Of a stretch of DNA of 64,000 bases, positions 1-64,000 are shown one piece after another (position 1 is the stretch's first letter; the number at the start of each line of letters is the position of its first letter). This DNA comes from Edaphochlamys debaryana. Taxonomy: Eukaryota > Chlorophyta > Chlorophyceae > Chlamydomonadales. Position numbers and translations under genes: made by a program. The notes under the pieces are model-generated. The model worked only from the letters and a program-made list of their open reading frames with translations, did no database searches and had not been told where the DNA came from. Where the stretch lies: assembly GCA_016858145.1 (NCBI GenBank), contig JAEHOE010000094.1, positions 124,001-188,000 on the forward strand, written 5' to 3'.

Positions 1-634
1 GCCGTGCCGCCCCGCCCAAAGTTCCCCGACCGACGACCGACCGAGACTTGTGGCCCCCATAACTGTGCAATCAAGCCTCCGTTTTAGGTGTTGAAAGCGG
101 ATTTGGGCTCCTCACGGTCAGCTCTTTCCAAATGAAGCATGATACCTGCGGCAGCGCTACTGGGATGCTGTGCGGGCCGCTGGCACTGACCACTGACACT
201 CGTGAGTGGGGGGCGGAGGCGGCGCGGGGGCGGGGGCCGGGGGCGGGGGCGGCGCGGGGGCGGGGCGGGAACGGGGTGTGTGCCGGGGGCTGCGAAGGCG
301 GCGCGGGGGCGGGGCGGGGGCGGGGTGCTTGACGGGGCTGCCGGGGGCTGCGGAGTGCGGGGGCGACACGCACACAAGCGTGCCCTACTCCTTGGACGCC
401 CCCCGCCTTGCGACCGTGTCCGGAGAGTAGAGCGAACAATGTAGTTTCTCATCGTGCAGCTCTAGAGGCCTCAGAAGCGACGATAGAAAACCTCCACTCG
501 CGATTGTCGTGCACGCAATTTTCTCCAACATCTCAGTCGGCGCGGGCGCGCGCGCCTCGGCATACACACGAAGTCCGTCTGGGCCCAGACACGCTCCCAC
601 AAAGAACTGAGCGACTCTTGGGCAGGTCAGCTCA

Positions 635-3418
635 ATGCAGCGACCAGCCTTCCGAGCCTTGCGCCAACCGGCACCGCAGCAGGTGTGCACGTTGCGGTGG
701 GGCATTTCCTAGACCATTGCGACCTCTGTGGACTGCTCTAGGACCGTGGGCTGACCAAGTTGGACTCAAACGTCCCCGGTTCACGCAGGCGCGGTGTCGC
801 CTTAGTGCTCGCCTGCGAAGCACGCCAGTGGCCGCCCTGTCGGATTCTCGCCCCCATATGGTCAGTTGGAAGCGTAGCTGCAAGTTTCAGTGGGCAGCGA
901 GTCGCTCGCGGGAGCGCGAAAGCGTCTGGCCGGGGCGCGTGTCCCGCCTTCCTTCTCGTTTCTGACCCTTGGCCGGTTATCCTGCAGGTCAATGTGACGT
1001 TCAAGGTCCAGTACAAGACGGCGTTTCGCCAAAAGCTGGTGCTTACCGGTGATGCTGGCCCACTGGGCCAATGGACCGTGTCTCGTTCGCAACCAATGAA
1101 GTGGAGCAGCGGGGACACCTGGAGCTGCCGGGTCCCACTTCCCGCAGGGTGAGCGGGGGATTCGCGTAGTCTACCACGCTTCAGCCCCGGCTCGCGAGCC
1201 GGGCTTCGCCGCTTGCGCGGCCTACTTGGGCATACTGTCGGCAATAGCAAGCTGGTGGAGCGGAGAGCGGTCTTTTCGGGGACACTTTGCGACTCACAAC
1301 TGCGACCAACTGACTGCCTTTTGGTGCACCCTTGGGCGCGGCCTTGTCGTGTATGTCCACGACCCAGCATATGCACGGCGCACCAGCAACTTTGGCCTGC
1401 GCGGTGTCCCTTCCGTGCCCCGCCTCTGCGTGGCAACCCCACTTCGCAAGCCTCGTCCGGTCAACCCCGTCGCTTCCTGCTCTGCTGCGCCCCACCGCCG
1501 CAGGTCCACGCTGGAGTGCAAGTATGTGGTCGTGGACGAGACGGGCACGGCGGTGCGGTGGCAGGAGGGCACCAACATGTCGATCCGCGTGCCAGCAGCA
1601 TTTGAGGGCCAGGCGCTGCAGGACTTCGAGGTCGCCATGTCCTGGTGCAAAACCTACTCGGCCTTCTCCGCCCAGCCCCTCACATCTCCAGCCGCAGCCC
1701 TTGCCGCCGCTACCGCCCCCGCCGTTGCGGCCTGGGCCATGGCCAAGGGCGCCTCGCCCGCGCCCAGCCGCGCCGTCTCGCCCGCGCCCGCCGCCGGCGC
1801 CTTTGCCGGCGCGTCGGGTAGCAGCGTGCCCCCGACCTTCTCCCAACCCGCCAAGCCGGCGGCCGTCAGCACGCTGCCGCCCTCGGTGGTGTCTGCGGCG
1901 CTGCCGCCGGGCGCCAAGCCCAACGGCATGGCGGCGGAGGTGGCCCTGGCCGCGGCCAGCGCGATCCTGCAGCCCTCCACGCCCACGCCCTCGTCTGCGT
2001 CCGGTGCGGGCCGCACCGCCGCTGCCGCGGCGTTCTCCTCGGAGCTGACGCCCGGCACCGAGGACTCGCCCGGCGGCATGAGCATGACGCTGCCGCCCCG
2101 CTCCTCCAGCCCGCCCTTCAAGCTCAGCCTCTCGTCCAACCTGGCCCAGCTGATGGAGCTGCCCTCCACGCTCTCCCGCAGCGGCAGCGGCGGCAACCTG
2201 GCGGCCTCGGCCTCAGCCTCGGCCTCAGCCTCGGCTGTTTCTCCGGCTGCCCCCTCCACCCCCACCGCCCTGGCCCCGGCCCCCGTGCGCGCCGCCTCGC
2301 CCGTCAAGGCCGCCGCCGCCGTCGCGCCGTCGAGCTTCCCCATTGACCTCCCCGCCTCCGCCGCCTCCTCCCGCGCTGCATCCCCTGCGCCCTCGAGGCC
2401 CGTGGTCGAGCCCATGCCGGCTTCCGCCAGCTCCAGCGTGAGCTCGTACGGCAGGCAGGCGCCGTCCCCGTCGCACTACGACGCCGCGTCCGGGTACGGC
2501 AGCAGCGAGTACGACATGTGGGCCTCGGCGTACGGCATGCCGTACATGCACACGCCGTTCGACCTGGATGCTTACGCGGAGGTCGACCAGACGGCGCCCG
2601 AGCCCACGCCGGCAGCCAGCCTGCGCTCCCCTTCGCCCAAGGCCGTCGCGCCGCCCGTCCCCGGCACGGATCTGCTGGAGAGCGCGATGCAGGCTGCTCG
2701 GGGCCCCTCGCCCCGCGCTTCGGAGCCTGCCTCGGTGGCCGCGTCCAAGGCCGCTGCGCCCTCGATCTTCGCCAACCCCGCCCCCGCGGCCGCCACGGCC
2801 GCCGGTGCTCAGTCCATCTTCTCCGCTGCCCCCAAGGCCGCCTCCCCCAAGCCGTCGGCGTCCAAGCCCGCGGCTGCCCCCGCCCCCGCACCCGCCCCTG
2901 CCGCCACCCCCACCTTCGCCTCCGCATCTGCCTCTGCCTCGGCCGCCCCCGCAGCCGCAGCCTCCGCCCCCGCCTCCCCCGGCCTGCCCTCCTACCGCTC
3001 CGTCTCGTGCTCTTCCCCCGCCGTCTCTCGCTGGGCCGACCAGACCCTCTTTGAGCTCAGCGCTTCGTCCATCGCTTCGGACGAGGACTCGGACGAGGAG
3101 GCGGCCGCGGAGACAGAGAGCCTGGTCGCCCACGCGCTGGAGGCCCCGGTTACCGCGGAGGACATGTCGGTGCTGCTCAAGCAGTTGGGCGGCGCGCTGG
3201 GGCGATCGGTGCGGATGCGCCACGAGGGCAAGGACTCGGCGGCAACAGACCTGCTGGAGCTGGACAGGCAGATCGCGCTGGCCTCGAGCCGGCTGTATCG
3301 CAAGCGCGATAACCTGCTCGTGGGCTTTGTAAAGACAGAGACGCGGCGGCAGCTGGCGGCAGCTACGGCCGCGGTGGCGCCATCGCGCGCGCCCAGCTCG
3401 CAGCGCACCCCCGTCTGA
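635..3418 (+). CDS. CBM20 starch-binding domain protein with long low-complexity tail
   Basis: Three exons join in phase: 635-682, 988-1148 and 1504-3418, giving about 707 residues. The first exon gives a basic 16-residue N-terminus (MQRPAFRALRQPAPQQ) that could be part of a plastid transit peptide, although it is short, so a start further upstream is possible. Exon 2 and the start of exon 3 encode a CBM20 domain: VTFKVQYKT, then LTGDAGPLGQW, then MKWSSGDTW, and after the intron LECKYVVVDETG and VRWQEGTN. The two tryptophan clusters are the usual starch contacts of the family. The next roughly 450 residues are Ala/Pro/Ser-rich, followed by an acidic stretch (SDEDSDEEAAAE) and a charged, probably helical C-terminus. 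No catalytic domain is visible, so it likely binds plastid starch as a scaffold or regulator. The architecture recalls SAGA-type pyrenoid starch-sheath proteins, but long coiled coils are missing. Domain call is firm; role is inferred. Confidence 0.8.
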
Positions 3419-5970
<2,552 letters not shown>

Positions 5971-7618
5971 ATGGCTGAAGCTCCAGCTCCAGCTCCAGCT
6001 CGTCATAACCCCGAACCCGATATCAACATAGAGACGAAACACCTGACGGTAGGGCAGCGCATGCTTTGAACGAATGCCCAATTATGGGCGCTGCGCGACT
6101 TGCAACGAGCGTCTGCCTGCTTGGTGCGACAGGAGCTCAACGAGCAGAAGGATTCGCTGCTCTCCAAGGTCACCACCCTGAAGAAGGAGCTCCAGGACTG
6201 GCGCACAAAGCTGGACACGCAAGTGAAGACGTATCGCACGGTAAGGCGCGACGTGCTGGGTGCTGGGGTGGAATAGTACTCAGCAAGGTCTCATCCCCGG
6301 GCAATACCCCCATGTCCACACCATCCTTCCCCACCCGCTTGCAGGAAGTCGGCGAGCTGCGGAAAACGCTGAACACGGAGGTGGAGGGGCTACGTGCAGA
6401 GTTTATGGAGCTGAAGACAGCCCTCAAGCAGCAGCTAGAGCTGACGGCAGGGTTGGCATCGCAGGTGGGCAAGTTGCGGGTTGGCGAGGGCAGAGGTGGC
6501 GACGGGGCGGGAAAGCACAGGGGAGCTCACACAGTGCGTGACCGCCTGTCTCCCGCCTCCGCTCCGGCTCCATGCGCTGTCAGGCAAGGGTCTGACTGCG
6601 CGGGTACCGCTGCCTGGCTTCGTGTGTGACACACAGCATGGGCGGCACCTTGGGACCTCTGCGAAACGGCGTGCCGTGGCCTGTTGGTTGGGGCTTTGCT
6701 GCTCGTGCCTATTCCCCTTTCGCTGCTCCCGTTGCTTCCTTCGCCCCCGTACCGATCATCTCACCTAAGGGGCTTTTGTGTTGCTGAAGGCAGGGGCTCT
6801 CCTACCGGGCTTCAGGCGGGTCCCTGCTGGCGTGGACAGGGCCCGGCCTGACGACCCCGAGCCAGCGGTTTCTGCAGCAGTGCCATGCATTCCAAGGGTG
6901 ATCATCGGAAACCGGGGGAGGGCTGCTTCTGCGCAAAACAAAGGATGGACCCCGCCTGCTCCACGTGCAACGCGCTCAAACTCTGTTTTGGGGCTGAGAA
7001 CTGTGGGAATCTAGGATCAGCGCGGGCCCGAGGCGGGATCTCGTTCGGCACCGATTGAGCTGGTGCCTGGTCCTCCATGGACTCCAATGCGCTCGGGGGC
7101 GCACAGTGCCTCTCGGGGAGCAGAGGCAGGGGGCAGCGTGATTGGAAGCCGGGAGCTGCGCCCGGCAGTCCCAAGCTGGTCTGATTTCGCTTGGATGGGG
7201 CGTGGGCGATGCATATGGCGCTCGGGCCGGGCGCCAATCCTTCCCCTTCGGATCTGGGTCGGAGCGCCATGTTTAATCGGCTCATGCACGTGCCTCCTTT
7301 CACGATGCGGGCCGTGGCCTCGCAACGTCTGCCCCGTCCCGCGCCGTCCCTCCCTCTACTCCCTCGGCCTTGTGCCTCGCACGTCTCACCACAAACCTCT
7401 TCCCTCCAGTGATTGCCCGCGTGCCCTCACCCCGCCCTGGTTTCCATGCCTGTCGTACCCTCCCCTCAGTGCACCCCGTATCACCTTCACCTTCACCTTC
7501 ACCCCAAAGACCAACCCACCCTCCCGCTGCATTGCCCCACCCCCATCCCCTCTGCCCTCTGCAGGAGGTCAACGACGCGGAGGCCCGACTGGCGCAGATC
7601 TCGGGGCAGCAGCAATGA
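5971..7618 (+). CDS. Small conserved-looking coiled-coil protein
   Basis: Four exons all join in phase 0: 5971-6048, 6133-6240, 6345-6464 and 7565-7618, giving about 119 residues. The N-terminus (MAEAPAPAPARHNPEPDIN) is followed by a continuous charged heptad-rich helix with blocks such as KDSLLSKVTTLKKELQDW, KTYRTEVGELRKTLNTEV and ELKTALKQQLELTAG, and it ends ARLAQISGQQQ. No catalytic motif, membrane segment or signal peptide is visible. The regular splice sites and lack of composition bias make the gene believable. I do not recognise the family with confidence; a cytoskeletal, cilium-related or adaptor role is only a guess. The last intron is about 1.1 kb and could hide a further short exon. 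The final exon end, including the stop codon, is copied about 167 bp downstream. Confidence 0.7.
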
Positions 7619-7790
7619 GGCCGGAGGGCGGAGGGCCGGAGGGCGGAGGGCCGGAGGGCAGAGGGCCGGACGGCCCTGCGAAGCATGGCCAAGCAAGGCA
7701 TAGGCAGGGAGCTGGCGGAAAGAAGCGAGCAACAGCGGAGATCGGCGGGCGGTGGAGCGCCACAGATCTCGGGGCAGCAGCAGTGAGGGG
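7593..7790. repeat. Duplicated terminal exon end plus GGCCGGAGGGCGGA tandem
   Basis: The coding end of the coiled-coil gene (AGATCTCGGGGCAGCAGCA plus the stop, 7597-7618) recurs with one change at 7764-7787. Between the copies lies a short array of a 14-15 bp GGCCGGAGGGCGGA unit (7619-7672). This is the first example in the window of the exon-end duplications described in the findings. Confidence 0.85.
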
Positions 7791-8404
7791 ACGGAGCTGG
7801 CGGACGTAGTCAAGCAAGAGAGCAGCTCGGAGGTGGGGCGGTGGAGTCCGGCGGCTTGACACGGAGAGGTGGATGCCCGTACCGAGGCGTGGGTGCGGAA
7901 GCGCGGCGTGTCGTGGTGATATGCATTGAGCACGGGTTTGGAACGGGAATCGCCGTTCCCAGTTAGAGCATGAGCAGCATTGGAAATCGGCACAACGAGC
8001 TAGATAGCAAGGGGACGGGCGGCTGAGTGGCCGCGAGGTTGGAGCGCATGTATGGCAACAGGGTTAGGCCTGGGCCGGTGGATGGTGCGGTACGGTGCGG
8101 TACGGGACACTTGCGGCTTGGTCCTGCTTGCGGCCTGGTTCGGCACGCACTTGTGATGAGTGCTGGGGACTTTGGACGATAGGCCTTGAGGGCAGCTGGG
8201 GCCCTGCTGCAGGCGTGCGCACCGGTGTAACCGGTGGCACCAGGCAAAGTGTTGAGGCGCGCACCTGTTTGTATGTAAGGAGGGATTCTATGACCTATCC
8301 TAGATAGGATCCTACGACTGCAGCAGCAGTCGGGGCAGGGGCCACTGCCGCCGCCGCAGTGGATGCGGGCGACGGCAGGCACTACCGTGGGGGCTACGGT
8401 GGGG

Positions 8405-8577
8405 GTTCTGTGCTCGCAGGGGCCGTGCAGCGTAGTCCGGACGACGACGAAGGGGGATGCAGCTGAACGCAACTAGGCTGTGCGCAACGCAACAGAAAGA
8501 GGGAGAGGCAGAGCGACAGGCAGGAGCAAGCAGCCGCACGGGTGATCCTAAGGGCCGCACCACGCAACGCGTTCGGA
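8405..8577 (-). repeat. Dispersed repeat family A, copy 1
   Basis: Reading the minus strand, this stretch matches 26023-26219 (plus) over most of its length, including the segment from CGAACGCGTTGCGTGGTGCGG to GGACTACG. Its central part also matches 47003-47092. Three related copies in 64 kb in different orientations indicate a mobile-element fragment. The surrounding 7.8-9.4 kb contains no gene I can support. Confidence 0.75.
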
Positions 8578-9479
8578 CACGTCACTTATCTTTCCTATGC
8601 CATCTTGTGGTGCCGAGGCCCCCAGCGTGTGCGTGCAGGCGTCCGCGGGTCCCAGAACGTGGCGCAAGCTCACATGCACAGCGGAGGTAAAGCGCCACGT
8701 GAGCCGCTAGGACGCCGAAAGCCGCATAGTGCAGTGCAGTGCAGTGTGTGAAGGTGCGAGCTGGGGGAAAGAAGCAGGGCGCGTGCTGGCGGCAGTGTAG
8801 GCGGGTCGACCGTACGGCAAGCGGGCGGAGCTGCTTCTACGAACGCTCTAGGTAGACCCCGGAACCCGGCGTGCAACTAAATGCTACCCGGCACCAAGAT
8901 GGCGTTGTGGGGGCGCGCAAAGTTTTGGGAGCCTAAGGGCTGGTGCCCAGGTGAGAGCCGAGGGCTACGTGGGCGAGCGAGGACGGGGTCGGCGCAAGCC
9001 AAGATGATGATGCTCAGGCTGTCTTGCGCTCGTTGACATGTTGACACGGTCGCACCGCTTGGTTTGCTGTGGCCGTCGTGCTAGGGGTGACAACGGGCGC
9101 AGGCAACGCATGCTGGAACCTGTGAGGAAGCTGAGCTAGGCTGTGGGGAGGGCTGCAGGCTGCGAGTGCGATGTGTGGGCTACGGTGGGGGCCACGTACA
9201 GCCGCCGCCGATGATTGGGCGCAGGCGGAACCCCGACCGACCGCCGCTGGCTGGTCTACGTCGTCATGCGTACGGCGTGCTAGTCAGTAGACAGTATGGC
9301 ATGTATGCCCCGTCCCCCACTACCCCCACGCACCGCCGCCTTCAGCCGCCTCAGCGGCAGCGACAGGAGCGGCGGGGCGGGGTCGGAGGCCCTCGAGCCA
9401 CGCAGGGGAATGAAGCGCTACTGGCGCCCGGGCCGGGTCGGCGCCTGCGGCGGCCGGAGCCCGGCAGCCTGGCATGCGT

Positions 9480-10223
9480 TCAGCAGGGTTGGGCGTCCCT
9501 GCGCGTGAAAGGGCCGTGACAGAGGGCCGTGTCCAAGACGCCAATGCCTTGTGCCATGCATTGTGCACAGGGTGCCGTACGCAATGGTAGGTGCCGTATT
9601 CCGCCCGCAGCCCGACTAAGAACAAGGGTGAAGGTGGCTTCGTGTTCCATTTTCAAAGAGCTCCGCAACCTGTATAGCTCAACGAACTGCTGCGTGCACA
9701 AGGTAGCCACACGTGAACCCATCTCATTTGCGGTCCGCGGTCCGCAGCGGTCGCCGAGCGACGAGGCTAGGTCCCTCACATTCATCACAGTATCGAGACG
9801 CATGATAATTGCCGCAGGAAGCTGATCGGCGTTGGGACCATGCCATTGAGTTGAGCCCATGTCGCCGTCGACAGTCGCCGTGGGAACATTGCTCGCCTTC
9901 CCAGAGTCCATTCGCGAGCGGTCGAAACCGGTTAGGCATTGAGGGCGTGTCCACATACACCGGTCCCCATCCGCGTGCCATCCATCGTTAGAGAGGATCG
10001 GGCGAAAGCACAGCGGGCAGGCTCGCTCGGCCCCGTGTACCGGGTCCACATTATTTTTGGGGGGGCACATGGGCAGAGCGATAGACCCCATACATGGAAG
10101 CCTGTCTACGGTCCGCCGGGCCGGGCGGGCTGCCATGTCAGCCTCTCCTCTTGCCAACGGTACCAGGGAGGCCACGTGCGTGAAGCAGGGCCACAGGCAG
10201 CCACAGGCGGGGCAGCCAGGCAT
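9480..10223 (-). CDS. Uncertain 247-residue ORF
   Basis: A single uninterrupted ATG-initiated reading frame of less biased composition than the surrounding shadow ORFs. It contains a Cys/His cluster (CPLCFRP, then HADGDRCMW) that could bind zinc, and a helix-like segment NVRDLASSLGDRC. I recognise no family, there are no introns although local genes are intron-rich, and it lies among repeats. It may be a mobile-element gene fragment or chance. Confidence 0.2.
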   Translation of the reverse strand: MPGCPACGCLWPCFTHVASLVPLARGEADMAARPARRTVDRLPCMGSIALPMCPPKNNVDPVHGAERACPLCFRPILSNDGWHADGDRCMWTRPQCLTGFDRSRMDSGKASNVPTATVDGDMGSTQWHGPNADQLPAAIIMRLDTVMNVRDLASSLGDRCGPRTANEMGSRVATLCTQQFVELYRLRSSLKMEHEATFTLVLSRAAGGIRHLPLRTAPCAQCMAQGIGVLDTALCHGPFTRRDAQPC

Positions 10224-10425
10224 GCGTAACCCAGTCGTCGGTGCTTACATTCCCGCCCCCTGGGGTCAAAGCGCTGAACGAAAGATGGGGCCAAGTAATC
10301 CAGTCACGGTAGATGCGGGCATGCATGGTTCGTAGCAGTGGGAAGTCAGCGCCGTGCAGGGCCAAACAGTGCTGCTGAATAAAGGCCGCTTGCGGTACAG
10401 CCACAGGTAGGGCAAGCATGTGCAG

Positions 10426-10595
10426 GTACTCCAGGTACTCCAGGTACTCCAGGTACTCCAGGTACTCCAGGTACTCCAGGTACTCCAGGTACTCCAGGTA
10501 CTCCAGGTACTCCAGGTACTCCAGGTACTGCAGGTACTCCAGGTACTGCAGGTACTCCAGGTACTCCAGCTACTCCAGCTACTCCAGCTACTCCA
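10426..10595. repeat. TACTCCAGG minisatellite
   Basis: About 19 copies of the 9-bp unit TACTCCAGG, with GTACTGCAG and CTACTCCAG variants toward the end. Four more copies occur at 10673-10711, inside the adjacent inverted-repeat element. Confidence 0.97.
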
Positions 10596-10599
10596 GGTA

Positions 10600-10889
10600 G
10601 AAATAGAAATAGAAATATCTAACGCCCCTGGCGTGGGTTAAGGAGGGCGGGTTGGTCAGACCCGCCACCATCGCTACTCCAGGTACTCCAGCTACTCCAG
10701 GTACTCCAGCTGCGCTTGTGCTGCCCTCAATCCAACTGAAAGCACGTCTATCCAATGTCGCTGCCATCCAAACAATAATAATAATCTGCCTCCCCAAACG
10801 CCGCCTTCCTTTCGCTACCATTCCCCCCTGCCGGGCTCCTTAACCCACGCCAGGGGTAACCCGGCGTTAGATATTTCTATTTCTATTTC
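10600..10889. mobile_element. MITE-like element with about 50-bp terminal inverted repeats
   Basis: The left arm (10600-10645) begins GAAATAGAAATAGAAATATC and ends GCGTGGGTTAAGGAG. The right arm (10836-10889) is its reverse complement and carries 9 additional bases in the middle. The 190-bp interior has no coding potential and contains some of the TACTCCAGG units seen just outside. Size and structure fit a non-autonomous DNA transposon or a foldback element. No target-site duplication is obvious, because the left flank is a minisatellite. Confidence 0.65.
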
Positions 10890-10969
10890 CCCCTGCCGGG
10901 GCCTGGGTCCTCCCTACCCTGCGCCCAGAATATTTATTATCGGCCTGCGACTCAGAAATAATAATAATA

Positions 10970-11100
10970 ATAATAATAATAGCTACGGGCAAACCCGTGC
11001 GTGCCCCACTTCGGGGTTAAGGGGGCGGGGCAGAATCAACGCCCCACCACCGGCCACTTCCTTGGCCGCACCCGCCGGGCCCTCGCCCCGGCAGGTCCAT
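10970..11100 (+). repeat. Dispersed repeat family B, copy 1
   Basis: After an (AAT)n tract, about 120 bp from AACCCGTGCGTGCCCCACTT to CGCCCCGGCAGGTCCA match the reverse strand of 49671-49801 almost perfectly. The second copy lies inside the last intron of the hydrolase gene, so this is a short, recently moving element. It has no coding capacity of its own. Confidence 0.85.
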
Positions 11101-11499
11101 CGCTTTATAAAACCTACTCTCCGCCTGGTGCAAAATGGTTCCCATGTGCCTTGCGTTCTAAGTTGCGTCTGTGCGCTACAATGTTGTTCAGCCTGACAAC
11201 AGCCATCCGGTGGAGTTTCAAGCAGCAGTTCCGAGCCAAGACCGTTGGGATCCTAAACACTGTCGTCGCTGCCGTCCACCTCAGCCGGGGCGGACGGTTT
11301 GCGCCAGGCAGCGCGTTTGTTTTAGGCAGGCGCCGCTGCCGTGGGCCCCACTGGTTCGCGCCAGACGGCGGCGGGGCATGCAAGGGCCCCCCCACACACA
11401 CGGGCTGGTGTGAAGCGAACAACCGCCGCCACCGCCGCCCCCTGCCACCGCCGCCGCCTGCGTGCCCCCACCACCGCCGCCTGCCCCCGCCGGCGCCTG

Positions 11500-12400
11500 C
11501 ACCCCCCCCGCCGCCGCCTGCCCTTCCCCCCCCCCGCGCCACCTTGTAGCGCTGCTGCTGGAGGTCCGTGCCCGAGGGGACCTGAGGGAGGCGGCAGGGG
11601 AAAGGGGGAGGCGTTGAAGAGGTGTAAGGGAGGTGGGTTTGGGGGGGGCGGTCGGTGGCGACCTTGGAATGCTGCTGGAGATCGGTTCCCGAGGCGACCT
11701 GGGGTGGGGCGAAAAGCGGATCTGATTAGAAGAGTGGTAGAGGGGCCGTGGTGATAGATGACGAAGTGCTGCTTGCAGTTCTGTGCCAGAGGCAACATGG
11801 GGTTGGGGGGCGAAGATAGAGGAGAGAGGGATGTTTCCAAGCGCGCCCGCACCCCGGCCACCCCCTCCCCCTTCCCCTTGCAGGCCCTCACAGGCATACA
11901 TGGCTGACCCCTTCGCCATTTTCCCTCCTCCAAGCTCCCACTCCCACCGGCACCGGCCCGTGGCCTCCCCCTTGGCCGCTCTGTACTCCCCCTTGGCCCC
12001 ACCCCCGAAACCTCTGCCCCATACGCCCCCCACCCACCCACCCCACGCACACTGGCGGCCCAGCACTGCGCAAGTCCCTTGCCCCCCCCAACCCCACCCC
12101 TCATGCCCAGCCCCCACCTCCATCTCTCCACCCACCCGCACCCCACCTGCACCCAGCCCAGAGCCGTGTCTTTGCCTGAACGGCGCTGCCCTGGCCCGAG
12201 GGCGGCCCGCGACCCCGGCACCCAAGTCCCCACCGCCCCGCATGCATCCACACGAGGGCCTCCCCCCTTGAACGCCACATCCCCCGCCCATCCCTCTGAC
12301 CCCAAGCCCCAAGCAAGCTCCCCACCTGCTGCACCCAGCCCAGAGCCGTGCCGCTGTCTGACTCCGCCGGGGCCTGTCCCTTGGCCGCGACCTACAGGTA
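11500..12400 (-). other. Repeated exon-like modules of an unresolved minus-strand gene
   Basis: Three related segments at about 11541-11590, 11661-11705 and 11757-11815 read on the minus strand as (V)PSGTDLQQQRYK, VASGTDLQQHSK and ASGTELQ. Two of them are preceded by CAG and followed by GTGG or similar. Two further related segments at about 12143-12200 and 12325-12391 share the coding-like end ALGWVQ before CAG. The pattern resembles tandemly duplicated small exons, but I cannot build a continuous gene. The rest of 11.1-13.1 kb is G- or C-rich low-complexity sequence. Confidence 0.3.
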
Positions 12401-13172
12401 CCGATAGTCCCGCCCCAAGTGGCGGCGGGGGCAGCGGGCGTTCCTGGGTTGAATCGTGGGTGTGGAGGGGGCGGGGAGGTGCGGAGGGCGCGAGAGAGGG
12501 CCCTCTCCTCGGGGTCGGGGAGGGAGAGGTTACAGCGGGGGCCACTGGGACATTGAGTTGGCTGGGGTCGTGCCTGAGGTGGTGGCCAGAGCGTAAAGCA
12601 TAGAGTGTGTACGAATGTGTTTGTGTGTGGTCAGGGGTATGGGGGCGGGGGGGGAGTTGAGGGGGGGTGGCAATGCGGGGGGCGGGGGGGAGGCAGGTTT
12701 GATTTGGGCGCATCAAGGGGGGGGGGGGGGGGGGCGGAGGGCCCGAGAAAGGGGGCGGGGAGGAGGGAGGTCCGGAGGGGGCTCTCAGCGGGTGAACGGT
12801 TGCTGGTGTGGCGAGGAGGGTCGACAGTCCGCAGCGGTGAGTGAAGTGTGTAAGATGAGGAAGGTGGGCTAGCGGGAGGTGGGGCACGCTTTACAAGCTT
12901 TGCTAGGGCCTCACTTGCGTTCTAGTCACAGAAGGACATTATCGTAACCGTGGCTGCGTGCTCAAGGAGGTGAGCATGCATACAAGTCAGGTTTCTGTGT
13001 GCACACGTGTGAACGGCGTGCGCACAGCGGAGCGAGAGTGTGGTGGGGATGGGTGAACATACACCCACGGGGGGACACCGGGGTGGGGACGGTGGGGACG
13101 GCGGGACATACCCTCGAAGCTGAATAAGTCGTCCTCGTCTACAGCTGCAGCCCCTGTGAACACTCTTGCACT

Positions 13173-13731
13173 ATGGCGCGGTCGCAATCGGCGCTCGGAG
13201 CAGCTGCGTCTGTCGTAACCCGCTGCTGTTTAAAAGCTACGGATCCGCGTGGCCAGTTTTCCGCTCAGTCTAATCCTTGGTCGTCCTTGGCAAGTAACCG
13301 ACTGGGTAGCATGTCCTGGTCCTGGTCCGGAGCGCGGGCGCTACATGAACGGGCCGAAGGTTGTGGAAGGTTGTGACATCGCGGTTGGGGTCGCGCTCTT
13401 ACGTAGACCCAGAACACGAAGAGCATAGCGGGTCTCACACACGTAAAAACCTAGCGGGTCGAGCCCGAACGGGTCCCCCCTCCTCCCCCGCCCGACGGGT
13501 TCTCGGTGCCCTCTTTCGTGTCTCCCGCGCAGTCTCGGGCGGCTCGTAGGCTTCCTGTTGCTGCTTCTGCCGTCGCCCTGGCTTGGCGCATGTTCGATGG
13601 CTGACTCCTTCTCCTTCGCGTCTGCCACGGCGCTTCTCCCTTCAGGTTCAGGTCTGTATGATGAGGCTGGGCGGGTCTGGGCCTATAGCGAGCCGCCGGA
13701 GACGCTGCGCACTCGACCCGCACGCTCAGGT
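13173..13731 (+). CDS. 5' part of a possible mitochondrial protein
   Basis: Exon 13173-13359 starts with an ATG and encodes a typical mitochondrial presequence: MARSQSALGAAASVVTRCCL, then Ser/Arg-rich to ARALHERAE. It ends in phase 1 at a GT. The next exon (about 13646-13731, after CTTCCCTTCAG) joins in phase and continues GSGLYDEAGRVWAYSEPPE and TLRTRPARS. I cannot identify the family or the 3' exons. The gene would run toward the receptor kinase on the opposite strand. An antisense exon-like segment (minus, about 13107-13150, AAAVDEDDLFSFEG) overlaps the 5' side. Confidence 0.4.
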
Positions 13732-14254
13732 AACCTGCCCCAGGTAACTCGTGGGTGGGAGGCTTCGGACGGCTTCGGGCGGTTTTGGAGGGCTTCGTTA
13801 TGCTGCCTGGTAAGGTGACGCCGCATTAGGCTCGCAAGAGCAGGGCTGCGGATAGTTGCCGACCAGTGCAATCGTTGCACTTTGCTGGCCTGCTTTGCGC
13901 GTAACTCGTCTCCCGTGTCTCCTTTCCCCCCGCCCGACATCCAGAGAGATCGCGGGAGGCCCGCGGACCCCACAGTAGCCTCGCCCTCGCCTAGCCCCAC
14001 CCCATGCGCCCACGCCCACACCCAAGCCCTGTGTGCACCCATCCTGCGCCTCCACCGCCCCCCCCTCCCCTCCCCTGCACCCGGCAGGCCCCGCACAGCG
14101 TGCTACCCAGACGGCTGTACACGTGCCGCATGTGCCCTGCAACTCGCTCCCCGCACAGCCCCTGTCCTACTCCTCCCCACTCCAGCCACACCGGCACTAC
14201 TCGCGCTAGCGGTCCGCTGCATCGCTGGCCTATGCACCCTGCGTCCCTGCCCCG

Positions 14255-17200
14255 TCAGCAGCCGATGGCTGCGCGCCGCGTCATCAAGGGCAGGCAGCTG
14301 CTGCCGGCTTGGTTGGCCGGGGGTGGCCGGGGGTGGCCGGGGGTGGCCGGGGGTGGCGCGGACGCGAGCACGACCTCCCTGAGCTCCGCGTCGCTCAGCA
14401 GCTGGGCCAGGGGCGGCCCCGCCACGGCCTGCAAGTGGAGCAGCACGGGGGTCGGGGGGTGACGGTTGGAGGTTCGCTGGGGTGGGATCAGGTGAGGATC
14501 TGGGCCGGTATCACGAGGCCTGAGGCCCGAGGTGCAGCACGGAAGCCGAGCGAGGCCCCGGGTGGGATACCGTAGATCACGTGCTTGCTTGAGAACAACG
14601 GCAACCAACTCAACACCGCCCAACAACTACTAGATATCAAGCACGCACGCCACCGAACCACCACCCTTCCCCCCAGTCTCCCCCTCGCACGCACCCAGAG
14701 GAGCTCCTCCACGGTTTGCAGCGCCTCCTGCGCACTGGGGCGCTTCCGGGGCGCCAGGTCCAGGCACCGCCGCAGCAGCGCCGCGGCCCCCGGGGGCAGG
14801 CTGGGGGAGGTGTGCCGCAGCAGGCTCGGGGCGGCAGGCATGTACGGCGCGTGCGGCAGGAGGTGCCGTACGGACCTGAGTGTGCGCGGGTTGGCGGAAA
14901 TGTGAAAGGCGCAGGTTGGCGTACGAGCAGGGGGTGCACTGGAAACGGCCCAGTGGCCCATTGGCAAGGTCGGCGGACCCAGATAGACGGCGTCAAAACC
15001 CGCTGTGCGTGCCATCGGGCCGGCCACCGGGTCGACCGTCGAGGCTCTCACCCGAGGGGGCTGCCATGCAGGAGGAGCCACAGCACGACTCCGAAGCTGC
15101 GGGCGGGGAGGGGTGCACGTCAAGCAAATCAACGTCTGTCCAGCCTCCGTGTGCCCTTTCCCGCCGCTTGCCTGCGCTGCTCAGCTAGCTCAGCCCTATC
15201 CCCATCGCATATCGCCCTTCATCGCTAGCTGCGGTTCAGCGTTGCAGTGCTCCACCGCCACCTACCCACCCATTTGTATCTGCGGCCCTCGCCCGAGCGC
15301 TCCACCTTCACCCGCAACCCTCCACAAACGCTCCGCCCTAGAAGCCCACCTGTACATGTCGCATGCCGTGGTCAGGCGGGGGGAGTTGAGGAGCTCGGGC
15401 GCAGCGAAGAAGGGAGTGCCCTGCGAGAGAAGGGTGGGGCCGGGTGGGGCCGGACAGGAGTCTTCACCAGTCCCTGCGGGCTTCCTCCAGGGGCAACTCC
15501 CCTCCCCCCAGTAGGGTCCCAAGGTCCTGTGCACCCCCCAGCCCCCGCCCAATCTCGACCTCATTAATGCAGTCGCCACGCACACCTCATTACTTCTGCC
15601 TAGCCCCCACATCTAGCTGGAATCAACTTCTCGGCTTCCGTTGACCTCCACGAATCCGCCCACCCACGCATCGCACGCACCTGCATACAGCCGTCGTGGC
15701 TGACGTGGGTTTGCGAGTGGCCCTGCAGCTGAACCGACAGACCCTGCGTGCAACCACGTAACAGGAGCGAGCGAGGTAGGTGGATGAGGGAAGCTGGGGT
15801 GGGGGGCTGGGGGCTGAAAGGAGGGGAGTAGGTGGGGCAGGGCAGCCTCAGGCTGGCCCTAACCACTCAGGAACTGGTCAGGATTAAACATAATCCAGGT
15901 TGGAGGCATACGTGCGACGGTCCACTCACGAAATCCGCGAGCTTGAAGCTGAACGAGAGCAGCCGTTTGGCGGTTGCCTCTAGGTCTTGGTCAGCGAGTG
16001 TGGCGGTCCAGCACAGGTGCTGGTTGGAGTGCAGGTTGGGCCCCCCCTGGGCTGTGCAGTTGGAGAAGGGCGCTTGGGGGTCCGAAGGGGTGGTGGTACT
16101 ACTGCCACTAGTGGAGACCAGCAGCGTTGTCGCAGAGGACTCCTGTCGCCGAAAGCGGGGTGTGCCCGCAGCGCCAGCGCCTTCTCCTCCCGAGCGGTGC
16201 CCAGCGGCGTCTCCGCCGCCGCTGCTTGACGTCGCCAGGCCGTACACAGCCGCGGCACCATTTGCCACCACACCAGTCCCGACAGCGCCGCTGCCGCCTC
16301 CGCCGCTGTGGCCTTCGGCACGGCCGGCCGATGCGGCTGCCCCGCCAGCCGCCGCCTCGCCGCTGGCCTCACCACGCGTCGCCTCGCCACTCGCCTCGGC
16401 TTTGACGGGCGACAACCGCGCAGCAGCGCTAGCGGTGGCCACTGCTGCCGCCCACACGCGCGGGTCTGGCCCGGAGGCCGGCGCGGCGGCGGTTGAAGCG
16501 TTGGTGTGGTGGGTGCGAAGCGACGCCAGCCGCCTGAAGCCGCTGGCCATAGCGCCGCCGCCGGAGCTGCTGGTGCCACCGCCGGCGGCTGACGTGCTGC
16601 CAGCGCCAGTGGCGGTCGCGGCGGACTGGAGCTGGGGCTCGACTGCCTTAAGGAGCACGTTGGCGTCGGTGAGGTCGCCGTGCTGGGGGGTGGGACGGAG
16701 AGGTGGGGCGCGTGGGGGTGATGAGTGGGTGAAACGGCGGGCGGCTGACAAAGGAAGGAGGCGCGCGGCCGGACGGGGCAGGCAGAGGGTGATGGCGCAT
16801 GTTGCCGGCGGGAGTTCCATCCTGCCATAGCCCGCCCGCCCTGCACGCACGCACTACTCACGATGACGCCCTGCGAGTGCAGGAAGGACAGCCCCCGGAG
16901 GATGTCCCGCGCCGCCACCAGCGGCAGCAGCAGCGCCGAAGGCACGGGAACGCCCGAACTGGCGGCGGCGGCAGGGCCTAGAGCGGGCCGCCCTCCGGCA
17001 GCCCCGACCTCCGACCCTCTGCTGGCGCTGCTGGCGTTGCTGGCAGTGGCTGATGAGGCAGCTCCAAGCGTAGCCGCACCCCCCTGCCCGGCTGCCTTCC
17101 CAACCGCGTCGCCACTGGCCAGCGCTTTCTCGGACTCGGCGGCGGGCAGCGGTCGGAGGCCGCCCTCCGCAGCACCCTCGTCGTCGGCTGCGCCCGCCGC

Positions 17201-20200
17201 CGCCGGCTCGCGTTCGTCGCCCTCGGCCTTAGCCACCGCCAAGGCCGCTGGCGCCGCCGCCGGGACGGCAACCAGTGCCCCCCGCAGGTGCTCCCCTGCT
17301 ACTGATGACGCGTGCGCCTCGCTCCTTCCGGACCTGCTGCTGAAGCTGCGCGGTAGCCCGGGCGTGCCGCCGCCCTCGTCGGCCGCAGCGACGCGTCCGG
17401 CGGCCCCGAAAGCGATCTCGTCCGCCGCGATGGCCTCGTCCTTGAGGCCAGCCTCAGACGGCCCGGAGCTCGAGGCGATGCGCTCTTCTGGCGGCCAGTC
17501 GGGCGGCGGGGGCATGAGGCGCCGAGCCCCTAGAGCCTGGCGCAGCGAGCCACCCTCGCAGTACTGTGGGCGGGTAGAGGAAGGGGAGGGCGGTACAGTG
17601 TATGGTGTGAGAACGGCACGAAGATTTATTGTCCGCGTGGGCAATGCCGTGGTCGGGCGAAGGAAGCAGTACACATGTGCCGTACCGGCGCCGTACCTGC
17701 ATGACCACCCTTAGGCGCACGCCGGCCGGTTGGGGACTCAGCGGTATGTGGACCCCTCTGCAGGCACAATGGGGCAGCAGGGTCAGTGAGGCAGACAAGC
17801 GCATCAGCCCATCCAGCACACCCTGACAGGTGCAGACGCCGTGCCCAATCAACAGGATCCCATGAACAGGGTCCCAACAGAGTGGAATCCCGATACCCGC
17901 ACACGGCTGTGTGCACGCTCACATGGATTCCAGATCGTAGTCGTACGTCGGTACCACTGCAAGGAGTAGGCGGGCAGGGCGTGGTAGGGACACTCGAAGT
18001 GCGGGTTCGCCCCTTCATCAGGGATAAAGCATCCTCGTCGCCCCAAGCCAGTAACCGCTCCCTAACCGTTTACCCTACCCCGCCGCCCTACACCCCACCA
18101 CCGTACACCCAGCCGCCGTACACCCAGCCGCCGTACACCCAGCCACGCACGCACCGTTGGGGTGGGACAGGGCCATGGTGAGAGCCACCTCCCGGGCCAA
18201 CCGCTTCCACCGGGTCTCGCAGTCGCCCGACTGGAGCATGATGATCTGTGCGTGTGTTAGTTGGTGGGGGGCAAGTAGGTGGGGGCAAGTTTATTCGTGA
18301 TCGCAAACGCTGGGCGCCGTTTGCGGTGCTGGGGCAGCGCTGGAAGATGTAAGCACGCAAGCACGCGGCGCGCGCGGCCGCACCTTGAAGGCGGCGGGCA
18401 GCCCACGCCATTGGCCTGAGGGGTGCAGAAGTCGCGGAGGAAAGGGCCATAGGGATGGGGATAGCCAGGATGCGCCGAGCTGTGCGAAGGGCGGGTGCCA
18501 GGCCCTTAACCCCCGTCCCCACCGCCCTCACCCCACACATTACACACCGATCTGCGACCTCCCGCCGGACCTGACTCCCGCCCGCAGCCGAGCTAGCCGA
18601 GCACTGGAGCACCTGGGCCTGCACCCAAGCACCCCCACCTAGGTGACGGCCCCGCGTGGGGCGCCTTCCTTTCTCTCCCCACACACACGGCGCCCTTTCG
18701 CCCGCACCTACCGAGGTAGACGATCCCATACCCGCCCCAGCCAAGCACTGGCAGCTGCTGTTCCCCCTCCGCAGCTCCCGCGCTGGTAATTGCCGCCGGC
18801 CCCGGCCCGCCTGCCGCCGCGAGCAGGGAACGGCTCGCCGCCGCCGACTGAGGGAAGCACGGGCAGCGACAGCGAGCAGAAGATTAAGTAAGTAGTGGGC
18901 CCGCTCAGCCGCCGGACCCCCAGGCACGGCAAGCAAGGTGCGTGCACCCATCCCCGGCCCCACCTTGACGCTCGCCAGCATGTGACCGATCTCATGCTCT
19001 ATCGTGTCGTGCAGCGGATCTCGAGATCTGGTCTCGCCCGACGGCAGTGAGGCGCTCCCGTTGGCGCGCAGGGCGGCAACGCGGGCGGCAGTGGAGTAGG
19101 GGCTGGCGGTCCCGGCGGGGCCCGGCCCGGGCCCGGAGTCGGGTTTTGGGCCTGCAAGGGGCCCCATGTGGGCTCCTAGCCGGAACATGTTTGCTGCCAT
19201 AGCGCACTGGGTGCATCGAGGGATCAAAGGGATCAAAGGGGAGGGAGGGGAAAACGTCGGGAGGCGCGCGAAGTAGGGTAAGCATGCAGGCGTGAAGGGG
19301 AGGGGAGACAGCAATCAGGCTGACGGTCGGCGCGCCACGAGACGAGCTCCCCTTGGGACAGCGCAGCAGATGTGACCGAGACGGGCCAAACCCACATCCC
19401 CGCACAGCCCTGCCCCCGCTTTCCACTACCCCAACAGAGCTCTAGCGTACACTACTGACCCCTGAGGCGTAGCTGAAGAGAGACGTGTCCCCAGCGGCGG
19501 CGCCAGGAGTGGCGCCCGGCTCTTCCCTCGCCTCCACAGCGCCGCCCTCCTCGGCCGCAACCGCAACCACCACGGCCGAGCCAGCGGAGAAGCCGCCGCC
19601 GCCTTCGGACACAATCACTCCCGCGTCGTCTCCCGGGCTCAGCCCTGCGACGAGGGCGCTCGGCGTTCCAGGGCCAGTACCAGCGGCGGCGGCATCACCT
19701 TTCGGGTTGTGCGCACTGCCCTCCAGCCGCTGTTTATGGGAGGCGGCATCCTTCCCGAGCATTCCCTCGGAACCCGGCCCTTGGTCTCTCTGCCGCCGCC
19801 GCCGCCGGGCCACCGCTGCCACGACCCCGGCCAGCAGCGCGAGCCCCACGGCGCCGCCGACGGCGCCGCCCACGATGGCGGCGGTATTGGCACCGCCGCC
19901 GCCGTCGCCGCCGCCGTCCGCCGCCGGACCAGGGGTGGGGCTGGCGCTGGGCCCGGCGCTGGGGCTAGGGATCGGGCTGGTGGGCCCAGAGTCAGTAGGG
20001 TCGGTCGCCGGCACTGCGCCCGCTGCGATGGCCACTGTTTGTCGCAGGTAGAGGGGAGGCAAGGGGCAAGCCAGGGTGTGCGTCAGGGGGCAAGCCAAGG
20101 CATGAGCCAAGCAGACCTTGTCGAGGGGAGGACAGCCTGCGGCTCCCCAGCTTCCGCCGCACGTCGCTTCCACGAAGCAACTAGCTAGCGCAGGACTGAC

Positions 20201-23200
20201 GGCGACCAGGACCCCCCCCACCCAGTGTTTCTATCTTCCGTGACGAGGGTTTCGAAAATCCCAGATCTTTTCCGGTCGTCTGGGCCAAGGTGTTCGTTGG
20301 CGGACAGATCTTTTTGTGACCAGGACCCCCCCACCCTCTCACGTGACACCGCGCTGCAGTCTCCGAAAGCGTCCGCGACGGCGATAGTAGCAGCACCGGA
20401 GGCGGCCGTGGAGTCCAGCAGTGACAGCAGTCCGTCTCCAAGGCTTGCGTTGGTGAACACCGCAGAGGGGGCTGTCGAGAACATGATCTGCGGGCGCGCG
20501 CGGCAGGGAACTTAAATTCCTAGGCTCAAAGAGGGATCCGTGGCTCGCAGCTAACCGACTCAACCAACCCAGCCCACCCGACCTGAACACCCAACTCAAA
20601 GCACCAACCAGAACCACACCTGCCCACGCAACGCCCTCACCCAGCGCGTCAGCAGGTCGCCTAGCGGCGTGCCCCGTGCCCCCCACCCACCCACGCGTCC
20701 CAAAACACACACGTTTTCCCCCCTCCTTCCACCTGCCTATTCCCCCCAGCCCCACCTGGCCGCTGGCTCCTACCCAGCGCCTCAGCAGGTCCCCTAGGGG
20801 CGAGCCCACTGCGGGTCTGGAGGCGGGGTCGGCGAGGATGGCCATGAGCCTCAGCAGGCCTGTGGGGGGCGGGGGAGGGGGGGAAAGGGCGGGGGGACAC
20901 GTGTGTGTTTTGGGACGCGTGGGTGCGTGGGTGGGCGGGGTCCGCGCGGGTGGCCATGAGCCTCAGCAAGCCTGTGGGGGGCGGGGGAAGGGGCGGGGGG
21001 ATAGGGCTGGGGGACAGCGAGGGCAAAGGCGGTGACGCACGTCACCCCCGGTGATAAACGCGAGGCGGGATTGAGCTAGTAGCGCTGTGAACGAACTACC
21101 GTTGTCAAAGTGTGGTATCCGCACTCGTAGCACGTCCTTACGGGGGTTCGCCGTGAGGGTGCTGTTGCTGACCTCGAGTGCGACCTCAGTTCCGTTGGCC
21201 GCGGCGCCAGCGGCATCCACCCGGCTCATGCACCTGTGCCGTACGGCGTACGGCAGGCGGATGGCGCGCAACCGGTGAGGGCAGTGGCGTCGTCAAAATC
21301 CACCTATCCGTTCGCTCTCAGGTTTGTCAGCATGCGGTTGAACTTCAGCACGGACCGGCACGTCTCGTCTGGTACCGGTACCTCCCCACCTGTCCCGCCA
21401 GTCCTTGAGCGAGGAAGTCGCTGCCAGCGCCGCCGCCGCCGCGGGCCCCAGCGATCCACCCGGCGGCGCCGCCAGCGCTGCCGCCAGCACCCCCTCCAGC
21501 TGCAGCGCGACCAGCCGCACCGCCGCCGCCGCCGGGCCCGCCGGGGCCCCGCTGGGCCCGCCTACCGACGGCGCCGCCGCGCCGCCGCCGCGGAAGAGCC
21601 GCTTCAGCGCGCCGTCCATGCGCAGGGCCACGGGCGGGCCCACGGCAGGCCCAACCAGCATGGACCTGTACGACACCGGCAGGCCGTCCTGCATGGCACA
21701 TACGCGGTGGGGCACATACGCGGTTGGCACGTGGTGAGCATGCATGACTAGACGTACGGCGGGGCTCCCGACCTGCTCTTCATATGCTGCATGATACCGG
21801 ACCCCCAACCATATATAACGGAACAGCCCACGCACGAACGGCACAGCAGCAGCCGGGGTGCGCCCGACGGCCAGCCAGCTCTCGCGCCCCCCCCCCCACA
21901 CAGACCCGGGCAGCCCCCCGCACCGCTGGCCAGTTGTCCGGCGTGAGAGTTACGTTGTGGAGCAGCAATATGACCCGGGTGCCGCCGGTCCAGGCCTCAT
22001 CCTGCATGCATGCGGCCGGGGTCACAGGCAGGCACCAATTATCAAGCGAGCTCGTTTTGACGTACCGCTGATTACTACTACCGTACTAGGAGTGACCGCA
22101 GTCAGAGCCCATGCATGCGAGCAAGGTTTGAGGTGGGTGCGATGTACAGGCGAGGGAGGGAGGGGGGCAGGCGGCCGGCCCCGCCCCATGTGGGGGCACC
22201 AACGCACCGCCGCCATCCCACCTGTAAAAGAGAGCGCAGCGCTGATGCGTTGGCCGCCAGGGCCACGCTGGCCGGCGGCAGCGGGGCCGCCGCCAGGTCC
22301 TGCGGCTCGGAGGGATCAGGAGGGGGGGGGCGGTGTGGACAGGTGTGTGTGGGGTGGGGGGGCGGTGTGGAAAGGGGGGCGGCGGTTGAATGTGGTGGAA
22401 CCAGAAGGCTGTCAATCTGATCTTAACCCAACCGCCCACCTGCAGCTTTGACAGCGAAAAGCGCAGCGGCCACGGGGAGGTCAGGAGGGGGGCTCCTCCC
22501 GACGTGTTAAAACCGACCACAAAATCGCTCAGCGGGCTATTGCGCGTGACGGTGCCGTCATCGTCGATAATCTGCGGTACATGTACGGCATGTACGGCAT
22601 TTAGCACCGACCAGGGACGGGTTCAGGCATGCGGCCTCCATCCCTCCATGCCCCCCCCCCCACCTCCCCACATGCATTCTAGGCACACGTGCACACACTG
22701 ACACGTGGCGGGCGGCCGCCGTTCGCACCGTTGTGCCTAACCCGTGTGTCAGCTGGAACAGCCAGTCGGCGCTTGCGGCCACAGCGGGATCTGGGGAGCG
22801 CATACGACTAGCCCAAACCGCAACGTAGCTGAGGGGGTGGGGGGGTGGAAGGGTGGGGGGTGGGGGTGGGGATGGGCACCGCGACGTCTGGGTTTGAGGA
22901 GCGCACTATGCAGCGAGGGCACGGCGGCACTGGTCCAGATGATGGAGGCCGAAGGGTTTTTGCATGCATACATGCAGGACGCTGGTCATCAGACATGGCT
23001 CGAGGGCCGTACGTCGCACTGTGCACTCACCTGATAGTGTCCGGGGTGACAGCTTTGGACCTCAACTGCACCACCTGGAGACCGCCGCTCCCGCTCCTGT
23101 GCATACACGTAGTGACGTGAAGTAAGTGTCAAGTGAGTGCAGGCGATGCCGCCCAGGCCGCCCCTGCCACCCCGGCCCCTGCTACCCCGGCCCATCACCA

Positions 23201-25695
23201 CTGCCACAGGCCCCGGCCGCCCGGACCCCGGCCCCGGCCGCCCCGGCCGCCCCGGCAGCCCCGGCAGCCCCGGCAGCCCCGGCCCTCCGCTCTCTCCTGT
23301 CCATGAGGGCGTAGTGGTGCCTCCCCCGGGCCGCCTAGGCTGCCCCTATCTGCCCGAGCCCTGCCCACCCCAATCTTGCCCACTGCCGCCCCTGCCCCCC
23401 ACCAATGCCCCCTGCCCTCCGTTCTCGCCTGTCCATGAGGGCGTAGTGGTGCCAGTTGGTCAGCAGGCCCACAGGCCACGTGCTCAGGGGCCCCTGATGC
23501 GTCGAAAGGGCAGAAACCGTAGTCTGTCAGTACGGCATTGAGAACGGCACACTGCTTTGAGCAACAGCATCTGGTTTCACCACGACAGAGCAATGGCCCC
23601 GCAACACTAATCCACGGTACGCCCTCAGGTACCCGCTTGCAACCCGACTGCCCGCAACTACCCAGCCACAATTCACATCGACGCCACCCCCACACTCACA
23701 ACCCACATCAACACCACCCCCACAGCCACAAACCACATCAACACCACCCCCACAGCCACAAACCACATCAACACCACCCCCACAGCCACAAACCACATCA
23801 ACACCACCCCCACAGCCACAACGCACATTGACGCCCCGCCATTGTTCAGCCTTCAGGCCACCCACGTCCTGTCCCCGCCTCGTGACCCAACGCCTGTACT
23901 GCAACCTTCATTTCCAAAGCGCCCCAGCCTTCCGACATGAAAGCCCACCTGTCACTATATTCACTCCGACTCCGAACACCACAAAACCCACCCACCCACC
24001 AAGTCCAACCCGCCAACCCGCCGCCAACCACCCTGTTGCATCGCATTCACACACAAGCAGACGAGCGACCCCACGACACCTAAACCTGCCGTTCCCGAAT
24101 CAAACCCACCTGGGGCAGGTTGACCAGTGACACGTCAGCCATGACCAGGACCGGCCTCCCCCTGCCCCGCTGCCGGGCCGTCAAAAGGTCGAACGCCCCC
24201 GCCTGAGGAATGAGACAAAAAGGGGGGCGGAACGAAGGCGGGGATTAACCTAGGACGTGCGCTGGCTCTAACCACCTGCAGGCACAGGTGCAGCTCCACG
24301 GCTGCATCAGCAACCCGCCCACCCCTTGAAAGCGCCCACAAGCGGAGGTTGTATAGCGGAGGTATAGCGGAGGTTGTAAAGAGAACCAAGGTACGCGTGG
24401 GTATTAACCTAGGACTTCGGCCTTAACTACCTGCCGACCCAGGTCCAGCTCCACGGCCGTGCGGCCGCGCACGGTGCTGGCGGCGATCGTGGTGTTGCGG
24501 TAGAGGTAGTAGAGGGGCGGCGCGGGGGTGTCGTCGAGCGAGCCGCTGGCCGCTGCAGCGAGGGACTCATCGGGGGCAGCCGGCAGGGAGATGTTGGCGG
24601 TGAGGGTGAGGAGCAGCCGCGTGCTGACGGGCTGCAGGGCCTGCACGCAAGCGGCGGATGCAGAGGCGTTGCAGGGCGGGCGGGGACATGGAGTGGCGTC
24701 ATCATGCGCACGTATGCATGCAGTAGTACAACCGCCCACGAACACCAACACCAAGCAAGCAAGCGCACAACCAACCAACCAACCAGCCAACCACCTACCT
24801 GCAGCGCTGTCGACAGCTCCTCGGCGCTCGATACCAGGGCGGTGCCGCAGGGCGCTAGGCCGCCGGAGGCGGACAGGAGCGCGGCCCAGTCGGACGGGGG
24901 GCAGGTGAGCCTGACTGCCTGCGCCGTGGAACCGGGACCCACCAACCGGGCGTAGTGGAGGTACCCTGGGCCGGCCTGTGGCGGGTCGTAGGGGCGGGTT
25001 TGAAATGGGGTAGCGAGTAGAGCGGGGAGGGGTTGGCTGGGGCGGGTGATCTGCATGCCCCCCATCCTCCGGAGCCAGCGAGAAGATGCTGCAAGACTCC
25101 TTGGGAATCTTTTCGACTTTAGTTGAACTACTCGGGGAGGCGAAAGACGTAAGAGCGCGCGGTGGGGCCACGCGCGCGCACTTCCCGCCGCCTGAGCACC
25201 TACCCCCGCCAGGCCCCCTCCTGCGTGCGCCCGCGCTAGCCCCCGTTGGCCCCCTCCCACGCACGAGCGCGCACACAGCGCACGAGGGGACATGCGCACC
25301 TTGAGTCCGGGGCTGGGCCAGTAGGCGGAAACGCGGAGTGTGCACTCTCGCTCGGCCAAGTCCCACAGCAGAGCGCACGAGGGGAGCCTGAGCTCGACGT
25401 CGGTGATCAGTAAGCTGTCCCCGGCGCTGGCCGACGGGCGTAACTCCAGCGGTAGCCAGCTAATGGGCTCGCGCTGGAGCACTGACGCTCCGGAGTCGAA
25501 GTCGAGGACGCATTTCGCAAAGGTCCATTGCAACCTCAGAGCAAAGTCGGACCCAGCAGAGCTCCAGGAGGACGCGCTGCATTGTTGAGTTATCTCTGGA
25601 GTTGTCTCGCCCTTACTTGTCGCAAACTGGGTCGCGACGAGCAAAAGGACACTCGTCGCAATTCTGCCGCTGGTGCAGGATAGGTCCGCAACCAT
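14255..25695 (-). CDS. Receptor-like serine/threonine kinase (TKL type) with large extracellular region
   Basis: The ATG at 25695 begins a signal peptide (MVADLSCTSGRIATSVLLLV). Supported extracellular exons include 25300-25695, 24799-24975, 24431-24640, 24110-24202 and others to about 20356; they carry N-glycosylation sites and blocks such as RVILLLHNVTLTPDNW. The exon at about 19460-20040 has a Gly/Ala-rich membrane segment (AIVGGAVGGAVGLALLAGV) followed by RRRRR. Kinase exons join in phase: 18712-18847 (glycine loop GWGGYGIVYLG), 18384-18415 (WRGLPAAFK), 18155-18245, 17697-17755, 16862-17563 (YCEGGSLRQAL, then a long Ala-rich insert, then LRGLSFLHSQGVI), 15930-16682 (HGDLTDANVLL, second long insert, LADF), 15681-15743 (supplies the G of DFG), 15350-15420 (GTPFFAAPELL), 15052-15096 (SFGVVLWLLLHG), 14695-14875 and 14255-14428 with the stop. 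All catalytic landmarks are present. The ligand is unknown, and some extracellular exon limits are uncertain. Confidence 0.85.
20690..20923. repeat. Two copies of the 30-bp motif beside duplicated kinase-gene exon ends
   Basis: The motif CCCACGCGTCCCAAAACAC continuing ACACGTTTTCCCC is at 20690-20722. Its reverse complement is at 20893-20923. The first lies between two copies of an exon 3' end (CGACCTGCTGA-CGCTGG type, about 20643-20672 and 20780-20805). The second lies between two copies of an exon start (CTGCTGAGGCTCATGGCC on the minus strand, about 20840-20862 and 20950-20972). Confidence 0.8.
23278..23450. repeat. Tandem copies of a receptor-gene coding-like segment
   Basis: The sequence CACCACTACGCCCTCATGGA (minus strand) followed by a similar purine-rich tail occurs at about 23290-23325 and again at about 23415-23450. 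It reads HHYALMDR in the frame of the receptor gene. Which copy is exonic is unclear, because neither has a standard GT donor directly after it. Confidence 0.6.
23684..23832. repeat. 30-bp minisatellite in a receptor-gene intron
   Basis: Four to five copies of a 30-bp unit (ACCACATCAACACCACCCCC plus ACAGCCACAA) lie between supported extracellular exons of the receptor kinase. Confidence 0.9.
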
Positions 25696-26627
25696 CTGGT
25701 CTGCAGTATTCAACGTGCCCTCGTGCCCGCGGCTGTTCGGGGTGACAGTGCTTTAATAAGGTAGAGCAGCAACAGTTCGCAGAGTTTGATACCAATGTCC
25801 AGTCCTACAGTTATGTATGCGAATAAGTGCTGTCAAAATGGGGCGCCACAGGCAGCAAAACCTGGGCAAGCAAGTCGGACGGCGGCATGGGCACACCCAT
25901 CGCAGAAACGGCTGACGTCCCAGCCAGCACGAGTGCGGAGTACATGCATACCAGCATGTGGATTAGCAACAGAACAGAGCCAGCCGGCGGCATCCGTCAC
26001 GCCTTCTCCCGGCCCTTCCCGTCGAACGCGTTGCGTGGTGCGGCCCAGGGTGCCCAGGGTGCCCCTGGCTGGTTCGGCCCCTAGGATCCCACGGGCGGTT
26101 ATTTGTTTGGCCTGTCGCTCTGCTTCTCCCTCTTTCTGTTGCGTTGCGCACAGCCTAGTTGCGTTCAGCTGCATCCCCCTTCGTCGTCATCCGGACTACG
26201 ACTGCGAGCATAGAATCCCACGACCCTTCCCCGCACCCCTGCCCCCCTTGCTTCGCTCGCGCAGCTCGGGCAGCTGACCCCGCGCTCAACTCCGGACCGC
26301 GCAAGCCCCTTCACGGCTTCACCCCTTCATGCACCGCCGCAACCCCTGCGCTTCTCCTCAGCCCCGCACCCCCCCCCCCTTTCCCCACGCGGTCATTGTG
26401 CATCTGCGCCGCGGCGTTTCGCCACAACGGCTCATTCGTTCGTCCCGATCGAGAGCTTGCATGCATGCATCCATATGGATGAGTCAGGCTCGACAGCGCC
26501 AGCACGGAGCCAGCATGTCACATCGGTGACCGCCTCGGCACGCGCCATAACGACTCAAAACGGCCACGCCAGAGTCACACCTCTGAAAATGTCAGCCCTG
26601 CCCGCTGCCGTGGTGACGCATGATGAC
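25696..26627. other. Intergenic stretch upstream of the receptor kinase
   Basis: It lies between the kinase ATG (minus) and the stop of the next minus-strand gene, so it contains the kinase promoter and the neighbour's 3' end. I recognise no promoter element. It contains copy 2 of dispersed repeat family A. Confidence 0.5.
26023..26219 (+). repeat. Dispersed repeat family A, copy 2
   Basis: It matches the reverse strand of 8405-8577. Differences include a short direct duplication (CAGGGTGCC twice) near 26045. It ends in GGACTACGACTGCGAGCATA, a segment shared with the retroelement remnant at 47 kb. Confidence 0.75.
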
Positions 26628-29608
26628 TCACCGAACAATTGCACTAAGAGACACCTCTTCGACCGGCCCCCGCTCGGCAGCCCACACCCACGCCCGGCCC
26701 GGCCCTAACCCGCGGCGCCCCGGCCCCAACCCCGCAGGGCCTTCCGCTGCCTCCTCAACGGCCTCCCGCGGGCCGCCTGCCGCCTCCGCACCGCACAGCA
26801 TGCTCCCCAGTATGGCCGTACACTTGTCGCATGCGCCGTACAGCTCCCGGTGCAGCCGTGTGTCCGCCGCCGCCGCGCCGCCACAGCCCGTGCTCCGCCC
26901 CTGTGTGTGCGGGTGGAATAATGGGGGGCCCGGGCATGAGATACACTGGAGTACGGGTAGTACGGGTGGACAGTTGGGTTGCCCAGGCGTTAGGGTTGGG
27001 GAAGCGCGGGGTGCGAGGAGCGGACAGACGGGGCGCCCAGGCATGAGATCGCGGGTAGCACGGGGGCTGCACGGGCGGGGTCAGCGGCATGGCGGCGGCC
27101 AATGACGAATTCCCTTACGCCTACCACCCCGCCTTTCCATGCCCTGCCCCGCCCTGCCGTACCTGCGGCGTGGCGGTGTTGGGCGGGCTGCCGTACCAGA
27201 ACTCCACCAGCCCCAGCGGCCGCAGCCCCCGAGCCGCGGCGGCCGCCAGCAGCTTGGGCGCGCAGCAGTCGCCTGTGCCGGCGGGGAAGGACCCAGGGCC
27301 GGAGAGGGAGGCGGAGGGGACAGAGAGGGCTGCCTTCACGGTAGCGGCGTCCTTGCTCGTGCCGACTGGGACGGAGCTGGGGGCGGAGGGGGCGGAGGGG
27401 GCGGAGGGGGCGGAGGGGGCGGAGGGGCCGGAGGGGGCGGAGGGGGCGGAGGGGGCGGCCCCGGGGCGGGGTCCGTCGCTGTCCACATGACCCAGGCTTT
27501 CTGCGGTGACGTCTGACGCGCCGCCCAGCGTCTGCCGCTGCATGGCGGCGCCGTACACGTCAGCGAGCGGCAGTTGGAGCGGTTGAGATAGGAAGTTGGT
27601 CACGTGGTAGGAGGCCTGCGGGGAGGTGGGGAGGCGCGCGCGCGAGTGGTGTGTGGGGCTTGCCCGGGTGGCATCTTCAAGAGAGGAGGGCCCACCAATA
27701 TGCGACCAAAGAGAGGGTGGCGGGTTGGGAAAGGGTGCACGCCAGTGTCTAATCTGCGGGCGCAAGGGATACAAGGGAGTTTCTGATCCAGCTGCTTGCG
27801 AAGGAGAGAGGGGACGGGCGGCCGCTGCCTCTCACCCCCAACCGTCCTCCTCCAGTCCTCACCCAATCACAAATCTCTGCATCCCGCCCCTCTTACCACC
27901 CCCACCTGGATACTCCGCAACAGCTCATGCGACAACGCCTTCCGGCGCCCCCGCAGCAGCCCGCGCTGCCGCTCCAGAAACGCCGCCGCGCCCGCCGCGC
28001 CGCCGCCGCCAGCTCCTCCGCCCATCGGTGGCGGGGGCCGCGCCTGCCGCTGTCGCTTGCCGCCGCCGCCGCCGCCGCTGTTTCCAGCCCCGCCGCCGCC
28101 GCCGCCGCCACCGCCGCCGCTGGCCTGTCTGTGCGCGGCGAGGGCCGCCTCAACGGACGCCAGGCGCGCAGACAGGGACTCCTGAAGACGAGAGATTTGT
28201 GCATGGTGGGGGGTTGGGGGGCGCGAGGGCCAAGGTCCGGGGAAAGGGGTTCAGAGTGGCCTCAACGGAGCTGGTTTTAGCCAGCCAAGGAGCGCCCTGG
28301 TCAGGCCTGGTCTCGTCCTGCTCCGGCCCGTACAAATGCCTCTGGTCCAGGTTAGGATCCTACACCCGGACAGAGCACCCTGTAGCCCGCCGTACCGTCA
28401 GCGCCCGGTAGTTGCCGTACAGCGGTGACGTGTGCGTCAGGCCCGCCACGGGCCCCGCCCAGCCCTTCACCTCCCAGCGATTAGTCATCTGCCCGCTGAA
28501 GGCCTTGAGGGCGACCAGGGGTCGGCCCGTCGCGGGGCCCGGGGGCTGCTCGCACAGGAGCACTCCGAACATGCGCCCGGGGCCCCTGGTCCAGACGTAG
28601 TCGATGTGGAGGGCGGGGTCGGGCAGGGGGCAGTCAAAGTCGATGCGGGCCTGGGGGAGGAGGGAGGGGCGGGGTATGGGGTGGGGGGTGGGAGGGGGGG
28701 ATGAGGGGTATGGGCGGGGGGATTTCGGAGGGGCGGGGCCGGGGGCAGGGCTACGCAGCCACAGGGCAGGGGGCAGTCGAAGTCGATGCGCGCCTGGGGC
28801 GGCGGGGCCGCGGCGAAGGGGGCGGGGGGGGCGAAGGGGCGGGGGAAGGGCAGCGGGGTGTCAGCGGGTATTCCGGGGCCAGGGCCGGGGCGTCGCAGCC
28901 ACACAGACACAGGAGCCCAGCCTGTGGACACCTTTTCCCACCGCGGCCCTTGCCCCTCAACATCTGCCACCACATCCCCCGCCGCTCCCAGCCTGTCAAG
29001 GTTAGCGGATGGGGGAGCCCCCGAGCTTCCAGCCGTGGCCCTCATATGCGTGGCTCTCGTGTCAAGTGCCATGTGGAGGCGTCAGGGCCTGATCCGGCAC
29101 CCCCCAACCCTTCCGCCTTCCGCACAAGGAAGTCTGACACCCCACACCCGCATCCCTCCAGCTCCACCCCACCCCACCTCCCCCCACCGCCCCACCCCGC
29201 CCCCGCCCAATGTCACCCCGCATACCACCACCCCCGCTCCTCCCGGCAAGGCAAAAGCCCAAGAGCGGTCGCACCCAGGCTCCTCACATGTGTGTCCAGC
29301 AGCCGCATCAGCTCGGTCGCAGCCTCCAGCGCCTCGGGCGTGGGCCCCAGATAGTGCTCGCCTCCACAGCCGGTGCAGAAGCCGCCATAGCTTACGGCAT
29401 CAGCGGCTGGCAAGGCCGCCGGTTCTCGCGAATCGGCGACTTGAGCCGCGATTGGCGTCGTTCGCAAGCCAGCGCAGGTCCGAGGGCGCCTGAGCCAGGC
29501 GCGGTGATAGCTGTGCGTTGTGGTATAGCGAGGTAAAAGGGAAACCGGTCGGGTGGCTTGCGACGCGCATGTGCAGGGCGCCTCGCGGACATGGCGTGCC
29601 GCGGCCAT
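26628..29608 (-). CDS. Protein like the N-terminal extension of bacterial RluA-family pseudouridine synthases, catalytic domain absent
   Basis: Five exons, all phase 0: 29288-29608, 28396-28650, 27906-28181, 27163-27615 and 26628-26900, about 525 residues. The first roughly 70 residues (MAAARHVREAPCTCASQATR onward) look like an organellar targeting peptide. Then come FCTGCGGEHYLGPTPEALEA, GRMFGVLLCEQ, LVALKAFSGQM with WEVKGWAGPV, a helical Gly-rich segment, GDCCAPKLL with GLVEFWYGSPP, and finally ELYGACDKCTAILGSMLCG. From memory, these blocks in this order characterise the N-terminal extension found before the RluA-type catalytic domain in some proteobacterial pseudouridine synthases (Cys-pair, AFSGQ, GDCxAPKLL, C-KC-ILxxML). 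Here the protein ends about 45 residues later without an RluA catalytic domain. The paired cysteines suggest metal binding. The role is unknown; RNA binding is an inference. Inserts of PSAPSAPS and poly-Gly are low complexity. The second exon's start is duplicated at 28761-28799. Confidence 0.6.
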
Positions 29609-30326
29609 CCCGCGTGTCCCCACAGCGCTGTCGGGGTGGGCCCCCGGGCCGGGTGTTGTACAGGTTTGGAGTGACCAGTAAGGGCCTCGGGGGTATATCC
29701 GTATGCGGCTTGCAAGCAAGGGTCTTCATGATCATAGGTGGTCCCGTACAACTGAACCAGGTGCCCTCTGCCCTGACCCTCCAGGCCGCCTCACACGAGC
29801 TTTTGGCTTACAATCCTTCGTATCACAGGGGCTCCGACACCGCGATACGTATACCACGAATGGAACGTGGCTACCCGCCATGTTCAGGCTGGGCTCACCT
29901 CCCTTTAACCAGGGCTCTGCCCTGCTAGTGCGTCCACACCTCATACGCCGCACCGTAGGCCCCGTCATTGCCCGCATCAGAGCTGCTCACGGCCCCCCTA
30001 CCCCCCTACCCCCACCACCCCCATTTTGTATATCGCAAACATGAACCAGAACCAGGAAGGGCGGCAACACAAGCTGTATGACGCAACCCTTGCCCCAACA
30101 CAGACACAGCTTTAGGGCAACCCACCCGCTCCGCCGGTTCACCGGGCCGTGCCCTCGTGCACTCGCTGCAGTGCGCGTCTGCTCCCACCCCCCGCTCCCG
30201 ACCTGCCCCCATCTTGCCCCGTGCACCGTCACCCGACCAGGCAGGGCAATTCGTCCATCCCCCGTCGCAACTCAGCAGACGCCGGCCGCCGTCAGTCCCT
30301 CGACCAGCAAGGGCGCCGTCGGGCCT
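29609..30326. other. Intergenic stretch, promoter side of the preceding gene
   Basis: It lies between the ATG at 29608 and the glutathione synthetase stop at 30327, both on the minus strand. No ORF or repeat of note. Confidence 0.45.
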
Positions 30327-33300
30327 TCACCCGACCAGGAAGGGCGAGTCGAGCACCGCGAACCCCGCCGCCACCCCGCCCTCATTGGAGGATGCGGTCT
30401 TGGTGCGGACCAGGTGCCCGGCCTGACAGGGGGGGAGGGGGGGAGAGAAGGGACAGGGTTGACATCAGGAGGTGATAGGGAGCGGATGCCACGTGTACTC
30501 AGGAGGGCTTGATGCGGATCAGGTGCCCGGCCTGACAGGGGGTGGGAGGGGTGGGGGTTAGCATGTAGTGCATGGGGGAGGAGAGGGGAGGCCGGCGTCC
30601 AGGCGGGCTCGAGGTGGAGAAGGCTTGGCGTGGCACCACGTCCACCCCTGCCTCGTTCCCAGGGTTCCTTCCACACAACGCGACACGGCCGCGCCCCACC
30701 CCACCCACATGGGGCCCTCACTGCCCGCCCCCTCTCCTCGCACATGGGCCCCACCTGTTGGTTGACGAGCACCTTGTCATTGTGCCGTACAAAGGTGCCG
30801 TAGATGCCCAGCTCACTGCACATGTGGCACGGACGGCGGGGACCCCGGGGGGCGGGCGGGGGGGATTGGGGGTGGAGGAAGACAGCAGCGGCAGGAGACC
30901 TTGTCGCACGTCCCATCTGAAGGCAAGTTAACCTGGAGCTCCCCCCTTGCGCTCGCAAAGACGAGCATCAACGCTATACCCCCCCCTCCCCCGCCCCCCC
31001 ATGCCCATCCGGGCCGCTGCCTACCTCAGAGTGTCGCTCTGCTGCCACTGCCCGTTGCGGACCAGCACCGACCTGGGGGGGTGGGGGGTGGGGGGGGGTT
31101 TAAAGATCAAGCGGGATCGCGTCGCTGGGTGGGAGCACGTGGGCAGTGGCGTCTAAGAGGGATGGCGGATGAAGGGGTACACTTATGCCCTGACTCTCAT
31201 TGGAGTCCCCCAACCCTCTCCCCACACCCCCTCCCCCCCGCTTCCCCCACCCAACCCCCCTCACTGGTTGGTGGGCGGCAGGATGCGCTGCATGAGGATG
31301 AAGGCTTCACCATGCCGTGCCGTGCCGTGCCCATACACACACGTGCTTTCCCTCCCCTTTCCCCACCCCCCTTTCCCCCCTCCCCCCTCACTGGTTGGTG
31401 GGCGGCAGGATGCGCTGCATGAGGATGAAGGCGCTGAGGCCCTCGCCGCCCTCGCGCAGCCGCTGGCGCAGCTCCTCGTCTGCAGACGGTTGGGAGTTGG
31501 CGGTTGGGAGTTGGCAGGTTGGCACAGCACGCCGGCGCCCCACCGCATGGGACGGCACAGCGCAGCACAGCACTGCATACACCCAACACTTCGGCACCTT
31601 ACAGCGCAGCACAGCACAACGCAGCACAGCACAGGGCGGGACGCACCGTACAGGTTGTTGCCGCCGCCCTCCCGCTGCGGCTTGAGGACGAAGGCCTGAA
31701 GGCAGTTGCAAGAGCGGCATTGTGGGGAATTGTCATATGGCAATCGGGATCATCATATGGCAATCGGGATCGCGAACCTGTAAGGCCGCCTCTAGTGTGC
31801 TGACCCTGATAAAGCGAGAGTGCAAGCCGAGGAAGCATAGGCGCGACAGGAGGTCGGCCGGCCCTGATGTAGGGCGTGTCACCCGAAATCTCGAAAGCCC
31901 CACACCCAGGCAAATGTAGAAGGGAACCACACTTCCCCCTTTGCCCTTACCTCGGGGTGCTCGAGTGCCTGCCGTACCGCCCCTGCGGCGCCGCCTGGAT
32001 GGGGCGGGGTCGAGTGGGAGTGCGGACGGGGATATGAGAGGGAAGAGCGGTGACGACATGCCGCGGTACGACAACAGTTTGTACGGCGGAAGTACGGCTC
32101 ACCAACGTCCGCCGCCACGTCTGCCGGGTCCAGGGACCACAGGCCCGCGAAGAACTCCCTCAGCAGCGCGGCGTCCCTTTGGGTTGAATTGGATTGGGAA
32201 GGGGAAGGGCGGGGGCTGTTGAGACGAGGGGGGGGTTGAAGGTGCGGGAGGGGAGGTGGGGTAGGTTTGGTGGCAGGGTGGGGCGAGGGCGGAGAGGCGG
32301 GCGGGCGCACCTGGGGTCGGGCACGAATCGCTCCAGGGAGCCGGGGCGGGCGAGGTCCTGCTGGACCTTCTTGGTACCTGACAGGGCGGGGGGGGGGGGA
32401 GAGCGGGGGAGGGGTCGACCGGAGGGCTGACAGGGGTTGACCGAATGGGTGGGTGGGGGTGGGGGCTGGGGAATTGCCAGGAGTGGGGGGTCGAGGCAGA
32501 GGGCAGAGGCAGTGCGCAGGAGCGGCGGTTTGGAGAGCACGCGTGCCGCCCCGCGCCCAGCCGCCAACCGTCAACCGCCAACCATCAACCGTCAACTGCC
32601 GCTCACCCGCCAGCTGGTAGGCGACGGTTGGGCACTTGGCGGCGTTGGAGCGCTCCACCAGCTCCCGCCCCGCCCACTCGGCGTCCGAGGGGTAGTCGTT
32701 GGGGGTGTAGCCGGCCCTGACAGGGGGGGGAGGGGAGGGGGGGGAGGAGGGGAGGAGGGAGCCGTGGTAAGGCGCGCGTGATGGTGTGGGTGAGCGGTGT
32801 GGGTGGGCGGAAACGCATTGCTTCGCCAGCGAGCTCTTCCCACGCAGCCAGACCACCACCACACCTCCCCCATGCTTCGCCCACCCCCCACCCCCCAGCC
32901 CCCCACCCCCCCAGCTCCCAACTCCAAACCGCCAACTCCCAACTGCCAACCCACCGGAAGTAAAAGCACGCCACCGGCTGCCCCCCCGCCAGCACCGCCG
33001 TGCTCCCCGTGCCGGGGTCCAGGCGTGCGGTGCGTGCGATGTCCGCCAGCGTCATGCGGAGCGTGCGGAGGCGGTGCCGCTCCCACAGCTGCAGCTGCAG
33101 CCACTGCGGGGGGGCACGAAGGGGGGGGGGGGAGAGGGCAGGAGGGAGAGAGGGGGGAAAAGGGCGATGGTAAGGGGATGGGAGAGGAGGGTCATGTCTT
33201 GACTCGTGAGGCTTGCAGGCACCGGTGTTTTGGGAAGGCGGAGCGGGGCCCTTGTGCACGTGCGCCGTACGGTACGGCACAGCCGCACCTGCTGGTCGTA

Positions 33301-34897
33301 CGCGTTTCGCTCCCCCGGCTGTACGACCATGACCACGACGCCCCCCCGCCCGGGGCCCATGTGGCCCGAGGCGGCGGCGGCGGCGGCCAGTGCGTCCGGG
33401 AGGGCCTCGAGGGAGGGGTTGGGGGGGAGGGACGAGGCGTCCTGGGGCAGGCGGGGCGGGGGCGGGTGGGGGGGAGGGGGGCGAAAAGAAGGGTTGCGGT
33501 GCGCGGTTTGGGCGGAAAATGGCGGTAAAGGGCGGGAGAGGAAACAAAAGGGACATCCTAACCTGTCCCTAACCTTGTCATCACCCCTGAGACCCCTCCC
33601 AACACCCCCCCCCCTTCTCGGCCCATCCACCAGCCCCCCTCTCCCCCGACGTCCCCCTCACCAGCCCCTCCATCCTCAAGCCCAGGTAGCCATGCAGGCG
33701 CGTGGTGAGGGCCGACAGGCAGCCGAAGGAGGAGGCAATGGTGTTGAGCTCCACCTGGGGGGGGAGGGAGCGTGGAGGGTGCGTGTTCCTTGCATACCCG
33801 AGCTGAAGGGTGCACAGGGGATACCACCACCGTCTGCTTTCCAAACCCCTTCAGCATGCAACAGCTGCTAGTACCCAAGGACGTCGACACAAGACACAAG
33901 ACATCCCAGCCCCCGCCCCCTCGCCTGCAGGAGCCTCGGGGGAGCCACTGCCGTCGTGCTAGGTACCCATGACAACGACACCCACCCACCCACCTCCATG
34001 CATAAAAGACGCTCTCCTGCTCTCAGCTTCAAAGACCCCCTCCAAGCAACCCACCCCCCTCACCTGCAGGAACTTGCCGCTGGGGGCGTCTAGCATGTAG
34101 TCCGATCGGTGTATCCCCAGCGCCACCTCGGAGCCCGCGGCGCGCAGCGCGGCCCGCGCGCCGCGCGTGTCGCTCAGCACGCGCAGCAGGCGCGCCGTGA
34201 ACTCGTCGTGCTGCGCTGCGGGGCGCAGCACGGCCTCCAGGTAGGGCTCGTCCGCAGCGACGGCGTCCACCAGGGAGTTGAAGAGGGGCTGGACCTGTCA
34301 GGGGGGGGGGAGGGGGAGGGGGGGGGGGGGGAAGAAGGGGGAGGCAGGGAGAGGGGAGGGGCGAGGAAGACGTGGTGGGAAGAGGGGTTGAGAGGGCTAG
34401 GGGTCTGGAGTCGGGTGCTGAACCGTGTGGAGTGGGAGGGCTGCTGTAGCAGACGGCAAGAAGAGGCAACGTTGGCGGATGGGGAGGTCGTGGGGGAAGG
34501 CGGGGACGACGTGGGGCACCTGCACCACGTTGCCCAGACCCGGACCCTTCGTCCCGCACCTTCTGCGCCAGCTCGAACCTCTCCCGAGGGAAAGGCACCG
34601 GCGTAAGCGACAGTGGCGCGTGGATGACCGCGTATTCCGGATTGACGAACTTCGGGTCCTTGAGCGCGACCAGCTACGGGCATAACAGCGAGTTGACGGC
34701 ATAAGTCGCTAGATCGCACGCACATGTAGATAGCCGGAACAACAGGTGCCGCAGGAATCCAGCTTGCAGCACATTCCGAAGCTCACCAAGCCATGCTGGT
34801 TCGCCCACACCACCGCATCGTCCACCAGGGGCCCAATCTGCTCCGTCGTCAGCTCAACGCTAGAAGTCGCGCGCGGGGCGTCGGCGGGCGGCGACAT
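30327..34897 (-). CDS. GSH2: Glutathione synthetase
   Basis: It ligates gamma-glutamylcysteine and glycine with ATP, the second step of glutathione synthesis. Fifteen exons join in phase: 34787-34897, 34560-34673, 34064-34294, 33662-33754, 33289-33441, 32955-33103, 32607-32716, 32311-32377, 32103-32176, 31951-31994, 31647-31695, 31392-31479, 31025-31072, 30755-30815 and 30327-30422, giving 495 residues, normal for the eukaryotic enzyme. Family landmarks appear in order: HAPLSLTPVPFPRERFE, LGIHRSDYMLD, VELNTIASSFGCLSALT, ARTARLDPGTGS, the nucleotide loop KPQREGGGNNLY, ILMQRILPPTN, SELGIYGTFVR, and the alanine-rich loop GGVAAGFAVLDSPF at the end. The short N-terminus (MSPPADAPRATSSVELTTEQ) gives no strong targeting signal, so cytosol is likely. 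Two exon-end duplications lie inside the gene (31257-31432 and 30499-30531). Confidence 0.95.
30499..30531 (-). other. Decoy or alternative copy of the last glutathione synthetase exon
   Basis: After CCTGTCAG, the segment reads AGHLIRIKPS then a stop. It mirrors the start of the true last exon at 30422 (AGHLVRTKTA) in the same phase. Splicing into it would remove the alanine-rich active-site loop. It is either a duplicated decoy or a regulated alternative terminus. Confidence 0.7.
31257..31432. repeat. Perfect tandem copy of a glutathione synthetase exon end with donor
   Basis: The 49-bp segment from CTCACTGGTTGGTGGGCGGC to GAGGATGAAGGC occurs identically at 31257-31305 and 31384-31432, period 127 bp. 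The copy at 31384 is the real exon end (ILMQRILPPTN plus donor); the other sits in the following intron. The spacer carries a CATACACACACGTGCTTTCC word related to the motif described in the findings. Confidence 0.95.
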
Positions 34898-36917
34898 GGT
34901 TACATAGCGTGCGGGCGCAAGTGGGCGATGCGAAATGTTGCGTGCGCCGAGGACCCGGGCGCTGTGCCTCCCAAGAGCGTGGGTCTGCATCGGAGAGCCG
35001 TGTGTGGCGGGGTTTGCTATTAGGAAAGGGTTCCGAGGGAGAAGAGGGGACAAAGGGGAGGGGCGGGTTGCGGCCGCCGTACCACGGCATCACCACGTTG
35101 TACCCTCGCTGCGCGCTGCCGGCATCTGCCGGGTATTGCGGTGACAACCGGCACCTGCCAGGAGTGAGGTGGCAATTTTTGTGCAGTGCGAGCAGCCCGC
35201 CACGCAGCGCTTCAGGGCAGACGGCGCTGCATCCAGTCACGACACCGCTGCCGCTCAGTAGGTTGGCGTGGCCTCGTGGGCTGAGGAGTCCGCTGGGCTG
35301 CAGCGGAGCCGCGGAGGTCCGCTGAGAGGGGTACTCAGCTATGGCCTGCTCCAGTTTCTCGCCTCTCGATGGCGCTCAGTCGACCAGTAGGCTGCGGCAT
35401 GAGGGCTGCAGAGGGCCGCTCACTACGGCTTGCTCCAGCCTGCACCGTCTCTCGTGTAGTCCTCCCACTGGCACCGTGAGTCAAGGTGCAGACAACGAGT
35501 CCGCGAGGAGCAATTCGTAGCTCATGCGGCACAGAGTTCGGGACGTCTTGCAACACCAAGCCTCGTCGAGCGCAGCGATCCGCCACCCTTCCCAGTTCAC
35601 ACCCACCTGCTCCTTCAGTGCCTTGCCCGCCCTGCCTCGACCGCAATGCCGCTCATACCCCGTCCGCCTGCCCTACGCCCGACCCGAGCCCCAACCCCGA
35701 GGCCCCGTGCACGCCTGCTGCCCTGGCCCCAGCCCCACTGCGCACCCAACCCCTGTACTAACGCGGTTTCACAGCCCACTTCGGCACGGCACGGCACAGC
35801 AGTCCGTCCGCCCAGAAGAAAAAACTCCCTTCACACGAAGCGCCCTCCCCCAGGGCCCCGAGCTGTCCGCGGCCAGGCAGGGCCGCGAGCCCCAGGCGCC
35901 GCCTCCACCCACTGGGTCACGCTGGTAGCTTGCACCCATACGCCCGTCTCCCGCCGTCTTGCGGCCCCGAGCGCGTCGGCGGCGCAGCCCTGCCGCCGGC
36001 CGCCAGCCGCCGCAGAGCAGGCTGCCCAGGGGCAGCCCCGAAAGGGTAGACCAAGGAGCAGGCCCGCTGTCAGCCGCCAGCCCCCGCAGATGCAGCGCCT
36101 CAGGGGAAGGCCCGCAGGAGCAGCGGGTCCGCTAGGCCTGGGGCCGGCCAGGGCCCAAGCACCCTCCGGCCCCGGCCAGGGCCGAACGGAAGCACGGCGC
36201 CGCGCCCCTAGCGACGTGCGCCGCGTAAGGGCTCGCTGCCGCGGTGCCGGCCTGCTTCGGCCTCACCGCAGGCCGCCCCTCGCGCCAGGGCTGGGCCGCT
36301 TCCCAGTGCCCCCCGCCAACCATCCAAGCTGAGCGGGCGGGCAGCCGCTCACCCACCGCGGCTGCCACGGGCGCTCGCGCCTGCACAGCCAGACGGCGCT
36401 GGCCCGCCCTCGGCCCTCGGCCCGCGAAGCCTGCTCGCACGGCCGCCGTTGCAGCCGCCGCCCACCTCGGCGGTCCGCAGAGGTGTGGGACCGTGCGCCG
36501 GCTCGCTGCCCTGCCCGCGTGGCCCCCCGGAGCCCTGGGGTGCCGGCGCACTGCCTCGGACCCCACCGGAACTCCGGCCGGGGCGTCCCGCACCCTCGGG
36601 TGGGGGCGGCCGCAGCGCCTCCAGGATCAGCCAATGGCAGCGCATCTGCACCACAATCCGGAATCAGGCGACGGATCCGGAACCACGTCGCTGCCGCCAC
36701 TCCTCCATGATTCGGATCCAGGGTTCCGGATCCGGAACCAGGCCACGGATCCGGAACCACGCCGAGCTCGGCTTGCGGGCGCCCACGAGCTTCCGTCTGC
36801 CCGGCACGGAGGCCGCCGCCCCGAGGCCCTTCTCCTCCCCGTCTGACCGCCGCCTCCAAGCGCGGCCCTTGGGCCTCCTTGGGCCTCCCCCCGTCCTTGG
36901 GCCCGCCTGGGCCTGCA
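34898..36917. other. Intergenic stretch, no gene recognised
   Basis: Very GC-rich, with overlapping shadow ORFs and no believable exon. A small imperfect array of GGATCCGGAACCACG-like units lies at about 36670-36765. It should hold the glutathione synthetase promoter near 34.9-35.3 kb, but no element is recognisable. Confidence 0.45.
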
Positions 36918-38905
36918 CTACTTGACCTTGGGCTCCTCGTTCATGCGCCCCCCGTTGAGCAGCATGTACTCGAACGCGGCCTGGCCCTCCTTGTCCCTGA
37001 CAGGGGGTGGGGGGGTGGGGGGAGAGGGGGCAAGGGACAGGGGAAGGGGTGATCTTTGACGAGTAGCAGACTGGAGAGCCCGAATGGGGGGAGGGGGAAC
37101 ATGGGACAGGGGGGCAAGGGGAGGAGGGGCTCGGGCTGAAGGGAGGGCACCCCTCAAACCCGCCCGTTCCTTCCTTCCCCTGGGCACCCCGCTGGACTCA
37201 CTTTTGCCTGGCCAGGAAGAGGGGCGTGACGCCAAAGTTGTCGGTCTGGTTGATCATGTCGGCCCGCTCGGGGGGGGACAGCAGCTCCATGAGGCACTCT
37301 GGGGGCACGTGGGGGGGGGGGAGAGGGGATAGGAGAGGGGGGCGGGGGTTGAGAGCTGGAGCAGAGGCCGGTGCCATCCCCCCAGGAGCTCCACTCTGGG
37401 GTGGAAGGAGTGGGAGGGAAGCATCGGAGAAGGAAAAGGGCCGTGGGAGGAGCGGTACTCTTTTGGAGCGCAGGGGCAGTCGGACGAGCAGTATTCGGGG
37501 GAAGGATACGGCCTCGGGGACCGCGCGGCGCCCCTCCCCATCCCTTCCTACGTGCCCTTACCCGGCCAAGACGCCCCCTCTGCACACCCCAACGCCACCC
37601 CGCTGCCACTGGCAACCCGGCCATGCGCTACTCCCCCCCCCCCCCCCCCCCCGCACTGTCCTTGCCGGCATCCCTGCCTTCCCCGTGCCGGCCAAACCTG
37701 GTCCGCACTAACTCATCATGGCCCGCCTTTCCGTCCCCCCCCAACCTCGCCTGTGCTCCCCACCGTGTGCGCCCGGAGCCTGCACCGTCACGTGCACCCC
37801 TCCTGCACCCACCACACTCGGCTGTAACACCGCCCCCCCCCCCTCATGCCATGTACGTGCCCCGCTCGCGTACCTCACCCCGCCCCACACGCCCTGCTCT
37901 TCTTACTACAAAGATCCCCTGCCTCCTCCGCCTACCTGCCTTGCCCCTCCTGCCTTGCCCCTCCAACACACGTTTGGACCTCCCTCTCCCACTACCATCC
38001 CCAATGCTCAACCCAAAGGTCCCGTTCCCCGCCTGCCTGCCCTCTCCCCCCCACAAACAGCCCGTTCCAAAGGCCGGCCCTTCACATACGCATCCCGTGT
38101 TCCCTCAAGCTCCTCCGCCTCCCTCCCTCCCTCCCCACACGCGTGTGTCCTGCCCTCTCCCAGTGCCATCCCCGTGCCCCGCCGTTCCTACAACTCCTGT
38201 TCACCCAAAGGCACCGCCCCCCCCCCTCCCACACACACATACACACAGGCACACCACGCACCAAGCATGGCCTTGTCCCCACTCCGCGCCGCCAGGTGAG
38301 CTGCCGTCCTGCAGTGGCGAGGGGGTCGAACGGCGGGAACGGGGTGAGGTGCGGACTCCCTCCCTTTCCCGTTGCGGCCCCGTTCCCGGCCCACGCCCTT
38401 CCCCACGCCCCGGGCCGCAACTGGTGCCTTTTGCCATCCTCCCCCCAGCTTCCTTCCTTGGCTGCCCCCGATCCCCTCTTTCCTCCGCCTCCGCTTGGCC
38501 CCGAGACCCCCCCCGCCCCCTAAGGCCGCCCCACGTTTCCTACCGCCCGTTGCACTCGACGGCTTTGATGTCGACACCGAAGTCTATGAGCAGCTCCGCC
38601 GTCGAGATGTGTCCAAGCTCCGCCGCCCAGTGAAGAGCTGTCCGCGCGAGCGAGTCCCGCTGGTTGACGTTGAAGTCTAGCGTGCGTTCTGCGATGCGCT
38701 TGATGTAACCTGCATGCCAAGCAGTTCCGTCGATCGCTTGAGGCTGTCGAGCTGACCGGTCTCCGGAACCGGCTCTTTGCATGCCACGGATTGCACTACG
38801 GGCACAGGAAGGATAGGAAGACGCCTCCTGCACGAATGTACCTTGGTCGCCGCGTTGTGCGGCCTCGAAGATATCCTTGGGCGGCCCTTTTCGCTCGGCG
38901 TCCAT
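36918..38905 (-). CDS. Small ankyrin-repeat protein
   Basis: Five exons in phase: 38842-38905, 38544-38709, 38262-38308, 37202-37298 and 36918-36996, 150 residues. The start was chosen at MDAERKGPPKDIFEAAQRGD, because the frame upstream is open only through a 71-bp tandem repeat. Two clear ankyrin repeats follow (TALHWAAELGHISTAELLID with FGVDI, then TAAHLAARSGDKAML), and a weaker third (VTPLFLARQKDKEGQAAFEY with MLLNGG). No membrane segment or other domain is seen. Ankyrin repeats mediate protein contacts; partner and location are unknown. Confidence 0.85.
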
Positions 38906-38948
38906 GACTGCCGCTAGCTCAGCTGCAGTGGCAACAGTCGAGATCAGC

Positions 38949-39092
38949 TCGGGCCGCTTCTGTCGACAGGCACATTCGCATGCTACGCCCTTCGCCCGTG
39001 TGCTCTGGCCCCCTATTGCTCGGGCCGCTTCTGCCGACAGGCACATGCGCATGCTGCGCCCTTCGCCCGTGTGCTCTGGCCCCTTATTGCTC
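38949..39092. repeat. 71-bp direct tandem repeat upstream of the ankyrin gene
   Basis: Two copies (38949-39019 and 39020-39092) of a unit starting TCGGGCCGCTTCTG differ at only a few positions. They lie immediately upstream of the chosen ATG, so they may be in the promoter or 5' UTR. Confidence 0.95.
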
Positions 39093-40428
39093 ACATACGC
39101 TGTTCTGACGAACAAATGTTTGCATACGGCGTGACCGGGCCCTCTTTGCGTATTCGGGCGTGTCAGAGGAAGGTCAACGTTCTGAAGGTCAGGGGATAGC
39201 TACGCGATAGAGAATTGAGGACAGAGTGGGATGAGTGTATACACGCATGTACCTTTGCACGCCGGTGTTCAAGCTCCCGTCGTCTTGCTGCAACATGCTC
39301 GCCCATTCAGCCCTTCCACTGCTCTTCCCCGCCTCTGACCCACTGCAACCTGCTCAATGTACAACTACATGCAAGGAACCATCATAGATAGGGCGGCCAG
39401 CGCCGACCGTTCTGTAGAGGCAAGACCCACGGGTCCTTCCGGGACAAAGTCCTGCCGGGACCCCTCCCTCCCTTCTGTAGTAACCCCTCCCTTTGGCCCT
39501 CCCTCGCGCGGACCGTGTGCATTTCCATCCAACCTCCTCCCGGCCCTCCTGACACCCCGCCCTCTCCCCTCATATGCGCCTCCACCAGCAAGTATGCCCT
39601 AACAGAGACAGCACGACCCATGCAACGCCTTCAACTCTTCCAGACGGCCTGGTTTCAACCACCTCGCTCTTTCTCTCTCTCGGAACCTTCTATCTCCAAC
39701 GGTACTTCCAGCCAGCATCTCGCAAAATCTCCCAGCCCCGGCATACGAACGCCTCACATTGGGTGTCTCTCTCTCTCTCTCCTCTTGCCGGCCCCACTTA
39801 ATGAACACTCTCAGCCAACCCCGGAAACCGATCCAAAGCCAATCACTCTCAGACCCATATCCACACACCAATCTTCAAGTCATACCCGCCGATGCTTCAC
39901 GAAGGAATGGTTGGATGAAGCCACACGAGGGCAGTACAACGTACAATCACTCCACCATAATGAACAACGATAGTTCGAAAACCGCACCGAACCGCACATA
40001 GGAACCCGACAACACGAGGTGACCGCGCGGACGCAAGGTAAGCACTCGTCTTGATGCACGCACCAACGCACCCAATCGATCTTCAGCCCGCAACCCACGA
40101 CCCACGACCCACAACCCACGACACCGCACGTATCAACCACTACCAGTGCCAAGAACGCAATAGGCAGGGCCCTTCACCACCCACAGCATGGCCTCGCCCG
40201 CCCGAGGCGCGACCCAGGGTCAAGGCGGGGCCCGCACACCTCGGCCTCAAGCCTCGGCTGCCTGCCGTGGCTGCGGCAGCAGCTAGCCCACAAACGGTCC
40301 CCGGGCTGGGCCTGGGCCTGGGCCCCCTCCAGCCTTGAGGGCCTGGGCCTGGGCCTCCCGCATCCCGCCTCGGCCTCACGTGCTGTGCCCTCCCCAAGGC
40401 AGCAGAGATCACCCTCGCGCCCCACGCC
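39093..40428. other. Intergenic stretch, no gene recognised
   Basis: Lower in GC than the gene bodies. It holds a short repeated CGACCCAC-type stretch near 40088-40115 and the word GGCCTGGGCCTGGGCC near 40310. No splice-supported ORF. Confidence 0.5.
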
Positions 40429-43400
40429 TCACGCCTTGGCCGCCGGCTCCGGCAGCAGCTCCCCCATCATGCGCAGGTGGCTCCACACGGGCGCCAGGGA
40501 GTTGGCGGCCACCATGCCCGAGGCGGCGGCGGCGGGCACACCAATACCTTGGGGGGGGGGGGACGGCGGGGGGGGGGGGGGATGCGAGGAAGTGCCAAAG
40601 GTTGGGTGCCGGCTGCCAGGGGCCCCTGCTGTACGCCACCCCAGGTTCCCCCCGTCGCCCTGCCCAGCGTTCTACCATCTCCCACCCCCATCCCCCTCCA
40701 CAACAACGCACCGGGCATGCAAGAGTCTCCGCACACGGTGAGGCCGGGCACGGGGGTCTTGGGGCCGGGCCACGTCTGCGCCCGGGGTACGGTCGAGGGG
40801 CAAGGGAAGAAGGGAGGACGCATCGTTCAGGACAAGAACACGGGCAGGAATCGAGATGGAGGCGGTGGGGAGGCGCTTCCAGCCGGCCGCTGGATGCGTA
40901 GGGTCCCTGCCCCTTCAGCCCCAAGAACAAACCCTCCCCGCCCCGCCCCCCACCCCTCCCCGCCCCCCACCCCTCCCCGCCCCCCACCCCTCACCGCCCC
41001 AGCCCCACCTGCCCCTTCCCGGCGCTCAGCCCCGCTCCGTAGGTGCCCCGGTGCCGCCGCACGAAGCGCTCCTGGGGAAGAAAGGCAGGAGCAGGGCGAG
41101 GGATAAGGAAAGGGGTGTGGGGCTTGTCACGGTGAGAGGGAGTAGACTATGGTAAGGGAGGTGGGGGTGGGGGACATGGGCAAGCGGCTTCTCCACGGCC
41201 TCCGCTTGCCCACGCGTCAACGCCCCGTCCCAACGCCCCAGCGCTCATCTATGAGCCCCTTGCCCGGCGCTCCTAAGCTGTTTCCACTCCTTCCCTTCCC
41301 ACATTCACCCACTCCCCTCTTCCCCCCCCCCCGCCCCCCACATACACACACCTGCGTCAGGGACGAGCCCACCGCCCTCTCCCCGGGCCCATACACCACA
41401 CCACCCTCTTCCCCCCCACCTTCCTCCCCCATCCTCCTCCCCCTGCACATCCCCCACCTGCGTCAGGGGCGAGCCCACCAGGGTCAGCTCCGCCCGCTCC
41501 CGCACGTCGGGGATGAACCGCTCCAGGGCCTGGGGGAGAAGGATGGGTGGATGGGTGGATGGGGGGGAGGGTTGGGGTGGGAGGGGTCGCACGGCACCCT
41601 GCCCGGTCCCCCCACCCCACTCCATACCCCATGGCCATCAGCCGTCCTGGTTTGTCAGATTCCCCGCCTGCCAACCCCCCTCCCCGTGCCTCCTCACCTC
41701 CCACAGCGGCTGCGCGCGCTCCTCCTTGAGCCGCCTGTACTCGGGACTGCGGGGGCCCAGGCGGGCCCACGGGTTGTACGGCTTAGTCAGGTGGTGTCAG
41801 GCTGGCAAGATGGCACGCGCTAGCCCCTGCAAACACACCTCCGGATCCCCCGCCGCCCCTTCCCCCCGCTCCATCCCCTCCCCACCTGCGCCTGTCCAGC
41901 CCCGCCCACAGGTCGTACGGCTCGTTGGCGGCGCAGTAGCAGTGCACCGTGGCCTTGCCTGGGGGGGGAGGGGGGGGATTGGAGGGAGGAGGGAGTTGAG
42001 ATGAAGGGAACGACCCACGCCCCATCCTGCCCGGCTCACGTGGCATCGTTAGAGCGGGCCGACCCCTTCCCCATCCGTCTGCCCCATCCCCCCACCTCTC
42101 CCTCCCCTCCATCCTCACCCGGCGGGGCCAGGCTGGGGTCGAACACGGTGGGGACGGAGGCGATGATGACGTTCTGTTTTGGGGGGGAGGGGGGTGTTGG
42201 CGGGAGGGGAGCGACGGAGGTGATTGCCCGAGAGACGGGAAGGCACAGCAGTAGCAGGGGCGTGTTCGACTTGGATCGAGGGCGGGGACTAGGACAGCGG
42301 GAAAAGAGACCGTCGGCTCCTCCAACCGCCAACCGCCGGCCGACCTGCTCGGTGGTTATGTCTGACCAGTCGTTGACCACGAGGTGATGGCACTCCAGGT
42401 CGGACGGGAGGCCGGACGCGTTGATGCCCAGATGCAGGTGTACGAACGAATCCAGCTGTGTGTGGGGTGGGTGGGGGGGTGGGGAGGACGGAAGAGGGGC
42501 GCGGGTTGAAGTGGGGGGCGAAGGGCTCCAAGCCGGGCTGGCTCCTGGGGTTCCCAGTTCTGTCTTCCTCCCCCCGTCCTTGCCGCTTCACCCCTGCCCC
42601 CCCTCTCCCCACCCCTTTCCCCACCCCCCACCCCCCACCCCCTCCCTACCATGGGGGTCGCCGTGCTCTTGAGCCTCCAGCTCTCCGGCGCCGCCCCCGG
42701 GGGCAGCAGTCGCTGGGTGTCCCACACGGAGGCGTTGGATACCACCCCCAGGCGGGCGCGGACGACCTCGGGCTTGGAGGGGGCGCCTGGGAGGGGGGGG
42801 GGGTGTTTGAAGCTGAGCGGGAGAGCGTCAGTGGGATTGCCAGAGAAGGTACACACCGCCAGTTAGTCCAGAGGAGGGGAAGGGCATCCGTGGTGTGGGA
42901 GATTGTGAGGTGGCAGCGGCCCCCCCTTCTTCCCGGCAGAGCAGCATGGCTCAGCACGGCGCAGCACGCACCTCGCGACGAGGCGGGGCGCAGCACGACC
43001 CCCGCCGCCCGGCCGCCCTCCATGAGCACGTGATCCACATGGGATCGCAGCTGGATCTTGCCGCCGTACTTGGTGAGGCCGCGGATCAGGGCGTCGATGA
43101 TGGCCCGGGATCCGCCCATCTGGGGTCAGGGGGGGAGGGGAGGGGTTAGGGGGCGAGGGCGCGGCAGGCGAAGGGGTTTGGGGGAGGGGGAGTGGTGGTA
43201 GGTGTCGGGGCAAAGGGCCCAGAACCCTGGGGCCCCCACAGGTGGAGACGCCAAGAATGCCATGCCGGTACACAGCCGCCCCTCTCACCGGGTAGTCGAT
43301 GGCGCTGCGCCCCAGGTTGCGCTCAGCGAACATGAAGGCCATCCCCCCCTATCCCTCCCCCCCTGACAGGGCCTTGCCTCCCCCGCCCCCTCACCGGGTA

Positions 43401-46318
43401 GTCGATGGCGCTGCGCCCCAGGTTGCGCTCAGCAAACATGAAGGCCATCTCAGCGCACAACGTGTCACGGGCGGTCATACCGGACAAGACAAAGCACTGG
43501 GGGGAGGGGGGTGGAGAGGGGGGTTTGGATGTGGCATCTGGCTGAGCCGTCACTCTAGGCAGCCTCTCCCCACTTCCAGGATCCGCTCCCCTTCTCCCCA
43601 ACCCCCCCTGAGCCTTGCCTTATGACCGCCCTTGCGCCACCTCCCCATCCTCGCCCCCCCCCCCCTTCTCACCCGCCTGGGTCCAGGAGATCCCTCAGCA
43701 GAGGAGGACAACCCCTTCACGTCCCCTTCTACATCCCCCTTCTCCTTCCTCCCCCCCTGCCCTTGCCTCCCCCCCCCTCTTGCCTCCCTCCCCCATCTTG
43801 CCTCCCCTGCCCCACCCCCTCACCTCCAGGTCCAGGAAGGCCCTGAGCCAGGGGTGGGTCACGTGCTTATCCACCAGGGCGGAGAAGGGGCCCTGGGGGA
43901 GCGGGTGGGAGGTTGAAGGATTCAGTCCAGGCCATCAGTCCCAGGCCCGACGAGCGTGATACAGGTCGGGACCAGCCGTACACATCTCCGTGTCATTGCT
44001 CCCCTGGCCTTTCCCTTCCCCCTGTCGGCTCTGCCCCCCTCATCCCCCGGTCAGGTCTCTCCCCCCCCTCCCCCTGTCAGGTCCCTTCCCCTCCCCCCCC
44101 CTCACCGTCAGCAGGGGCGCCACGAAGGCCGTCTGCAGGGCCTGTGGGCCCAGGTACCGCGCCGCAGTGAGGCCCAGGCCCAGGTCCGAGCGAATGGCGG
44201 CGGCGGGGAACAGACCGGCGGCAACCTGTGCGTGTGTTTGTGTGTGTGTGCGGGGGGGTCATGGCGGCCGTTCCAAGCGTGAGGGTGAGGGAGGTGAGCG
44301 GGGCCCCGCTCCTGCGCACCCCCTCCTCACCTGAAGCGACCAGGGCCCGCCCCTCCCCCATCCACCTGAATCTCCCCCTTGCCCAACTCCATTACTCAGC
44401 CCCACCCCCTTGGTCATCCTCCCCTCCTCCCCACCTGTAGCGGCTTCATGGCCGCTTCCAGCGCCCTCCCCTCCACATCCCCCCTGCCCTCCCCCATAAG
44501 CCATCCGCCCCCTCCCCCATTAGTCAGCCCCTCTCCGCTTAGTCATCCTGTCTCTTCCCGTACCTGTAGCGGCTTCATGGCCGCATCCAGCGCCCGCCAC
44601 TGCCTCAGGGCCTCGGCCCCCCCCCGGGCTGAGATCATGGCCTCATAGGCCCCCAGGTTGGCCACAGTGGGGAAGGAGCCGCCCTCAGGGGGATAGACGA
44701 TCCACCTGTGTGTGAGCGGCAGGGGGGGGGGGGGAAGGGCAAGTGGGCACTGAATCCGGCTCTCCACCTCGCAGGCCTACCCTTCGGTATCAGACCCAAT
44801 CCAAAGGCAACGGACCGGACTTCTCCGCTTGTGATGAGCCATTTCATCAGTGTGCTCCCTACTGCCCTGTCGTACAGCTATGACCCCACCTGTCGTACTG
44901 CTTCGTCTCTACGCTCTCCCCAACCGCGTCCAGCACCTGAGGGGGCGGAGGTCCGGAGGGGGTCTGGGGGTCAGCCTTCCTATTTGGCCCAGTCTCTTCA
45001 ATTAGGTGGCTGGTCATAGCCCCGGGCATCGTATCCAGCTGGTTCGCTGCTCGTCACCCTGTACCCCGGCAACCCCCATCCGTGTCAACATCCGTACCAG
45101 TACGGCCGCACATGCCGTACAGGTGCCGTACACGCACGCACCTGCTTGAGCGGGTTTGGCGAGCCGTCCCCCGGCGGCCCGCCCACCCCCAGGAAGAAGG
45201 ATGGGCCCGCATCGAACTTGTAACCCGCCACCTCGAACGAGTGGGCAGCACCACCTGGGGGGTGGAGTGGGGGGGGGAGGGGAGAGGGGGGGGAGAAGGG
45301 GGGGCCGGGGGGAAGAATTGGGAAGGGAAGGTTGGACCCGCGTGGTTGTAACCGGCCACCTCGAAAGAGTGGGCAGCACCACCTGGGGGGTGGAGTGGGG
45401 GGGGGAGGGGAGGAATTGAGGACAGCGTAGTGGCTTGGGGGGGTAACCCGCCACCTAGAGAGAGTGGGCGGCGCCGCTTAGGGGTATGAGGAGGGTGGGC
45501 AGGAGCAGGGAAGAGTGAAGGGGGTCGGGGGCTACCGGTGATGCGGAACCCGCCCCGCAACCCCCGCTGCACAACTTCAAGCCAGCCCCCAACGAACCAA
45601 CTCCCCAACGAACTCAACCACCAACCCGGCAGGTAGTGCGACTCGCACACAGTCACCCGGTAGCCGTACTTGGCCAGGAGCGCGGCACAGCACAGGCCTG
45701 AGGGGGAGGCGGGGGGGGAAGAGGGGGCGGTGTTGCTAGGGGCAGCTTTGATGCAGTTGCATGGCGAGGGGCAGGCCGCAGAGCTGTGCAGCACAGCCTT
45801 GTGGGGAGGGGGGCAGAGGAGTTGTCAAGTTGAGGGGATTCGCGGGGGGGGGGCGCAGGCCTCAGGCGCAGGCCGCTTCGGCCAAGCACCCATTCTTGCA
45901 AGGGGTGTGTGGAAAGCGGGATTTGCCAAGGAGCCTCCCGTGATGGCTGGGCGGGGGCGACGGATGGCACCGGTGGCTGGGCTGACGGATGGCGCCAAAC
46001 CCTGCGGCGCACAATATCCCATCCCTCACCGCCAATTCCAGAACCAATAACAACGTAGTCAGTTTCGTGGCTGCGGTCGCCTCCAGAGCCGCTTGTGCTC
46101 GGCGGCTCCTCCTCGAGCGTGAGCTTAGGCTCCACAGTCGTCGCAGCGGCTGCATGGCCAACTACGTTCGAGCGCGCCTCACGGCCAGCGTTTCCGCCGA
46201 GAGCTGCTCTGCACACAGCTCGTGTACGCGAGGGCGGCGAGGGCTGCAGCACCGTCGACGGCGCCGCGCGCCCGCTGACGCGCGTTGAGCCCGCGACTGT
46301 TCGAGTGGAGGCCTGCAT
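40429..46318 (-). CDS. CRTISO: Carotenoid isomerase (prolycopene isomerase, CRTISO family)
   Basis: A plastid FAD enzyme that converts poly-cis lycopene precursors to all-trans lycopene. Eighteen exons join in phase from the ATG at 46318 to the stop at 40429: 46030-46318, 45626-45697, 45142-45254, 44890-44936, 44564-44705, 44106-44225, 43824-43892, 43395-43496, 42972-43119, 42650-42786, 42345-42455, 42119-42173, 41886-41958, 41698-41746, 41458-41529, 41009-41071, 40712-40775 and 40429-40547; 614 residues, typical for the family. The first roughly 85 residues are a plastid transit peptide rich in Ala, Ser and Arg. Then the Rossmann FAD motif VVIGSGIGGLCCAALLAKYG, YKFDAGPSFFLG, SAIDYPMGGSRAIIDALIRG, GVVSNASVWDT, and the C-terminal FAD-contact end LTVCGDSCMPGIGVPAAAAS. 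A CRTISO-like paralog with another substrate cannot be excluded. At least four exon ends are duplicated within its introns. Confidence 0.93.
43281..43449. repeat. Tandem copy of a carotenoid isomerase exon end with donor
   Basis: About 60 bp (CTCACCGGGTAGTCGATGGC to CATGAAGGCCAT) occur at 43284-43342 and 43391-43449 with a single difference, period 107 bp. The copy at 43391 continues into the full exon; the other is in the following intron and keeps the donor. Confidence 0.95.
44432..44600. repeat. Second carotenoid isomerase exon-end duplication
   Basis: The sequence CCTGTAGCGGCTTCATGGCC plus GCNTCCAGCGCCC occurs at 44434-44468 and 44563-44597, period about 129 bp. The real exon end is at 44564; the downstream copy keeps CAG and a GT donor. 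Confidence 0.9.
45218..45470. repeat. Three copies of a carotenoid isomerase exon start with acceptor
   Basis: The acceptor plus about 40 bp of exon (minus strand GGTGCTGCCCACTCGTTCGA and on) occurs at about 45215-45262 (real), 45348-45395 (one codon changed) and 45445-45480 (more diverged). Here the 5' side of an exon is multiplied, not the 3' side. Confidence 0.85.
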
Positions 46319-46994
46319 TGTACTTAATGCGTTTGCGAATCAGTAGAAAGTACCTATGCGTACACGAGCGTGCGGGTGTTGCGACTGGAACGCTCGTCAC
46401 GCAGCTATGAGTGGCTGGGGCTGTGCGTCGGAGGGATGGCGTTCGGCGCGAGTTGCCCGGCGGCCTCCCGTCTTGCAGGTTCCTGTTGGTATATTGCACA
46501 GCCAAGCTCGCAATGCACGCGTACGAGCGAGGTGCAGGCCCGCGAGGCCCCGGCCATCGCCAGCTGCCGTCAGCATGACATGCTGACCGTCGGCAAGGGA
46601 GAGGGCCGAAGTCGCCCGCTGATGGGTCGTGCTGGCAAGGCAATGGGACTCAGAGGCAGAGGCAGAGGAGGGCAACACGGGGTTGGGGAGGTGGTGCACA
46701 GGAGGGGACGGGAGGAACTAGGGTTGATGGGATGGACACGCGCGGGCCCCGGCAAGGGAGAGCCCGCTGATGGGTCGGACTGGCGAAGCAATGGGGACTA
46801 GGAGAGGCATGTGGGGAGTTCGCGGGGGGTCGACTCCGAATAACTAGGGTTGACGCCGGGGTCAAGGAGGAGCGGCGAGGAGGGGACTCAGCGAGGCGAC
46901 GTGGGGAGGTTGGAGGGAGTCGAACTAGATGGGTGTAGCTTCCTCTCGATGGGGGTCCGAGAGGTGCGGCCCCCGGCCCCTGGCCACGCTTGGG
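46319..46994. other. Intergenic stretch upstream of carotenoid isomerase
   Basis: It holds the presumed carotenoid isomerase promoter, with no recognisable element. A degenerate direct repeat (GGGAGAGNCCG...GATGGGTCG...AGGCAATGGGACT) at about 46598-46655 and 46756-46801 is the only structure seen. Confidence 0.4.
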
Positions 46995-47624
46995 CACCCC
47001 TTTCAGCTGCATCCCCCTTCGCCGTCGTCCGGACTACGCTGCACGGCCCCTGCGAGCATAGAACCCCCTGCATCCCCTGCGAGCACAGAAACCCCTGAGC
47101 TGCGCAAGGAGCCCCTGTGGCGACTTGCCATGGACGGCTATCCAGGATTCGGCATGCATCGAGCCCAGCTGGGCACAAGTGAAGTAGCCAGGTGCCCGTG
47201 TGGGCAGGCGATGAACCAAGGTGACCGGCTCCACCATTTCTGGTCGTGTGCAACAACAATGGCAGTGCGCACAAGATTGAGCGATGCTATTGGTCGGGCG
47301 GTGAAGAGGCATGAGGTTTGGTTGGTGCAGGCCCCCGCGGGCATTGCGCAGCAAGTTTGGGACGTGGTGTGCTTGGCCGCCGTGGGGGCCATGGAGCAAG
47401 CACGCAGGTACAAGTATGCGCATCGGGGTGCAGAGGGCCTGATTATGCAGGCGCGGGCGCTGGCAAGGGGAGAGCTGGAAGCGCGCCTTCAGTGCTTTGC
47501 CGGGGTGGGGCCGGCCCCGTCGGATTGGGACACGGTGTCTGAGGACCACCCCTTTTTGGCCGTGACCGAGGAGGGAGATGTGCGCTACATGCCCCACGTT
47601 GAGGTGATGGATGGTCTTCACTAG
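46995..47624 (+). pseudogene. Retroelement remnant: C-terminal part of a non-LTR-type polyprotein
   Basis: An open frame from about 47100 to the stop at 47624 reads LWRLAMDGYPGFGMHRAQLG, then CPCGQAMNQGDRLHHFWSC. This C-x-C...H-HFW-x-C cluster resembles the zinc-binding segment after the reverse transcriptase of algal and plant non-LTR elements. The tail is VTEEGDVRYMPHVEVMDGLH. No reverse transcriptase motif precedes it, and the upstream 47003-47092 is repeat family A, so this is a 5'-truncated copy. Truncation is typical of target-primed insertion. Family assignment is from memory of related algal proteins. Confidence 0.55.
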
Positions 47625-49468
47625 ATCTCGTTTGGAGCCCGGGTAGGGGCCCTGCCGTCCAAGTCAGGGGGCGGCGTGCTGGCTTGCAGGGGGCAAGCCC
47701 GTGAGGTTGGCTGCCAAGCCACGGCGTTCAGCTGCCGTGCACCCCTCTGGGGTCCCTCATTGTAACCACCGAGGACTGCGCAGCAGTCCGGGCTTGCCCC
47801 CCCGTTTTTTGGGAGAGGGACTTGGTTGTGCATGGCCGGTGGCACAGCACAACATTTGATGCGCGTTGTGTAGTTGTTGTAGTTGTGTAGATGACACGCC
47901 TAATGCATCATGTGTGGCGCGCGCGGCTAGTGGCAGGCGCTCTAGCGTGCCTCGGGAAGGCGCCGCAAACGCAGCAAACGGAGCGGCCGCGCCCCATGCC
48001 TCTACGCTGGGGCACTGCCTGGCGGCGGGGGCGCGGCCGCGCGTCAGCGACGGGGCACCCTGCACGTGACCGCATAGGCGTAGCCCCTGCTCCGCTCTCC
48101 GAGCGGAGACTGGGGCAAGCCAACCCCCTGCACCATCTCCCCTTCTCTTCTCTGGCCTGTGGCGTCAGGAACGCGGTGGTGTGGGCGAGGGCATCCAGGT
48201 CAGGGCGGGAGGGAACAGAGGCGCAGGCGGTCCTGAGCTCCTGACAAGAGGGGCCCGTGCTTCAAGATCGGCAACTCCGCAACCGTCAGGCAGGCTCGGC
48301 CCAGGAGGAGCCCAGCAGGATCACCACCACAGGAGCCGCGAACCCCACGCCCCACGCTAGAGCCACGTCCTACCAGGAGCGCACCGAGTCAGGCAGGCTC
48401 AGCCCATGCTCAAGAAGAATAGGAACCCCCAACTGCGAACCCCACGCCTCACGCTAGAGCCTACCGTACCCAGCGAAACCCCTCGCTCAGCTAGTAGCCC
48501 CGGCCTGACCCAGAACCAGGCGTGGGAGGCCGCCACAGCACTATGACACAGGACTGACTGACTGCCCTGATGGCCCTGGGGGCCTCATGTGATGGCCAGC
48601 CCCCATGAAAACTCTCCACAGGAAGTACAAGGCTCCTTTATGCCATGCCACACGTGCACACCGGTTAGCAGCGCCAGGCCAGCAGAGGTAAGTGCTTGGC
48701 CCGGTCCGGCCGACACCTTCCCCCCCACACGGGCCGGGTCCGGCCTGACACCTCACCCCTCCTCCCCAGAGTCCCCACACTGGCCTTCACGGCTCGTGGG
48801 ATTCCGGTCCTTACTGTCGGATTCCCCCGTCATGCTCTTCACCCCCGTCCACAAGCGGCCGTGCTCCCTCTACAGGGAGGTCAGGCTGACATCAACCAGC
48901 CAACCACCTGTCGGCAACCGCCAACCGCTACCGGTCGGCATCCCCCGGGTATACCTAGACCGACAGACGCCTGCGTCCGTTGCATGCACGTGCACGTGCA
49001 CCCTGCATCATTGCGCATGCATCGTGGCTTCTCGTCCCATGGAAGGCCCCCATGTCATTCTTCATGAACCCCCTCAACTCTCCTCACCGATACCGTTACC
49101 GGGATGCCCTCTCCATTCTCCACCCCACTCCCCGCACCCCACTCTCCGCTGATGTCTTGGTAACGCCCCGCGTAACGCACCCACGTGCCCACTCGCTCCA
49201 CTCCCCCCACCCTTAACATCTCTCTGCACATAGCGATACGACAATCAACAACCATGCTGGCCTTGCTCCCACGTCCACTCCACCCCACCCCCACACCCCA
49301 CACCGTCAGCCCAACCCAACCCCACACCGTCAGCCCAACCCTCAGCCCACACCGTCAGCCCAACCCCAACCTCAACCCCAACCTCCACCTCTCCAGTAGG
49401 CAAGAGCGGAGGCGGCATCAACCGCGGAGGTCGAATCCACCGGACTGCTCGGCCCCACGGAATCCAGA
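47625..49468. other. Intergenic stretch with a degenerate tandem repeat
   Basis: No gene seen. Two imperfect copies of a roughly 100-bp unit lie at about 48285-48377 and 48391-48475; both begin CAGGCAGGCTC and contain GCGAACCCCACGCC and ACGCTAGAGCC. A pyrimidine-rich (CCCAACC)n-like tract lies at 49300-49390. Confidence 0.5.
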
Positions 49469-52400
49469 TCACGATGCCGGCGGCGGCGGCGGCGGCGGTT
49501 GGCAGCAGTGGCGGTTGACGAAGTCCACAACCGCCGCCAGCGTCTCGCTCGGACGCTCGTCCATGGGCAGGTGGCCACAACCGTCGAGTACGACAAGCTC
49601 GGTCACGAGTCCTGTTGGAGGGGGCGGGAGGGAGGATGGATTAAAGCACCGGGGATATGGTGGTGGGGTGGACCTGCCGGGGCGAGGGCCCGGCGGGTGC
49701 GGCCAAGGAAGTGGCCGGTGGTGGGGCGTTGATTCTGCCCCGCCCCCTTAACCCCGAAGTGGGGCACGCACGGGTTCGCCCGTTGCGTAGCTATTATTGT
49801 TATTATTGGTGGTGGGGTGGGTGGGGAAGGGAGAGGCATGTAAAGGAGTCATGAGCGGCCCGGTAACTCCCGCCTCCGCTCGGCACCCTTGACACCCCTC
49901 GCGTGCGACCAAGCGCCCCTCCCTTTGCCCCCTTTCCCCCCACCTGCAGCCCAACTCGTCCACACCAGCTACCGCACCCCCTGCCCCCCGTTTCCACCCT
50001 TCCGGCAGTCAGACAGTCAGCCTCACCTAGCCAGGACTACCCCAGCCCCCTTGGCATTAACCCCGTGCCGGCCAAGCACATCGTCCATTCTACTCCCCCT
50101 CCCCTCTTTCCCCCCACCTTCTCTCCTTCCGACAGCCTCACCTGGCCCCCGCTTCCTCAGTGCCGCCGCCACCGCCTCCCCCGCGGATACGGGGACCACT
50201 CTGTCCGCGGCACCGTGAAGGATCAGGACGGGACAGGAGAGGGAGGAGAGGGGGGGAGGGGGGGAGGCCACCTGTCAGGGAGGGTAGGGAGGAGGGTGGG
50301 GGGAGGGAGGGTAAAGGGCGAGGCCAGTTCCCCGGGTGCAAGCCGCTCCGCTGACTGGCCCTGCCCTGGCCCCGTCACTCAGAGCGTTCAGCCAATCAGC
50401 GCCCTCACGCCCTACCCTCCCCTTGCATCGAGGTTTGTGTAGGACTGCAGGTCTCCCCTTCCCCCTACCCCAGGCCTCCCCTAGGCCTCCCCTTACAACC
50501 CTGCTGCCCTTGTCCTCAGGGCCCTCACCGCCCCCTTCCCCTTGTCCTCATCCCCTCCCCCCCCAGCCCCCCTCCCCCCGCCCCCCCCCCAGCCCCCCTC
50601 CCCCCTCCCCCTCCCCCCTCCCCCCCTCCCCCTCCCCCTCACATCGATGTTCCTGAATGACTGCAGCGCGCCCACGTCCCAGTCCCGGGCGCGGAGGGGC
50701 AGCAGGTTGCCCTCAATCACCTGGGGGTGGGGGTGGGGGTGGGGGTGGGGGTGGGGGTGGGGGTGGGGGTGGGGGTGGGGGTGGGGGTGGGGGTGGGGGT
50801 GGGGGTGGGGGTGGGGGTGGGGGTGGGGCATCCGGGGTGCGAGAGGGTGGGGGGGAGGGGCCAGTGAAGGCGGAGAGAGGAGGCCGTCGATCGAGGTGAC
50901 CCGCCAGGCAGCACGCAGGGGCAGAGCAACCAACGCACATAACTCGCGGTCCCATCCCGCCACCCCCTGCCACCCCCTGCCGCCCACCCCTCCTGCCCCC
51001 TTGCGCCCACAGCCTCCCCCCTCTCTCCAGCGGATCGCTCTCGTCCGCCGACACCCCCAACCGCCCCCCCTCCCCCCCCCCATCCCCTCCCTGTTCTACC
51101 CCCTACCCGGTCCTCAGCACCCTCTTCGCCCCCTTCTCCCCACCTCCCGGGGCAGGTTGCTCTCATCCGCGTACACACCCAGCCGCCCCGCCTCCACCTC
51201 GGCCCGCCGCCGCCGGATCTGGATGGGGGCAGGGGCAGTAGGGCCGGCCCGTGAGAAAAGACAGCGGTACAGGTGCTCGCTTGCGGCATGGCACAGCACA
51301 GCCCATTGTACGGTACAGTACGGTACTGTACGGCACCGTACGATACCTCCCCTGATCTTACCTGTCGCCGGATGTACTGGGTGCCGGGGCCGTCCGCTGC
51401 GGGGCGGGCAGTGCGGGGGTGGGTGGGTGGGCAGAGGTGAGGGGAGGGCAGGGGTGAGGGCAGGTTCGTGGCCAGACCAGGGGCTAAGCGGGTTCGCCTA
51501 CTGCACTCCCCATCCCCCTGCACCTTGCATCCGCTTTCAGCCTCCTCTTCCTCTCGTCCATCCACGCCCTTTCCCCTCCCCCCACCCACTTCCTCACCCT
51601 TCACCTTTCACCCTTCACCTCCTTCACCCATCACACACACCCGCCCCCCCCCTCATGCCATCCTCTCAGCCCCCCCCCCCCCCTCCATTCCCCCCCTTCA
51701 TCTCTCACCCCCCAGCAGCGCCCGCACCCAGGCGAACCGCAGGAGCTGCCCCAGATCCGCCCTCGCCAGGAAGCCCCTTTGGGAAAACGAGGATGGGGTA
51801 CGGGGGGGAGCAGCGGAGTGTCAGGGGTCATGTGGGTGGCAGTTCATGTCGGCGATTCACCGCCGCGGGCAGGGCATGGGGAGTGAGAAGCACCCCGCGT
51901 CATTCAAGCACCATACTCCTCCACTGCCCCCCTTATCTCCCTCCCCGGCCCTCACCGCTCCTCCGTGGACACAGCGGGGCACACCAGGACCAGACCCACC
52001 CCACGCCCCACGCGTCCCAAAACACACAGGTTTTCCCCTACCCCCCCCCCCTCACCGCTCCTCCGTGGACACAGCGGGGCACACCAGGACCAGCCCCGCC
52101 ACCTGCTCGGGGTGCCTGGGGTGGGGTGGGGGTGAAAGGGGGGAGGGGAGAAGGGAGGGAGGCTGAGAGGGGGTGGCTGGGAGGGGGAAGGGAAGGGAAG
52201 GGGGGGTACGGAGCTCAGAGGGCAGCGGGCGGAGGTCCGGGTCGTCAAAGGCACCAGGGTACCAGGGCACTAAGCCTCAGGGGTTGCGTGCTCACGACCC
52301 CCGGCCGCCGCCTCCCCACCTCCTGAGAACCTCATTGGAGACTATTGGAAGACGCCCCAACACGCCTCTAAGACACAGTCAATCCCCCCAACCCTTCACC

Positions 52401-55400
52401 ACCAGATGACATGCGGGAGCTCTCCCCGAGGGAGCCCCTCCATCCCCACCCCTCGCTGCCCACCTCATCGCCGCCTCCACCGCCACGGAGGCCCCCGCCG
52501 AGTGCCCCACCAGCACCGCCCGGGGGGGGGAGGAGGAGGAGGAGGTGAAGGGGTCGCAGGAGGAGCGGGAGATGGAGGACGAGAAGGATGCGGATGAGGG
52601 CGGCAGCAGGGCGTCCAACAGGCCCAGGGCCAGCTCGGCTCCTGCAGGGGGGGGGGGAGGGCGGGGTGGTGCTTGCGGAGGGGCAGAGTGGTGCCTGACG
52701 TCGAGGGAAGTCTAAGGCGCAAGGCGTAAGGTACAAGGCGAACGGTATCAAGAAGCATCGGTTGGTGGAGCAGGAAGCATACGGAGGACATACGGGCCAG
52801 TCGAGCTCGTGCCCAGCCTGCAAAGAGAGGAATTCAAAACACACTCCTCTCCCATAAGCGACCGAGACGAGCCCACACACGCGGGCTACGGGCTTTGGGC
52901 CGGGCGGCCGGCACCTTGGAGCTGTCAATCACACACGCCTTTCCCATGCTTTCTGCCTGACATCACACTCGCGTTCACCTCCCCGCAGCGTGTATGGGTT
53001 GTCCTCCGCCTCCGTCTCCCCCTGCCGTACCACGGGACGAGCGCTCAGGCCGTACGGGGGCCTGGGGAGTGTGGGGGGGGGGCGGAGGGACGGGGTGGGG
53101 TGGGGTTGGGGTTGGTGGCGAGTGGTGGCAATTGGTGGAGGGCGCAGCGGCAGAGGGGCCGGGGGAGGAGTCCACCTGCCGCACGCAGGCTCGAAGAAGG
53201 CGAGGTAGGATCCCGGGGCCCATTGTACGATAATTGTACGAGATTGTACGATAATTGTACGAAGACACATAGTACGACACTGTCGGCACCCACCTGTCAT
53301 ACGCGATGACCCTGCAGCCCCCCGTGCCGGGGCTGACGTGGGCGGCCAGTCCGCCCATGACGAGCCGCCTGGGGGGGGAGGGGGGGGGGGGGGAGATCGT
53401 TCGACTTGGGGGGGGGGACCAATGCGTCCCCTCAGCCGTGGCAACGTCCCTTCCGCCTACTAACAACCACCCCCGAGCTCCCGGCAAAAGACGCCCTCCC
53501 GCTCAGCTTCAAAAACCCCCCGCTCCCCCCCTCCCCCTCACCAGTTAAAGGTGGAGCCGTTGAGTCCGTGCATCAGCAACAGCGTGGGCGGGGGATCTGC
53601 AATCGCAACAGCGCCCTCCGACGACGAAGACGCAGCAGCAGATCCAGATCCAAATCCAGATCCAAACCCGCGGTCCCCTGCGCCCGGCGGCTCCCGGACC
53701 TGGCCGGGCAGGAGCAAGGGGGGTGAGGAGCAGCGAGGGTTGAGCTCGCGGGTGTCAAAGTATGCCGTACCAGATGCTTGCCGTACCTTGTAGTGCAGCC
53801 GTACGCCCCGTACGGTTACGAATCGGGAATCGGGGTCTGCCAGCTGGTCGGGTGCGACCGTGTCTGGGGGAGGATGTGGGGCGGGGTGGCCCAGGCACAG
53901 GAAGCGGCAGGTCAAGTCACGAGCACACGTATACGGTAGCGGACACGCATTGCCCCAGGACCGCAGCGGTGGACCGCCCAGCAAGGGCCTAGGTCTCCAT
54001 GGAGGCTTTGGGCAGCACCTAGCCTCAGTTTACCCTTGTCCTGCCGTCGTGCCCGACCCCACCCCCCCCACCCCACCCGACCCCAACGTCAGCAGAGGTG
54101 AACGCCGCAGCCCACCCCACCCCAGCCACTCCCAAGCCCCAAGCCCCCTCCCCTCCGATCCCACCCGTCAGGGGCGGGGGCGGCCCCATCAGCAGCGGGG
54201 CCACCAGGTCCGTGATCCCGGGGAGGGCCTCCTTCCGGAACTGCAGGGGGAATCGGGGAAAGGCAAAGGGCGGAAGGGGCGATGCACCCAGCATGGACGA
54301 TTGCATGGGGTACCAGCATTGCTCCAGGGACGGCAGCCTGCCGCGCCTGGCCGAAGCCCCACACCCCTCCCCCAACCCGGCTCAAACCCGGGCCGCCGGA
54401 GCCGCCGCAAGCGAGGACGCCCCCGGGATCTGAGTCATCACGAGGGTTTCGTGGTGCTGTTCTAGCCAACACCCCATAACTGCCAAGAAAGGCCCGGTCC
54501 AAAGGGACACCGCGGGGTCATGGGAAGGCGACCCCCCACCGGAGCCCCCACCTGTGCCGCTAGGGCCGACACAAGGGAGGACGAGAGCTCCGCGCCGCTG
54601 GCCCGGTCGCTGCGGTTGGGGCGGTTGGGCGGCGGCGGTTGGGCGGCGGTGGTTGAGGCGGTTGCGGGGGCCGAGGCGGTTGCGGAGGCTGGGCGAGGGC
54701 CGGGGGCGGGGGAGGAGAGGGGACGGCGGGCGGGCGCGGCGGCAGTGGGCCCAGCGGTGGGGCCCGGGGTCGAGGCAGAGGGGGTGGATGAGGAGGTGGT
54801 GGGGGAAGTGGTGGGGGTGACAGGGGGGTGCCGCGCAGAGGAGGCGGCTGCGAGGCTCGGGCGCCTGTGCGAGGCCGGGAAGAGTGTGGGAGGGGAGGAG
54901 GTTTGAGGGGGGGAGGGGGGGGGGCACGGCAGGCAGCCTGGGCATTCAAGGGGGCTGGGCACGCGGGCCTGCCTCCCCTTGGGATACCGGTAGGCATCGG
55001 AGGTAGCATCAACCCGACTGGTTGGGAACCCCCAGCATTCCACCGGCTGGGTTTGCGCTGGGCCCGAGGGCAAGCACCTGCCGGCCGGCCTCGAGTGCCT
55101 CCCCGTCGAGTTAGGACTCGCCCCGCTCGCCCCGCTCACACCAGCAGGGCTGACGGCCCCCAAGCCCATGTCTGCTATCAGATAGCATAGTAGGGGGAAA
55201 CTGCTCACCCGATAGCTCCCCCGCCGCGTGAGGCCAGGGCCCGAGACGCAAGCGCTGGCCGCGGCACCGGCCACGACTCCGACAGGTGTTGTGGGGGGCC
55301 CCGCTGGTGCCAGGGCGTTCTTTGCACAGGCGAGGCGCTGCCGCCTACCGGAGCTGATATCGTGTGCATCGTCTTGATGTGGTTGTGTCGCGAGGAGAGG

Positions 55401-55592
55401 GAAAGCGAGCCGCGTCGCGCGGATGCTGCAAGAGCTGGTGAAGAGGCTCACGGCGACGACTCGAGTTATGCCAGGTGCCTGGCAGTCTGGGAAAGCAGAG
55501 TCGCCGACTGTGCAAATGCGTCGTGTAGCGACTTCAGAGGCGCGCGGGTTCGGAAGCCGTGGCTCGACGTCATTCATGCGCGCGCGACGCAT
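49469..55592 (-). CDS. Alpha/beta-hydrolase fold protein, probably plastid-targeted
   Basis: The conserved part is built from exons joining in phase: 54165-54240, 53787-53863, 53542-53699, 53294-53368, 52979-53061, 52464-52641, 52056-52115, 51709-51776, 51362-51396, 51144-51218, 50643-50720, 50142-50271 and 49469-49611. Landmarks: VRGVRLHYK, LLLMHGLNGSTFNW (oxyanion loop), CRVIAYDR, nucleophile elbow VLVGHSAGAS (Ser), AGLVLVCPAVS, CPVLILHGAADRVVPV (Asp) and VLDGCGHLPMDERPSETL (His). The triad is complete. The substrate is unknown; plastid members act on lipids, pheophytin or esters. The N-terminus is uncertain: an ATG at 55592 opens an Arg/Ser-rich frame to a good donor at 55209, and an exon ending at 54552 (ELSSSLVSALAAQ) splices in phase to 54240, but the link between them is unresolved. 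The gene is divergent from the acetyltransferase. Confidence 0.85.
49671..49801 (-). repeat. Dispersed repeat family B, copy 2 (intronic)
   Basis: About 120 bp nearly identical to 10970-11100, reversed, again next to an (ATT)n-like tract. It lies in the last intron of the hydrolase, so it either predates that intron's splicing context or inserted there without damage. Confidence 0.85.
50723..50827 (+). repeat. (GGGGGT)n array in a hydrolase intron
   Basis: About 17 copies of GGGGGT directly upstream (in gene sense) of the exon at 50643-50720. On the transcribed strand it forms a C-rich tract that also serves as the acceptor's polypyrimidine tract. The plus strand is a strong G-quadruplex candidate. 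Confidence 0.97.
51020..51190. repeat. Diverged copy of a hydrolase exon
   Basis: The real exon (RLGVYADESNLPRE, 51144-51190 part) has a diverged copy at about 51020-51068 reading RLGVSADESDPLER in the same frame. The copy sits in the downstream intron. Confidence 0.75.
51950..52094. repeat. Exact copy of a hydrolase exon end with donor, flanking the 30-bp motif
   Basis: The 44-bp segment CTCACCGCTCCTCCGTGGAC to CACCAGGACCAG occurs at 51950-51993 and 52051-52094, period 101 bp. Between the copies is the motif at 52008-52038 (CACGCGTCCCAAAACACAC then AGGTTTTCCCC). The exon end (LVLVCPAVSTEER) is at 52056; the other copy lies in the intron. Confidence 0.95.
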
Positions 55593-55822
55593 CGCGCACA
55601 GCGCGTCCGCGCCTGAATACCTTGATCAAAGTGGCATAGGTGATAGGCAGTTCGTTCAGCCAGCTCTTCCTAGCTGTCGACTCTGCGCAAGCTTGCACGC
55701 GAATCCTCGCACCCCGCAACACACGCACGACATTCACCCCTGGCTCCTCAAAGCCTCTCTCATCTAGTAGGTCTCGCCCCAGTGGTAACGCGGCGCTCGC
55801 ACGCCTGCGCGTGCAAGTAGCG
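55593..55822. promoter_or_regulatory. Probable bidirectional promoter region
   Basis: Only about 230 bp separate the hydrolase candidate ATG (minus) from the acetyltransferase ATG (plus), so both promoters must share or flank this interval. No TATA box or other named element is evident. The assignment rests on geometry alone and fails if the hydrolase starts further in. Confidence 0.4.
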
Positions 55823-58800
55823 ATGGCCTACCTTCGGCTGCTGCGCCCCTCGGACCTGCGGACTATTCAGGTGCGCTGATCGGCGTCTGTTTGCCACTGT
55901 GGTATGGTCGCCCGTGCCCGCGCCGAGGTCCCACCGCACCGTGTCCATCCTTCCCTTGTTCGACCTCATCCACCCCTACAGAATGCGTACGCGCAGCTGT
56001 TCGGACTGCCCGCGCCCTCGCGACGAGCGCTGGAGGAGGCGCTGGGGTCCACACGGTGAGGGGAGGGGGCAGGGGGGGGACAGGGGGGGGGGGGGGCAAG
56101 GCAGGGGGGGGGCCCATTGCCAGTCCCCGGGCACATCAGTGCCCTACTCGTGTCTCCACGCCTCTCCCCCCTGTCCATCAGCCCAGTCGGCGCCCTTCGC
56201 TCCTCCTCCTCCCCTCTCCCCCACCCACCCCGCCCCCCCAGCTGGCTGTCCATCGCGGCCGTGTCCCCCGACCCCGACTCCCCCTCCCGCGAGGACTACA
56301 TGGGCGGTTTCTGCCTGAGCGCGGTGGCGACCGTGGAGGCGTTCACGAGCGACATGGTGGGGGTGGGGGTTGGAAATGAAGTATGGGCCTGGATCAGGGG
56401 TGTGGTTGACTGATGAAGGGCTGAAGGACTGAGGACTGGTGAGGGCTGGAGTACGAGCTTGTTGTTGGAAGGGAAGCTGTCAGCAGGGGATGGAGGGGTG
56501 GGGCTTCTGCCTGAGCACATATGCTGTACAGCCTTTTGTAGGAAGGCAAGTAGCTAGCAGGGGATGGAGGGTTGGGGGATCTGGTGGAGCGCGGCGGCAA
56601 CGTCGGAGGCAACCACGAGCGCCACGCCGGGCAGTGTGATGTGGGGGAGAGGGATGAGGAGGAAACGGAGGAATAGTGGGAGGGGATGACGGGGACTGCA
56701 GGGGCCCTTGCTGACCCCATGAGACCCCTGTTCCCCCCCATCCCTCGACCTCTACCCCCCCCCCTCAGGGCTACTACCCCGAAGGCGCCCCCTCCTCCCC
56801 CTCTGCCGGCACGGGGGGCCCCGTGGGCGTTCAGGCCACGGGGCTGGAGGCGGTGGGGCTGCCGCAGGCGGAGCGGGCGGTCAACATATGCCTGCTGGTG
56901 GGTGGCTGGTGGCGGGTGGTTGGTGGGGTTGTGAGTGGTTGGAAGAGTGAGTGGACGGGGCGCCGGCGTTGGGGGTTCAACCGGGCCCGTTCAACCCACG
57001 CCCAGCGCCCTCCCCTCCCTCCCCTCCTGAACACCTCCGCCCCCAAAAGGATATGCTGCCCTCCCACCGGCGTCAGGGCCTGGCCCCACCTCCCCCAGCA
57101 TCAGTCGGGACAAGCCCTTCCCCGCCCATACCCACGCGTCCCAAAACACACACGCTTTTTCCCCTTGCCCCCTACTCCACCCGTCCCCCCCCTCAGGGCG
57201 TGCTGCCCACCTACCGGCGGCGGGGCCTGGCCCGACTGATGCTGAAGCAGGTGCTGGACAGCGCCCGCACGGCGAGGTGGGGGGGGAAGGGGAAGGGAGG
57301 GGGAGGGAGGGGGGAAACGTGTGTGTTTCAAGACGCGTGGGAGGGGGGGAGAGGGGGGTTGGTGCTGAAGCAGGTGCTGGACAGCGCCCGCACGGCCAGG
57401 TGGGGGGGGGGAGGGGGAGGGAGAGGGAGGGGGGAAACGTGTGTGTTTCAAGACGCGTGGGAGGGGGGGAGAGGGGGTTTGGTGCTGAAGCAGGTGCTGG
57501 ACAGCGCCCGCACGGCCAGGTGGGGGGGGGAGGGGGAGGGAGAGGGAGGGGGGAAACGTGTGTGTTTCAAGACGCGTGGGAGAGAGGGAGAGGGGGTTTG
57601 GTGCTGAAGCAGGTGCTGGACAGCGCCCGCACGGCGAGGTGTGGGGGGGGAGGGGGAGGGAGAGGGAGGGGGGAAACGTGTGTGTTTCAAGACGCGTGGG
57701 AGGGGGGGAGAGGGGGTTTGGTGCTGAAGCAGGGGCTGGACAGCATGCGTATGGGAGAGGGAAGTAAGATTGGCAAGTGAGGAGGGCGAAGAGAGGGGCA
57801 AACAGAGCAGGCAAGGCCGTCTCCTCACCATTCCTCCCTGCGGCCTCCCTCTCACCGCCCCCCCCCCCAACCCCTTCCAGCCCGCCTATCTGGGACCTGA
57901 GATCCCTCGTTATCTTCCCCCTCACCCTTACCCCTCCCCTCCCCTCTTCCAGCGCCTGCGCCGTCTTCCTGCACGTGCGCCCCTGCAACGCCGCCGCCCT
58001 CGCGCTGTACCGCTCCTTCGGGTTCGTGCCCACGGCCCTCATCCCCGGCTACTACGACGTGCCCCTGCCGCCGGCGCCCGAGGCAAACGGTGAGCGGGGA
58101 GAGAGGGAGGGAAGATGGAGGGGGCGGGGGGGAAGGGGGCGAGGGCTTGGGTTCGTGCCAGGCTGGATACACAGGCGGGCCGCGCCCCGAGCACGTGAGG
58201 TCGTAGCAAGCAAAGGAAGTGAGGAAGGTTGGGCTGCACAATTGCATGGCGAGGTGGGGGAGCCGCCACGTTGCGCAGTTTGCCCCCGACTGATGCCCAC
58301 CGCATTCTACTGTCAGGGGTTAGGCTCCTTTGCTTTTTTCCTGCCCATGGCATGGGGCCGCCAAGGCGGACGACCTCTATCCCACATAACTATCCTTCCC
58401 TCTCGCCGATTAATGATCCCATCCCATCCCAAGTATATCCCTCCTATCCCAAGTATATCCTTTCTATCCTATCCCATCCACCACAGGGACCGCCAAGGCG
58501 GACGACCCAGCCGCCCCGCCCCTGCCCGCGGGCGGCGACGCGGTTCTCCTGGTGCTGCCGCTGACGCCGGTGGCGGCGGCGGCGGTGGCGGCGGCGGCAG
58601 AGGCGGCGGCGCATCGGGTGGCGGCGGCGGCGGCAGCGGAGCGGGCGCTGGCGCGTGAGTGTGAAGTGGGGAGGGGTTGTGGGGGGCGCGGATGGGTGGA
58701 GGAGACGACGCAGAGAGGGTGTAGGGGCCAACCCGCCCCGGGCTCGCTGGCTGCTGCTCCTCCTCTTTCTTCTCTATCCAATTCGTATCACCCCCAACCC

Positions 58801-59692
58801 CGCCCCCTCGTATCCCCCTCGTATGCCCCTGTCCCTTGGTGCAGAGGCCCAGTCTCCCTCCACGGCGCCTGCCGCGGCGGGCGCCGCCGCCGCCGCCGCA
58901 ACGCCGTCGGGCCAGGCGGGCAGCCGCTGGATCGGCCGGCCCGCCGCCGCCACCACCGCTGCCGCCGCCAGCGCCGCTTCGGCTTCCGCCACCTCTACAA
59001 GCGGCGGCGGCGGCGGCGGCGGCCCCGGGCTGTTCGGCATACTGGCGGCGGCGGCGGCAGGGGCGGCGGAGGGCCTGTCGGTGCTCCTGCCAGGACGGAC
59101 GCGCGGCGGCGGCAGTGGCGCCGACGACGCCAACGGTCGGCGGTTGTCAGTTGGCGGCGAGGAGTTGTTGGAGGAGCGGGGGCCCGACGGGGAGGTCTAC
59201 CTGCGGGGACCAACCGACGGCGGCGAAGAGGCGGCGGCGGCGGCAGCGGCGGCGGCGCAGGAGGAGATGGAGGTGGCGGCGACGACGGCGGCGGTGCTGG
59301 CGGCGCGAGCGGCGGCGGCGGCAGAGGACTCTGTATCCGTGGCGGCGGGAGCGGCAGCGGAGGTGGCAGGCAGCGGCTCGGCGGGGCCGACGGGGCGGGC
59401 CTGCCTGGGGCACGCGGGGAGCGGGCGGAGGCGGAGCGGGCCCGGCCTGGGCCTCGGTGTGGGCCTGGGCCTGGCTGGGCCTCGGCGGGGCCTAGAAGCG
59501 GGGCCTGTGGGGGCTCCCTTGGGGGCAGGGGGAGGGTTGCGGCGGCAAGGGACGGGGGTGGTGGCTCTGAGGGGGGGCGCAGGCGTCACCGCCACGCGGG
59601 GGAGGGTGGCGGCGGCGGTGGTGGCGGTGGCGGCGGCAAGGGGGCAGGCAGTGGCGGCGGCGCCGTCGCGGCGGCTGGTGCTGGGGCGGTGA
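55823..59692 (+). CDS. GNAT-family N-acetyltransferase, NAA60/NAA50-like
   Basis: Eight exons in phase: 55823-55870, 55982-56055, 56242-56356, 56769-56897, 57197-57276, 57953-58089, 58487-58654 and 58845-59692, about 532 residues. It begins MAYLRLLRPSDLRTIQ and has an N-lobe with GFCLSAVATVEAF. The acetyl-CoA motif is GVLPTYRRRGLARLML, then VFLHVRPCNAAALALYRSFG and the C-terminal GYYDV, the pattern of N-alpha-acetyltransferases of the NAA50/NAA60 type. The last exon adds about 280 residues of Ala/Gly-rich sequence with a hydrophobic stretch (GLFGILAAAAAGAAEGLSV) that might anchor it to membranes, as reported for NAA60. The frame is open upstream of the ATG, so a longer N-terminus is possible. 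The intron after 57276 holds four tandem copies of the preceding exon's end. Confidence 0.85.
57236..57758 (+). repeat. Five-fold tandem array of an acetyltransferase exon end, donor and 30-bp motif
   Basis: The exon end GCTGAAGCAGGTGCTGGACA to CACGGCGAG (real copy 57236-57276) recurs at about 57359, 57479, 57598 and 57718, period about 120 bp. Each unit contains the motif in the form GAAACGTGTGTGTTTCAAG ACGCGTGGG (57313, 57433, 57552, 57672). The first four copies are almost identical and keep a GT donor; the last is diverged. Confidence 0.97.
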
Positions 59693-60535
59693 GGCAGCGC
59701 TGGACCGGACCGGACCGGACCGCACTGGGAGGGGGAGGAGGCGGAGCTGTGGAAGGGCGGGGAAGGCCCACACGTTGCAAGAGCTAGTGCCACTGATCCC
59801 CTGCCCCCAACCCCTGCACCGAGGAGGACCCGACGTCAGGGAGGAGGCCCAGCAGACCCCTCTGTCCCAGGGGGGGGGACCGGAGGAGGCCCCACGCCTG
59901 CAGCAGCCTGCCCCAGACCTGAGTCCCGACCGCCAGCCGCGCGGTCCCTTGCCCCGAAGCCAGGAGTACCTGCGCCAGCGCCTGGACCCTGGAGCCCGTG
60001 CACGCCCAATGCCCAGCTGCCCCGGCCTGCCGCCACGCACTCGACATTCGGTCCCGCCCTCTGCCTGACGCCCTTATCCCCTGACCCCAACCCCGGAACC
60101 GCTGACCTGAGGCCCTGCCCAGTTCTTCCTTGGTTTTGGGTCCCGGTGCCACACGCCCCAGCCCCTTGCTCGGGCCCAGAGTCCCCGCTGGCCTGCGCTG
60201 AGGCCCCAGAACCTTCCTCTGCCCCAGACCCAGCTGGCCCCAGGTGCCGCCACGCCGCTCGGAGCCTCCGCCAGCTCAGCTGCCGCCGGGGGCGGGCGGG
60301 CCTCGGCCTCCCATGCGACCGACCCGCGGTTCATCTGCGCCCACGCCTCTCGTGAGACCCACGCCCGCGGACCAATAGCGGTACTTATAGCGCATGCTCT
60401 CTCGCTCCGTAAGCGTGTTTCTTGGCCTCGTAACTAGCCGTTTCAAGCTCAAGGTCTACTAGCAGGGCCTCAGCGCTCACCAGGAACCTAGCTCGACACG
60501 CCAACAAGTCGTCACGCGCCGGCGGCGTTCGAAAG
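59693..60535. other. Intergenic stretch between acetyltransferase and SOUL gene
   Basis: Holds the acetyltransferase 3' UTR and the SOUL promoter. Only a short GGACC tandem (about 59702-59722) stands out. Confidence 0.45.
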
Positions 60536-62898
60536 ATGGCGCGCCCCAGCAGCGCCGCTGCCGCGGCGGCTCTGTGCCTCGCCCTGATGGCCGTGGTCGT
60601 CGCTGCCGGGAGCTCCGCGGCTGCGGAGGCTGCCACCGGCGGTGCGGCGCGGCGCGACCTCTTCCCACGCCCCGACGCCTCGGGTGAGTGAGGAGGAGAG
60701 GGGGGAGGGCAGGGGGCCGTTTGGTGTCGTGGGGGCTGAAACGGAGGGGGGGAGGGCAGTGACAGACCCGTGTCTTACCGTGCCGACGGTCTTGGCGTGT
60801 CGTGGCGTGGCGCGAAGGTGGGCAGCTTAGGTGGGCAGCCTAGGCCTTCCCAGCCTGACGCTGCCTTTGACCCTGCCAATGCCCAGGGGGGCCCCCCGGC
60901 AGACCCCACGGATCGGGGGGCCCCCCTTGGTATTGGCATGGACGATGGCAGCGTAACTGACGGACTGTATTCCACACCCCCCCTCCCGCTGCAGACCCTT
61001 ACGATGCCCGTTCTGCACCCCTTCTCCCGACCCACTTCCACCCTCTCCCCACAAGGCTGCCTCAACCTGTCTCCCCGCAGAGTCATCCGCCGCCCCCCTC
61101 CTCCCTTCTCCGGGCCCCTTCCCCGGGCCCCTTCCCCCTCCCTCCCCCTCTCATACCTCGGGGCCCTGAAGTCCCAGGAGAGTTTCGTCCGCCACGTGGC
61201 TTAGGTCTAGGCTCTCATCTCGTCATCCCTACTCCCTACTACATCTCGTCATCCCTACTCCCTACTACATCTCGTCATCCCTACTGAATCCCTCCCCCGC
61301 CCCTAGCCCGAGGAACCCGCCGTCCGCTCTTTCGCTGAGGCTATGGCGTGTGTGGGCATCACAACCGCCTCGCCCCAACCTCCCCTCACCCCCGAGGGAC
61401 AGAGTTGTTGGCTCAGTGGCTGAGGCCATGGGGTTGTTGACAGACCCCCTCCCCCCCTCTCCCTCCCTCCCTCCCCATCCCCCTCCCTGCCCATCCATCG
61501 AGGTGTTGCCATGAGCCCCCTTTCCCCTTCTCCCTCTCCGCCCCCCTCCCTCCCCCTTACAGACTTCGAGGCCCTCTCCCCCGAGGACCGTGTCGTCCGC
61601 TCCGTGGCTGAGGCCATGGCGGGGGTGGCGGCGGGGGCGGGCGCAGGGGCGGAGGCGGCGGGGGCCGCGCTGCAGTCGGACCTGGGGCTGGGCCCAGTGC
61701 TGTGCGACTCGCTGGACTGCCCGTCCTTCCGGGTGAGAGGGGGAGAGGAGGGGAGGGGGGAAGGAGGGAGGAAAGTTTTAGGGGAGGGGAGGGGGACGAA
61801 TTGCGGCAAGGTGGAAGGATGCTGCAGCAGAGGAAAAGGGGTAGGGGAGGGCCGGTAGGGGAGCCCCCACGGCCTTCCCTAACGCGCCCCGCCAAATGCG
61901 GCCTTCCCCCTTTTACCCCCTCCCCCTGTCAGGTCCTGGACCGCTACCCGGGGGGAGTGGAGCTGCGGCGGTACGACCCAGGTGAGGAGGGGGTGGTGCC
62001 TGAGGATTCACCCTGCTCCTCCTCTCCCGCTCTCCCCTCTACCCCACGCTCCCTCCTTCTCAGCCCCACCCACCCACCTCAATCTTATTGATGTCTCCCC
62101 CTGGTCCCGCTTTCGCCCCCCAGCTTCCCTTCCTGGTCCCCCACCCCACCCCGATCTCACCCTGATCTCTCCCTCTTGCCAACCCCCCTCTTGCCCCCCC
62201 CCCCAGCTTCCTTCACCTCCACCGTGCTGTCCCTGGACGATCAGTGCCTGGAGCGGTCCGCGGTCATCGGGTTCCACGTGAGTATTGCATTAGTAACATC
62301 AGCATGGGGGAAGGAGGGGAGAGAGGGGGTATCGGTACGTACAGAAAAGGGTATGCGAATTGGGATTGAGGGGTATGGGCGCGTGCGTGGCAGTTCTCGC
62401 CACCACTACCGCCCCCTGCAAGCCCCTCGACGTATGCCATCTCTGCCCCTGGCCCGTCACACTCCGACCCACATCGCCCCTGCACCTCCACCCCCACCCC
62501 CCGTTTCCCCTCCCTCCCCCCAGCGCCTGCTCAAGTACAATCTGGGGGACAACGAGGACAGCAAGAAGGTGGGGGGGGAGGGAGATCTGAGATTGGTGTG
62601 CGGGGCGTACTCTGTCCTGGGCACACTGCACGCCATGCTATGCATCTAACACTCTCTCCAGATCCTACACCCAATCCCCCCCTGGTACCCCTGATCCCGT
62701 TGATCTCGCCCCCAAGTCAGCCCTCATGCGTCCTCCCCCTGCCCCCCTTCCCTCTACGTGCACCCCCTCCCCCCCCAGCTCCCTATGACCGCCCCCGTGC
62801 TGTACGGCATCGACATCGACCGGAAGACGAGCAGTCGCCGTGAGCTGGTGTTCCGGGAGCGCTTCAGCGTCTCGTTCTTCGTGCCCTTCCGCTACCAG
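60536..62898 (+). CDS. SOUL-family heme-binding protein, 3' end unresolved
   Basis: Six exons in phase: 60536-60683, 61563-61732, 61933-61981, 62207-62277, 62524-62568 and 62779-62898. The start (MARPSSAAAAAALCLALMAV) is a signal or lumen-type targeting sequence. The SOUL/HEBP domain follows: CPSFRVLDRYPGGVELRRYD, then FTSTVLSLDDQCLERSAVIG, RLLKYNLGDNEDSKKLPMTA, PVLYGIDID, RFSVSFFVPFRYQ. Plant and algal members bind tetrapyrroles. The last exon ends at a GTACGG donor, but I find no following exon with the usual proline-rich segment and final strands. Instead there is a minisatellite and a foldback. The gene may be truncated, or the 3' exons may be diverged. Diverged copies of the second exon's start lie at 61309-61430. 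Confidence 0.85.
61309..61625 (+). repeat. Three copies of a SOUL-gene exon start
   Basis: The real exon segment CCCGAGGACCGTGTCGTCCG to GAGGCCATGGCG (about 61581-61622) has diverged copies at about 61309-61350 and 61391-61432, inside the preceding intron. Confidence 0.8.
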
Positions 62899-63094
62899 GT
62901 ACGGCAAGGGGGGAGGGTTTGGCGAGGGAGAGGGGGGAATGAGGCGGGGAGGGGGGAGGAGGGGGGAGCCAGGGGGGGGGCATAGGCGGACTACTCTGCC
63001 TACCTGCCACTGCTCCCATTCATCCACGGGTCGCTTGCGCCCCAAGCAACAAACATGACGGCCGCGGCCGTGTAGCACCGCATGGTTCGCCCTG

Positions 63095-63234
63095 GCATGA
63101 AGTGCATGCGGTGCATGAAGCGTATGCGGTGCATGAAGCGCATGCGGTGCATGAAGTGCTTGCGTATGCGGTGCATGAAGTGCTTGCGGTGCATGAAGCG
63201 TATGTGGTGCATGAAGTGTATGCGGTGCATGAGG
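63095..63234 (+). repeat. 18-bp minisatellite downstream of the SOUL gene
   Basis: Seven or more variants of a unit like CGGTGCATGAAGCGTATG. The Met-Arg-Cys-rich peptide one frame could encode is a repeat artefact. Confidence 0.93.
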
Positions 63235-63243
63235 GGGGACCGA

Positions 63244-63408
63244 GGCAGGCGCTGGGCTCGTCAGCGTCGGCTTGATTGGTGGAGTCCTGCCTGCAAGCGA
63301 CTCAACTAGCGGCGGCGACACACGGGGAACCGGCTCTGCGTGGCGCCGCCGCTAGTTGAGTCGCTTGGGGCGCGACTGCGCCGAAGACGAGCGAGCCCAG
63401 CACCTACC
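63244..63408. repeat. Long foldback 1
   Basis: The inner arms, 63295-63317 and 63344-63366, are perfectly complementary over 23 bp (AAGCGACTCAACTAGCGGCG plus GCG). The outer arms, 63244-63260 and 63392-63408, pair over 17 bp with two mismatches (GCTGGGCTCG core). The loop is 26 nt. On the minus strand the outer arm begins right at a candidate donor (63408). Confidence 0.9.
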
Positions 63409-63872
63409 TTTGCCAGAGTCAGCCGTGGATCGAAGTAGTTGCTGAGTCTTGAGTCCTGCACGGCCGCCGTGACGGCGCGGCGTCCCAATAATCCAACCGT
63501 TCCTCGGAAAGGGTCGGCCGATTCAGGAGCTCCCGCCCCCAGTTCAAAAGGCGGTGGAATTGTTCGGTTGGAAATGGGAAGGGTGTACACCTGCAGAAGT
63601 AGGCAGGGACGGATCCTACCTCGGGAAAACAGGGAAGGGCGGTAGCTAGGGAGGGCAGGCGGCGCTCCAAGCAAAGTGTCGGCGGGGGACATCCAACGTC
63701 CACTACGCTCGTCGCAGCTGCATGATCTCTGCGCCTGCAAGGAGGAGTGCGAGCGGCGGCGGCACGCGGGGCGCTCGGCTGTGCGTGCCGCCGCCGCTCG
63801 CACTCTTTCTTGCACGCGCTGAGAGCACGCAGCTGCAACGAGCGTAGTGGACATTGCATGTGCCAGATCCAT
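63409..63872 (-). CDS. Unresolved minus-strand coding segment at the right edge
   Basis: An ATG at 63872 opens a frame whose downstream part, after TTCTGCAG near 63593, reads VYTLPISNRTIPPPFELGAG and then AAVQDSRLSNYFDPRLTLAK before a GTAGGT donor at 63407. Another frame over the same segment also looks protein-like (LLNRPTLSEERLDYW). The 5' part overlaps foldback 2, so its reading is doubtful. I cannot name a family. Confidence 0.35.
63694..63856. repeat. Long foldback 2, 74-nt arms
   Basis: The arms 63694-63767 and 63783-63856 are reverse complements with 8 mismatches and no gaps, separated by a 15-nt loop. Most mismatches are transitions, so several become G:U pairs in RNA. The inner 18-19 bp (GAGCGGCGGCGGCACGC) are perfect. 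Confidence 0.95.
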
Positions 63873-63905
63873 ATGTCGATGTCAGCGGCACGCATGCGGG
63901 ACACT

Positions 63906-63964
63906 CAGGATCTGATCAGGATCTGATCAGGATCTGATCAGGATCTTATCAAGATCTGATCAGG
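63906..63964. repeat. 11-bp tandem repeat AGGATCTGATC
   Basis: Five copies of AGGATCTGATC, the fourth and fifth with one or two changes. Confidence 0.95.
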
Positions 63965-64000
63965 CGCGGTGTTCGTCCGCGAGGGAGCAGAGGGGGGAGT

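Follow-up and report, generated by a model that had tools for sequence, protein, structure and literature searches.

Duplicated exon ends and short oriented cassettes at intron edges in Edaphochlamys debaryana

Exon-end copies in the window and in sampled loci

The window, a stretch of 64,000 nucleotides from E. debaryana, carries predicted genes, among them a carotenoid isomerase gene, in which the end of an exon recurs with its splice site inside the adjoining intron. Our analysis confirms these duplicated exon ends, which had been described in a first-pass annotation of the window. Self-BLAST of the window and of 20 sampled 10-kb loci (264 kb together; local pairs at an offset of 30-400 bp, fixed search space, E<=1e-3) found 72 local pairs, and five order-1 shuffles of the same 264 kb gave 0, 0, 0, 0 and 0 pairs. 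Thirteen of the 16 places named in the first-pass annotation were recovered at E<=1e-3, while the other three (7595/7763, 28621/28764 and 51037/51159) fall below this cut-off and are present as weaker local alignments; a further two places, 12138/12317 and 23277/23409, had not been listed. As described, the copies lie on both donor and acceptor sides and include the splice sites. The array at 57.24 kb is also present, although Tandem Repeats Finder counts 4.2 copies instead of the five reported. Gene edges are predictions of a self-trained HMM, compared with annotation for one gene only, the carotenoid isomerase, whose 17-exon model exactly matches one continuous part of the annotated protein P0001. 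The features of the window are listed here (copy pairs from self-BLAST unless stated otherwise; cassettes M, N and O are described in the next section).

7595-7632 / 7763-7804, plus strand: weak, short exon-end copy pair (38 vs 42 bp; local alignment)
12138-12179 / 12317-12361, minus strand: exon-end copy pair
20639-20674 / 20772-20807, minus strand: donor-side copy pair with cassette M in between
20694-20710, minus strand: cassette M core, outward, exon edge 45 bp away
20822-20899 / 20934-21016, minus strand: acceptor-side copy pair, the repeats separated by a 34-bp insert with M
20903-20919, plus strand: cassette M core, outward, antisense to the gene, exon edge 43 bp away
23277-23321 / 23409-23453, minus strand: exon-end copy pair
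24240-24302 / 24399-24457, minus strand: donor-side copy pair
28621-28698 / 28764-28839, minus strand: weak copy pair (78 vs 76 bp; local alignment)
30396-30443 / 30505-30554, minus strand: acceptor-side copy pair
31233-31305 / 31363-31432, minus strand: donor-side copy pair, spacer with a decayed M
34008-34035, minus strand: cassette O at an intron edge, no self-BLAST copy pair
41315-41373 / 41419-41479, minus strand: donor-side copy pair, carotenoid isomerase
42805-42829, plus strand: cassette O at an intron edge (acceptor side), no self-BLAST copy pair
43276-43343 / 43383-43449, minus strand: donor-side copy pair, 97% identical, cassette N in between
43360-43378, minus strand: cassette N core
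44389-44495 / 44517-44625, minus strand: donor-side copy pair
45196-45284 / 45327-45412 / 45443-45524, minus strand: acceptor-side triple
51037-51076 / 51159-51198, minus strand: weak copy pair (40 bp; local alignment); its intronic copy overlaps, among the matches listed, a 27-bp match to the spacer at L018 3924
51943-52000 / 52043-52100, minus strand: donor-side copy pair with M in between
52011-52027, minus strand: cassette M core, exon edge 28 bp away
53490-53514, minus strand: cassette O at an intron edge, no self-BLAST copy pair
57011-57089 / 57160-57236, plus strand: acceptor-side copy pair, spacer with M and a 14-bp inverted copy of local sequence
57135-57151, minus strand: cassette M core, outward, exon edge 45 bp away
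57237-57744, plus strand: donor-side array, its 120-bp unit made up of exon end, G tract and M and present in about 4.2 copies (Tandem Repeats Finder and self-BLAST)
57321-57337, plus strand: cassette M core of array unit 1; the other M cores of the array start at 57441, 57560 and 57680
61307-61355 / 61383-61431 / 61572-61628, plus strand: acceptor-side copies

By predicted gene edges, the 72 pairs divide into 40 that join an exon end to an intronic copy, five within introns, four within exons and 23 in intergenic sequence. Exon-edge pairs make up 40 of the 45 edge-or-intron-only events, compared to about 70% expected when the unit lengths of the pairs are placed randomly on predicted introns, and ascertainment contributes to this difference, since masking and decay on both sides affect copies confined to introns. 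The edge excess of the copies alone is therefore modest and little above geometry, so that the comparison of junctions with other positions, which the first-pass annotation had set as its own test, comes out only weakly in its favor. The accompanying statement that almost every gene is affected describes this window well (19 pairs in 110 introns) but does not extend to the sampled loci, 15 of which, out of 20 with 188 introns in total, contain no exon-end pair; at locus L023, nine such pairs occur in 16 introns. Exon-end copying is thus patchy and does not reach the density of the window genome-wide. G richness as the cause of the patchiness was rejected, since it predicts neither edges (p 0.21) nor the loci that carry copies (p 0.69).

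The arrangement of the copies is mostly not the head-to-tail one implied by a plain tandem duplication: a spacer of at least 14 bp separates 34 of the 40 exon-end pairs of the 264-kb sample (in six of these 34 an intermediate copy is passed over), and the M-bearing spacers hold a dispersed, oriented cassette. Identity within the 40 sampled pairs ranges from 70 to 97% and reaches 100% over 38 bp elsewhere, in line with the variable divergence noted before. The copies do supply extra splice dinucleotides, which are kept in 24 of 32 testable intronic copies, and copy-bearing introns are longer (332 vs 205 bp), a difference that is partly definitional because a longer intron has room for a copy. 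The suggestion of intron gain did not hold in the one gene with an annotated protein. At all four places in the carotenoid isomerase the exon-proximal copy is used, and the second copy, which would be exonic after intron gain by tandem duplication, is intronic and absent from the protein, so that the copy there merely lengthens the intron.

Cassette M and other recurrent inserts

M is a recurrent cassette of about 30 bp with 524 matches in the genome, compared to 17 with the reversed pattern. Its conservation fades at about -12 and +21 and covers about 33 bp, and it has ends that look fixed, forms subfamilies and is dispersed over many contigs. After removal of seven matches near a stretch end and 27 with the same context from 112 raw matches, 78 sites were kept, all of which lie in predicted introns and none in a predicted exon or intergenic stretch. 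M sits at a median of 43 bp from the exon edge, at donors and acceptors, oriented behind a G tract and nearly always pointing outward; the five M-bearing introns of the window measure 240-676 bp. An exon edge lies no more than 90 bp away at 61 sites, of which 53 were called outward and eight inward. For seven of the eight inward calls an exon lies behind the cassette as well, and in at least four of these (L024, L027, L063 and L075) the exon ahead is an intronic copy that the model misread as an exon. The eighth inward call is an M in third position within an array in L065. We rejected M as an RNA-level splicing signal, as it is sense at donors and antisense at acceptors. Inspection of the M listing by eye revealed no compensating change that would speak for a hairpin under selection, and a viral source of M was rejected because a degenerate 20-mer had 0 matches in a set of viral contigs, from which records near this genome may have been left out.

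Cassette and copy are strongly associated. In the 264-kb sample M occurs in 8 of 35 duplicated intron ends compared to 3 of 733 other ends; conversely, a copy is found at 8 of 11 M ends and 27 of 757 others (Fisher p 1.2e-9). The remaining 27 of the 35 duplicated ends lack M, and for most of them no recurrent filler was found among the matches listed. To describe the sites themselves, we left out 18 of the 78, chiefly later units of arrays, whose nearest exon edge is more than 75 bp away; this leaves 60 exon-proximal sites from 47 loci (32 donor, 28 acceptor). At 32 of these the insert is flanked by a significant direct repeat of the adjacent exon end (above the 99.5% level of a cross-locus null without paralogues), with a median of 72.5 bp and a span of 38-132 bp. 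Three outcomes can be distinguished: a cassette without a detectable copy (28 sites), a copy with one cassette (18) and an array (14). In the 18 single-cassette cases 3-46 bp separate the end of the left homology from the M core, and the right copy begins 18-62 bp past the core start; the shortest inserts among the 32 repeat-bearing sites are 24-27 bp, and the copies around M inserts are 76% to 100% identical. At L050 they are 100% identical, but the copy stops inside the exon.

Other cassettes besides M exist. Cassette N, found in the M-less pair at 43276, recurs at C94:285424 and C179:118978, and copies of cassette O end at different points (by eye) and had no repeat around them at the five sites tested. 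In addition, the genome holds a conventional, variably truncated repeat, Q, with 418 matches (control 0); by eye, six of the ten places displayed show flanking repeats 10-13 bp long.

Origin of the copies and cassettes

We give about even chances to the explanation that exon-end copies and spacers, in a subset with a cassette, go back to long staggered breaks at intron edges, the repair of which captured filler. Two nicks on opposite strands, one in a G-rich stretch about 27-67 bp into the intron and the other about 16-84 bp into the exon, would leave long 5' overhangs, and fill-in at both ends would double the stretch between the nicks together with the splice site. If the G-rich 3' end were extended on a template before end joining, the two copies would end up with filler between them; M, N and similar cassettes may be fillers that were captured repeatedly. 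A blunt break would yield a cassette without a copy, and arrays would result from later unequal exchange. We infer the break, the nicks and the repair intermediates, and we favor staggered-break repair because of the geometry of the M sites, the association of M with copies, the polarity, the three outcomes, the spacers, the N filler and the longer introns. The duplicated ends without M, the M sites without a repeat and the modest edge preference of the copies alone count against it. So does the rarity of inverted local copies, which template switching should leave: copies of at least 12 bp occur at 1 of 60 M sites (null 0.26%) and of at least 10 bp at 3 of 60 (null 1.6%), and we rejected them as a general signature. 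A strand-symmetric break also needs an extra reason for the fixed orientation of the cassette, for which the G tract is a candidate, but G richness predicts neither the edges nor the copy-bearing loci; and the model gives no account of the strong local clustering of copies.

A possible though less probable explanation treats the cassettes M, N and O as tiny mobile elements. A nick in the G-rich strand would prime their reverse transcription at the target, and the exon-end repeat would be a target-site duplication of unusual length. The hundreds of scattered copies, their fixed ends and subfamilies, their orientation behind the G tract and the differing end points of O would fit such elements; Q shows that elements of this kind have spread here, and R9 reportedly has a very long target duplication. 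Non-LTR elements are variably truncated at one end, as O and Q appear by eye, but M has fixed-looking ends and the same length at the sites seen, without 5' truncation. A target duplication, as such elements leave, is seen at 32 of the 60 M sites, although it is unusually long. O lacks a repeat at its tested sites, and both arrays and cassette-free copies would require a second process. M does not resemble a MITE: MITEs end in terminal inverted repeats, and their target duplication is short and of fixed length, whereas the repeats at M are long and variable and its profile contains no long terminal repeat (by eye).

We consider it unlikely that the copies are plain tandem duplications of exon-edge units, produced by slippage or unequal exchange, in which a pre-existing intron-edge cassette marks the end of the unit. 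Such an origin would fit the arrays in which every unit carries its cassette (57237-57744, L033 and L069; the 14 array sites) and the cassettes without a detectable copy, but at the 18 single-cassette sites M stands after the first copy and is missing after the second, despite identity of up to 98% (L071). Together with the 34 of 40 non-adjacent pairs, this led us to reject plain tandem duplication as a general account. Quite improbable, too, is that local duplications are random and only those straddling an exon edge survive and stay visible. Random placement alone puts 70% of tolerated events on an edge, and masking and decay of intron-only copies would hide others; however, 40 of 45 were observed, no kept M site is exonic or intergenic, and the dispersed cassette, its distance and its orientation are left unaccounted for. 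For cassette-free copies, such an untargeted origin may apply.

Very little probability attaches to the introns being inserted transposons (introners) with M as terminal inverted repeat. M does point outward at the donor and acceptor ends of different introns, but of 11 sampled introns with a loose M match none carries M at both ends, and only 5 of 365 same-intron end comparisons exceed the 99.5% null (1.8 expected), with one clear inverted repeat and the rest G-rich, so that introners with terminal repeats were rejected. Near-identity from splice site to splice site is also absent, as M spans about 33 bp of introns of 240-676 bp, and repeats of 38-132 bp are not short target duplications. Although assemblies are error-prone at tandem structures, we practically dismiss an assembly artefact, as the copies differ within the 40 sampled pairs and the cassette recurs across many contigs.

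Known systems and implications

Literature searches, whose coverage excluded most subscription journals, found neither the exon-end copies of E. debaryana nor any paper joining Edaphochlamys with introners, and the available portion of the genome paper (PMC8226300) does not mention the copies. The closest parallel is Daphnia pulex, where newly gained introns formed at staggered double-strand breaks (PMC4202315). As far as the available text goes, the inserts there are likewise bracketed by direct repeats of the neighboring exon end, the events fall into a staggered and a blunt class, and secondary events lengthen introns. In contrast, the repeats in Daphnia measure 4-12 bp, compared to the median of 72.5 bp at M sites, the Daphnia introns are new whereas the intron is an existing one in the gene checked here, and a recurrent oriented cassette is not described in that portion of the paper. 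Introners likewise form dispersed short families in introns, but they create introns with a short or no target duplication (PMC9860276, as available), whereas M is about 30 bp within a longer intron and at one end only; Chlamydomonas is absent from the main text of that paper. Tandem repeats are enriched near intron-exon junctions of the related algae Chlamydomonas reinhardtii and Volvox carteri, similar to the situation in E. debaryana, although the available text treats tandem repeats in general and does not describe exon-end copies or cassettes (PMC3887541). Direct repeats close to intron borders have also been reported at 4-30 bp (mean 11.4), but, judging from part of the text, between the 5' and 3' borders of an intron, unlike here (PMC11782384). 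Intron gain by tandem genomic duplication has been described (PMC4974935, in part). As in E. debaryana, a stretch with splice-like sequence is doubled; here, however, the copy is intronic, and the gene checked uses the exon-proximal site. In that process the duplication is said to bound the new intron. R9 also has a long target-site duplication, reportedly of 126 bp, but R9 is said to be rDNA-specific, whereas the insert in E. debaryana is tiny, occupies many intron edges and has a variable duplication.

Intron growth and the origin of spare splice sites are open questions, and E. debaryana, a relative of Chlamydomonas, offers events that can be counted and ordered, with copies at M from 76% to 100% identical and an insert in hundreds of places. 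A further reading, to which we give clearly less than even chances, sees the exon edges of E. debaryana as places where a new class of selfish sequence lands: cassettes some 30 bp long without gene, splice site or terminal repeat, copied in one orientation behind a G-rich intron edge, which duplicate the exon end and its splice site, lengthen introns stepwise and stock spare splice sites. If the mechanism holds, break repair, mobile sequence and intron growth would be united in one process, which in E. debaryana would make introns longer.

Exon-end copies and their distribution

The first-pass annotation had listed 16 places in the window at which an exon end with its splice site recurs inside the adjoining intron, and our alignments support these duplications, 13 of the 16 being significant and the remaining three weaker. 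Its further suggestion that such copies occur in almost every gene describes the window, which holds 19 pairs, but does not extend to the sample as a whole, in which the distribution is patchy: the 20 other loci, a convenience sample taken entirely from 50-60 kb of large contigs, yielded 21 pairs confined to five loci, and the 15 loci without any exon-end pair contain 188 of the 388 predicted introns. Together these 21 sequences (264 kb) gave 72 local pairs, 40 of which pair an exon end with a copy in the neighboring intron (the others are intron-intron, 5; exon-exon, 4; and intergenic, 23), and five shuffles of the sequence produced no local pairs. The exon-end pairs have a median offset of 131.5 bp, with 27 of 40 lying between 99 and 160 bp. 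In the comparison of junctions with other positions that the annotation proposed, copies straddle an edge in 40 of 45 cases; geometry alone places 70% of tolerated events there, and junction preference on its own is therefore not strong evidence for targeting.

Exon edges were predicted with an HMM self-trained on the 264 kb, except in the carotenoid isomerase gene (40.4-45.7 kb), whose 517-residue model has the E. debaryana protein HYH03_013758 as its best match and is an exact substring of it. Predicted introns have a median length of 210.5 bp, and a median of 198 bp is given for this species in PMC8226300. Introns with a copy are longer (median 332 bp, n=29) than the rest (205 bp, n=359), a difference that is partly definitional. 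The splice dinucleotide is kept in 24 of 32 testable intronic copies and not in the other eight. The carotenoid isomerase gene has four copy places, and in each case it is the exon-proximal site that underlies the annotated protein.

Other tandem repeats seen in the window
5492-5607: simple tandem array, perfect GGTCAA x19
10423-10599: simple tandem array, CAGGTACTC x20 (96%)
38947-39092: 71-bp tandem pair, ~94% identical, outside predicted genes
63095-63232: 18/36-bp array of GCATGAAG

Spacers and the cassette M

The aligned copies are separated by at least 14 bp in 34 of the 40 exon-end pairs, although these gaps overstate the inserts because low-complexity masking shortens the alignments. 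Six of the 34 skip an intermediate copy, and their exclusion leaves 28 of 34.

Pairs that skip an intermediate copy
45220/45443, window
57237/57599, window
61307/61580, window
3972, sampled locus L008
2581, sampled locus L023
3592/3945, sampled locus L023

The copy gaps of several unrelated genes share a cassette of about 30 bp, M (profile consensus GGGGGAAAGCGTGTGTGTTTTGGGACGCGTGGGG). An M 20-mer occurs without mismatch at 15 places in 142 Mb, of which four are in the window, and its reversed pattern at no place; a 21-mer searched at a tolerance of three mismatches gives 524 matches against 17 for the reversed pattern, and two subfamily 19-mers give 22 and 24 exact matches, with no control matches. 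For the analysis of position, M sites were selected by motif and not at random, from the window, the sampled loci and motif-match places (15 exact-match places, several overlapping; one place from the 21-mer matches; 20 stretches covering all 22 places of one subfamily; and 19 stretches plus L028 covering all 24 of the other), and 112 raw matches were reduced to 78 unique sites. All 78 lie in predicted introns; many of the stretches are shorter than 1 kb, a length at which the gene model is less certain. A predicted exon edge lies behind M at 63 sites (donor 34, acceptor 29), at a median distance of 43 bp (5th-95th percentile 27-67). Among the 61 sites with an edge within 90 bp (17 others have none), M is called as reading outward, from the exon edge into the intron, in 53 and inward in eight; an exon also lies behind seven of the latter, the displays indicating that in at least four the model mistook an intronic copy for the exon ahead, and the eighth site belongs to an array, in which it is the third M. 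Loose M matches occur in 11 introns of the 264-kb sample, none of which carries M at both ends.

At 32 of 60 exon-proximal M sites a flanking repeat exceeds the 99.5% level of the cross-locus null, with aligned spans of 38-132 bp (median 72.5), 76-100% identity and exonic parts of 16-84 bp; at the other 28 no repeat reached this level, and short resemblances are visible at several. A second M lies beyond in 14 of the 32, forming an array, and the remaining 18 have one M only. At these single-M sites copy homology breaks off 3-46 bp ahead of the M core and restarts 18-62 bp past the core start. For example, at 20822-21016 a 34-bp insert separates two occurrences of a 78-bp stretch that includes the exon end and splice site, and no M follows the second occurrence; this is the pattern of an insertion between long direct repeats and contradicts tandem duplication of an M-containing unit. 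Exon ends at L028 and L033, on contigs C81 and C130, are near-identical and apparently paralogous; the copies and M are present at both loci, one of which has two M units and the other five, and the copies may predate the duplication of the gene. The same 3-kb locus L028 holds a second array (182-792), with six AAAGCGTGTGTGTTTTGGG matches about 118 bp apart.

Other recurrent sequences

M is absent from 27 of 35 duplicated intron ends, and we found a recurrent filler for few of the cassette-free copies. In the pair at 43276, whose copies are 97% identical, the spacer holds another cassette, N, and has matches at two other places. A search for N gave 534 matches and its control 56, so that about a tenth are expected by chance, and part of the loose matches lie inside predicted exons; at L002 the N core and a predicted donor edge are 16 bp apart, and at L003 the predicted exon extends into N. 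Arrays of N matches spaced 112-132 bp apart were seen at C161:96742-97547, C2:1345306 and C179:36613. An all-against-all comparison of 768 intron ends gave 34 outward shared pairs against 15 in the opposite direction (E<1e-3), several in both directions tracing to a local duplication at locus L021 or to low-complexity sequence. This comparison yielded cassette O (207 matches, control 0), which reads outward and lies no more than about 45 bp from a predicted exon edge at the four sites in the sample and five further ones (L041, L079-L082); no flanking repeat was found around O at the five sites tested. Intron ends of different loci also share the short sequence TGATCGCTTGAACGAATTGGAAACC (L018 and L023) and a 70-bp match (L016 and L023). 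A further repeat, Q (GTGTTCAGGGCTGCTCGTGTAAA...; 418 matches, control 0; seen at L083-L088, L009, L012, L072, L074 and L078), is longer and partly intergenic. One of its ends is fixed and the other varies, and at six of ten displayed places inspection by eye shows 10-13 bp repeats on its flanks; it looks like an ordinary SINE/LINE-like retroelement repeat.

Proposed origin of the copies

We favor, as a proposed mechanism, an origin of the copies in long staggered breaks at intron edges. Fill-in of such a break would duplicate the stretch between the nicks, and a G-rich 3' end extended on a template before joining would leave filler in a fixed orientation. Intron edges in the 264-kb sample are G-rich outward on both sides (donor-side G falls from 0.59 to 0.34 across 100 bp, and the acceptor side is similar), so that the average intron begins G-rich and ends C-rich; richness in G is no predictor of exon-end copies. 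For the M class the leading alternative is target-primed retro-insertion accompanied by a very long duplication of the target, which would better explain the fixed ends of M. The staggered-break model leaves the local clustering of copies unaccounted for, and it accommodates copies whether or not they carry M, M without a copy, and the polarity. It follows the same logic as that described for Daphnia neointrons, where the scale is 4-12 bp (PMC4202315).
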